A stretch of DNA of 43,657 nucleotides from NCBI GenBank assembly GCA_030066455.1, contig JASJBQ010000035.1, positions 1 to 43,657 on the forward strand. The letters are read 5' to 3'. The notes below the pieces were generated by a model. It searched no databases, had not been told where the DNA came from, and saw nothing but the letters and a program-made list of their open reading frames with translations. This DNA comes from Desulfobacterales bacterium (GTDB taxonomy: Bacteria > Desulfobacterota > Desulfobacteria > Desulfobacterales > UBA5852). A program made the position numbers and the translations under genes. Below, piece by piece: positions 1 through 43,657 of the stretch (position 1 is the stretch's first letter; every line of letters starts with the position of its first letter).

Positions 1-1834
1 TGTTGTCCAGATGGATGCTGTTGGGAACGAAGCGCTCGCCGGCGATCATCTTTTCGATCACCGGATGGCGGCCGTCATCGATGTGGATGACGCCGTCCCT
101 GTTGAGCGTGGGGCGGGTGTAATCGTGTTGCACCGCGATTTCGGCCAGATTGGCGATGCAATCGATGACCGCCAGCTGCCGGGCGGTGGCCTGGAGATCA
201 TGCTGGTGGTCGGCGACCGCCGCGCGCACCTGATTGAATATCCGGTATTCCAGGGCGGCGCGCCGCTCCTCGGCATTGAGCACCTTGGCCTCGAAGGTCT
301 TGAGTTCGTCGGTGATGTAGCGCTCGGCATTGACCAGGGTCTGTTTGCGGACGTAATGCGCCGGCACGGCGTCCGAACGGGTTTTGGGCACTTCGATGAA
401 ATAACCGAAAACCTTGTTGAAACGCACCTTCAGGGCCCCGATGCCGGTGGCCTCCCTTTCCTGGTTTTCAAGACGGGCCAACCACCCTTTGCCGTCACGG
501 CTGATTTGAATCAGATCGTCGAGTTCGGCATCGTAGCCGCTGCGGATAAGCCCGCCCTCGTTAAGGACCGGGGGCGCGTCGTCCCGGATGGCGGCGGCAA
601 CCTGCTCGGCCAGCGCGCTCAACGGGTCCAAGTCCACGGGAAAAGTGAACAGGGCGGCGTTCAGCGCCGCCAGCTTGCGGACGATTGTCGGCAGGGTTTG
701 CAGCGAGCTTTTGACCGCCAGCAGATCGCGCGCGTTGGCGCGCCCCATGGCGATCTTGCTGGCGAGCCGCTCCAGGTCGTGCACCGCCTTGAGGGCTTCA
801 CGCAGATCGCCGCGCAAGATGTTGTGGGTGCCGATTTCCTCAACCGCGTCAAGGCGCGCCGTGATCGCGCCGGGGTCCGTCAGGGGGTAGCGCAGCCATT
901 CACGGAGGCGACGCGCTCCCATGGCCGTCACGGTATGATCGATGACGTTCAGCAGCGAGCCGCGGCGGGTTCCCGACTGGAGGTTGGTCGTCAGCTCCAG
1001 ATTGCGGCAGCTGCGCTCGTCGATCCACAGATAGCCTTCGATGCTGTAGGTTTCGATGCCGGCGAAATGATCGACCGTCTGCTTCTGGGTCTCCTTTAAA
1101 TACCGCACGAGTGCGCCGGCAGCCCCCACGCCAATGGTCATTTCCTCGCAGCCGAAGCCGGCCAGCGAAAAGGTGTTGAAAAGCTTGAGAAGCCGCTCTC
1201 GGCCGCGGCGGGGATCAAAATGGCGCTCGGGCTGAAAGCTCACCGTCCGCTCGGCGAACAGGCGGGTCACGGCATCGCGGATCGATGCGGGCAGGTTCTC
1301 TTCCGGAAGGAGGATTTCACGCGGATCGATGCGCTGGGCCTCCTCCAGGGCCCGCCGGGGGTCTTGGGTTTCGGTAAGCCGGAAGACACCCGTGGAGATG
1401 TCGAGATAGGCGAGCCCGACACGCCCCCCGGACTGTCTGAGTGCCAGGATGTAATTATGGGTCTTGGCGTCCAGAAGGCTCTCTTCGGTGATCATCCCGG
1501 GGGTCATCACCCGGACGACTTCACGCTTGACGATCCCCTTGGCCTGGGCGGGGTCTTCGACCTGATCGCAAATGGCCACCTTGTGGCCTTTTTCCAGGAG
1601 ACGGGCGATGTAGCCCTGCACGGCCCGGTAGGGGACACCGCACATCGGCACCGGTTGGGCGTCGTTCTTGTTGCGGGAGGTCAGGGTGATTTCCAGGATG
1701 CGGGCGGCCCGCTCGGCATCCTCAAAAAACATCTCGTAGAAATCCCCCATGCGGTAAAGGAGAATCGCATCCGGATACTCGTCCTTAATGGACAGGTACT
1801 GCTTGATCATGGGGGTTGACTTGGAGGAACTCAT
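1..1834 (-). CDS. mutS: DNA mismatch repair protein MutS (N-terminal part, cut by window edge)
   Basis: MutS recognises mispaired or unpaired bases and starts methyl-independent or MutL-dependent repair. About 611 residues are visible, beginning MSSSKSTPMIKQYLSIKDEY. The mismatch-reading Phe-x-Glu motif is present as F32-Y-E34 inside RMGDFYEMFFEDA, followed by the connector, lever and clamp domains (for example SGYDAELDDL, VRFNKVFGYFIEV and YVRKQTLVNAERY in the clamp/lever part). The ATPase domain with Walker A lies beyond base 1, so the gene is truncated by the window, not broken. I chose the ATG at 1834 because the family normally begins a few residues before the TPMIKQY motif. A LapA-like gene lies 95 bases upstream on the same strand. 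Identification is very safe. Confidence 0.96.
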   Translation of the reverse strand, partial: MSSSKSTPMIKQYLSIKDEYPDAILLYRMGDFYEMFFEDAERAARILEITLTSRNKNDAQPVPMCGVPYRAVQGYIARLLEKGHKVAICDQVEDPAQAKGIVKREVVRVMTPGMITEESLLDAKTHNYILALRQSGGRVGLAYLDISTGVFRLTETQDPRRALEEAQRIDPREILLPEENLPASIRDAVTRLFAERTVSFQPERHFDPRRGRERLLKLFNTFSLAGFGCEEMTIGVGAAGALVRYLKETQKQTVDHFAGIETYSIEGYLWIDERSCRNLELTTNLQSGTRRGSLLNVIDHTVTAMGARRLREWLRYPLTDPGAITARLDAVEEIGTHNILRGDLREALKAVHDLERLASKIAMGRANARDLLAVKSSLQTLPTIVRKLAALNAALFTFPVDLDPLSALAEQVAAAIRDDAPPVLNEGGLIRSGYDAELDDLIQISRDGKGWLARLENQEREATGIGALKVRFNKVFGYFIEVPKTRSDAVPAHYVRKQTLVNAERYITDELKTFEAKVLNAEERRAALEYRIFNQVRAAVADHQHDLQATARQLAVIDCIANLAEIAVQHDYTRPTLNRDGVIHIDDGRHPVIEKMIAGERFVPNSIHLDN

Positions 1835-1929
1835 TCCGAAACGGCTCGGGCGGGCACCGCTGCCCGATCGGCATCAGGGTGCCGATTCACGCGGGGGGCC
1901 GGGCACTCGAATCCAGCATCCACGCAGGA

Positions 1930-2328
1930 TCAGCTGAGAACCTGGGTCGCTTCGGCCTTGGTGGCCTCATCATCCCCGGTGGCAGGTTGCTCCGCCGCAG
2001 GGGCGGAAACGTTCTTGAAAGCATTCAATTCGGTGGTCAGGGACTCGACCTGCTGGCGCTGGGTTTCGAGGTCCATGTTCAGCTGCTTGATGGTTTTATT
2101 GGCACGGAATCGATCGAACAGACCGAAAAAGTAGGCGATGATCAGGCCGGTCACGAAGCAGACCCCGAAGAGGACGCCATTGTAGATCTCCGGTGTCATG
2201 TAGGCGTCGGTGACGTAGAGATTCAGGCCGAAGGTATTCTTCTGAAGAAAAAACGCTTTGTTCTGATACCCAACGAGCAGGAGAAAAGCAATCAACAGGA
2301 CCCAGAAGCCGATTTTTACTTTTTTCAT
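1930..2328 (-). CDS. LapA-like (DUF1049) small inner-membrane protein
   Basis: This 132-residue protein has two hydrophobic segments, roughly residues 5-22 (IGFWVLLIAFLLLVGY) and 49-70 (GVLFGVCFVTGLIIAYFFGL), then a predicted coiled coil (residues about 78-110, with many Gln, Glu and Leu) and an Ala/Glu-rich tail. This is the layout of LapA/YciS proteins, which in E. coli help control lipopolysaccharide assembly with LapB; that role here is inferred. The start at 2328 (MKKVKIGF) is preferred over an in-frame ATG five codons earlier, because GGAG sits nine bases before it and would overlap the first codons of the longer form. No LapB is next to it; mutS follows downstream on the same strand. 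Confidence 0.72.
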   Translation of the reverse strand: MKKVKIGFWVLLIAFLLLVGYQNKAFFLQKNTFGLNLYVTDAYMTPEIYNGVLFGVCFVTGLIIAYFFGLFDRFRANKTIKQLNMDLETQRQQVESLTTELNAFKNVSAPAAEQPATGDDEATKAEATQVLS

Positions 2329-2594
2329 GCGGACGGTCTCCAATCATGCGATGTGGTCGGACGCCAGGACGCTGCCCGGTCGTGGGCGGGAGTGGTCGAA
2401 CTGGCGGTCGTTTTTCGGCGGGTACGCAGGGAATCGGCGTAAACGCCGCTTTGCCGGAGCGTCTTCTTGAAAATCATTAGCTACTCTTTTTGACTTCAGA
2501 CTTCAACCTTTTTTTCCCTTCCCCGCCCCATGGAGCCGACCGTCAAACGTTTGATAATCCAAAGCTTTCGATGCCGGCCGCCGGTTCGTCCCGT

Positions 2595-2615
2595 CTGCGG
2601 GCGTTACGCCCGCAG
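2595..2615 (-). terminator. Perfect hairpin after the UPF0280 gene, possible terminator
   Basis: A perfect 9-bp stem (CTGCGGGCG/CGCCCGCAG) with a three-base loop starts 12 bases past the UPF0280 stop codon, at the end of the minus-strand gene run. No T-run follows it, so it may be an mRNA-stabilising 3' hairpin or a poor intrinsic terminator. The rest of the gap 2329-2627 shows no gene I can support. Confidence 0.4.
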
Positions 2616-2627
2616 CGCCAGGCGCCA

Positions 2628-3371
2628 TCAAATCGGTACGATTTCCACATCGCCCCAGGCCCCCAGCTGATCGCGACAGATAGCGAGCACCCCGATGAGA
2701 CCCTCGATGGCGCGGCCGGATTCGATGGCGGTTTCTAAATCATCGGGACAGGTGATGCGATTGGCCAGGGCGGTGGCGGCCGCATCGGCCAAGGCCCCTT
2801 GAGGCGCCACTACGCAGACGGCGTCGGCCCGGCCATAGCTGAGGGAGTGCCCGACCGTTCCGGATGAGGTGCAGATGGCCAGGGGCCCGTCTCCCGTGGC
2901 CACGCGTATGCCGATCTTGCGACTCAACGGCGAATGTCCGGCGTCGATGCCCACGGTAACCGCGCGGCGCAGCGCCATAAAGACGTCCCCGCCGTTTTCA
3001 ACCACCACCTCGTCGGCAACCGTCAGCAGCTCGCGGCCGACACGATCGGCCAGGGCGCCGGCCACGGACGCCATGGGCCCGACGCCGGCCTGCCGGCTGG
3101 CGTGGATCATCGCCGCCACCAGTGCGGGTGCCGGGGTTTCCGCCCACCATGGCGTCATGGTGGTCAAGAACCTCGGGTGCGTCTGGATGAAGGTCTCCAG
3201 GTAGGCCCGTTCCTGAATCACCGCCTCGCGGCATTGGCGCGACAAGTCCCGGGGCGCCTGAACATGAAGGTCCGTTTCCTTGACCACGACCTCAAAAGCC
3301 GCAAGATGCCCGATGCCGCCGATCCGGCGATAACTCCGGTCGTCGGGCGGAACCGGGTGCTGAATGGTCAT
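2628..3371 (-). CDS. UPF0280 family protein (ApbE-like fold)
   Basis: This 247-residue protein belongs to UPF0280, a family of archaea and Desulfobacterota that is structurally related to the flavin transferase ApbE. Its biochemical role is not established. Typical family stretches are seen: RQAGVGPMASVAGALAD, VVVENGGDVFM, IGIRVATGDGPLAICTSSG and GRADAVCVVAP. The Gly-rich ENGGD and TSSGTVGHS parts match the ligand-binding loops of ApbE-like proteins. I chose the ATG at 3371 because it shares one base with the dGTPase stop (TGATG), implying coupled translation; an in-frame start at 3410 would give a 13-residue overlap. It is the last gene of an ATP-grasp/dgt/UPF0280 unit. Confidence 0.85.
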   Translation of the reverse strand: MTIQHPVPPDDRSYRRIGGIGHLAAFEVVVKETDLHVQAPRDLSRQCREAVIQERAYLETFIQTHPRFLTTMTPWWAETPAPALVAAMIHASRQAGVGPMASVAGALADRVGRELLTVADEVVVENGGDVFMALRRAVTVGIDAGHSPLSRKIGIRVATGDGPLAICTSSGTVGHSLSYGRADAVCVVAPQGALADAAATALANRITCPDDLETAIESGRAIEGLIGVLAICRDQLGAWGDVEIVPI

Positions 3372-4540
3372 CAGCGGTTCTCCACCGCGGGCCGCAGCGA
3401 GGCTGGACATTGCTGCAGGAAATAGCGATCGGTCATCCCGGCGATGAAATCCCTGACGATTTCCGCGGGACGGTGCTCATCCAGGTAGCGCTGATCCATA
3501 TCCTTTAGATAATTTCTAAATATGACGGAATCACGATTGGTTAGATGTAAATCTTTCATGTAGCGATTGAATAAAAGGACAAAGAGCTGCTCGATTTTCA
3601 GGGTGTGACGCTTGATATCGGGATTCATGTAAATCCGTTCCAGGTTGAACGCCTTGAGCGTTTTGAGCGCCTCGGAGACATCCGTTGAAAACGTGAGAAA
3701 GGGCTGTCGATAGCTGTGACGGATGACATCGGTCACCAGGTTATAGACGATGGTTCCGTTGGTGCTGCCCAGCGCCCTGACCGCCTTGTCCGGCAGTTCC
3801 GAGCGCGCCACAAGCCCCAGGCGGATGGCGTCTTCGATGTCCCTTCCGATATAGGAAATCGTGTCGGCCATGCGGACGACGCAGCCTTCGAGAGACATGG
3901 GCATCAGCGCCAGGCGGGCATTTTGACGTTTGGCGGCCAAATCCCGATCGAGTCGGTCGAAATCCTTGTTCCACTTCGGCTGAAGACGCTGGTCGTGGAC
4001 TTCCCCGTCGTGGCAGAGAATACCGTCCAGGGTTTGCAGGCAAAGGTTCCATCCGCGCCCTTTGCGTTCGACCCGCTCGAGGAACTGCACGCTCTGGAGG
4101 TTGTGCTGAAAACCGCCGATATCGTGTTTTTCGCAGAGTCGACTCAGAAACCGTTCGCCGTCGTGGCCAAAGGGGGTATGCCCGATGTCGTGTCCCAGCG
4201 CGATGGCCTCGATCAGGTCTTCGTTCAGTCCCAGGAACCGGCCAATAGTACGGGCGATCTTGGAAACCAGCTGGACGTGAAGGACCCGGTGGGTGATGTG
4301 GTCGTTCTTGATGAGGTAAAAAACCTGGGTCTTGTCGATGTAGCGCGTGTAGGCCAGCGAATGCAGGATTCGATCGACATCCAGCGAATAATCCTGGCGG
4401 TAGGCGCCGCTGCGCTCGTCTTCGGGATGACGCCGAACAGCGCGCGAGCTGATGGTGGCCACGGGTGAAAGCATTTCCTCTTCACGCCGGTTGAGGGCCG
4501 CGCGCAGCATGTCCAGGGTGTCGTTTTCAAATCTCTCCAT
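3371..4540 (-). CDS. dgt: Deoxyguanosinetriphosphate triphosphohydrolase-like protein (HD domain)
   Basis: dGTPase-type HD hydrolases cut dNTPs to the deoxynucleoside and tripolyphosphate. The 389-residue protein shows the family signature in order: VDRILHSLAYTRYIDKTQVF (the R..S.A..R...KTQVF motif), HRVLHVQLVSKIARTIGR with the first metal-binding His, IALGHDIGHTPFGHDGE with the HD doublet and second His, and later VRMADTISYIGRDIEDAI with the last metal-ligand Asp. Length fits the short, Dgt-like subfamily. The N-terminus is preceded by a 14-base overlap with the ATP-grasp gene, and its stop overlaps the UPF0280 start, so the three genes are probably one operon. Function in this organism (dNTP pool control) is inferred from the family. 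Confidence 0.92.
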   Translation of the reverse strand: MERFENDTLDMLRAALNRREEEMLSPVATISSRAVRRHPEDERSGAYRQDYSLDVDRILHSLAYTRYIDKTQVFYLIKNDHITHRVLHVQLVSKIARTIGRFLGLNEDLIEAIALGHDIGHTPFGHDGERFLSRLCEKHDIGGFQHNLQSVQFLERVERKGRGWNLCLQTLDGILCHDGEVHDQRLQPKWNKDFDRLDRDLAAKRQNARLALMPMSLEGCVVRMADTISYIGRDIEDAIRLGLVARSELPDKAVRALGSTNGTIVYNLVTDVIRHSYRQPFLTFSTDVSEALKTLKAFNLERIYMNPDIKRHTLKIEQLFVLLFNRYMKDLHLTNRDSVIFRNYLKDMDQRYLDEHRPAEIVRDFIAGMTDRYFLQQCPASLRPAVENR

Positions 4541-5303
4541 TCGCGATCATATCCTCCATGAGACGGTCGAAGTCGATGCCGGCCTTCCGGAAGCCTTCCT
4601 TGCCGTATTTCATGTTGGCTTCGAAGACCCCGAAACGGCCTTCGTGCTGATATACATCCATGCCGACATCCGTCCATCCGCAGCGCCGGGCGGTGCGGGT
4701 GGCCAGCGCTACGGCAGCCTCCGGCACGGGATCCAGCCGAATGCGTCCGCCGGCGGCCAGATTGCTGCGGAATTCGCCCGGGGATTTCACCCGCCAGTAG
4801 GCATGCACGGCGCGGCGGCCGATGACCACCACCCGGATATCGCGGTCAAGCGGAAGGTATTCCTGAATATAGGCGGCGCGGGTCTGTCGGCAATAGGCCG
4901 CCAATTCATCCGGGGAGCGGATCAGAAAAACACCCTTGCCCAGGGCCGATCCGCGCGCGACTTTGGCCACCATCGGAAAGCTGAAATCGGAGGGGATGCG
5001 CGCCATCTGGCGCTTGCCGTAGTAGACCCGGGTCCGTGGATGGGGGATGTCCAGCAAATCGAACAAAGCAGTTTGCTTGATCTTGTCCTGGACGCATTTG
5101 TAGGTGTGGTAGCTGGGGAAAAGGGCCTTGCCCATGGCATCCAGCAAGTCGGCGTAGAAAACCGAAGGATAATAGATCTTGGTGGCCGCCAGGATAACCT
5201 GCCGTTCTTCGTCACTGTAATCGTGGAAGTTTGACCGCACGCCGAGGGTGCGGACATTGCGGCAGCGGCGCAACCGTTTTTCCAGAGCAATCGCTAGGGG
5301 CAC
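4527..5303 (-). CDS. RimK-like ATP-grasp ligase
   Basis: The 258-residue protein has an ATP-grasp fold like RimK, which forms amide bonds between a carboxylate and an amino acid using ATP. Visible parts are the pre-ATP region (SYHTYKCVQDKIKQTALFDL), the ATP-binding Lys in FPMVAKVARGSALGKGVF, the hinge IQEYLPLDRDIRVVVIG, the Arg-rich GEFRSNLAAGGRI and the metal-binding FGVFEANMKYGKEGF (E-x-N). I chose the GTG at 5303 because AGGAAGG lies five bases upstream; a longer in-frame version reaches 5426 but lacks family similarity in its first 41 residues. Substrate is unknown. The 3' end overlaps dgt by 14 bases. Confidence 0.82.
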   Translation of the reverse strand: MPLAIALEKRLRRCRNVRTLGVRSNFHDYSDEERQVILAATKIYYPSVFYADLLDAMGKALFPSYHTYKCVQDKIKQTALFDLLDIPHPRTRVYYGKRQMARIPSDFSFPMVAKVARGSALGKGVFLIRSPDELAAYCRQTRAAYIQEYLPLDRDIRVVVIGRRAVHAYWRVKSPGEFRSNLAAGGRIRLDPVPEAAVALATRTARRCGWTDVGMDVYQHEGRFGVFEANMKYGKEGFRKAGIDFDRLMEDMIANGEI

Positions 5304-5444
5304 ACTTTCCTTCCTGCCGTTGGTATCGGATTCGCGTCGGCTGCCGCCCGGCCCCCCTGCCCCGCATGCGTGCCCAAAGATGCCAGCCCGGTCAACATGA
5401 CCTTGGCGACCGTCCGCGCTTGGCACGATAGATCCGCGACGCCG

Positions 5445-6290
5445 TTATTCCATACGCCGGGGGTCGTTCGGCGGAGGGATCCGAAACAGGGACGCCGTCA
5501 CCGGTCGGTTCGGGTAGAGGCGCACCGCCTCCAGGACCAGTTGCCCGTCGGCGCCCTCGAGTTCGAGCCGGCGCGGCAGGCTGAAACCATCCACCATTCG
5601 GTGCTCTGCCAGCCAAACCTGATAATGCCGGTTTCCGTGGACATTCAGACGCTCGACACCCGTCAAACGTCCGCTTTGCGCATCCACCCGCAATCTGGCC
5701 ACGGTCCCTTTGAAACGCCGCCGCAGTTGGATCGTGTATGCGCCCTCGGTCGTCGTCTCGACCTGGGCGGAATGGTATTCGATGCCCGGTGGACGGCCGA
5801 CCATCAGGTCGTAGAGGTCACGGCAGGAAATATCCACCGGAAAAATCCGGCCGAGACCGTTTGCGCCCACATGCTTGCGGTAGTACTCACCCTGGCTGTG
5901 CAGGATGGCGGTCAAATAGGCCTCGTCACAGGCCAGCGAAAGCACCGGCAGACCGAAAGGGGTGCGGGCGTCGAAACGCACACGCCCGGGCTGGGCGCCG
6001 GCCCAGACGGCCCGGTCGAAAACGCGGCGACGCCCCTCGACCGTCATCGATGCCTTGCCGATCCATTGGGCCGCGGTCAGATCTGTATTGGCACCGTACA
6101 ACGCCGTCATCAGCTCCCGGGTGGCCTCGCTGTCATACTGCGGCTCCGGGGGAACCCTCAGCCCCGCGCAGGCGCTCAGCCCCAGCAGGAGCAGGATCGC
6201 AAACAAGGAATACCCGGCAGCCATCGGTGTCAGGTACCAGCTGCGCGCGCGGGCCAGGAAACGCGGTCGGCCGCAGCCGGTAAAGGCCAT
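5445..6290 (-). CDS. LolB-like outer-membrane lipoprotein
   Basis: The protein has a hydrophobic signal followed by a lipobox (LLGLSAC), so the mature form should begin at that Cys and be anchored in a membrane. The mature part of about 240 residues has the look of the LolB/DUF4292 beta-barrel-like half shell: an early WIGKASMTVEGRRRVFDRAVWAG stretch, RFDARTPFGLPVLSLACDEAYL and a C-terminal VWLAEHRMVDGFSLPRRLELE. LolB receives lipoproteins from LolA at the outer membrane; assignment is by fold-like pattern only. The start is uncertain: TTG at 6311, ATG at 6290 and ATG at 6224 (which gives an 18-residue signal) are all possible and give the same mature protein. It follows the TPR lipoprotein gene by a few bases. 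Confidence 0.68.
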   Translation of the reverse strand: MAFTGCGRPRFLARARSWYLTPMAAGYSLFAILLLLGLSACAGLRVPPEPQYDSEATRELMTALYGANTDLTAAQWIGKASMTVEGRRRVFDRAVWAGAQPGRVRFDARTPFGLPVLSLACDEAYLTAILHSQGEYYRKHVGANGLGRIFPVDISCRDLYDLMVGRPPGIEYHSAQVETTTEGAYTIQLRRRFKGTVARLRVDAQSGRLTGVERLNVHGNRHYQVWLAEHRMVDGFSLPRRLELEGADGQLVLEAVRLYPNRPVTASLFRIPPPNDPRRME

Positions 6291-6314
6291 GGCATGGTCG
6301 ATGGCCCGCAAGAC

Positions 6315-8039
6315 CTAAATATCCTCGCGTTTGAGAGCGTCGATTTTGGGTTGGATTTTTTGGCGTTCGCTATCCTCTTCGCGCAGGGACAGCGATTTCA
6401 GATAGTAGCGCAGCGCGTTGGCCTTATCATCCAATTTCAGGTAGGCATCGCCCACATGCTCGATGATGATTGGATCTTCCGGCGCCAGCTCGGAGGCCTT
6501 TAGAAGCCACTTCAGGGCCTCTGTGTAGTTACCTTGCTTATAGAAGACCCAGCCAAGGCTGTCCGTGATGTATCCGTCGTCCGGACGCAGTTCGAGGGCC
6601 CGGCGTATCAGATCTTCCGCCTCGTCGAGGTTGATGCCCAAATCGGCGTAGGTGTATCCCAAATAATTGAGCGCGTTGGCGTGCTTGTCATTGATCTCGA
6701 TCACCCGCTTCATGGCGGCGATGGATTCGTCCTTGCGCTTCATTTTGTCGTATACGACCCCCAGCCGGAAATGGGCTTGTTCGCTGTCGGGCGCCGCATC
6801 GATGACGCGCAGGAGATAACGCTCGGCCGCCTCGTATTGCCCGGCCTCCTCGCAATAGTACCCTAAATACAGAAGAAATTCGGTATTCGCCGGCTGTTTG
6901 GCCAGGGCGCCTTCGAGGTGCGCGATCGCCTGTTCGTAGCGTTCGGCCTCGGCGTAGCGTGAGGCGACCTGGAGTGCGGCCTCGCTGTAAAAACGGCTCG
7001 ACGGGCTGACGGACTGAAACGCCTCCAGGGCCTTGGCGTCGTCGTTCAGGCCGTTGAAGGCCACCCCGATCAAGTAGTTCAGGTCGATATAGTCGGGGTG
7101 CAGGGTGATCAGCGCCTTCAAGAGGAAGACGGCATCGCGGTAGCGCTCCGGTTCGATGTAGTAACGATAAATGCCGCGGATCAGATCATTCTGACTGCTG
7201 TCAGCGGCGTACATCCGCAGGATTTCCTCGGCCTCCCGCTCCCGGCCACTGTCGCGGAGAAAAAGGGCATAGCCGAAAACGGCCCGATTGTTCTGGGGGT
7301 TTTCCTTGAGCAGTTCCTCGTAGAGTTGAACCGCTTTTTTCTGATGGTCGCGGGTTTTCAGTACCGTGGTGTAAAGCTCGATCAGCTCGAACCGGGCCCC
7401 CTCCAACTCCGGCTCGATGGCCAGGGAGCGGCGGAAGGCCTTCTCGGCCTCCAGGGGCTGATCGCGCTGGCGATAGACTTTCCCCAGAAAGAAATGGCCG
7501 GCGTAGGCATTGGGAAACCGTTGAACGAAGCGGCTGAAAAGGTCGTAGGCTTCGTCCCATTGGGAATCCTCCATATAGAGGTTGCCCAATAGCAGGTAAA
7601 TATCCTGGTTGTCCGGATCCTGCTCCAGAATCCGTGCATAGATGGCCTTGGCGCGTTCGTGCTGCTTGCGGCTTTGAAGCAGGCGCCCCACCAGATTTAA
7701 GGCTTCGACGTCATCGGGCTGGTCGGCGAGCAGCTCCTCCAGCAGCGCCAGAGCAGCGTCATCGTCTTTGAGCTGCAGGTACAGGACCGCCGTCTCCCTT
7801 TTCAACAGTCGTGATTCGGGATCCAGCGCCATGGCTTTCTGCATGTACTCCAGCGCCGCATGCCCCTCCCCCTGCTCGCGCAGAAGCTGCGCTTCGGTGT
7901 AGTAGTAGTAGGCATTGGGCTGCAGCGACCGTTTAACGGTCCCCGTGGATGACGTCGTGGCGTTGGGTGTGGCGCACCCCGCCAGCAGCGCAATGGTCAG
8001 CAGTAGATTCGCGCCCCTTCGGTACCAGCAGTTTTTCAT
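6315..8039 (-). CDS. Tetratricopeptide-repeat lipoprotein
   Basis: This 574-residue protein begins with a short basic signal and a lipobox ending at C22 (LTIALLAGC), so it should be exported and lipid-anchored. The rest is a nearly continuous array of 34-residue TPR units (for example NAYYYYTEAQLLREQGEGHA, YAGHFFLGKVYRQRDQ, AHFRLGVVYDKMKRKDESI, NALNYLGYTYADLGINLDEA, DGYITDSLGWVFYKQGNYTE). The YTDSLGWxxYxxGxYxEA-type unit near the C-terminus is typical of large outer-membrane TPR lipoproteins of Desulfobacterota. TPR arrays act as protein-binding scaffolds; the partner is unknown. The ATG at 8039 is preferred over one 16 codons upstream because the signal peptide then has normal length. It lies between rpoH and the LolB-like gene. 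Confidence 0.85.
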   Translation of the reverse strand: MKNCWYRRGANLLLTIALLAGCATPNATTSSTGTVKRSLQPNAYYYYTEAQLLREQGEGHAALEYMQKAMALDPESRLLKRETAVLYLQLKDDDAALALLEELLADQPDDVEALNLVGRLLQSRKQHERAKAIYARILEQDPDNQDIYLLLGNLYMEDSQWDEAYDLFSRFVQRFPNAYAGHFFLGKVYRQRDQPLEAEKAFRRSLAIEPELEGARFELIELYTTVLKTRDHQKKAVQLYEELLKENPQNNRAVFGYALFLRDSGREREAEEILRMYAADSSQNDLIRGIYRYYIEPERYRDAVFLLKALITLHPDYIDLNYLIGVAFNGLNDDAKALEAFQSVSPSSRFYSEAALQVASRYAEAERYEQAIAHLEGALAKQPANTEFLLYLGYYCEEAGQYEAAERYLLRVIDAAPDSEQAHFRLGVVYDKMKRKDESIAAMKRVIEINDKHANALNYLGYTYADLGINLDEAEDLIRRALELRPDDGYITDSLGWVFYKQGNYTEALKWLLKASELAPEDPIIIEHVGDAYLKLDDKANALRYYLKSLSLREEDSERQKIQPKIDALKREDI

Positions 8040-8108
8040 TCTTTCGCTTTCTATCGATGCGCCGGCAGGCCCGGACGGGCGCTTCACCGGCGGCCGACTT
8101 GAGATGCG

Positions 8109-9338
8109 CTATTCGGCTTCCTGTCCTTCGGTGTAAGCCGAGAAATCCGGGATTTCGCGTTTGAAGAATTCCCGCATCTTTTTGATGATGTTCTTCTCCA
8201 CCTGCCGCACGCGTTCACGGCTGATACCGTAACGGTCACCGATTTCCTGCAAGGTGACCGGCGTGTCTGAAAAAATACGCAGGTCGAAGATCTCTTTTTC
8301 GCGATCCGTCATGTTTTTGCGAAACTCATCAATTTTATTGTGCAGCAGCACCTCGATTTCTTTTTTGGCGACCTGGTCTTCGGCCGAAACGCTTTCCGTG
8401 CTCAGAAATTCGATGCGCTCGGTGTCCGAATCATCCTTCAGGGGGGCGTCAAGCGAGACGTCCCAGCCGTCCAGGCGCTGGTCCATGTCGACGATTTCTT
8501 TTTCCGACACCCCCAGGCGTTCCGAAAGGAGCTTGGGCTTGGGATCGAAGCCCTGCTCGATGAGCTTCTGCTTTTCCTTTTTGAGTTTGAAAAAAAGCTT
8601 GCGCTGTCCCTGGGTCGTGCCGATTTTCACCAAACGCCAGTTGTCCATGATGAATTTGAGGATATAGGCCTTAATCCAGAAGGAGGCGTAGTAGGAAAAT
8701 TTCACGTTCTTGTACGGGTCGAATTTGCGCACCGCCTGCATCAGACCGATGTTGCCCTCCTGGATCAAATCGAGCAGGTTCTGCATCCACACCCGCTGAA
8801 ACTCCAGGGCGATCTTAACCACCAGGCGCAGGTTGGAGGTCACCAGCGAATAAGCCGCCTCCTTGTCGCCGTACTCCCGCACGCGGATACCGAGCTCGCG
8901 CTCTTCTTCCCGGGTCAATAGGCGGTAGTTGCTGATCTCGGCAAGATAGCGCTGAAGGGGATCGAATTTGACCAGCGCTTTGTCGCTGCCCGCCGCGGCT
9001 TTCGCTTTGGGTTTGGCTTTTTTCGCCGCAACCGGTTCGAGCCCTTCGGTTTTCAGGCTCGTGCGGCGGGCACGCTTGGCGCGAGGGGTCTTCTTGGCCC
9101 GGGTCTTGGTGGCGGCTGCGGTTTTCTTATTTTTGGCGGCCTTCTTTTTGGCGACCGTCGCGGATGCCGTCCCTGGGGTTTCAGGTTCGACGCCGGGGGT
9201 CTTTGATGGCATCACCGGACGCTGGATAGGCTTTTTGCGGGCCTTGCCCCCCTTGGTCTTGGCCGCCAATCGCTTCTTGGTTACGGGCGTCTTGGCGGCG
9301 GTGCGTTTCACGGTTTTTTTCTTTGCTTTTGGAGTCAT
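8109..9338 (-). CDS. rpoH: RpoH-type RNA polymerase sigma factor with Lys/Ala-rich N-terminal extension
   Basis: Residues from about 125 to 409 form a sigma-70 family protein: region 1.2 (DPLQRYLAEISNYRLLTREE), region 2 (ASFWIKAYILKFIMDNWRLV), the RpoH box (TTQGQRKLFFKLKKEKQKL), region 3 and region 4 with its helix-turn-helix (TLQEIGDRYGISRERVRQVE). The RpoH box argues for a heat-shock type factor and against RpoD or RpoS. The first 125 residues are odd: they are low-complexity, rich in Lys, Ala, Arg, Thr and Pro (for example KKTVKRTAAKTPVTKKRLAA), resembling the tails of histone H1-like bacterial proteins. Normal RpoH proteins are about 285 residues. AAGG lies five bases before the ATG. Confidence 0.92.
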   Translation of the reverse strand: MTPKAKKKTVKRTAAKTPVTKKRLAAKTKGGKARKKPIQRPVMPSKTPGVEPETPGTASATVAKKKAAKNKKTAAATKTRAKKTPRAKRARRTSLKTEGLEPVAAKKAKPKAKAAAGSDKALVKFDPLQRYLAEISNYRLLTREEERELGIRVREYGDKEAAYSLVTSNLRLVVKIALEFQRVWMQNLLDLIQEGNIGLMQAVRKFDPYKNVKFSYYASFWIKAYILKFIMDNWRLVKIGTTQGQRKLFFKLKKEKQKLIEQGFDPKPKLLSERLGVSEKEIVDMDQRLDGWDVSLDAPLKDDSDTERIEFLSTESVSAEDQVAKKEIEVLLHNKIDEFRKNMTDREKEIFDLRIFSDTPVTLQEIGDRYGISRERVRQVEKNIIKKMREFFKREIPDFSAYTEGQEAE

Positions 9339-9606
9339 GGCGCCTTTGATTTGATTGCTACCCGAAGATTTCTGGCCGTATTCAAACGGCGGCGGTTGTC
9401 AAGAAATGCAGGGCGGGAATACATGCGCTTGGGCTGGTTTCATCGATTAACGCAGTTGGGTCAGGCTCAAACTTGTCCCGGTTCGTTTTCGGTGGACAAT
9501 AAAATAGGCTTATGCTAACGAGCGGTTTCACTCAGGCGGCCGAAGAGATCCCGCCCCCCAATCCCGGCTGCCCGGGGGCGGAGGGCATCGACGACCTTGA
9601 AGCCAT

Positions 9607-9683
9607 GCGCCTGTAGCTCAGCTGGATAGAGCAACGGCCTTCTAAGCCGTAGGTCGCAGGTTCGAATCCTGCCAGGCGTACCA
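9607..9683 (+). tRNA. tRNA-Arg (anticodon UCU), CCA encoded
   Basis: The sequence folds as a complete cloverleaf: acceptor GCGCCTG pairing with CAGGCGT (G1-U72 wobble at the end), D arm GCTC/GAGC, anticodon stem ACGGC/GCCGT with loop CTTCTAA giving anticodon TCT, five-base variable region, T stem GCAGG/CCTGC with loop TTCGAAT, discriminator A at 9680 and a genomic CCA at 9681-9683. Anticodon UCU reads AGA/AGG arginine codons. Confidence 0.97.
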
Positions 9684-10015
9684 ACTTTTTCCTAATCCTT
9701 TGCAATCCACAGAAGTGAGCGCCGGACCCGCCGACGCTCGCATTCACCATGCGTTGGGCACCGTCCCGGACCCTTCGGCACCCGGCCTGAACCGCCCTAC
9801 CTTTGTTGGTTCAAGCCAATGGAACGCGAAACATACCATGTTCAATTCCGATAAGTCAAAGGCATTTCGTCACGACGAACTTCACGGGGGCCGACACGGT
9901 AATAAACTGTATTTACAATAAAGATTTGACTTGATACAACATCGCAGACAAAGCCGTTCGTCCGTCAATGGCCGAAGGCGGGCGGCCAGCCGCCGGTTTG
10001 TAAGCCAACGCGACG
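9684..10015. other. Gene-free stretch between tRNA-Arg and the sensor kinase
   Basis: No open frame in this 332-base stretch has a convincing start and coding character. It is less GC-rich than its surroundings near 9830-9940 and holds the putative promoter listed at 9912-9940. I see no hairpin-plus-T-run terminator; only a five-T run directly follows the tRNA CCA. Confidence 0.5.
9912..9940 (+). promoter_or_regulatory. Putative sigma-70 promoter for the hybrid histidine kinase
   Basis: TTTACA (5/6 to the -35 consensus) is separated by 17 bases from TACAAC (4/6 to the -10 consensus). It lies in the AT-rich part of the gap, about 75-115 bases before the possible kinase starts. Confidence 0.35.
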
Positions 10016-11701
10016 ATGCGACGTCAGTCGACAACTCCAGCAAAGCATTGGGTGATGAGTAAAAACCGCGATAACCGAGACGACAACTCCGACTTTCGCA
10101 GCCTTTCCTTCGATGTCTGCACGGTCAAGGCCCTGATGGCTTCGACCAACCGTTACAAGACTCTTTTCGAAAGCGCCGGTGATGCCATTTTCGTCATGGA
10201 TTTCAAAGGCCAGATCATCGACGGCAATCGGGTCGCCTGCGAAAAGCTGAAGTTATCGCGACACGACATGCTCAACAAGACGACGATGGATATCATCTCG
10301 CCCGAGCATGCGCCCTTCTGGCCTGAACGCATGGATGAACTCCGGCGGCTGCGGCACATCATATTCGAGACGGCCCTCCAGGCCGAAGACGACACGATCG
10401 TACCGGTGGAAGCCAGCTGCCGGGCGATCGAGTACGACAACCAACCGGCGGTGCTGACCATCGCCCGTGACATCACCGAACGTATCGAGGCCGAAAAAGA
10501 GAAGGCCAAACTCCGCTCGCAGCTGCGCCAGGCGCAGAAAATGGAGGCCATCGGCACACTGGCCGGCGGCATCGCCCACGACTTCAACAATATCCTCCAA
10601 TCGATTTTCGGCTATACCGAGATCGCCGGCATTCATGCCAGCCAGGGCAAAAACCCCAGCGAGGCACTGGACAATATCCTTACGGCCAGCCAGCGCGCCA
10701 AGGGCCTGATCAATCAGATTCTCTCCTTCAGCCGCCAGAGCGAGCAGGAAAAACAGGCCGTCCAGATCAACCTGATCGTCAAGGAGGTGCTTAAACTGAT
10801 CCGGGCCTCCCTGCCCGCCACCATCGAGATCAAAGGACGCAACCTCAACAACAACGCCGTGGTGGAGGCTGACCCCATTCAAATCCACCAGGTCATGATG
10901 AACCTCTGCTCGAACGCCCATCACGCCATGCGCAAGGCCGGCGGTGTTCTGGAAGTCAAACTGGGCGATATCGATATCGACCATGACAAGGCGGCGCAGT
11001 TGGGGGGGATTCCGGAAGGCCCTTACATCGAGCTGACCATCAAGGATACCGGCCACGGCATCCCGAATGAATACATGGAGCGCATTTTCGACCCTTATTT
11101 TACGTCGAAGGAAAAGGGGGAAGGCACCGGTTTAGGGCTGGCCGTGGTTCACGGGATCATCAGCTCCCATGGAGGGGCCATCACGGTGGAGAGTGAAATC
11201 GGGAAAGGCACCACGTTTCACGTGATCTTCCCCCAAAAGAATCAAATCGACGCCAAAGACAAACCGGCCGTGCCCGGCACCCCCGAGCGCCAGGAGGGCA
11301 CCGAGCGCATTCTCTTCATCGACGACGAACCCGCCCTGATCGACATCGGCAAAGAGATCCTGTCCTCGCTGGGTTACCAGGTGACGCCCTGCACGGCCAG
11401 CGACGAAGCCTTGAGCCTCTTCGGGGAAAACCCGGAGCGTTTCGACCTGGTCATCACCGACCTGACCATGCCCAAGATGACAGGCGATCTGCTGGCGCAG
11501 GAAATCATGCGGATTCGCCCTGAAATACCGGTCATCCTTTTTACGGGCTACAGCGATCTCGTGTCACGGGAGCGTTTCAACCAACTGGGTATTCGGGACT
11601 GCCTGATGAAACCCCTGACGCGCAAAGACCTGGCCGAATCGATCCGCCGCGTGCTCGACCGGCCTCCCGAAACGCCCGAGGCCCCGGCCGACGAGACGTG
11701 A
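10016..11701 (+). CDS. PAS-domain hybrid sensor histidine kinase with C-terminal receiver
   Basis: A soluble two-component protein without membrane segments or signal peptide. After about 40 residues comes a PAS domain (YKTLFESAGDAIFVMDFKG to LTIARDITERIEAE), then a HisKA dimerisation domain with the phospho-accepting H188 in GGIAHDFNNIL, and an ATPase domain with N box VMMNLCSNAHHAM, G1 DTGHGIP and G2 GEGTGLGLAVVHG. Residues about 430-550 form a receiver with acidic FIDDEP, phosphorylation site D482 in VITDLTMP and K532 in LMKP. The GIAHDFNN type H box is common in Desulfobacterota orphan kinases. No separate response regulator is next to it, so output may pass by phosphotransfer elsewhere. 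The start may be the ATG at 10055 (MSKNRDN) instead. Confidence 0.9.
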   Translation: MRRQSTTPAKHWVMSKNRDNRDDNSDFRSLSFDVCTVKALMASTNRYKTLFESAGDAIFVMDFKGQIIDGNRVACEKLKLSRHDMLNKTTMDIISPEHAPFWPERMDELRRLRHIIFETALQAEDDTIVPVEASCRAIEYDNQPAVLTIARDITERIEAEKEKAKLRSQLRQAQKMEAIGTLAGGIAHDFNNILQSIFGYTEIAGIHASQGKNPSEALDNILTASQRAKGLINQILSFSRQSEQEKQAVQINLIVKEVLKLIRASLPATIEIKGRNLNNNAVVEADPIQIHQVMMNLCSNAHHAMRKAGGVLEVKLGDIDIDHDKAAQLGGIPEGPYIELTIKDTGHGIPNEYMERIFDPYFTSKEKGEGTGLGLAVVHGIISSHGGAITVESEIGKGTTFHVIFPQKNQIDAKDKPAVPGTPERQEGTERILFIDDEPALIDIGKEILSSLGYQVTPCTASDEALSLFGENPERFDLVITDLTMPKMTGDLLAQEIMRIRPEIPVILFTGYSDLVSRERFNQLGIRDCLMKPLTRKDLAESIRRVLDRPPETPEAPADET

Positions 11702-11738
11702 ATCCCGCCAACCGCTCCTCGCAGGCATTGATCATCCC

Positions 11739-11942
11739 ATGGGCACACTGATCCAACTGATAAAAATGGCCGCGGTGCTGATCGCGGCCATCATGCTCGG
11801 CAACTGGTTTCTGAGTGAAGTCAAATCCGCCCGGGCCCGGCGCAAACCCTGGTACACCCCCTACCTCACCCCTCCCGGCGTGGCGATCCTGCTGATTGCC
11901 ATCGGGCTGCCGCTGATCATCTGGTACTGGCGCCGCGGCTAG
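11739..11942 (+). CDS. Small two-helix membrane protein, function unknown
   Basis: This 67-residue open frame encodes two hydrophobic helices (about residues 5-24, LIQLIKMAAVLIAAIMLGNW, and 46-63, PGVAILLIAIGLPLIIWYW) joined by a basic loop SARARRKPW. It follows the kinase gene after 37 bases on the same strand, and could be co-transcribed. I do not recognise a family. Support comes from the membrane-protein composition and the ATG start; no strong ribosome binding site is seen. Confidence 0.55.
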   Translation: MGTLIQLIKMAAVLIAAIMLGNWFLSEVKSARARRKPWYTPYLTPPGVAILLIAIGLPLIIWYWRRG

Positions 11943-11997
11943 CCCCGGTCAGCGCTTCGCCACGCGTCGTCGGGCACATTGATCGCGCCCCCGGCGG

Positions 11998-13071
11998 TCA
12001 GTCGGCATCGGCGGTCGCGGCCGTGTCGTCCTTGGCTTCGGCGGATTCCCCCCGGGCCCAAAGATAGCGGCCGTACTTGTAATAGCCCAGCACGTTGGAC
12101 ATGCGCGGATCGTTGTTGGCCGACGGGGTGCGGATATTGCCGGTGATAAGCGGCTGGAGATGCGCGAAAAGCTCTGTGCTTCCCCCACCGGTCATAAGGA
12201 TGGTTTCGATGTCCCAGTCCCCCGACCAGATCCGGTCCAGATCGCCGGCAACGGTCGAAGCCAGTTGGGTGTAGATCTGATCCCGAATTTTGGAAAAATT
12301 GAAACCCTGGCCGCGCATCTTGATGGTGCCGTTCTGAACGGCGCGGTAGAGGCGGTAGAGTTCCACGTTGACCCCGCTGTTTTCGCGCAGCTTGTTGGCG
12401 ATAACCGCATAGGCCTTGGAAATACCGGTATCCATCGTGCGGCTGCTGCGCTCGACGTAACGCAGGCGGTCAACCACGGTGTAATCCGAGGTGCGAAAAC
12501 CGATGTCGACGATGCCGATCTTCTGCTGGGCGAGATCGTTGTCCACGATCGCCCCCGCGTCGTTCATGATCAGATTGAGCAGGCTGCCCATGGGCTGGGG
12601 CAGCAGCTGCACACGTTCAATCTGGATCTTTTTGGTGATGCGGCTGCCGTCCGGGCTGTGGTAGGTAATCGTATGGCGCCCCTTGAGGGCATCGCGAAAA
12701 CGGTCGTGATACTGTTTGTAGAAGCCGACCGGCAGTCCGGAGACGAGGCTTATCGGCGCCTCGGTCACCTGCTCGTTTTTCAGAAACAGCCCCGTCACCG
12801 TCAGCGTCAGAAGCCGGGCAAAATCAGCCACCATGCGTTCCTGGTCAAGGGTGAAGGCCACTGCGTCCGACTGCTGCTCGGCCAGATCGCCGATGAAATA
12901 GGACTTGCCGTCGAGCGTGACATGAAAATACTCCGTCAGCGAACGTTCCTGAAAATCGACCCAGAACTGGATATCGGTGGCATCGCCGTAAATGGATTTG
13001 AAGACGACCGATTCCTGACCGTCCGTGGCTTTGGTAAATCCGAACCCCACATCGATACCGATGATCTGCAT
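11998..13071 (-). CDS. ParM/StbA-like actin-type ATPase
   Basis: A 357-residue member of the actin/Hsp70 ATPase superfamily close to ParM-like proteins. The phosphate-1 loop (IGIDVGFGFTKATDG) opens the protein, phosphate-2 is GIVDIGFRTSDYTVV (about residue 180), and the adenosine loop is TILMTGGGSTELF (about 310). The region QIERVQLLPQPMGSLLNLI is also typical of the ParM/Alp group. Such proteins polymerise and move DNA or other cargo. I chose the ATG at 13071 because GGGAGG lies five bases upstream and the next codons begin the phosphate-1 strand. No ParR-like adaptor or iteron centromere is adjacent, so plasmid segregation is not supported; the neighbours are small membrane and SPFH genes. 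Confidence 0.82.
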   Translation of the reverse strand: MQIIGIDVGFGFTKATDGQESVVFKSIYGDATDIQFWVDFQERSLTEYFHVTLDGKSYFIGDLAEQQSDAVAFTLDQERMVADFARLLTLTVTGLFLKNEQVTEAPISLVSGLPVGFYKQYHDRFRDALKGRHTITYHSPDGSRITKKIQIERVQLLPQPMGSLLNLIMNDAGAIVDNDLAQQKIGIVDIGFRTSDYTVVDRLRYVERSSRTMDTGISKAYAVIANKLRENSGVNVELYRLYRAVQNGTIKMRGQGFNFSKIRDQIYTQLASTVAGDLDRIWSGDWDIETILMTGGGSTELFAHLQPLITGNIRTPSANNDPRMSNVLGYYKYGRYLWARGESAEAKDDTAATADAD

Positions 13072-13219
13072 ACCGGCCTCCCTGGGTGTTGACTGATGGA
13101 AGAAAAGCGTGACCGTCCGGTCAGGATGGGCGGCGTTGGCCTCATGGGCGCCATCTATAACGGATTGTCCCCGGGAAGTCAAAAAGATCGACGGGAGGCA
13201 GGGCCGCCGCGAGGCCGGC

Positions 13220-13369
13220 CTACGGGCGTTTCCCGGCCGTCAGGGTCACGATCCGAAAGGGCAGCTCGACCATAAACTCGAGGATGAACCCGGCCAGAAT
13301 CAGGACGACGAGGGCCGGCGCCTTGAGGAATTGAAGCCGCTTCCGGATGGTTTGAATGCGGGTTGGCAT
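13220..13369 (-). CDS. Small single-helix membrane protein (49 residues)
   Basis: The predicted peptide begins MPTRIQTIRKRLQFLK and contains one hydrophobic helix (about residues 17-36, APALVVLILAGFILEFMVEL), then a short basic tail ending TAGKRP. The positive N-terminus favours a type II (N-in) orientation. GGAG lies seven bases before the ATG at 13369, which is why I prefer this short form over longer in-frame extensions toward 13534. It lies upstream of, and on the same strand as, the actin-like gene, and divergent to the SPFH gene. No family is recognised. Confidence 0.5.
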   Translation of the reverse strand: MPTRIQTIRKRLQFLKAPALVVLILAGFILEFMVELPFRIVTLTAGKRP

Positions 13370-13551
13370 CGATGTGCTCCGTGGATGTTGGCGGGTATCC
13401 CCGTTGTCCGGGTTGGCGGGGGCATTCATACCATCTCGTCTTCCCGAACGCAAACGAGGTTCCCCCGGCGCCGGAAGGGCCCGTCCTGCATTTGACAGTC
13501 CCCCTGTGGCGTGGTTGAGTGAAGATAATCCCATCCGGCAGGAGGCCCAAG

Positions 13552-14682
13552 ATGCGCACCAATCAGATGAATCTCGTGTTTCTCGAAAACCTGGAGTGGT
13601 TCGACGACACCGGCCGGGAACTGGTCCACCGCATTCCCGCTGAAGGTTCCGGTGAAATTAAATTCGGCGCCCAGTTGACCGTCCGGGCGAACCAGGCCGC
13701 CGTGTTCTACTACAAGGGCAAAGCCCTGGAGGCTTTCGGCCCGGGGCGGCACACACTCCAAACGGGCAACATTCCCATCCTGACCAAGGTTGCCAGCCTG
13801 CCTTGGGGCCTTTCGAGCCCGCTGCGCGCCGAGGTCTACTTCGTCAACATGAAGACGTTCACCAATCTCAAATGGGGCACCCGCGATCCGGTGGCCTTCA
13901 AGGATTCGGAGCTGGGGCTCATCCGACTGCGGGCCTTCGGCGTTTTCAATCTGAGGGTGCTGCAGCCCGTCCTGATGATCAATCGCCTGGTGGGGACCCA
14001 GGGCATCTACACCACCGAAGCCATCGAGACGTATCTCAACCGGGTGATCGTGTCGCGCTTCAATGACTTCATGGGCGAAAGCCTCGACTCCATCCTCAAC
14101 CTGCCTTCGAAATACGACGAACTCTCCGCCGATCTGGTCGAGCGGCTCACGGAAGATTTCAGCCATTTCGGTCTGGGGCTGGCCCATCTCTACATCAACG
14201 CCATCACCCCGCCGCCCGAAGTGCAGCAGGCCATCGACGATCGCAGCCGCATCGGCGTGATCGAGGACATGAACAAGCTTATGCAGATGAAAGCCGCCAT
14301 GGCCATGGAAAAGGCGGCTGCCTCCGGCGGCGAAGCCGGCGCGGGCATGGGGGCCGGCATCGGATTGATGCTGCCGGCCATGTTCGCGCAGCATTTCGGG
14401 GGCGCGACCGGTGCCAACGAACCCGCCGCTGACCCGGCCCACTGTGCGGAGTGCCGGGGAGCGATCCCCGCCGACGCACGATTCTGTCCGCACTGTGGCC
14501 ATCAGCAACTGGTTTTTCGCCAGTGCATCCACTGCGGCAAGAATCTCACGCCCAACGCCCGCTTCTGTTCGCGCTGCGGCCAGGCAGCGGAGGCCCGACC
14601 CACCGAACGCGTCTGCGGGAAATGCCGCAACCAGAATTTAACCGATGCGGTCTACTGTGTGGCCTGCGGTGAGCGACTCTAA
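13552..14682 (+). CDS. SPFH-domain protein with three C-terminal zinc ribbons (YdjI-like)
   Basis: Residues about 20-240 form an SPFH/band-7-like domain (DDTGRELVHRIPAEGSGEI, LTVRANQAAVFYYKGKA, PGRHTLQTGNIPILTKV, EVYFVNMKTFTNLKWGTRDP, AFGVFNLRV), followed by a Gly/Ala-Met hinge and three paired CxxC zinc ribbons beginning at C298: CAECRG..FCPHCG, CIHCGK..FCSRCG and CGKCRN..YCVACG. This matches the YdjI-like group sometimes called virion core proteins, which in Bacillus are tied to envelope stress and PspA-type proteins; that role is not shown here. AGGAGG lies six bases before the ATG at 13552. The 3' end overlaps the next gene. Confidence 0.85.
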   Translation: MRTNQMNLVFLENLEWFDDTGRELVHRIPAEGSGEIKFGAQLTVRANQAAVFYYKGKALEAFGPGRHTLQTGNIPILTKVASLPWGLSSPLRAEVYFVNMKTFTNLKWGTRDPVAFKDSELGLIRLRAFGVFNLRVLQPVLMINRLVGTQGIYTTEAIETYLNRVIVSRFNDFMGESLDSILNLPSKYDELSADLVERLTEDFSHFGLGLAHLYINAITPPPEVQQAIDDRSRIGVIEDMNKLMQMKAAMAMEKAAASGGEAGAGMGAGIGLMLPAMFAQHFGGATGANEPAADPAHCAECRGAIPADARFCPHCGHQQLVFRQCIHCGKNLTPNARFCSRCGQAAEARPTERVCGKCRNQNLTDAVYCVACGERL

Positions 14683-15904
14683 ACTGTGCATCGACTACCA
14701 GTGCCCCCAGTGCGGCGCCCCTGCGGAGTTGTCCGAAACCGACCGTCTGTTCCATTGCGCCTTTTGCCGGGTAAAATCCTATTTGCTTGAAAACGGCTAT
14801 TTCCGCTACCATCTCCCGCACAGGGCGCCTGCGGACCGGGAGCTGATCTATTTCCCCTACTGGCGCTTCCGAGGCATGCTTTTCGCCTACAGCCCCCAGG
14901 GGGTGTCCCACCGGTTCGTGGATGTCAGTCATCAGGCGCTCGTGCGCAGCGAGTTTCCCGTATCCGTCGGTCTTCGCAGCCAGGCCCTCAAACTGCAGTT
15001 CGTGTCGCCGGATACCCCCGGCCACTTTATCCACCCGCAAATCAATGCCGATGCAGCCGCGGCGCAGGCGGCGAACCGCTTTTCCCCGGAATTCCCCCCG
15101 CCGGTTCTCGAACAGGCCCACGTGGGCGAAACGTTCAGCATGATCTATGCGCCGTTTTACCTCGGTGATGGCCTGGTCGACGCGATCCTGAATCGACCCG
15201 TCGGCAACCTTGCGGAAACGTTTGACCTTGCGGAAGAACTCCCGGGAGGCTCACCGGACTGGCGTATCCGTTTTCTTGCGACCCTCTGCCCCGCCTGCGG
15301 CTGGGACATGCAGGGGGAGCGGGATGCCCACGTGCTGATCTGCCGCAATTGTCAGTCGCTCTGGCGACCGGGCTGCGAGGGCTTCGAACGCGTCGGCTTC
15401 GCCCGAATCGCATCCCGCACCCCCGACGCGGTCTATCTGCCTTTCTGGCGGATCAAAGCCGAAGTCGACGGGCTGGCCCTCGAAAACTATGCGCATCTCG
15501 TGCGCGCCGCGAACCTGCCGCGTGCCATGCAGCCCGGATGGGAAGCGCTGCCTTTCCGCTTCTGGGCGCCGGCTTTCAAGGTGCGCCCCGGCGTTCTGCT
15601 GCGCCTGGCCCGCGCCCTGACCCTGGCCGAGCCGTTCGCGGCAACGGACCGCACACTTCCCGAGAAGCGGATGCAAACCGTCAACCTGCCTGTCAAGGAG
15701 GCGCTGGATATGCTCAAGATCAACCTGGCCGGGTTTCTAAAACCGGCCAGCCGGGTTCTCGAACTGCTGCCCGCCGTCACCATCCGGCCCCGGAAATACC
15801 TCCTGGTCTACCTGCCCTTCGAAGCGCGCCGGCACGAGCTCGTCAACGACGATCTCGCGATCGCCGTCAGCCGATCCCACCTGCGGCTGGCCGCCAACCT
15901 CTAG
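14669..15904 (+). CDS. Zinc-ribbon protein paired with the SPFH gene, function unknown
   Basis: This roughly 411-residue protein opens with a zinc ribbon (YQCPQCGAPAELSE..FHCAFC) and has a second one in the middle (LCPACGWDMQGE..LICRNCQSLW). Each ribbon is followed by a segment with a (Y/F)xPxW motif: IYFPYWRFRGMLF and VYLPFWRIKAEVD, with a third related YLPFE near the end. This suggests a duplicated ribbon-plus-beta unit. No membrane helix is seen. The GTG at 14669 inside the end of the SPFH gene gives a 14-base overlap; an ATG at 14645 is also possible. Tight coupling to the SPFH gene implies that the two products act together. Known relatives are only annotated as zinc-ribbon proteins as far as I can tell. 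Confidence 0.7.
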   Translation: MSDSKLCIDYQCPQCGAPAELSETDRLFHCAFCRVKSYLLENGYFRYHLPHRAPADRELIYFPYWRFRGMLFAYSPQGVSHRFVDVSHQALVRSEFPVSVGLRSQALKLQFVSPDTPGHFIHPQINADAAAAQAANRFSPEFPPPVLEQAHVGETFSMIYAPFYLGDGLVDAILNRPVGNLAETFDLAEELPGGSPDWRIRFLATLCPACGWDMQGERDAHVLICRNCQSLWRPGCEGFERVGFARIASRTPDAVYLPFWRIKAEVDGLALENYAHLVRAANLPRAMQPGWEALPFRFWAPAFKVRPGVLLRLARALTLAEPFAATDRTLPEKRMQTVNLPVKEALDMLKINLAGFLKPASRVLELLPAVTIRPRKYLLVYLPFEARRHELVNDDLAIAVSRSHLRLAANL

Positions 15905-16118
15905 CCGGTTGGCAGCGTCGAATTCATTCGGCGTCATGGCTTTATCTTGTCTTCGGATCCCAAACGACACCCGGATAAGAAGGCCGTCGCTCACGCCGGT
16001 ACAGGAGACGATGCCATCCAACAGGCAAGCCGTCCGGCAAGGCCGGTAACGCGGACGTCAAGCGGCCTGTCGGTTCCCGATCCATCGCCCGGGGCATTAG
16101 AGAGCATCGCTTCCGGAT

Positions 16119-17324
16119 TCAGCAGGGAATCAGGGCATAGCCGGCATCGCGCAAGGCCTGCTCGACCTCGGCCACGTGCGCTTCGCCGCGGGTTTCGAGT
16201 TCGAGTTCGACCACCGTGATGTTGATGGGCAAATCACCACGGCTGCGGTTGTGGTAGATATGCAGGACATTGGCGTTGCGGTCGGCGATCCGCGCCAGCA
16301 GACGGGCCAGCGCGCCGGGCACGTCGCGCAGCTCGACCCCCACGCGCATGATACGACCGCTCTGGGTCAATCCCCGACTGATGATTCGCCCCAAAAGGGG
16401 GCTGTCCAGGTTGCCGCCGCTGACCATGAGGACGACGCGTTCGCCCGGTTCCAGCTGAACGGCGCCGCTCATCAGTGCCGCCAGCGGCGCCGCCCCCGCC
16501 CCTTCGGCCACGACTTTCTTGCGTTCCATCAGGAGCAATATGGCGGCGGCGATGCGATCCTCGTCCACACAGACGATTTCGTCCACCATGGTGCGCATGA
16601 TCGCGAACGGCGCTTGGCCCACCTGACGGACATTGATCCCGTCGGCGATCGATGACTGGCTTTGGACACAGGTCACTTCCCGCTTGGCCAGGGCCGCGGT
16701 GGCCGAGGGGCAGACCGTGGTTTCAACCCCGATGATCCGCACGGCGGGCTTCAGGCTTTTGGCGGCCAGAGCGATACCGGCGAGGAATCCGCCGCCTCCG
16801 ACCGGCACGATGAGCGTATCGACCGCCGGCAGGTCCGCCAGGATTTCAAGCGCGACCGTCCCCTGGCCGGCGATGATGTCCGGATCATCGAATGGATGGA
16901 TGAACGTGCGCCCCTCGCGGGCCAGACGGTGGGCCGCGGCAATGCTTTCGGACACGTTGCGGCCTTCGATGATCACGCGGCCGCCGTAATTCCGGGTGGC
17001 TTCCTGTTTGGTGATGGAAGCCCCCCGGGGCATGACGATGGTGGCCGGAACACCGGCCTGCCGGGCGGCCAGGGCGACACCCTGGGCGTGGTTGCCCGCC
17101 GACCCGGCCACCACGCCCAGCGGTGGCAGGCGGTTGCTCCGGGTCATGATCGTGTTGAGCGCCCCTCTGATTTTGAACGAGCCGGTTTTCTGCAAGTTCT
17201 CCATCTTCAGGTATATCTCGCCGGCGAACATCCGGCTCAGGGCGGGTGAATACACCAAAGGCGTCCGCAGGATGCGATCACGAATCCGGCGGTCAGCGTC
17301 GCGCACAGCGTCAAGGGTCAGCAT
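16119..17324 (-). CDS. ilvA: Threonine ammonia-lyase with C-terminal ACT domain
   Basis: A PLP enzyme that converts L-threonine to 2-oxobutanoate and ammonia, the first step to isoleucine. The PLP lysine is K51 in TGSFKIRGAL; other family marks are AGSAGNHAQGVALAA, the phosphate-binding loop VPVGGGGFLAGIALA and the C-terminal fold VSGGNLD. Residues about 327-401 form one ACT domain (RVGVELRDVPGALARLL ... ITVVELELETRG), giving the short 400-residue form, between biosynthetic IlvA (two ACT) and catabolic TdcB (no ACT). AGGAGG lies six bases before the ATG. It stands alone between the zinc-ribbon gene and the PEP-binding gene, so it is probably transcribed singly. Confidence 0.93.
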   Translation of the reverse strand: MLTLDAVRDADRRIRDRILRTPLVYSPALSRMFAGEIYLKMENLQKTGSFKIRGALNTIMTRSNRLPPLGVVAGSAGNHAQGVALAARQAGVPATIVMPRGASITKQEATRNYGGRVIIEGRNVSESIAAAHRLAREGRTFIHPFDDPDIIAGQGTVALEILADLPAVDTLIVPVGGGGFLAGIALAAKSLKPAVRIIGVETTVCPSATAALAKREVTCVQSQSSIADGINVRQVGQAPFAIMRTMVDEIVCVDEDRIAAAILLLMERKKVVAEGAGAAPLAALMSGAVQLEPGERVVLMVSGGNLDSPLLGRIISRGLTQSGRIMRVGVELRDVPGALARLLARIADRNANVLHIYHNRSRGDLPINITVVELELETRGEAHVAEVEQALRDAGYALIPC

Positions 17325-17552
17325 GGTCGTCCTCCTGGTGGTTCGGCACGCCTCTAATCTACGATAATACCGCTTCGAGGATCAGAAAGCACAAGCGCGC
17401 GTCGCCTGACGGGTCGGAAGGCCGGTGGCGACTGGATCAAGGTCGCTGGCAGGAAGAGGGAACGCGCGGCGGTCATTGCCGCTAGGCCGTGATCAATGGC
17501 ACGGATTCGGCGTTTCAGGCGGTGCTGCAGGGTGGATCATCAAAAGCGCACC

Positions 17553-20522
17553 TCAACGCGAATCACGGATGATGCCGCACGAACGGCGCCCGTCCACCTT
17601 GATGACGACCGGCCGCTCCAGCCGGATATGAGAGAGAAAACGCGTCACCCGCGTCACCGGGTGAGATGCAAACCAACCGAGTTTGATGAAGTCCTCGCCG
17701 CCGGCGGTAATGTTGAGATAGTTCATCCCCAGCGAGGTCAGGTTGTGAAAGAAGTGCGAGCCCTGGGACGGATCGACATTGAAGGCCTCATGGGTGGTTT
17801 CGACGATGGCCGCCACCCCGGAAATATGGGCCCAGTTCACCGGGATGCCCAGCCAGGGGTCGGCCGAACCCCAGCGCCCCGGACCGATCAGCAGGTAGCG
17901 TCGCCCGCTTTTGCTCAGCTCGGCATTGACGCGGGCGATTTCACGGGCGATCTCGGGCGTTTTGGCCGGGTCGAAATCCGCCGGTTTGACGTAGACGATA
18001 TCGACCAGATCGGAGAGGATGCCGTTTCCCATGGCGTTTTCCGAATAGCAGAAGGCATGCCGGCGGTCGTCCTCGCGAATGGCGACCGCGTCGGCCTCGG
18101 CCCGGCCGGCCATGGGTCGGATCTGTAGGATCGACAACTGCGCCCGTCCGGCCTTCTCCTCGGGGAAATGGATGCAGAACTCGATATCCACGGCGCGCCC
18201 CATACCCTTCCTGCCGGCGGCAAGCAGGTCGTCCAGGATCGCCGGCAGCGGCAGGATTTCGTATTTCAGGAGCGGGGCAAAGGTGACGACCGGATAGCCC
18301 CCGCTGACGGCCGCATCCTTGATGCGGTGCTCCTCCGGCAGGTAGGTGCTGGTGCTCAGGCGCATCAGATCCGGGGGATCGCCGTCACCGATTTCGCGCT
18401 TGTCCAGGGTCGCGTCGGCATCGGGGCCGAGAACCAGGGGCGACGCTTTCGTTTTCAACCCGTAGTAGTGGCGCTGTGCGTTGTCGAGAATGTCATCGAC
18501 GGTGGAAAACTGGGGCAGGTGCTGGGGATAGCGGGGACAGAAGCGCAGCACCCGCTCGCCGTCCACCACCGATTTTCCCAGGCCGACGGCGATGCTGGCG
18601 ATGCCGTCCTCGGGCTGAACCGGTGCCATGGGGTAGTAGTTGATGGACTGCGCCACGCCGGAGACCGCCGGCAGGTAGAGACCCTCGTGGTGCTGCCCGA
18701 CGAGGGGCTGGATCACCACGGCCATTTTCTCCTCGTCCGGCTTCTGCTGGGTGCGGGCGGCGAAAGCGCGCGGTTCCTCGAAAAAAGTCGAAGCATAGAT
18801 CAGTTTAACGGCCGTCATGAGTTCTTCCAGGCGCACCCGCCGGTCCTGATGATCGTTGGGCAGCATGTAGGTCTTGTAAATGCCGGCATAGGGGCGTGAG
18901 AGCGAATCCTCCAGCAGGCTTGAAGAGCGTACGGCCAGCGGCCGGTCCACCCGCGCCAGGTAGGCGTCCAGGTCGTCGACGACCGATGCCGGCAGCGGGG
19001 CCGCCGTGAATCGATCGGCGATCGCCGCATCGGTCATCTGCGTGCGGGCCCGAACCTGCAGATCATTGGCATCGATAAAGTCATCGAAGATGTCGGTGGT
19101 CACCACAAGGGCCCGGGGCACGACCATGTCGATCTGCGGGTAATTCTGCGCCCAGGCCGGATCCTTTCCCAGCTGCGAGGCCAGAAAAAGCAGCCCGCGC
19201 GCCTTACCGCCCATCGACCCCCGGCCGATACGGTAAAACCCCTGCGCGGGATCGAACGCCTGGCGATCGAATGCGGCAATCGTCTCCTGCAAGCGGTTGA
19301 TGCGGCGCGCCCTGAAAAGCTTGATCAATATCTCGCGGCATGCGCCGCGCCGGCCGTTCTCCGGTGCGGCCGGATCCAGGGTCTGTAACCGCTCGGCCAG
19401 CAGAAGCTCGCCGCGGGCACGCAGCCAGCGGGTGACATCGTGACTCTGAATATGATCGCAGAGCACCGCATCCGGCAGGGAGTTCACCAACGGTTCGAGT
19501 TCGGCCAGCGTCTCCGCCTGCGCCGCCACCCGGCCGTCTTCGCCGCGGATCGCCATGGCGCCAAAACCGAGACGCCGCCGCATGAAATCGGCGATCGCGG
19601 CCGCGGTGTCATTGCCGCGGACGTGCACATCGACCCCCTCCATCGAAGCAATCCGCTCCAGGTGCCGGGCTTCGACATCCACCCAGAGAACCGGCAATCG
19701 GGCATGGTTTTTTCGAATCGCCGCCAGCAGTTCGAGGCCCCCTTCCTCAACGCCGCCGCCGGAGGGATCATCCTGCGGTGACCAGGCGCCGATCACGCCC
19801 AGGAGGTATGGGGCGAAGGTCTCCAGGATCGCGTCGGCCGCCGTGGTATTCGCCGCCATGACCACCCGGGGGCGAGCCTTGCGCAGCAACCGCCGCATCT
19901 CCGCGTCGCGCCCGTCGCGGGCGCTCAATTCCGTCTGGGTTCTCAACTCCCGAAACACCATCGGCAGCACTGAAGCGATCGCTGCAGCGGAAGCCCCGGC
20001 CAGCAGGATAACGGGAACGCGGCAGCGCTGGGTATCCTGACGGACGTTGAGCATGTCTTCCGCGCAATGAATCATGGCCATGACCTGCTCTGTGTCGTGG
20101 GACCAGACGAACACCTGATCGACGCCGGCCGGCGTGGTGCGTCCCTGTCGAAGGTGGCGCACCGATTCGGGGGCATGTGCCAGCAACATGACGGGCATGC
20201 GCGCCCAGCGGGATTTGATGTCGGTGGCCAGTTCCGACGCCTGGGCGTCGCTGACCTGGAGGGTCGTGACCACCAGATCGAAATCCTTTTCATCCAGGTT
20301 GGCCATCGCATCAACCGCCGTGTGCACCCAGGTGACGCGGGGGGGGCGGTGGTGATAGAGCGTCGCAATCCGCTCCTCGAGTCGCTGCTCCTGGTTGATG
20401 ATGCAGGCGTCGTAAAGGCTGGCCACGACGAGGATATCTTTGACGCGCCGCGACATGAGCATATGGTAGTTCTTGATGCTCTGTTCATAAATTTCCGGTA
20501 GATCGTCCAGTTGAATCGTCAC
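17553..20522 (-). CDS. PEP/pyruvate-binding (PPDK_N) protein with two N-terminal receiver-like domains
   Basis: This 989-residue protein begins with two receiver-like alpha/beta domains (about 25-150 and 165-300) that lack the usual DD..D..K set; for example FDLVVTTLQVSDAQ and PRVVMAANTTAADA replace the phosphoryl site. The PEP synthase-like ATP-grasp part follows, with GSMGGKARGLLFLAS near 435, RSSSLLEDS near 534 and the ILQIRPM motif near 800. A C-terminal segment with LLIGPGRWGSADPWLGIPV near 885 is typical of this protein group. The swivelling His domain and the PEP-binding barrel of true PEP synthase are absent, so it cannot do the whole reaction alone. Start is GTG at 20522 with GAGG seven bases upstream. 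Confidence 0.82.
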   Translation of the reverse strand: MTIQLDDLPEIYEQSIKNYHMLMSRRVKDILVVASLYDACIINQEQRLEERIATLYHHRPPRVTWVHTAVDAMANLDEKDFDLVVTTLQVSDAQASELATDIKSRWARMPVMLLAHAPESVRHLRQGRTTPAGVDQVFVWSHDTEQVMAMIHCAEDMLNVRQDTQRCRVPVILLAGASAAAIASVLPMVFRELRTQTELSARDGRDAEMRRLLRKARPRVVMAANTTAADAILETFAPYLLGVIGAWSPQDDPSGGGVEEGGLELLAAIRKNHARLPVLWVDVEARHLERIASMEGVDVHVRGNDTAAAIADFMRRRLGFGAMAIRGEDGRVAAQAETLAELEPLVNSLPDAVLCDHIQSHDVTRWLRARGELLLAERLQTLDPAAPENGRRGACREILIKLFRARRINRLQETIAAFDRQAFDPAQGFYRIGRGSMGGKARGLLFLASQLGKDPAWAQNYPQIDMVVPRALVVTTDIFDDFIDANDLQVRARTQMTDAAIADRFTAAPLPASVVDDLDAYLARVDRPLAVRSSSLLEDSLSRPYAGIYKTYMLPNDHQDRRVRLEELMTAVKLIYASTFFEEPRAFAARTQQKPDEEKMAVVIQPLVGQHHEGLYLPAVSGVAQSINYYPMAPVQPEDGIASIAVGLGKSVVDGERVLRFCPRYPQHLPQFSTVDDILDNAQRHYYGLKTKASPLVLGPDADATLDKREIGDGDPPDLMRLSTSTYLPEEHRIKDAAVSGGYPVVTFAPLLKYEILPLPAILDDLLAAGRKGMGRAVDIEFCIHFPEEKAGRAQLSILQIRPMAGRAEADAVAIREDDRRHAFCYSENAMGNGILSDLVDIVYVKPADFDPAKTPEIAREIARVNAELSKSGRRYLLIGPGRWGSADPWLGIPVNWAHISGVAAIVETTHEAFNVDPSQGSHFFHNLTSLGMNYLNITAGGEDFIKLGWFASHPVTRVTRFLSHIRLERPVVIKVDGRRSCGIIRDSR

Positions 20523-20614
20523 CCGTATTCCTCTTTATTTCCAGTTGGGTCCACGCCGGTGTTGGGGATGGGCGTGACTGGCATCGGTTGCAGGTTGGGA
20601 AGTGCTGAGCACCG

Positions 20615-20643
20615 TTTATTTGTCAATTGCCGAACCGTGTCAA
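20615..20643 (-). promoter_or_regulatory. Putative sigma-70 promoter of the PEP-binding protein gene
   Basis: On the minus strand TTGACA (perfect -35) is followed after 17 bases by AATAAA (4/6 to the -10 consensus). The expected transcript would have a leader of about 85 bases before the GTG at 20522. Confidence 0.4.
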
Positions 20644-20767
20644 GCGAATTAAACCCCTCGCGGCCGTTGCAACGCCATGGAGCCGGCGTCGTCGGAACCC
20701 TTGATTTCGACCCGGCCTTTGCCTATAAATCGCGGCATCCGCAGGCATAGGAGGCGCAGAGGATCCC

Positions 20768-21892
20768 ATGACAGACAAAATGCCCTACCCGCAGCGCATC
20801 GAACGGTTGCGCGCAACCATGCAGACGCTCAGCCTCGACGTTTTTCTGGTCGCCATCGAGGCCAATCGCCGTTACCTGAGCGGCTACAGCGCCGAAGACG
20901 GCCAGTTTGACGAAACCGCCGGTATGCTGATCATCACTGCCCAAGAATTGTTCCTGGCCACCGATTCGCGCTATGACCTTCAGGCCCGGGAAGAGGCCGC
21001 CGGTTTCGAGGTCGTCTGCTACCGCAACGGACTCTTGGAGGAGTTGTCCGGCCGCTTTGCCGAGCTTGGCTGCCGCCGGGTGGGGTTCGAAAGCACGCGC
21101 CTGTCGGTCCGGCAGCATCTGGAACTGTCGTCTCGGATCAAAAAGTCCGGGAAGGATATTGAACTCGTCCCCCTCGAAGCGGTCGTCGAAGCCCAGAGAG
21201 CATGCAAGGACGCACAGGAGATTGCTGCCACGCGACGGGCGATAACCTGCGCGGAACGCGCTTTCAGGGAACTGCGGACCGCCATCGGCCCCGGCATGAC
21301 CGAGGCCGAAATCGCCAGGATGCTGGAGGATTTGATGCGCGCCTCCGGCGCCGAGGGGCCGTCCTTTCCCATCATCGTCGCATCCGGGCCCAACAGCGCC
21401 CTGCCCCACGCCGTCCCCGGCCGGCGCCGTCTGCAGCCGGGAGAACCGCTGCTGCTTGATTGGGGTGCCCGGGTCGACGGCTACTGTTCCGATATCTCCC
21501 GCACGCTGTTCTGCGGCACCCCGGATGCGAAGTTCAAGGAATGCTACCGCACGGTCCAACAGGCGCAGACCGCGGCGATCGACGCCATCCGGGCCGAACA
21601 ATCCGGTCGCGATGTGGACGCGGTGGCACGCGGGATCATCCGTGATGCCGGATTCGAAGGCCGATTCGGTCACAGCCTCGGCCATGGCACCGGTCTTTTT
21701 ATCCATGAAGCCCCTCGGTTGAGTCCGCGCAGTGACGATGTGCTCAAGGCGGACATGCTCGTCACCGTCGAGCCGGGCATCTATCTTCCGGGGTGGGGCG
21801 GGATCCGCCTGGAAAACCAGGTGTGGGTCAAAGCGGACGGCGCGGAGGTCCTCAACACCCTGGATTTGGAAGACTGCCTTCTGCCGCCGTGA
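20768..21892 (+). CDS. M24 family aminopeptidase (Xaa-Pro type)
   Basis: A 374-residue pita-bread metallopeptidase. The N-terminal creatinase-like domain (DVFLVAIEANRRYLSGYSAEDGQF) is followed by the catalytic domain with all five metal ligands: D231 in LLLDWGA, Asp in YCSDISRTLF, His in GHSLGHGTGLFIHEAP, Glu in VTVEPGIYLPG and Glu in IRLENQV. The pattern fits PepQ/PepP-like enzymes that release an N-terminal residue before proline, acting in the cytoplasm. GAGG lies five bases before the ATG. xerD begins 57 bases downstream on the same strand and may be co-transcribed. Confidence 0.92.
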   Translation: MTDKMPYPQRIERLRATMQTLSLDVFLVAIEANRRYLSGYSAEDGQFDETAGMLIITAQELFLATDSRYDLQAREEAAGFEVVCYRNGLLEELSGRFAELGCRRVGFESTRLSVRQHLELSSRIKKSGKDIELVPLEAVVEAQRACKDAQEIAATRRAITCAERAFRELRTAIGPGMTEAEIARMLEDLMRASGAEGPSFPIIVASGPNSALPHAVPGRRRLQPGEPLLLDWGARVDGYCSDISRTLFCGTPDAKFKECYRTVQQAQTAAIDAIRAEQSGRDVDAVARGIIRDAGFEGRFGHSLGHGTGLFIHEAPRLSPRSDDVLKADMLVTVEPGIYLPGWGGIRLENQVWVKADGAEVLNTLDLEDCLLPP

Positions 21893-21949
21893 GGCCCGCA
21901 ACAAGCGTACGCTCCCAGCTTACCGGATGGCTATTTCGGGAAGGAGCCG

Positions 21950-22870
21950 ATGCCAGCACCACCCCCTACGGCGCCTGATCACCTCGACGAATGCATCGAG
22001 CGTTATCTGGCCTATCTGACCGTCGAAAAGGGCCTGGCGCCCAACACGCGAGAGGCCTACGGGCGGGATCTCATGCGCTTTGCCGCCTTTTTTCGCGACG
22101 CCGGTTTTCGGCACTTCGCCGCTGCCGATCCGGCGGCCGTCCTGAAATACCTCATCGATCTGCGCCGCCAGGGGCTGGAACCCCGCTCGCGGGCCAGGCA
22201 TCTCGTCTCCCTGCGCGGCTTTTTCCGCTTTCTGCTGAATGAAAAAATCATCCCCGGCGATCCGACTCGCCTGATCGATCTGCCCAAATCCGGGCGGCAC
22301 CTTCCGGGCGTCATCCCCGTCGAGGAGATTCGCCGGCTACTGGGGGCCCCCGACCGCGAGCAATCCCGGGGCCAACGCGATGCGGCCATGCTCGAGCTGC
22401 TCTATGCCGCCGGATTGCGGGTCAGTGAACTCGTCGCGCTCGATCTCAAGCACCTGAATCTGGAGGCCGGGTTCGTACGGGTGCGCGGCAAGGGCTCCAA
22501 GGAAAGGATCGTTCCCATCGGCCGCCAGGCCCAGACCGCGCTCCGGTCCTACCTGGAGACCGGCCGGCCGCAGCTGATGAAGCAGCGTGTCGGCTCGCAC
22601 GTCTTCGTGGCCCGGCAGGGTCGCCCCATGACGCGCCAGGGTTTCTGGAAACTCGTCAAGAAGTACGCGCGCCAGGCCGGCATCCGTGCCGATATCAGTC
22701 CACACACCCTGCGGCATTCCTTTGCCAGCCATCTTCTGGAGGGGGGCGCCGATCTGCGGGCCGTCCAGATGATGCTGGGGCACGCCGATATCGCCACCAC
22801 CCAGATATACACCCACGTCACCACCGAGCGTTTAAAAGCCGTTCACCGCCGCTACCATCCCCGCGGCTGA
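21950..22870 (+). CDS. xerD: Tyrosine recombinase XerD
   Basis: A 306-residue tyrosine recombinase of the Xer group that resolves chromosome dimers at dif together with XerC. The SAM-like N-terminal domain (YLAYLTVEKGLAPNTREAYGRDL) is followed by the catalytic domain with Arg in AAGLRVSELVALD, Lys in RGKGSKERIVPIG, the HxxR in SPHTLRHSFASHLL, His in MMLGHADIATTQIYTHV and the nucleophile Y287. GADLRAVQMMLGH and the length match XerD better than phage integrases. AAGGAG precedes the ATG closely. No att-like repeat flanks it, so I treat it as housekeeping and not as an island integrase. Confidence 0.9.
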   Translation: MPAPPPTAPDHLDECIERYLAYLTVEKGLAPNTREAYGRDLMRFAAFFRDAGFRHFAAADPAAVLKYLIDLRRQGLEPRSRARHLVSLRGFFRFLLNEKIIPGDPTRLIDLPKSGRHLPGVIPVEEIRRLLGAPDREQSRGQRDAAMLELLYAAGLRVSELVALDLKHLNLEAGFVRVRGKGSKERIVPIGRQAQTALRSYLETGRPQLMKQRVGSHVFVARQGRPMTRQGFWKLVKKYARQAGIRADISPHTLRHSFASHLLEGGADLRAVQMMLGHADIATTQIYTHVTTERLKAVHRRYHPRG

Positions 22871-22883
22871 CGACCGGACACGG

Positions 22884-22912
22884 TTGACAGCCGGATTCAT
22901 TTTTCATTAAGT
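22884..22912 (+). promoter_or_regulatory. Putative sigma-70 promoter of pfaD
   Basis: A perfect -35 TTGACA is followed after 17 bases by a weak -10 TTAAGT (3/6). It starts 13 bases past the xerD stop and would give a leader of about 30-35 bases before the pfaD ATG. Confidence 0.4.
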
Positions 22913-22952
22913 TGCGCCACCTCTGGCAACGGAAAACGTGGAGAATGCCAAC

Positions 22953-24626
22953 ATGCAGGGGAACGAACCGATTACGACCACAACCATCGGAACCTGGCAG
23001 CCCGACGAAGACGAGATCCCGCAGGAAGGTCGCTATGCGCTGGAAGCGGCCCTTTTGCGGGCAGGCGCTCCGCTTTTTCTTGTTCGTCATCAATCGCGGC
23101 TGGCCGTGGCGACCAGCGGCCGGGCAATCGTCGACGGCCAATCCATAGGGCGCGGCGACGCAACGGCGCGGCATTTTCCGCTGGTGGCCTGGGTGCCACC
23201 CGTTTCGCCGCAGACCCTGGGCAGCGCCGCTTTCCGCCAAGCCTTCGGTCTGCGATACGCCTACGTCATGGGGGCCATGGCCAACGGCATCACCTCGGTC
23301 GAGATGGTGGCCGCCGCCGGCAATGCCGGCATGATCGGCTTCTTCGGTGCCGCCGGGCTGACCCCGGACCGGATCGAACCGGCCATCGACCGTCTGGAAG
23401 CCATGCTGCCCAAGGGGGCGTTTGGGTTCAACCTGATTCACAGCCCCCACGAACCCGAGATGGAAGCCGCGGTGGCGGACCTTTATCTTCGCCGCGGGGT
23501 CCGCAACATCAGCGCCGCGGCCTACCTGCGGCTCACTCTGCCCCTGATCCGCTACCGTCTCCACGGCATCCACCGCGATGGCCAGGGACGCGTCGTCTGC
23601 CCTAACCGGGTGGTGGCCAAAGTCTCCCGGGTGGAGGTGGCCCGCCAGTTTTTCGCGCCGCCCCCGGAAAAACTGCTGGCCCACCTGGTTCAGGAGGGCA
23701 CGCTTTCCGAGGCCGAAGCCGAAATGGCGCAAACGGTCCCGGTGGCCTCCGATCTGACCGCGGAAGCCGATTCCGGCGGCCACACCGACAACCGGCAGGC
23801 GCTCACGCTCCTGCCCACCATGATGGGGCTGCGGGATGAAATGGCGGCCCACTACGGCTATGCCGAACCGATCAATGTCGGGCTGGCCGGCGGTATTGCG
23901 ACACCCCAGGCAGCGGCGGCGGCATTTGCCATGGGGGCCGACTATATTCTCACCGGCACGGTAAACCAGGCCTGTGTCGAGTCGGGCACCTCGGATCGTG
24001 TGCGCCAGATGCTGGCGGAAGCGCAGCAGGCGGACGTGGCCATGGCGCCCTCGGCCGACATGTTCGAAATGGGCGTCCGGGTCCAGGTCCTCAAGCGGGG
24101 GACGATGTTCGCCTTGCGTGCCCAGAAACTCTATGATTTCTACCGGCAGTACGACGACTGGGATCGCATTCCCGCCAAAGACCGTGTCCTGCTCGAACGC
24201 GATTTTTTCCGTTGCACCTTCGATGAAGAGTGGCGCCAGACCCGCGATTTCTTCCATCAGCGCGACCCGCGGCAGATCGAACGGGCCGATAAGGATCCCC
24301 GCCACAAAATGGCGCTGGTGTTCCGGGCCTACCTGGGAAAATCTTCGAAATGGGCCAACACCGGCGAACCCTCGCGCCAGATGGACTACCAGATCTGGTG
24401 CGGTCCCGCGATCGGTGCCTTCAACCAGTGGACCCGGGGTTCCGACCTCGAGCAGCCGCAACAGCGTGAATGCGTCGGCGTGGCCCTCAACTTGATGCTG
24501 GGAGCAGCGGTGGAGGCACGCACCGCTGCGCTCCGGCAGCAGGGCGTTCGGCTGCCGGCGGCGATCAGCCGCTTCAAACCCCTGCCGCTTTCAAAAATCC
24601 GCTCGCTGCTCTCCGCTGATTCCTGA
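22953..24626 (+). CDS. pfaD: PfaD-type enoyl reductase of a Pfa (PUFA-type) synthase
   Basis: A roughly 557-residue flavin-dependent protein of the nitronate monooxygenase/PfaD family that acts in trans as the enoyl reductase of polyunsaturated fatty acid-type synthases. Family stretches are AYVMGAMANGITSVEMVAAA near the start of the barrel, IGFFGAAGLTPDRIE, GAFGFNLIHSPHEPEMEAA, the flavin phosphate-binding GLAGGIATPQAAAAAFAMGADYILTGTVNQ (shown in parts: GLAGGIATPQ and GADYILTGTVNQ) and the PfaD-only tail with QMDYQIWCGPAIGAFNQW. I chose the ATG at 22953 because GGAG sits nine bases upstream; GTG at 22938 is an alternative. It is the first gene of the lipid cluster, converging on the regulator gene and separated from it by about 70 bases. 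Confidence 0.93.
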   Translation: MQGNEPITTTTIGTWQPDEDEIPQEGRYALEAALLRAGAPLFLVRHQSRLAVATSGRAIVDGQSIGRGDATARHFPLVAWVPPVSPQTLGSAAFRQAFGLRYAYVMGAMANGITSVEMVAAAGNAGMIGFFGAAGLTPDRIEPAIDRLEAMLPKGAFGFNLIHSPHEPEMEAAVADLYLRRGVRNISAAAYLRLTLPLIRYRLHGIHRDGQGRVVCPNRVVAKVSRVEVARQFFAPPPEKLLAHLVQEGTLSEAEAEMAQTVPVASDLTAEADSGGHTDNRQALTLLPTMMGLRDEMAAHYGYAEPINVGLAGGIATPQAAAAAFAMGADYILTGTVNQACVESGTSDRVRQMLAEAQQADVAMAPSADMFEMGVRVQVLKRGTMFALRAQKLYDFYRQYDDWDRIPAKDRVLLERDFFRCTFDEEWRQTRDFFHQRDPRQIERADKDPRHKMALVFRAYLGKSSKWANTGEPSRQMDYQIWCGPAIGAFNQWTRGSDLEQPQQRECVGVALNLMLGAAVEARTAALRQQGVRLPAAISRFKPLPLSKIRSLLSADS

Positions 24627-24696
24627 CGGCGAACCGTTGGACTAAGGCTGCCGTCTGGGCACCCGATGCAAACGGATGGCGGGCGCTGGCTATCTC

Positions 24697-25269
24697 TCAG
24701 GGGGCCTTAAGACGGTTGGCGAACCGATCCGCCACATTCGAAATCTCCAAGAGGCGGCGAACAGGTGGGAATCCGCCCTCGAAGCGAACCGCAGAGGGCA
24801 TGAGGGTTGTTTCGGTGTAGCTTTCCTGCCAGCGGGCCGGGTTTTCGCCGGTCGTTTTCTGCCGGTTCTCGATTTCTCGTATATGGTAGGTCAGACGAAC
24901 GCTTCCACGCCCCTCCTCCGGCGCAGGCCCCCTATCTAAGATGTGGATTTCATATCGCGGCCCACCGACGGCGCCGCCATTGCCGGCGGTGGGCCTGACA
25001 AGGTGCCCGTCCAGTATCCGGCCTTGCATCCATCCGCTGATATCGGCGATCACCTGCCGTGCCTGGGGGATGGACAAGCCCAGTCCGGAAACCATGAATC
25101 CTCCCAGATAGACGATAAACGCCTCACGCGGGCTGAACTGGCGGGCGTAACCGGATTGAAGTCCTCCCAGGGGATCGGGCGGCAGGAATTCCCGCGACCA
25201 ACGTTTCCAGCGATTGAGCGGGATCATCAGCAAGCGGGAGATTTCGCGGCTGGAATAAAAACGAAGCAT
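24697..25269 (-). CDS. MerR-like helix-turn-helix regulator between pfaD and pfaA
   Basis: The 190-residue protein opens with a MerR-like winged helix region (FYSSREISRLLMIPLNRWKRWSREFLPP, given here in part: FYSSREISRLLMIPLNRWKR), then QFSPREAFIVYLGGFMVSGLGLSIPQAR as a second helical part. The C-terminal 110 residues (GGPRYEIHILDRGP..., SVRLTYHIREIENRQ) look like a small beta domain of unknown ligand. It is read divergently from pfaA and sits in a position to control it. The ATG at 25269 is preferred: the near-consensus promoter at 25278-25306 would start transcription almost at this codon, so the message is probably leaderless. The cluster role is inferred from position only. Confidence 0.75.
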   Translation of the reverse strand: MLRFYSSREISRLLMIPLNRWKRWSREFLPPDPLGGLQSGYARQFSPREAFIVYLGGFMVSGLGLSIPQARQVIADISGWMQGRILDGHLVRPTAGNGGAVGGPRYEIHILDRGPAPEEGRGSVRLTYHIREIENRQKTTGENPARWQESYTETTLMPSAVRFEGGFPPVRRLLEISNVADRFANRLKAP

Positions 25270-25277
25270 GGCCACTG

Positions 25278-25306
25278 CTTATATAGTTGTATAGTCAATA
25301 TGTCAA
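25278..25306 (-). promoter_or_regulatory. Strong sigma-70 promoter of the MerR-like regulator, with tandem operator-like repeats
   Basis: On the minus strand a perfect TTGACA, a 17-base spacer and TATAAG (5/6) form the best promoter of the window. The spacer and flanks hold tandem 8-base units (ATTGACAT, ATTGACTA, TACAACTA, TATAAGCA). The expected start lies within a few bases of the ATG at 25269. Confidence 0.65.
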
Positions 25307-25328
25307 TCTGCCGACATCAAACAAGTCG

Positions 25329-25357
25329 TTGCAAACACAGGAATAAAGTATTATATG
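25329..25357 (+). promoter_or_regulatory. Putative promoter of pfaA
   Basis: TTGCAA (4/6), a 17-base spacer and TATATG (4/6) lie back to back with the regulator promoter; the two -35 boxes are about 22 bases apart. Transcription would begin near 25364, just before the candidate pfaA starts at 25378 and 25402. Confidence 0.4.
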
Positions 25358-25377
25358 ACCAAGTTCGATCCCAACCA

Positions 25378-28300
25378 ATGACGACGAGAATCGATACCGC
25401 CATGACAGCAACAGACAAATCGACCCTACCGGTGGCCGTGATCGGACTGGGGTGTTTCTTCCCGCGGGCCACAGGGGCCCATGCCTACTGGCACCTGCTC
25501 TATCACGGCAAAGACGCCATCACCGATGTTCCGACCACCCACTGGTCGCCGGCCGACTACTTCGACGCCGACCCCGGCCGCAAGGACCATGTCTACTGCC
25601 GCCGGGGTGGTTTTTTGTCGCCCCTGGCCTTCGACCCGACGGAATTCGGTATACCGCCGTCCAATCTGGAATCGACGGACTCCTCCCAACTCATCGGACT
25701 GATGGCCGCTAAAACGGCCCTTGATACGGCAGGCTACGGCAACGATGTCGACTTCGACCGTGATCGCACCAGCGTGATCCTGGGCGTTACCGGCACCCAG
25801 GAACTGGTCATCCCCTTGAGCTCGCGCCTGAGCTGGCCCAAATGGAAGAAGGCCCTCGCCGACGCCCAGGTCGATCCGGACAAGGCCCGGCAGGTCATGG
25901 AATCGCTGGCGGACGAATATGTCGAGTGGCAGGAGAACTCCTTCCCTGGACTGCTGGGCAACGTCGTGGCCGGCCGCATCTGCAACCGTCTCGACCTGAA
26001 CGGCACCAACTGCGTGGTCGACGCGGCCTGCGCCAGTTCGATGAGTGCCATCAATCTGGCCCTCCTGGAACTCTATACGGGGCGCAGCAAGATGGTCGTG
26101 ACCGGCGGGGTGGACACGCTCAACGACATTTTCATGCACATGTGCTTTGCCCGCACGCAGATTCTCTCGCCCACCGGGGACGTACGCCCTTTTTCCCAGG
26201 ATGCGGATGGTACGGTATTGGGGGAGGGGGTCGGCATTCTGCTTCTCAAGCGCCTGGAAGACGCTCGGAACGACGGCGACCGGGTACTCGCCGTCATCAG
26301 GGGCATCGGTGCCAGCAGCGACGGCAAATCCCAGAGCATCTATGCACCGCGGGCGGAAGGGCAGCTCAAGGCCCTGCGCCGGGCCTATGCCGCCGCCGGC
26401 GTCGACCCCCGGTCGGTCGATCTGATCGAAGCCCACGGCACCGGCACCCGCGTGGGCGACAAGATCGAGATCGAGGCCCTCAAGATGCTTTTCGATGAAA
26501 ACGGCGCTCACAAGCATTGTGCCCTGGGGTCGGTCAAATCCATGATCGGCCATACCAAGGCGGCCGCCGGGTCGGCCGGACTGATCAAGGCTGTGTTGGC
26601 CCTGCATCACAAGGTGTTGCCGCCGACCCTCAAAATCGAACAGCCCGACCCGGAAATCGGCCTGGCGGACAGCCCGTTTTACCTCAACGCCGCCGCCCGC
26701 CCCTGGTTCCGCCGCCAGGCGCAGCCCCGCCGGGCAGGCGTCAGCGCCTTTGGATTCGGCGGCAGCAATTTCCACATGGTACTCGAAGAGGACCAGCCGG
26801 AACGCAGCGTGGTGGCCTGGGACGGATCGATCGAAATCATCCCCCTGGGGGCGAACACGCATCCTGAACTCGTTGACGCGCTCGGGCAGTTGCGCCAGCG
26901 CCTCCGTCAAGTCGAAACCCCGTCGGATCTGCCCCATGCCGCCCTCGAGACGCGCCAGAACTTCGACCCCGATGCCGCCCACCGGCTCATTATGATCCTG
27001 CATCGCGAAGAGGGCGACGACGGACCTGAATGGAACTGGCCGTCCGTCCTGGATGAAGGCCATCAGGGGCTTGAAGCCAACGGCGATCAGCCCTTCTGGT
27101 TCGGCCGTTCCTGTTTCTACGGCCAGGGGGCCAAACCCGGACCGGTGGCTTTTCTCTTCCCCGGCCAAGGCAGCCAATACCTCCAGATGGGGCGCGACTG
27201 GGTCGCCTGGTTTCCGGAAGCGCTGGCGTCGCTGGATACCGCGGCCGCACACTTCGACCAGACGCCTCCCCTGACAGATCGCATCTACCCGCTCGTGGAC
27301 GAGGCGCAGGAAAAGGCGCTCGAGGAAGCCCTGCGTGACACGGCCGTGGCCCAGCCGGCCATCGGGGCCGTCAGCGTGGCCATGGAAAAAGTCCTGCGTC
27401 GTTTCGGCGTCCGGCCCGAATTTACCGGCGGCCACAGTTACGGGGAACTGACCGCTCTCTACAGCGCGGGCTGGATCGATGAAGGGACCCTCTACGACCT
27501 TTCCGTGTTGCGGGGGAAGTTGATGGCGGCCGCCGGAGGCCCCGATGGATCATCCAGCGGCACCATGACGGCGGTCAAGGCGCCACTCGACAAGCTGGAC
27601 GCTCTGCTGGCTTCCGAAAACCTGGACGTCGTCCTGGCCAATCGCAACAGCCCCAGCCAGGGGGTGCTTTCGGGATCGGTGGCGGCCATCGAACAGGCCG
27701 AGGCGGCCTGCAAAAAGCATAAGTTCCGGACCATCCGACTGCCCGTGGCGGCCGCCTTCCACAGCCGCCTGATGCAGGACGCCCAGGCGCCTTTCGCCGC
27801 GGCGCTGCAGGAAACCCCTTTCCTCCCCGGAGATATCGCGGTTCTGGCCAATACGACCGGCCGGCCCTACCCGAACGAACCCGATCAGATCAGAACCATT
27901 CTCGGGGATCACCTGCTAAATCCCGTCAATTTCGTCGACGAGATCGAAAACCTTTTCCAGGCGGGCGCCCGGATATTCGTCGAGGTCGGCCCCAAGACCG
28001 TTCTTACCGGGCTCGTACGCCAAATCCTCAAGGGACAGGCGGTCCAGGCCATGGCGGCCGACGCCGGTGGCGGTCGCACCTTCGGCATCGATGATCTGGC
28101 CACGCTTCTCTCCAAGCTGGCCGCCCTTGGCTGCGCGGTGGATTTTTCCCAATGGGAGGCCCCCAACGGCAAACCCCGACGTCCCCGGATGAAGGTTCCG
28201 ATTTCGGGCGCCAATTTTCGTCAACCCAAACCCCGAAAAGCCGCTGACCGCAACGCGACGGACCGTTCCCCGGCGGCCGGAATGCCGGCGTCGCCGCCGG

Positions 28301-31300
28301 AAGGCGCGGGCGGACCCGTGCCACAACCCCGTCCAGCCGCAGCTACAGACGCACACCGGCCGCGGGCCGCCGCTAGCGAAACAGCGTTAACCCCCCCGGG
28401 GAGCATCAAACCAATGCCCAAACCAGACAACCCTGACGCTTCCCGGATCCGGGATGCTTTCGAACTTGTCCAGCAGGGGCTGCAATCGCTCCAGGCCCTT
28501 CAGCAACAGACCACCGCGGCGCATCATCAATTTCTGGAGACTCAGGAGCAGGCCAGTCGCACACTCCAGGAAATGATGGCCAGCACGAAGCGCTTTGCCG
28601 AAGCGGCGCTGGGCATCAGCGGAACCCCGGATGCGCAGACGCGATCGCACGCTGCGATGCCGCTCCCGGAGCAAGCGCCGCCGACGCCCCCTGCCGCGAC
28701 GCTCTCCGCCCCTGCAGCCGCGACGGCGCCCAATCCGGTCCCGAAAGTCGCCGCGCCCCCACCTTCCAGCGCCCCGCCGGATCGTCCGGTCGCCGCGTCT
28801 TCGTCCGCGGCCGAAGATGTGCTACGCCAGGTGGTCAGCGAATTGACCGGCTACCCCGAGAACATGCTCGGTATGGCGATGGATCTCGAATCGGATCTGG
28901 GCATCGATTCCATCAAGCGCGTCGAGATCCTCTCGACGCTGGAGGAACGAACGGGCGTCCTTCCGGACAGCAGTCCGGAAACGATGGCGCAGCTCCGAAC
29001 CCTCGGCCAGGTGGCCGAATTCCTGGCAGGGTCGTCCTCGGCGTCTTCAGCGGCCGATGCGACACTGCCCACGGCCCCCTCTCCCCCGGCGGCTGCCGGC
29101 CAGGCGGACGACCATATCGCCGCCATTCTCGTGGGCGTGGTCAGCGAATTGACCGGCTACCCCCCGGACATGCTGAGCCTCGACATGAATGTGGAATCGG
29201 ACCTGGGGATCGACTCCATTAAACGCGTCGAGATCCTGTCGGCGTTGGAAGATCGCCTGCCCGACCTGAACGCGGTGACGCCTGACGAAATGGCCGAGCT
29301 CAAAACCCTGGGCCAGATCGCAGCCAAACTGGCCCCCACTGCGGGGGATGCGGCGGCGCCGACGGCTCAAGCCGCGGTGCAACCTTCCGCCTCGCCCGCG
29401 GAAATCGCCACGACGGTAATGGCGGTGGTCAGCGAGCTGACGGGCTACCCTGTCACCATGCTGACGCCGGAGATGGAGATCGAATCCGACCTGGGCATCG
29501 ACTCCATCAAACGCGTCGAAATCCTGTCGACCCTTGAAGGCCGCCTCCCCGAACTGCCCGCCGTCGCTCCGGAGGACATGGCCGGACTCAAGACCCTCGG
29601 ACAAATCGTTGCCCACCTGGATCAGAACACACCGGCGGCCCCGCCGCCTTCCGCCGCGCAAGCCCCTGCACCGCCCGAACAGACCCCGGCCGTCGAGCTG
29701 TCGCCCCTGCGTCGGATCGTCCGTGTGACGCCCCTGGAAATTCCCCGGGCCACCCGTCCCGATCTACCTGCCGGGCGGCGCGTCTATTTAACCACCGACA
29801 AGGCCGGCCTGTCGCATGCCTTGGCCGACACCCTTTCCCAGGCGGGGCTGCGGACCGTTCAGATATCAGCGGATATTCTGGCCCACCGTGATACTCTACC
29901 CGATGCCTGCGGTTTGATCATCGTCGGCGAGGCCGAAGGCGGTTCCGAGCAAACCAGCGAAGACGACCGGAACCTGGCCGGACATGCCTTTGAGCTGCTG
30001 AAACATCTGGGGCCGTCGCTTCAGGCCTCGGCCAAACAGGGCGGCGCTTTTCTGGCCACCATTGCGCGCATGGACGGGCGGCACGGTTTCGGCGGCGGCC
30101 CGCTGGCGCGACCCCTGCAAGGCGCGTTGACCGGATTGGCCAAGACCGCCGCTCTGGAGTGGGAGAACGTCTCCTGCCGGGCCCTGGATGTCGCCCCCGA
30201 CTGGCAGGACAATCCCGGTATTGCCCGCCAGGTGACCGACACCCTTTTCCATGCCGACGTGGAAATGCCCGTCGAAATCGGCCTGGCCCCCGACGGGGCC
30301 TGCCGCCTGGCGCTGGAAACCACCTCCGCGGACGATGCATCCCCGGAACCTGTCCCTTTGGAAGACAATGCGGTCGTGGTCGTCTCGGGGGGCGCCCGCG
30401 GGGTGACCGGCGCCGCGGCCGTGGCGCTGGCCCGTTCGCGGCCGCTGACCTTTATCCTCCTGGGCCGCTCCCCTCAGCCTTTTGACGAACCCGAATGGCT
30501 TCAGGGCCTCAATGCGCAGGGAGCCATCAAAAAAGCGATCATGGCGCATGAATTCAAACATGAGCAACCGACGCCCCAGGCGGTCGAGGCCGCTTACCGG
30601 CGCCTGATGCAGAATCGCGAAATCAATACCACCCTGGCCGACCTGGCGACCGCCGGTGCGTCCGCACGCTATTATGCCGTCGACATCTGCGACGGCCCCA
30701 AACTGAAAGCCGTGATCAACGATGTCCGTATGGTCCATGGCCCCGTCAAGGCCCTGATTCATGGGGCCGGCATTCTGCAGGACCGCCTCATCATCGAAAA
30801 AACCCCCGAGCAGTTTGCACGGGTTTTCGACACCAAAGTACGGGGTCTGCAGAACCTTCTGGGGGCCACGGCCGACGACCCGCTTGAATGGATCGTCCTT
30901 TTTTCCTCCGTCGCCGCCCGTTTCGGCAACGTCGGCCAGGCCGATTATGCCGCCGCCAACGAAGCCCTCAACAAAATGGCCCAGTGCGAAGCGTTCGCGC
31001 GAACGAACTGCCGGGTCAAGTCCATCAACTGGGGGCCTTGGGACGGGGGCATGGTTTCGGCGGCGCTCAAAAAAGCGTTCGCACGCCGCGGCATTCCGCT
31101 GATTTCCATGCCGGCCGGCACGCGCGCACTGACCGCCGAAATGCGCGCGGGCGCCGACAAAGCGGTCGAGGTGGTGATCGGCGCCGAACTTCCGGCGGAC
31201 GGAGACCGCTCACAACAGGACACGCAACCTCCGTCGCCTTCCGAGGCGTCCCATGCGCCCACCACCACCGCCTTCCAGGGCGTCGTCAGTCTGGAAAGCT

Positions 31301-32121
31301 ACCCGGTTCTGGACGATCATCGGCTGGACGGAAACCCCGTTGTTCCGATGGCGCTGATAGCGGAGTGGCTCGGTCACGGTGCACTTCACGATCATCCCGG
31401 GATGGTCCTGACCGGCCTGGATGACATGCGTCTGCTCAAGGGGATCGTGTTGGACAACGAGCGGCCCCGCCCGATTCGCGTTTTGTCCGTCGGCCGCGAA
31501 TCCCACCCGGACGGCTTTCAGATCCGGCTGGAGTTGCATAATGGGCAGGCGCCCGGCCAGAACGTGATCCATTGCCGGGCAACGGCCCTGGTTGCGGACC
31601 GGTTTGCATCGCCGCCGGTTTTCGATATCCCCCAGAGCCTCGGCAGGGACAATTATCCCCGCTCGCCCGAAGGCATCTACGCCGACATCCTGTTTCATGG
31701 ACTGCAGCTGCAGGGCCTGCGGCGCGTGGCGGCCAGTTCGCCTGAGGGTATGCGGGCCGAAATCGCCACCGCCCCGGCACCCTCGTCATGGGTCAAGGAT
31801 CCGGCGCGCAATCATTGGATTGCCGATCCGCTGATCATGGACTGTGCCTTTCAAATGGCCAGCCTGTGGTGCTATGAGCAATCCGGCAAGGTATCCCTGC
31901 CCAGCTATTTCGCCGCCTACCGCCAGTACTGCCGCCGTTTCCCCGCCGGCCGCATCGAGGCGGTCCTGATAGCCCGTGAACGGGCACAGCATAAAGCGGT
32001 TGCCGACTTTTATTTCCTGGATCCGGATCGGCAGGTGGTAGCCACCATTCATGGTTTCGAAGCCGTCATGGATACCCATTTGATGCAGGCGTTCAAACCG
32101 GGGCGCTCCCACGCCGCCTGA
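25378..32121 (+). CDS. pfaA: PfaA-type multienzyme synthase: KS-MAT-ACP-ACP-ACP-KR-DH
   Basis: An iterative type I lipid/polyketide synthase of 2247 residues. Domains in order: ketosynthase (about 15-460) with C218 in VVDAACASS, H353 in EAHGTGT and H392 in SMIGHTK; malonyl transferase (about 560-880) with S687 in GGHSYGEL; a Pro/Ala-rich linker; three acyl carrier domains with phosphopantetheine serines S1178, S1280 and S1376, each in DLGIDSIKRVEIL; ketoreductase with SGGARGVTG near 1670, S1844, Y1857 and N1861; and a C-terminal PKS-type dehydratase with H1981 (DHRLDGNPVVP) and D2155 (DCAFQ). All key residues are present. Marine PfaA proteins usually carry five or more carriers. The ATG at 25378 is chosen before the KS; ATG 25402 is possible. 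Confidence 0.93.
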   Translation: MTTRIDTAMTATDKSTLPVAVIGLGCFFPRATGAHAYWHLLYHGKDAITDVPTTHWSPADYFDADPGRKDHVYCRRGGFLSPLAFDPTEFGIPPSNLESTDSSQLIGLMAAKTALDTAGYGNDVDFDRDRTSVILGVTGTQELVIPLSSRLSWPKWKKALADAQVDPDKARQVMESLADEYVEWQENSFPGLLGNVVAGRICNRLDLNGTNCVVDAACASSMSAINLALLELYTGRSKMVVTGGVDTLNDIFMHMCFARTQILSPTGDVRPFSQDADGTVLGEGVGILLLKRLEDARNDGDRVLAVIRGIGASSDGKSQSIYAPRAEGQLKALRRAYAAAGVDPRSVDLIEAHGTGTRVGDKIEIEALKMLFDENGAHKHCALGSVKSMIGHTKAAAGSAGLIKAVLALHHKVLPPTLKIEQPDPEIGLADSPFYLNAAARPWFRRQAQPRRAGVSAFGFGGSNFHMVLEEDQPERSVVAWDGSIEIIPLGANTHPELVDALGQLRQRLRQVETPSDLPHAALETRQNFDPDAAHRLIMILHREEGDDGPEWNWPSVLDEGHQGLEANGDQPFWFGRSCFYGQGAKPGPVAFLFPGQGSQYLQMGRDWVAWFPEALASLDTAAAHFDQTPPLTDRIYPLVDEAQEKALEEALRDTAVAQPAIGAVSVAMEKVLRRFGVRPEFTGGHSYGELTALYSAGWIDEGTLYDLSVLRGKLMAAAGGPDGSSSGTMTAVKAPLDKLDALLASENLDVVLANRNSPSQGVLSGSVAAIEQAEAACKKHKFRTIRLPVAAAFHSRLMQDAQAPFAAALQETPFLPGDIAVLANTTGRPYPNEPDQIRTILGDHLLNPVNFVDEIENLFQAGARIFVEVGPKTVLTGLVRQILKGQAVQAMAADAGGGRTFGIDDLATLLSKLAALGCAVDFSQWEAPNGKPRRPRMKVPISGANFRQPKPRKAADRNATDRSPAAGMPASPPEGAGGPVPQPRPAAATDAHRPRAAASETALTPPGSIKPMPKPDNPDASRIRDAFELVQQGLQSLQALQQQTTAAHHQFLETQEQASRTLQEMMASTKRFAEAALGISGTPDAQTRSHAAMPLPEQAPPTPPAATLSAPAAATAPNPVPKVAAPPPSSAPPDRPVAASSSAAEDVLRQVVSELTGYPENMLGMAMDLESDLGIDSIKRVEILSTLEERTGVLPDSSPETMAQLRTLGQVAEFLAGSSSASSAADATLPTAPSPPAAAGQADDHIAAILVGVVSELTGYPPDMLSLDMNVESDLGIDSIKRVEILSALEDRLPDLNAVTPDEMAELKTLGQIAAKLAPTAGDAAAPTAQAAVQPSASPAEIATTVMAVVSELTGYPVTMLTPEMEIESDLGIDSIKRVEILSTLEGRLPELPAVAPEDMAGLKTLGQIVAHLDQNTPAAPPPSAAQAPAPPEQTPAVELSPLRRIVRVTPLEIPRATRPDLPAGRRVYLTTDKAGLSHALADTLSQAGLRTVQISADILAHRDTLPDACGLIIVGEAEGGSEQTSEDDRNLAGHAFELLKHLGPSLQASAKQGGAFLATIARMDGRHGFGGGPLARPLQGALTGLAKTAALEWENVSCRALDVAPDWQDNPGIARQVTDTLFHADVEMPVEIGLAPDGACRLALETTSADDASPEPVPLEDNAVVVVSGGARGVTGAAAVALARSRPLTFILLGRSPQPFDEPEWLQGLNAQGAIKKAIMAHEFKHEQPTPQAVEAAYRRLMQNREINTTLADLATAGASARYYAVDICDGPKLKAVINDVRMVHGPVKALIHGAGILQDRLIIEKTPEQFARVFDTKVRGLQNLLGATADDPLEWIVLFSSVAARFGNVGQADYAAANEALNKMAQCEAFARTNCRVKSINWGPWDGGMVSAALKKAFARRGIPLISMPAGTRALTAEMRAGADKAVEVVIGAELPADGDRSQQDTQPPSPSEASHAPTTTAFQGVVSLESYPVLDDHRLDGNPVVPMALIAEWLGHGALHDHPGMVLTGLDDMRLLKGIVLDNERPRPIRVLSVGRESHPDGFQIRLELHNGQAPGQNVIHCRATALVADRFASPPVFDIPQSLGRDNYPRSPEGIYADILFHGLQLQGLRRVAASSPEGMRAEIATAPAPSSWVKDPARNHWIADPLIMDCAFQMASLWCYEQSGKVSLPSYFAAYRQYCRRFPAGRIEAVLIARERAQHKAVADFYFLDPDRQVVATIHGFEAVMDTHLMQAFKPGRSHAA
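28820..29620 (+). repeat. Three tandem acyl-carrier-domain repeats inside pfaA
   Basis: Three carrier units of about 210 coding bases repeat with a period of about 290-305 bases, separated by Ala/Pro-rich linkers. Units one and two share a 25-base identical run around GTCAGCGAATTGACCGGC (near 28832 and 29138), which indicates recent duplication or gene conversion; unit three is more diverged at the same place. Confidence 0.85.
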
Positions 32122-32285
32122 CACCGGCAGGGGCACCATGCAACCCACGCTCTTGCATTGCACGGCATCTGATGGCAGGCTGACCAAAAAAAAGACATCC
32201 TGCGGCATGTACCGGTTTGACCGCCCCGTGAGCGTCGGATCGCGAAAGCCGGAGGATTCATGCCATCACAGGGACCGCATCCACC

Positions 32286-32720
32286 ATGACACCAAGACTC
32301 TTGGCCATCGTCATGATCTTCGGCCTGTTTCTCCCGGGATCGACGGGCACATGGGCCCAGGCGCCCGCCACACCGTCGGCGACCGCTGATCAGACGGCGC
32401 CGACCATCTCCCAGGCCGTTCTGTGCGAATCCATCGAAAACTTCAAACCGGTCAACCCAAGCGCGGTATACCCGGTGTCGCAGGGCACGATCATGTGCTT
32501 CACGGCCTTCGACGTCGTCCCGCGCGAAACCGAGATTTACCATGTCTGGATCAAACGCGATGAACGCGTCTACCGCAAGCGACTGATTCTCAAACCGCCG
32601 CGCTGGTCCAGCGTCAGCAGCGTCCAATTGCGCGAGGCGGACAAAGGTCCCTGGCGGGTCGAAATCCGCGACGCCGACGGCCAGTTGTATGCCATCCTCC
32701 GCTTCAGCATAACGGAATAG
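32286..32720 (+). CDS. Exported DUF2914 domain protein
   Basis: A 144-residue protein with an N-terminal signal peptide (LLAIVMIFGLFLPGSTGTWAQA, cleavage likely after AQA near residue 26) and a DUF2914 domain: QAVLCESIENFKPVNPS, MCFTAFDVVP, EIYHVWIKRDERVYRK and GPWRVEIRDADGQ. DUF2914 proteins are small periplasmic or surface beta domains of unknown function. It precedes the diadenylate cyclase gene by 3 bases and is surely co-transcribed with it, so the two may serve a shared envelope task; this is inference. Confidence 0.8.
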   Translation: MTPRLLAIVMIFGLFLPGSTGTWAQAPATPSATADQTAPTISQAVLCESIENFKPVNPSAVYPVSQGTIMCFTAFDVVPRETEIYHVWIKRDERVYRKRLILKPPRWSSVSSVQLREADKGPWRVEIRDADGQLYAILRFSITE

Positions 32721-32723
32721 TGC

Positions 32724-34163
32724 ATGCCTGCTTTTTTCGACAATCTGATAGGTACCCTCCGCTGGCAGGATCTGGTGGACATCCTGCTCAACAGCTACAT
32801 TCTGTTCCGGCTCTATATCCTGCTTCGGGGCACCCGCCTTTTCGGCTTTGCCGTTTTTATCGCCCTATTGCTCGTTTTTCAGCGTGCCGTCTCCTACTAC
32901 AGCATGATCATCACCAACACCGTTCTGCAGTATTTTACCGCGCTGGTGGCCATCGGGGTCCTGATCGTCTTCCGCTACGAAATTCGACGGATCTTCCAAT
33001 CCAAAAGTCTCAAGGATCTCCTCTGGCGCGTGGACATGAAACCGGTCCAGACCCCCATTGAAATCATCGCTACCAGTGCCTTTCAAATGGCGCGCCGCAA
33101 AATCGGCGCCCTGCTCGTTTTCCGGGGTCACCAGCCCATCGACGGGCTGGTGCAGAGCGGAATTCCCTGGCAGGGACTCGTTTCGCACGAAATGATCGAA
33201 AGCATTTTCTGGCCCGACAACCCGGTTCACGACGGTGCGGCCGTCATCGAGGGCAACCGGATTGTCGAGGTCTCGGGCATCCTGCCGCTATCCGACCGCA
33301 AAGACCTTCCCAGTCGCTTCGGAACCCGCCACCGTGCAGCCCTGGGCTTGACGGACATGTCGGACGCCCTGGTGCTGATCGTGTCCGAGGAACGGGGGCA
33401 GGTGGAAATCGCCAAAGCCGGGGAAATCGAGGATATCAGCGACCCGAGCACCCTCGAGAAGCACCTGCGCACCCACCTCAGGCTCGGTCTTGAAAACGTT
33501 TCACCCGACAGGGGCACGCGCTGGTCGGTCCTCACGGCCGCCGCACTCTCGGTGGTCATCGTCAGCGGGATCTGGTCCAGTTTCTCGTTGGGCGTGGTCC
33601 GGACACTCATGACGGTCGACGCGCCGATCGAATACATCAAGGGTGATCCCAACATGGAGATCATCGAAACATCGGCCACCGCTGTCGACATCCAGATCAG
33701 CGGAACCCGGGCATTGATCAAGACCATCAGCCCGAACCAGATCAAGGTGCGCTTCGACCTGACCGAAGCGCAACCGGGACGCAATATCATCACGATTCTG
33801 GAAAAACACATATCCCTGCCCCCCGGCGCCAAAATCAAGAAGATCGAGCCGCCCAGCGTGGAGATCATGGTCGATATCCCCGGGCGCAAAAAACTGCCGG
33901 TGCAGGTGGACTGGGAAGGCCGCCTACCCCCTGAAATCCTGGTACAGGACGTGGAGGTGATACCGGAGTATATCGAGGTCAGCGGGGGGCAGCGGATGAT
34001 CGACCGGTTGAGAACGATCTACACGGAGAAGGTGGTCGTCGACAACCTCAGGGCTTCCGGTGAAATCGAGGCGGCGATCGCCCTGTCGCCGGCATCGCTA
34101 AAACTCGCCCCGCAACAACCCGACCGGGTGCGCATCCGCTATCGCATCGTGACACGCCCCTGA
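32724..34163 (+). CDS. cdaA: Diadenylate cyclase CdaA fused to a CdaR-like YbbR region
   Basis: A 479-residue membrane protein predicted to make c-di-AMP from two ATP. Three N-terminal membrane helices (about 20-90) are followed by the DAC domain with its catalytic D170-G-A motif in VHDGAAVIEGNRI and the R202-H-R motif in GTRHRAALGLTD. A fourth membrane segment (about 269-290, SVLTAAALSVVIVSGIW) leads to two YbbR-like repeats on the other side of the membrane (for example AVDIQISGTRALIKTI and EYIEVSGGQRMIDRL). In Firmicutes CdaA (about 270 residues) and its YbbR regulator CdaR are separate neighbouring genes; here they are one chain. Catalytic residues are intact. Regulation by the YbbR part is inferred from CdaR. 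Confidence 0.9.
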   Translation: MPAFFDNLIGTLRWQDLVDILLNSYILFRLYILLRGTRLFGFAVFIALLLVFQRAVSYYSMIITNTVLQYFTALVAIGVLIVFRYEIRRIFQSKSLKDLLWRVDMKPVQTPIEIIATSAFQMARRKIGALLVFRGHQPIDGLVQSGIPWQGLVSHEMIESIFWPDNPVHDGAAVIEGNRIVEVSGILPLSDRKDLPSRFGTRHRAALGLTDMSDALVLIVSEERGQVEIAKAGEIEDISDPSTLEKHLRTHLRLGLENVSPDRGTRWSVLTAAALSVVIVSGIWSSFSLGVVRTLMTVDAPIEYIKGDPNMEIIETSATAVDIQISGTRALIKTISPNQIKVRFDLTEAQPGRNIITILEKHISLPPGAKIKKIEPPSVEIMVDIPGRKKLPVQVDWEGRLPPEILVQDVEVIPEYIEVSGGQRMIDRLRTIYTEKVVVDNLRASGEIEAAIALSPASLKLAPQQPDRVRIRYRIVTRP

Positions 34164-34365
34164 AGATCCGCTCCCGTCGGCGGAAATTGCAATTGACAAT
34201 GGATTCCGATGTTTTGCTTGACTTTGCTGTGGTAATCCGTCAAACAAGAAGGCGGTGAATCCTCGGTTTTGGCTGTGGGCCGGCGCCGGTTACGGGACTT
34301 ACCCTTGCGGATAGCATCGCAAGACCCGGAACCCGGGGCCTGCTTTACACGGGGAGATTGTGACC

Positions 34366-34611
34366 ATGGCAAATGGGATTGTGAAGTGGTTTAGCGACAA
34401 AAAAGGTTACGGTTTTATCGAACAGGAAGAAGAAGGCGATGTCTTCGTCCATTTTTCAGCGATTCAAATGGACGGATTCAAGACCCTGTCGGAAGGGGAC
34501 CAGGTGACATTCGACATCGAACACGGTGAGCGCGGACCGGCAGCAAAAAATGTCGTCCGCACCGCACCCGCCGGATCGGGTCGGAGGGAAGAGGAATTGG
34601 ATGCCATCTGA
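34366..34611 (+). CDS. csp: Cold-shock domain protein (CspA family)
   Basis: An 81-residue single-stranded nucleic-acid binding protein with both RNP motifs of the cold-shock fold: KGYGFIEQ (RNP1) and DVFVHFSAI (RNP2), after the usual start [13 protein letters not shown]. The tail after residue 68 ([15 protein letters not shown]) is longer and more charged than in E. coli CspA (70 residues). GGGGAG lies nine bases before the ATG at 34366; a GTG two codons earlier is less likely. The 5' region (34164-34365) has several inverted repeats that could form a structured leader. It is convergent with the Cys-rich gene. Confidence 0.93.
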
Positions 34612-34684
34612 TCCGGCATCCGCTAAGTTTGTAGCCATGCATATCTGCATTTTGCAACACCTTCGGGGAGCCTGCCCGCACGGA

Positions 34685-35296
34685 CTAAGCCAAGCCAGCT
34701 TTACGTTTGATGCGCACCAGCCCTGGGCTGTTATGCAGATACATCAAAGGTGAACACAAGCCCGCAGCCAAAAACCGGGATTCGAGCATATCAAAAAGCA
34801 CGGGGCGGTCCGGCCAGCGGAAACGCTTTGCTTCGGTTTCCAGGCGCCGCCAGGTTTCCACGGACCGCGGGTCCGCCGCTCTCATCTCCTCCAGCGCCCG
34901 ATCGCACAAAAACATTTCGCAAATCAGCGGTTTGATGTGCCAGCAGCAGCCTTGCGTTCCCAGGTAGACGCATTTCAGGTCGCCACGCGACTGCCCAAGA
35001 GATGCCAACAGACGATCCAGGTCTTGCGGCGGCGCGCAGAGCGCATTGATCACCAGATCGGCAAAAAAAGTGATGATGCCGTCTTTGTTGCAGCAGGCGC
35101 TCAGCTGACTTCGAAAGCAGGCGTGGGTGCAAATGGCGCTCAAATGACGGCGCTGATGATGCCGGACGTCCTCCCGGAACCGGAGGTAATCCCTGCACAT
35201 CCGAAGCAGCTGGTCACGTTCCGTTGCGGACGCTTCGCGCAGATGGCGAACCACCATTTCCTGGCTCTTGAGTTGTTCTTCACGATAGGTGCTCAT
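34685..35296 (-). CDS. Conserved cysteine-rich protein, function unknown
   Basis: A 203-residue soluble protein with a cluster of cysteines likely to hold a metal or Fe-S centre: ICTHACFRSQLSACCNKDGI (about 55-75), then CAPP, LKCVYLGTQGCCWHIKPLICEMFLCD (given in part: GTQGCCWHIKPLICEMFLCD, about 115-135). The CxxxC...CC pattern with the later CC...C...C recalls the YkgJ-type metal-binding families, but I cannot assign one. The N-terminus is highly charged and helical. GGAG stands five bases before the ATG at 35296. A promoter candidate lies at 35355-35383 in the region shared with the divergent pfaC leader. Confidence 0.68.
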   Translation of the reverse strand: MSTYREEQLKSQEMVVRHLREASATERDQLLRMCRDYLRFREDVRHHQRRHLSAICTHACFRSQLSACCNKDGIITFFADLVINALCAPPQDLDRLLASLGQSRGDLKCVYLGTQGCCWHIKPLICEMFLCDRALEEMRAADPRSVETWRRLETEAKRFRWPDRPVLFDMLESRFLAAGLCSPLMYLHNSPGLVRIKRKAGLA

Positions 35297-35354
35297 GACG
35301 TCTCCATCGACCTGCGGTAATCCCCTCCTCCGACAATTGTATACAGGTTACGAG

Positions 35355-35383
35355 ATTTAATGGATCGACCCGATCTTTGTCAA
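35355..35383 (-). promoter_or_regulatory. Putative sigma-70 promoter of the Cys-rich gene
   Basis: On the minus strand a perfect TTGACA, a 17-base spacer and TTAAAT (4/6) lie about 60 bases before the ATG at 35296. Confidence 0.4.
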
Positions 35384-35462
35384 TATCGCGCCCGACATCC
35401 CGGGAACTATTCATCCGTCGGCGGGCAGGACGAATGACTTGCCTTCGGTCCCGCAATTGGTT

Positions 35463-35606
35463 AGAAGCTATCTCAAAAAAGTCTTTTGCTCCCATATCGG
35501 TGTTGGGCGCTCGTTTCAAATCCTCGAAATACCGATGTATTCCTCCGGTTCGAAACTCGCGGCCGCCTTGATCTGGAACCAAAATCCACATTTTGAGATA
35601 GCTCCT
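35463..35606. mobile_element. 144-bp near-palindrome, MITE-like element upstream of pfaC
   Basis: The ends are a 16-base inverted repeat with one mismatch, AGAAGCTATCTCAAAA at 35463-35478 and TTTTGAGATAGCTCCT at 35591-35606. The symmetry continues inward, with small compensating gaps (TTTTGCTCCCATATC against TTTTGGTTCCAGATC, 12 of 15), to a centre AATAC-CGAT-GTATT at 35528-35541. All parts share one axis at about 35534.5. No transposase is inside. The outer repeat resembles, from memory, GGGCTGTCTCAAAA-type ends of some IS families; no target duplication is evident. It could equally act as a long leader stem-loop. It lies in the 355-base gene-free stretch 35297-35651. Confidence 0.65.
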
Positions 35607-35651
35607 CGACGTTTGCGTTTTCCTGTCGCCAGGCGGGATTGGGGTTCCACC

Positions 35652-38600
35652 ATGACCGAAAAGAGTTCTATGCTCTCGGAGAACAGCATTGCCATCGTAG
35701 GCGCGGCGGGTATCTTCCCGGACGCCGACGATACCGCAACCTTTTGGAAGAATATCGCGGCCGGTCACTGTGCCATCGCTCCCGTGACCTCCGAACGCTG
35801 GGGGGTCCCGAGCGCGGAAATCATGTCTGCAGGCATCGAAACCGACAAGGTCCGTTCCCTGCACGCCGGGGTTATCGGCAGAATTCCCTTCGCAAGGGAT
35901 GCCTTTGACCTCCCCGCCGGGCTCGAAGCGGTTCTGGATCCCCTCCACCGCCTGGTGCTGACCACCGGCCGGGAAGCGCTGTGCGACTGCATCGGCCAAG
36001 GCCCGGACCGCGAGCGCACCGGCGTCATCCTGGCCTCCATCGCGCTGCCCACCGAGGCGGCTTCGGCCCTGACCCGCGAAGTCTATGCCTACCTGCTGGA
36101 GACCAAGTTGTTTCCCGCTTCCCCGCCCTCGCCACCGTCAATCGATGCCCACCGCGCACTGGCCGCGCGTGTCACCGCTTTTCCGGCGGCCCTGCTGGCA
36201 TCAACCCTCAACCTCGGGGGCGGGACGTTTACCCTCGATGCCGCCTGCGCCTCGTCGCTGTACGCGATCAAACTGGCCTGCGACGAGCTGCGCGCCGGGC
36301 GGGCCGATGCCATGCTGGTGGGTGGTGCGGCGCGCACCGATCTTCTCTACACCCAGATGGGATTCACCCAGTTGCAGGCGCTCAGTCCGACCGGACGCTG
36401 CGCCCCTTTCGATGCCGATGCCGACGGGCTCGTCGTGGGCGAGGGCTGCGGGTGCATCGTCCTCCGGCGTCTAGCGGATGCCCGGCGCGACGGCGAGCGC
36501 ATCTACGGCCTGGTGGCTGGAGCGGGCCTATCCAACGACATGCGGGGCAATCTGCTGGCCCCCGACAGCGAGGGACAGTTGCGGGCCATGCGGATGGCCT
36601 ATCGTCAGGCGGGCTGGCGACCTTCCGACATCGACCTCATCGAATGCCATGGGGCCGGCACCCCGCTGGGGGACCGCATCGAGCTGCAAAGCCTGGCGGC
36701 GTTGTGGCAAAACGAAAAGGTACTCCCGGGTCAGTGCCCGATCGGATCGATCAAATCCATGACCGGCCACCTGCTCACCGGCGCCGGGATGGCCGGCCTG
36801 ATCAAGGTCCTGCTGGGCATGCAGCATAAAACGCTGCCCCCGTCGCTGGGGTTCAGCGCTGCGCCCGCCGACAGCCCCCTGGAAAACGGCCCTTTTCGCA
36901 TCCAGACCAAGACGGCCCCGTGGAAGCGACGCGACCGCGACCGTCCACGCCGCGCGGCGGTAAGCGCCTTCGGTTTCGGCGGGATCAACGCCCACCTGCT
37001 GCTGGAAGAGTTTCGTCCTGATCAGCCGCGGCCCGCTTCGCCTGCGGCCGAGGTTCATGCGGACCATGCGCTGCCTGCTGTGCGCATTACGGCCCCCACA
37101 GAGCCGGCGGTGGCCATCGTCGGCATGGACGCCCATATCGGCCGGACCAAAGGCCTCAGGGCTTTGCAGGAAGCGGTCTTCAACGGGCGCACCCCGTTCC
37201 GGCCGGCACCGGCGGCGCGCTGGAAGGACTGCCCGGGCCTGGTCGCCGATCTGCTCGGGGGCAAAAACGTCCCGGGCAACTATCTCGAGGCATTGGAGAT
37301 CCAACTGGGGGCCTTCGGCATCCCGCCCAACGAGCTGGAGGACATTCTGCCCCAGCATCTGCTCATGCTCGCCGTGGCGGCCGGCGCCCTGGATGATGCC
37401 GCCATGCCCCAGCGCGCGGCGCGACCGCGCATGGGGGCCGTCATTGGAATGGAATTTGATCTCGAGGACACCAATTTCCACCTGCGATGGCGGATGCCGG
37501 AGCTGGTATCCCAGTGGCGGCAGAAACACCGCTTGTCGACCGATCCCGAGGAAAACCGCCAATGGAGCGCGGCCTTGAAAGCCGAGGTCAGCCCGCCGCT
37601 GACCCATTCTCGGACGCTGGGCTCCCTGGGCGGCATCATTGCCAGTCGGATTGCCCGCGCCTTCCGCTTTGGGGGCCCCAGCTTTGTCGTCTCCGGAGAA
37701 GAACTCGCAGGCCTTAAAGCGCTGGCCATCGCCCGCCGGGCACTCCAGAACCACGAGGTCGATGCCATGCTGGTGGGGGCCGTCGACCTGCCGGGCGATC
37801 TGCGGCGTGTGGCGGCCGGCGAGCGCCTGCGGGCGTTCAGCCGACAACCCGTGCCCAATCCCTTCGATGCCGCCGCCGACGGGACGCTTCCCGGTGAGGG
37901 CGCCGTGGCCCTGGTCCTTAAACGACTCGACGACGCCCGCGTCGAAGACGACCGCGTCTATGGCCTGGTCCAGGGGATCGGTTCGGCCTCCGGGGCGCTC
38001 GCGAGCGAAACCGGAAACGAACTGACCGTTGCCCTTGAGAAGGCCCTGCAACGCGCCCTGGAAGACGGGCCGACGCCGGCTGCAGCGATCGACCTGATCG
38101 AATCCCACGGCAGCGGCCATCCCCTGGAAGACCGGGCCGAACACGATGCCCTGGCCCGCAGCATGACGGAAAACCGTGCGCCGCTGGCCGTGGGGTCGGC
38201 CAAAGCCACGCTGGGTCACTGCGGGGCGGCCGCCGGCCTGGCCTCCGTGGTCAAAGGCGCCCTGAGCCTCTACCATCGGATCATCCCGCCGTTGCCCGCC
38301 TTCCGGACGCCGCCGCCGGGCTGTTGGCCGCCGGAGCGTTTCCATCTTCCGGTACGCCCCCTGCCCTGGCTTCGCGACCGCCAGGCAGGCCCACGGGCGG
38401 CTGTCGTAACGGCACTGGCCACGGACGGCAATGCCGGCGCCGCGATCCTTGCGGAGCCCCCCCTTTCCGCAGTCAAGCCGTCGGCGGGGACTGCGTCTGA
38501 ACCGGTCGACCCTCTGGGGCTTCCGCCCTTCGGCCTTTTCGTTCTCAAATCCCACACGCGGGCGGGGTTGACGGCAGCCCTCGGGCGTCTGGCCGGACAG

Positions 38601-41600
38601 ATCGAAGCCGCACGTCGCCGCCAGACGCCCATCGCCGAGGCGGCTCGCGCCTGGTACCGACGCCACCCCCCCGCATGGTCGCAGGCGCATACCCTCTGCC
38701 TGGTGCTGCGGGAGGACGATGACATCCCGCGCGCACTCGAGCGCGCCCGGCACCAACTCGAGGGTAAGCCCCTCCGGGGCAGGGTTTCCTCTTTTTTTAG
38801 GTCCGAACCCCTTGCCGCCGGGGGCGACCTCGCCTTCGTCTACCCGGGCGCCGGCAATGCCTACGCCGGTATGGCCCGCAAGCCCGGCCTGCGCTGGCCA
38901 GCCGTCCTGCGGGCCGAAGCACGGGAGACGGACCACCTGGCCACCCAGATCCGGCCCGATTTAACCATGCCCCTGCGCAGCGACTGGTCGGCAGGCTGGG
39001 AACAAGGGGCCAACGCCCGTCTCAACGCCGACCCCATGGCCGTCATCGCCGCCCAGGTGGTATACGGGTGCCAGATGACCGGTCTCTATCGGGAGCTGGG
39101 CCTGCAACCCGCCGCCGTCATCGGCTACAGCCTAGGGGAAACCGTGGGCTATTTCGCCACCGGGGCCTGGCCCGACCGCGATCGCATGCGCACGCGCATC
39201 GAGGCCTCACCGCTGTTCCGCACCGAATTGTCCGGCCCCTGCCGGGCGGCCGCCCGGGCCTGGGGGTTGGCGCCCGGCCGGGACGTGGACTGGCGGGCCG
39301 TGCTGGTGAACCGTCCGGCCGATGAGGTGGGTCGCGCCATCGAGGGCATGCGCGCGGTGCGCCTGCTCATTGTGAACACCCCCGAGGAGTGCGTCATCGG
39401 CGGCCACGCGCCCGATGTGGCCGCCGCCGTGAAGCGGCTGAAAGCCGAGGCCCTCGATCTGGAAGGCACGGTGGCGGTGCACTGCGACGCGGTCGAGCCG
39501 GTGGCCCAGGCCTATTTCGACCTGCACAGCTTCGAAACCCGGCCGGCGGCGGGCGTGCGCTACTACAGCTGTGCCAACGCTGCGGTCATCCCACTCACCC
39601 GTGAGTCCGCGGCCCAGTCCCTTCTGGATCAGGCCATGGCGGGATTCGACTTCACACGCACGATCAATCAAGCCTACCAGGACGGCGTGCGGCTGTTTCT
39701 CGAAATGGGCCCCCAGGGATCATGCACCCGCATGATCGACCGAATTCTGGGCGAGCGCCCCCACCTGGCCCTCTCGACCTCGCACCGGGAGGACGAAGAC
39801 GGTTTGGAGGTCGCCCGAACCATTGCCGCTCTGGCGGCCGAGGGGCTTGTTGTTGATCTGGACGCCTATTTCCGCCTGCCTGCCGCAGAAGCGGAACCCG
39901 ATCTGCGGACCGGCCAGCTGCCGGTCAAAAACATTGCCAGCGGCGGACGGCCCGTCCGCCCAACCCCGCCGCCTGCGGGTCGCACCATCGCCCCCGCCAC
40001 AAGGAATGCTTCATCCAATGCCGATGCTCCTGACCGGGCCGCCGGGAAGCCAAACGTGCCGGGCCCCGAAACCGCGACGGATCACGCCGTTCAGCCTGTC
40101 CTGGCACGCTCCCGGGCGCTGATGGACCGGATGAATGCCCAAATCGCGGAAACCGCCCGGGCGCACCGGCAATACCTGGAGATGAGCCAGCAGCTGTCGC
40201 AAGAATATGCGGCCGCCTTCGATCTGCGCAACCGCCTGCTGGCGGACATGACCGCGTCCGGGGAGACTCCCCCGTCCGGGGGGCCCGCAAATCCTGCCGC
40301 AACGCCTTCCCAACCAGGCTATACGGACACCCAACCGGCTTTTTCGCGCGAGATGTGCATGGAGTTTGCGGTGGGCTCGGCGGCCCGCGTGCTGGGCGCT
40401 GCGTTCGCCGATCTGGATAAATTCCCGGCCCGGGTGCGTCTGCCGGACGAACCGCTGATGCTGGTGGATCGCATCCTCAGCGTCGAAGGCACACAGGGAG
40501 AGCTGGGCCCGGGCCGCATCGTCACCGAGCATGATGTCCTGTCCGGCGCCTGGTACCTGGACGCCGACCGGGCACCGGTCTGCATCGCGGTGGAAGCCGG
40601 GCAGGCCGATCTCTTTTTGAGCAGCTACCTGGGCATCGATCTCGAGGTCCGGGGCGAGCGCACCTATCGCCTGCTGGACGCCGCGGTCACCTTCCACCGC
40701 GGCCTCCCGCGCCCCGGCGATGTGATCCGCTATGAGATCGCCATCGAGAAGTTCATCCGCCAAGGTGAAACCTGGATGTTCTTTTTCCATTTCGACGGCT
40801 ATATCGGCGCAGACCACCTGATCACCATGCGCGACGGCTGTGCCGGGTTCTTCACGGCCGAGGAAGTGCGGCAATCCGGCGGCATCCTGCTCAATGCGGA
40901 GGACACATCCCGGGTTGCGGGCCGCCGCCCGGCCGACTGGCAACCGCCGGTGCCGCTGGTCAAGGAATCCTACGACGACGCGGCGGTCGAGGCCCTGCGC
41001 CGGGGCGAGATGGCCGCCTGTTTTGGAAACGGCTTCGCAGGTGTCGTCATCCCGCCAACCCTGCGCCTTCCGGGGGGGCGGATGCGCCTGCTGGAGCGGG
41101 TGCTGGCCGTCGACCCGCAGGGCGGGCGCTACGGTCTGGGCAGCATTCGCGCCGAGGCCGACATCCATCCGGACGACTGGTTTCTGACCTGCCATTTCGT
41201 GGACGATATGGTCATGCCCGGAACCCTGATGTACGAGTGCTGTGCCCACACCCTGCGCATCCTGCTCCAGCGGATGGGCTGGATCAGCAATGCCGAAGGC
41301 GTCTGCTACGAACCGGTGGTGGGCAATCGCAGCGTGCTCAAATGCCGCGGCCCGGTCACGCCGGAAACCCGCCACGTGGTCTATGCGGTCGAAATCAGCG
41401 ACATCGGCTTCAACCCCGCACCCTACGTTCTGGCGGACGCCCATATGTATGCCGACGGCCAGCACATCGTCATGTTCCGCGGCATGTCCATGCAGATGAG
41501 CGGCATGACCCGCGAGGGCCTGGAGGCTTTCTGGCAGAGCCGACGCTCGCCGGCCTCCGCCGAAATCCCGTGCAAGGACGCCTTCTCCCGCGAACAGATC

Positions 41601-42713
41601 CTGGCCTTTGCCCGCGGCAAGCCGTCGGATGCCTTCGGAGCACCCTACCGGCCGTTTGACCGCCAGCGCTTCATCGCCCGCCTGCCCGCCCCCCCGTATT
41701 CGTTCATCTCGCGGGTGACGCAGGTCGACGCGGCGCCCTGGGAGCTCAAGCCCGACGGCTGGGCCCGCATCGTCTGGAACATGCACCCGGACGACTGGTA
41801 CTTCCGCGCCCACCGCAGCGACGGCATGCCGCTTTGCATCCTCATGGAAATCGGTCTGCAAGCCTGCGGTTTCCTGGCCGCCTACATGGGATCGGCCCTC
41901 AAGAGCGAAAAGGACCTGCGCTTCCGCAACCTCGACGGGCAGGCCACGCTTGAGGCCAACGTCATGCGCGACCGGGGGCCGGTGGACGCCCGGGCGCGCC
42001 TGCTGTCATCGTCCATGGCCGGCGACATGCTGATCGAACAGTTCGCCTTCGAGGTTTATCAGCAGGCGCAGCGGGTGTATGCCGGCGAGACGTCGTTCGG
42101 TTTCTTCACCGAAGCGGCGCTGGAGCGCCAGGTCGGACTGGGGAAGGATGACCATTCGGGCGATTGGGCGCGTTGGCGCGCGGACCGACCGACGGAACCC
42201 CTGGTGCTGGCCGACCTCGCGCCCCTTGCGCCGGATGATCCCGGCATGGATGATATGGCGGACTTTGGTCTTCCAGCCGCCGCCCTGCGGATGATCGACC
42301 GCATTGAGGTCTTCGACCCCCTCGGCGGCGACCAAGGCCTGGGGTATCTGCTGGCCGCCAAGGACGTCGATCCTAAGGCCTGGTTTTTTAGGGCACACTT
42401 TTTTCAGGACCCGGTATGCCCCGGTTCGCTGGGGATCGAGTCCTTTATGCAGCTGCTGCGGTATGCCGCCCGCGAGCGCTGGCCCGATCTGGCCGGCACC
42501 CATATGCCCCTGATCGCCACCGACCGTCCCCATATCTGGCGCTACCGCGGGCAGGTCCGCCCCGCCAATAAACGCATCACAGTGGAAGCTCTGATCCACA
42601 CGGTTGAAGACGGTCCCCAACCCGCGCTTTGGGCGCACGGCTACTTGAAAGTCGACGGGCTTTGCATATATAAGATGCAGGATTTCGGACTGCGCCTGGT
42701 CAAACGGAGATAA
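35652..42713 (+). CDS. pfaC: PfaC-type multienzyme synthase: KS-CLF-AT-DH hot-dog domains
   Basis: A 2353-residue partner of the PfaA-type protein. Domains in order: active ketosynthase (about 10-470) with C199 in LDAACASS, H333 in ECHGAGT and H373 in SMTGHLL; a second KS-like chain-length factor (about 490-930) whose cysteine position holds E684 (VVSGEELAGL); acyltransferase (about 1040-1390) with S1160 in IGYSLGE; a linker; then four hot-dog units making two FabA-like dehydratase pairs. The first unit lacks the catalytic His (WYLDADRAPVC), the second has H1848 (CHFVDDMVMPG), the third AHRSDGMPLC and the fourth H2249 (AHFFQDPVCPG). The order matches myxobacterial Pfa3, but no C-terminal acylglycerophosphate acyltransferase is present. 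The ATG at 35652 directly precedes the KS; upstream in-frame codons run through the palindrome. Confidence 0.92.
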   Translation: MTEKSSMLSENSIAIVGAAGIFPDADDTATFWKNIAAGHCAIAPVTSERWGVPSAEIMSAGIETDKVRSLHAGVIGRIPFARDAFDLPAGLEAVLDPLHRLVLTTGREALCDCIGQGPDRERTGVILASIALPTEAASALTREVYAYLLETKLFPASPPSPPSIDAHRALAARVTAFPAALLASTLNLGGGTFTLDAACASSLYAIKLACDELRAGRADAMLVGGAARTDLLYTQMGFTQLQALSPTGRCAPFDADADGLVVGEGCGCIVLRRLADARRDGERIYGLVAGAGLSNDMRGNLLAPDSEGQLRAMRMAYRQAGWRPSDIDLIECHGAGTPLGDRIELQSLAALWQNEKVLPGQCPIGSIKSMTGHLLTGAGMAGLIKVLLGMQHKTLPPSLGFSAAPADSPLENGPFRIQTKTAPWKRRDRDRPRRAAVSAFGFGGINAHLLLEEFRPDQPRPASPAAEVHADHALPAVRITAPTEPAVAIVGMDAHIGRTKGLRALQEAVFNGRTPFRPAPAARWKDCPGLVADLLGGKNVPGNYLEALEIQLGAFGIPPNELEDILPQHLLMLAVAAGALDDAAMPQRAARPRMGAVIGMEFDLEDTNFHLRWRMPELVSQWRQKHRLSTDPEENRQWSAALKAEVSPPLTHSRTLGSLGGIIASRIARAFRFGGPSFVVSGEELAGLKALAIARRALQNHEVDAMLVGAVDLPGDLRRVAAGERLRAFSRQPVPNPFDAAADGTLPGEGAVALVLKRLDDARVEDDRVYGLVQGIGSASGALASETGNELTVALEKALQRALEDGPTPAAAIDLIESHGSGHPLEDRAEHDALARSMTENRAPLAVGSAKATLGHCGAAAGLASVVKGALSLYHRIIPPLPAFRTPPPGCWPPERFHLPVRPLPWLRDRQAGPRAAVVTALATDGNAGAAILAEPPLSAVKPSAGTASEPVDPLGLPPFGLFVLKSHTRAGLTAALGRLAGQIEAARRRQTPIAEAARAWYRRHPPAWSQAHTLCLVLREDDDIPRALERARHQLEGKPLRGRVSSFFRSEPLAAGGDLAFVYPGAGNAYAGMARKPGLRWPAVLRAEARETDHLATQIRPDLTMPLRSDWSAGWEQGANARLNADPMAVIAAQVVYGCQMTGLYRELGLQPAAVIGYSLGETVGYFATGAWPDRDRMRTRIEASPLFRTELSGPCRAAARAWGLAPGRDVDWRAVLVNRPADEVGRAIEGMRAVRLLIVNTPEECVIGGHAPDVAAAVKRLKAEALDLEGTVAVHCDAVEPVAQAYFDLHSFETRPAAGVRYYSCANAAVIPLTRESAAQSLLDQAMAGFDFTRTINQAYQDGVRLFLEMGPQGSCTRMIDRILGERPHLALSTSHREDEDGLEVARTIAALAAEGLVVDLDAYFRLPAAEAEPDLRTGQLPVKNIASGGRPVRPTPPPAGRTIAPATRNASSNADAPDRAAGKPNVPGPETATDHAVQPVLARSRALMDRMNAQIAETARAHRQYLEMSQQLSQEYAAAFDLRNRLLADMTASGETPPSGGPANPAATPSQPGYTDTQPAFSREMCMEFAVGSAARVLGAAFADLDKFPARVRLPDEPLMLVDRILSVEGTQGELGPGRIVTEHDVLSGAWYLDADRAPVCIAVEAGQADLFLSSYLGIDLEVRGERTYRLLDAAVTFHRGLPRPGDVIRYEIAIEKFIRQGETWMFFFHFDGYIGADHLITMRDGCAGFFTAEEVRQSGGILLNAEDTSRVAGRRPADWQPPVPLVKESYDDAAVEALRRGEMAACFGNGFAGVVIPPTLRLPGGRMRLLERVLAVDPQGGRYGLGSIRAEADIHPDDWFLTCHFVDDMVMPGTLMYECCAHTLRILLQRMGWISNAEGVCYEPVVGNRSVLKCRGPVTPETRHVVYAVEISDIGFNPAPYVLADAHMYADGQHIVMFRGMSMQMSGMTREGLEAFWQSRRSPASAEIPCKDAFSREQILAFARGKPSDAFGAPYRPFDRQRFIARLPAPPYSFISRVTQVDAAPWELKPDGWARIVWNMHPDDWYFRAHRSDGMPLCILMEIGLQACGFLAAYMGSALKSEKDLRFRNLDGQATLEANVMRDRGPVDARARLLSSSMAGDMLIEQFAFEVYQQAQRVYAGETSFGFFTEAALERQVGLGKDDHSGDWARWRADRPTEPLVLADLAPLAPDDPGMDDMADFGLPAAALRMIDRIEVFDPLGGDQGLGYLLAAKDVDPKAWFFRAHFFQDPVCPGSLGIESFMQLLRYAARERWPDLAGTHMPLIATDRPHIWRYRGQVRPANKRITVEALIHTVEDGPQPALWAHGYLKVDGLCIYKMQDFGLRLVKRR

Positions 42714-42724
42714 ACCTCGGAACA

Positions 42725-43657
42725 ATGCGCTACGTGAATGTGAACATTGCCGCCATCGGCTACGAGCTGGCCCCCAACGTGGTCACGGCCGAAGACATCG
42801 AAACCCGATTGGCGCCCCTGTACGCCAAGCTGCACCTCAAAGCCGGACAGCTGGAGCAGTTGACCGGCATTCAGGAAAGCCGCTACTGGGACCCTGATTT
42901 CAAGCTTTCCCGAGGCGCCATCCGCGCCGGCCGCAAGGCGCTCGACAAGGCCGGATTCGATCCCGCCCACATCGGCATGCTGGTCTACGGCGCCGTCTGC
43001 CGCGAGAACCTGGAGCCGGCCACGGCCTGCGCTGTAGCGGACGGCCTGGGGATCGGACAAAATGCCGTAATTTATGATATTTCGAATGCTTGTCTTGGAA
43101 TGCTTAATGCAATGGTTCAGGTATCCAACGCCATTGCACTGGGACAGATCCGGGCCGGGCTGGTGGTCTCGTGCGAGTCCTGCCGCCAGATCGTGGACAG
43201 CACCATCGAACGCATGCTGGCCGCCGGCAGCATGGACGTCTTCAAGCACTGCGTGGCGACCATGACCGGCGGTTCGGGCGCCGCCGCCGTCCTGCTCACG
43301 GACGGTTCGTTCGGCACTTCCGGGCATCGTCTGCTGGGCGGCGTGGTCCGCAACGCGGTTCAGCATCACGGCCTCTGCACCTGGGGACCGGACACGGGCA
43401 TCCCGGCCAGCGCCCCCCACGTCATGAACACGGATTCGGTCGGCGTCCTCCAGAACGGGGTCAAACTCGGCCGTGAGACTTTCTTAGAACTGCAGCGCGA
43501 ATTGGGCTGGCAGGACGGTCAACCCGACAAGGTGGTCTGCCACCAGGTGGGCGCCGCCCACCAGAGTGCGATCCTCGAGGCCGTCGGCATTCCGGCCGAA
43601 AAGGATTTCAGCACCTTCCGCTATCTGGGCAACATCGGCACGGTTTCGATCGTCATG
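42725..43657 (+). CDS. oleA: OleA-type thiolase (head-to-head acyl condensation), cut by window edge
   Basis: The first 311 residues of a thiolase-fold enzyme are visible, running off the right edge. Catalytic C123 lies in DISNACLGML, the His in VVCHQVGAAHQS and the Asn in RYLGNIGTVSIV. E97 in ENLEPATAC is exactly 26 residues before the cysteine, as the conserved Glu117 is before Cys143 in Xanthomonas OleA. The N-terminal pattern (NVNIAAIGYELAPNVVT ... TGIQESRYWD) also matches OleA better than FabH. OleA joins two fatty acyl thioesters into a beta-keto acid, the first step to long-chain ketones and olefins. The gene begins 11 bases after pfaC stops, so the two are almost certainly one transcript. 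FabH-like activity is the main alternative. Confidence 0.85.
   Translation, partial: MRYVNVNIAAIGYELAPNVVTAEDIETRLAPLYAKLHLKAGQLEQLTGIQESRYWDPDFKLSRGAIRAGRKALDKAGFDPAHIGMLVYGAVCRENLEPATACAVADGLGIGQNAVIYDISNACLGMLNAMVQVSNAIALGQIRAGLVVSCESCRQIVDSTIERMLAAGSMDVFKHCVATMTGGSGAAAVLLTDGSFGTSGHRLLGGVVRNAVQHHGLCTWGPDTGIPASAPHVMNTDSVGVLQNGVKLGRETFLELQRELGWQDGQPDKVVCHQVGAAHQSAILEAVGIPAEKDFSTFRYLGNIGTVSIVM

Follow-up and report, generated by a model that had tools for sequence, protein, structure and literature searches.

A Pfa Synthase Locus That Runs into an oleA Gene

What does a Pfa-type lipid synthase produce when its last gene is followed, only a few bases later, by a gene for a head-to-head condensing thiolase? 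This question is raised by a 43,657-nucleotide stretch of DNA (hereafter "the window") from a Desulfobacterales bacterium, a probable sulfate reducer. We consider it likely that this cluster represents a Pfa-type iterative synthase that feeds an OleABCD hydrocarbon pathway. The features relevant to this proposal are listed below, with the Pfa scores taken from a curated-model scan.

22938..24626, + strand: pfaD, enoyl reductase; 639 bits against TIGR02814, above the cut-off of 449
24697..25275, − strand: u1, conserved ORF separating pfaD from pfaA; may encode a DNA-binding protein of MerR-like type
25378..32121, + strand: pfaA, KS-MAT-3xACP-KR-DH, from its likely start; 1509 bits against TIGR02813 (cut-off 1010)
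32286..32720, + strand: DUF2914 protein gene (domain match), conserved neighbour with a putative role in the pathway
32724..34163, + strand: diadenylate cyclase (CdaA) with a YbbR domain, conserved neighbour, probably housekeeping
34685..35296, − strand: u2, Cys-rich conserved ORF divergent from pfaC; homologues at pfa loci
35652..42713, + strand: pfaC, fused pfaB/pfaC type, KS-CLF-AT-FabA-like dehydratases, from its likely start
42725..43657, + strand: oleA, head-to-head condensing thiolase, cut by the window end; 396 bits against PRK09258 (cut-off 285)

The original prediction, that pfaD, pfaA and pfaC encode a synthase with intact KS, MAT, ACP, KR and DH residues, is confirmed by domains, motifs and model scores. 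PfaA carries a KS, an acyltransferase, three ACP stretches, a KR and a PKS-type DH, and it retains the motifs DAACASS, GHSYGE, LGIDSI (three times) and YAAAN. The window pfaC is a pfaB/pfaC fusion. A domain scan yields the order KS-CLF-AT-FabA with two KS stretches, wherein the AT spans 1214-1436 and the best FabA stretch 1877-2012, as numbered on the pfaC ORF. The KS retains DAACASS and the AT retains GYSLGE, the CLF site carries no Cys, and the AT falls under both cut-offs applied to it (68 versus 144 bits for PfaB; 25.7 versus 32.7 for Pfam). Because the longest ORFs extend upstream of the conserved N-termini, the translation starts were set at ATG 25378 for pfaA and ATG 35652 for pfaC. This PfaA architecture, the AT-fused PfaC and the presence of PfaD are features of pfaBC-fusion Pfa systems (types such as I and C of Shulse and Allen). 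Alignment of this pfaC with that of a related locus (L001) gave 79% identity over 2358 columns.

No PfaE-type phosphopantetheinyl transferase was found among the window ORFs scanned, and we infer that this activity is supplied in trans. Matches to the family PF01648 are present in 10 of 11 relatives; because 10 of 14 control genomes also have them, this family must extend beyond PfaE. The relative nearest to the window by PfaC, G001, gave no such match, and its genome may be incomplete.

The Thiolase Has the Characteristics of OleA

The pfaC stop codon ends at 42713 and the oleA ATG lies at 42725, leaving 11 bases between them, and the window holds 311 of the approximately 346 amino acids of the thiolase. 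The full-length protein of a relative scores 459 bits against PRK09258. Its best matches in the PDB are 3fk5 and 3row (E about 2e-60 to 8e-57), which are titled 3-oxoacyl synthase III and which we take to be Xanthomonas OleA; the best other synthase III matches at E 1e-20. Alignment places the catalytic residues of the window protein at Glu97, Cys123, His273 and Asn303. As originally predicted, therefore, the thiolase 11 bases past pfaC has an OleA-type Glu 26 residues before its Cys. This Glu is followed by Pro, a combination that is described as distinguishing OleA (PMC7064751) and that is kept in 16 of 16 OleA sequences aligned. By these measures the window thiolase belongs with OleA rather than with FabH, and the grouping with FabH that had been named in advance as the contrary outcome did not come true.

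A Predicted Route to a Polyunsaturated Olefin

Ole enzymes act in the order OleA, OleD, OleC and OleB. By analogy, PfaA, PfaC and PfaD would assemble a polyunsaturated acyl chain on the carrier domains of PfaA, and OleA would join two such chains into a long beta-keto acid. OleD would reduce this compound, OleC would close a beta-lactone, and OleB would release CO2 to give a long polyunsaturated olefin. The product is probably similar to C31:9 (hentriacontanonaene), with both substrate and product in this organism assigned by likeness to characterized systems. In one such system, Pfa is reported to provide OleA with a predicted 16:4 chain (PMC6463001).

OleA of the type that neighbours pfaC is present in 124 of 194 genomes of one order, which we take to be Desulfobacterales; this count leaves out matches below 36% identity (e.g., G063, 31%) and includes some partial ones (e.g., G036 and G062, about 100 residues each). 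PfaC is among the matches listed for 116 of the 124 genomes with this OleA and for 20 of the 70 without it, where the counts comprise the best 136 of 144 matching genomes (for pfaD, the best 139 of 140 over the cut-off). Three of the eight genomes with OleA and no listed PfaC (G082, G112 and G149) have weaker PfaC matches. Of the 116 genomes for which both genes are listed, 82 have pfaC upstream of oleA at a distance of no more than 1 kb, 28 have the two genes on different contigs, and 6 have them farther apart on the same contig (2 kb to 1.8 Mb). The genomes are mutually related and many are drafts, and Fisher values on these counts ignore kinship and incompleteness.

One competing explanation is that the synthase chiefly makes polyunsaturated fatty acids for phospholipids, and that OleA diverts a share of the chains, as in EPA-producing Shewanella. 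Shewanella pealeana is reported to make both EPA and the hydrocarbon (PMC6463001). Moreover, among the 124 genomes whose PfaC is at least 45% identical, a limit chosen by inspection of the match rows, 13 carry no OleA of the neighbouring type. Because of these 13 genomes, the synthase may have outlets other than OleA in this order. However, the close spacing of pfaC and oleA, both here and in the 82 genomes noted above, suggests one shared purpose, and we regard the phospholipid explanation as rather unlikely for this locus. The proposal that synthase and OleA form one dedicated pathway is supported by linkage, by conservation across the order, and by the arrangement of the remaining ole genes in relatives.

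Downstream of pfaC, relatives carry oleA, oleB, oleC and oleD in this order. The oleB-oleC-oleD series is present after oleA in L002, L004 and L005, as well as in G074, G183 and G008, while L001 ends within oleC and L003 within oleD. Judged by these relatives, the absence of nearby ole genes, which would have counted against the original prediction, was not encountered. OleC and OleD of the relatives score under the equivalog cut-offs for the characterized enzymes. The complete order pfaD, pfaA, pfaC, oleABCD occurs on a single contig in G008, G074 and G183, and the pfaD-pfaA block is separated from the pfaC-oleABCD block by 24 kb in G005 and 53 kb in G004. Gene order in G074 and G183 is closest to that of the window; their PfaC proteins have no AT domain, and three additional ORFs precede pfaC.

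We expect that oleBCD likewise lie immediately beyond the window end in this genome. A ketone, a beta-keto acid and an olefin had all been proposed as products; if OleBCD follow here as in relatives, the olefin would be the expected end product rather than either of the others. It is very unlikely that OleA acts without OleBCD to yield a long polyunsaturated ketone, given the relatives named above, even though any oleBCD genes lie outside the window and Escherichia coli carrying pfaA-E and oleA alone is reported to produce a 31:8 ketone (PMC6463001). It is hardly credible that the thiolase serves the synthase as a starter enzyme of FabH type, as the database name of many relatives (3-oxoacyl-ACP synthase III; for some, instead, acyl-CoA:acyl-CoA alkyltransferase) would have it, and we reject this identity on the model scores (396 bits for PRK09258 versus 54 bits for the FabH model TIGR00747), the PDB matches, the catalytic residues with their invariant Glu-Pro, and the oleBCD genes that adjoin oleA in relatives.

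Relationship to Known Pfa-Ole Systems

Coupling of Pfa and Ole enzymes has precedent, and a cluster of this sort is known from Geobacter. The original prediction cited only Shewanella, with the two gene sets at separate loci, and needs correcting on this point, as linked loci have been published for Photobacterium profundum SS9 and Geobacter bemidjiensis. Shulse and Allen (2011) proposed a Pfa-Ole link for Type I clusters. The strict anaerobe G. bemidjiensis is described as carrying pfaDABC-oleABCD-pfaE in tandem and making C31:9 (PMC4882568, a 2016 review). Its Type I secondary lipid synthase resembles that of the window in having pfaD, pfaA and pfaC followed by ole genes (PMC4882568, PMC3098273). 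In contrast, the window has DUF2914, CdaA and two uncharacterized ORFs interspersed, and no pfaE among the ORFs scanned.

The Shewanella route to 31:9 uses the same enzyme set, with OleA condensing a Pfa intermediate (PMC6463001), whereas the window encodes the AT as part of PfaC and has oleA 11 bases after pfaC. In P. profundum SS9 the pfa and ole operons are adjacent, so that the two pathways are physically linked as in the window, but the thioesterase gene pfaT (orf6) is described as separating them. OleABCD of Xanthomonas campestris shares the OleA family and catalytic residues, although its OleA is described as condensing cellular fatty acids (PMC7064751), rather than Pfa chains.

We found no Pfa-Ole pathway of Desulfobacterales in the literature listings searched beyond the papers cited, with most subscription journals outside the search; nor did the published literature searched contain the order-wide conservation or the apparent OleA exchange described below. 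Provided that these bacteria do make the predicted compound, this order of sulfate reducers would account for an extensive and largely overlooked production of polyunsaturated hydrocarbons under anoxic conditions, synthesized without oxygen-dependent desaturases. The tight coupling of pfaC and oleA is also suited to testing whether OleA draws chains straight off the Pfa carrier domains. Genomes without the neighbouring OleA serve as natural comparisons.

An Apparent Exchange of OleA

Among genomes with PfaC of at least 45% identity, a Xanthomonas-like OleA encoded elsewhere is present in 8 of the 13 without the neighbouring type, compared to 1 of the 111 with it. OleD is kept in all 8 genomes that have the Xanthomonas-like protein and lack the neighbouring one. 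The two types score 208 bits (neighbouring) and 290 bits (in trans) against 3fk5, from one protein each. It is conceivable, if less likely than not, that the sulfate reducers of this order widely make polyunsaturated long-chain hydrocarbons via a dedicated Pfa-Ole pathway, and that several lineages have exchanged the neighbouring OleA for a distant, Xanthomonas-like one. If true, this exchange would leave the Pfa synthase and OleBCD in place but alter the choice of acyl chains to be joined, and it would amount to a natural experiment on the control of the product by OleA.

Nine genomes without the neighbouring OleA were scanned after pfaC. Two (G117 and G191) have oleB, oleC and oleD there, G188 has oleB and part of oleC, and G175 has an oleB match 2 kb from pfaC. 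The other ORFs scanned encode, in L053, a kinase plus an HD-domain protein; in L051, antiporter subunits; in L055, a protein resembling pyruvate carboxylase; in L048, a SpoIIE phosphatase plus a cyclase/ATPase; and in L054, a protein without a Pfam match. Nothing in these nine genomes indicates an alternative lipid-releasing enzyme after pfaC. The idea that the 36-40% identical OleA of other genomes is part of a second ole cluster was considered and rejected: at 8 loci, from among 16 genomes carrying it, no OleB, OleC or OleD match was found at E 1e-6 within 13-16 kb, and the neighbours scanned in L033 and L036 are unrelated.

Interspersed Conserved Genes

The DUF2914 and diadenylate cyclase genes also sit between pfaA and pfaC in G074 and G183. 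The u1 protein has no Pfam match, and its assignment as possibly MerR-like derives from a weak fold match to the MerR-type CvkR (E 0.005). Homologues of u1 lie between pfaD and pfaA in G001-G005, G074 and G183, and no match was found in G008. For u2, a scan of its 7 members gave no credible Pfam family and a fold search gave no usable match. Its homologues are found at the pfa-gene loci L001, L044, L046 and L050, and also in G074 (L040) and G183 (L042).

A Pfa-Type Synthase Followed by OleA

The original prediction held that the window encodes PfaD, PfaA, and PfaC homologues and, 11 bases after pfaC, an OleA thiolase. All of these genes are present at this spacing, and the PfaD and PfaA matches exceed curated cut-offs:

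22938-24626, PfaD
likely 25378-32121, PfaA
likely 35652-42713, fused PfaB/PfaC-type protein
42725-43657, OleA thiolase, running off the window end

PfaA carries KS, acyltransferase, three carrier, ketoreductase, and PKS-type dehydratase domains. In the PfaC-type protein, one KS looks active and a second, of the chain-length-factor kind, lacks the Cys; the protein also has an acyltransferase (AT) bearing the motif GYSLGE and dehydratase stretches of FabA type. Pfam identifies three of these stretches in the window protein and four in its homologue from the relative G074, and four hot-dog-like segments are counted in the window protein by reading the sequence. Four such segments are described for Shewanella PfaC in a passage of PMC4882568.

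The window thiolase scores 396 bits to the OleA family PRK09258 (cut-off 285) versus 54 bits to FabH (TIGR00747). Likewise, one relative's full-length protein of the same type matches structure 3fk5 with 208 bits (E 1.9e-60), compared to 78 bits for the best other synthase III structure. We take 3fk5 and its set, whose PDB titles read 3-oxoacyl synthase III, to be Xanthomonas campestris OleA. These scores and the structure comparison place the thiolase with OleA rather than FabH, and 16 of 16 aligned OleA sequences keep the Glu, Cys, His, and Asn residues. Excerpts of PMC7064751 describe the catalytic Glu as unique to OleA homologues and state that only two of the OleA proteins in that study lack Glu-Pro. 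Judged from its sequence, the window thiolase is OleA.

The expectation that other ole genes lie nearby is supported by relatives. Five were taken from one scan of species genomes: three Desulfobacterales MAGs (OleA 86-91% identical to that of the window), Desulfatitalea sp. BRH_c12 (69%), and a deltaproteobacterial MAG (66%). OleB, OleC, and OleD homologues are encoded 3′ of oleA in three of these loci (L002, L004, and L005), while L001 stops inside oleC and L003 inside oleD. A family scan of ten of these downstream proteins gave strong matches of OleC to the olefin beta-lactone synthetase model and of OleD to the 2-alkyl-3-oxoalkanoate reductase model, both below the equivalog cut-offs, and OleB matches haloalkane dehalogenase models below cut-off.

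By the scheme outlined in portions of PMC6463001 for Shewanella, the Pfa synthase would build a polyunsaturated chain, OleA would fuse two such chains, and OleB, OleC, and OleD would finish the olefin. Here, OleA would presumably take its chains from the PfaA carrier domains. The product is probably C31:9, by analogy with G. bemidjiensis, which a section of PMC4882568 describes as producing this compound and as having a tandem arrangement of pfaD, A, B, C, oleA, B, C, D, and pfaE.

Conservation of the Cluster

Passages of Shulse and Allen 2011 (PMC3098273) report that 44 of 80 genomes combine Pfa-type synthases with ole genes, often linked, and propose a role for Type I clusters in supplying olefin synthesis. 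Because pfa-ole clusters have been described there and in G. bemidjiensis, the window cluster is a further example and not a new kind. In anoxic lake water, according to an excerpt of PMC10176705, the oleC genes present include ones related to Desulfobacteraceae. The listings of our literature searches showed no prior report of conservation of pfa-ole clusters across an order or of the apparent OleA swap discussed below.

In a draw of 194 genomes from the order to which the relative G005 belongs, 124 encode OleA at 50% identity or more. Among the matches listed, PfaC occurs in 116 of these 124 genomes versus 20 of the other 70, and PfaD above cut-off in 111 versus 28. Of the 116 genomes with both genes, 82 have pfaC upstream of oleA, on the same strand and within 1 kb; in 28 the two genes are on different contigs, and in the other 6 they share a contig but are farther apart. 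Of 25 same-contig pairs in a list chosen by eye, 11 have pfaD upstream of oleA in the same orientation, at a distance of 16-25 kb. A draw of 297 genomes from the phylum gave OleA matches (E 1e-40) in 30, of which 21 are absent from the order draw and may lie outside the surveyed order. Nine of these 21 have a PfaC match, with pfaC upstream of oleA in seven (gaps of 9 to 649 bases).

Two relatives, G074 and G183, share the window order: M24 peptidase, XerD-like recombinase, pfaD, the conserved ORF u1, pfaA, DUF2914, CdaA, the Cys-rich ORF u2, and pfaC, and then oleABCD. Unlike the window, both carry three additional ORFs between u2 and pfaC, encoding about 221-225, 344-354, and 565-567 aa; in G074, PD40 beta-propeller repeats occur in one of them, and the other two match no Pfam family. 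Their PfaC proteins (1914 and 1898 aa) also lack the AT domain of the window protein, which shows that such clusters do not invariably include this domain. Such shorter, AT-less PfaC proteins are encoded at 8263-14007 of L040 (the G074 locus), 1781-7477 of L043, and 6690-12161 of L055. The genome G008 has M24, XerD, pfaD, pfaA, u2, pfaC with AT, and oleABCD, with no u1, DUF2914, or CdaA matches. In G005, the pfaD-pfaA block lies downstream of oleA at a distance of about 24 kb and shares its strand; in G004, it lies upstream of oleA by about 53 kb and on the other strand.

Possible Exchange of the Neighbouring OleA

A second, Xanthomonas-like OleA type (36-40% identity) occurs in 16 of the 194 order genomes among the matches listed. 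All eight examined proteins score above the cut-off of the OleA family (405-448 bits) and retain the catalytic residues; one of them matches 3fk5 with 290 bits, versus 208 for one protein of the neighbouring type. Among the 124 genomes whose PfaC is at least 45% identical, which are not the same set as the 124 with OleA, the second type is present in 1 of 111 genomes with the neighbouring type versus 8 of 13 without it, statistics that are weakened by kinship and draft assemblies. The remaining 5 of 13 have neither type among the matches listed.

All eight candidate swap genomes keep a close OleD (as two contig pieces in G177), and seven keep a near full-length OleC, the exception being G188. 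The oleB start is within about 35 bases of pfaC in G191 and G188 and within about 210 in G117, with neither oleA nor a credible remnant between the two genes in these three genomes. The simplest reading is that the second type replaces the neighbouring OleA in trans.

The state of G188 suggests instead that some swap-genome pathways are decaying. On its contig C1, oleC is split into two pieces (1360111-1360626 and 671712-672218) that are separated by about 690 kb, oleD is next to the distant one, and no neighbouring-type oleA is found among the matches listed. The split possibly reflects pathway loss by rearrangement, or misassembly. Apart from these candidates for in-trans replacement, six further genomes carry the second type; their PfaC is weakly related (29-36%), none has an OleD exceeding 31% identity, and they probably represent a different system.

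Additional Genes Around the Cluster

The ORF u1 (24697-25275, minus strand; 172-196 aa across the family) is conserved in the genomes of seven relatives, where its homologues also occupy the pfaD-pfaA interval on the opposite strand. The family has no Pfam match and an invariant WKRW.REFL.PDPLGG motif. A fold search gave a weak match to the MerR-type regulator 7xn2 (E 0.005), and u1 is possibly a cluster regulator.

The ORF u2 (34685-35296, minus strand) belongs to a Cys-rich, unannotated family of about 200 aa encoded near pfa genes. The family has 2857 homologues, and none of the 120 among the matches listed carries a Pfam domain. By motif, u2 resembles PF03692, but a Pfam scan of seven members did not support this assignment. 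A passage of PMC7064751 mentions the PF03692 family in the Xanthomonas ole region.

The DUF2914 and diadenylate cyclase genes (32286-34163, plus strand) lie between pfaA and pfaC, and their position after pfaA is kept in G074 and G183. Upstream of the cluster, a 989-aa protein is encoded (17553-20522, minus strand) whose pyruvate phosphate dikinase ATP-binding domain is accompanied by a weak match to response regulators.
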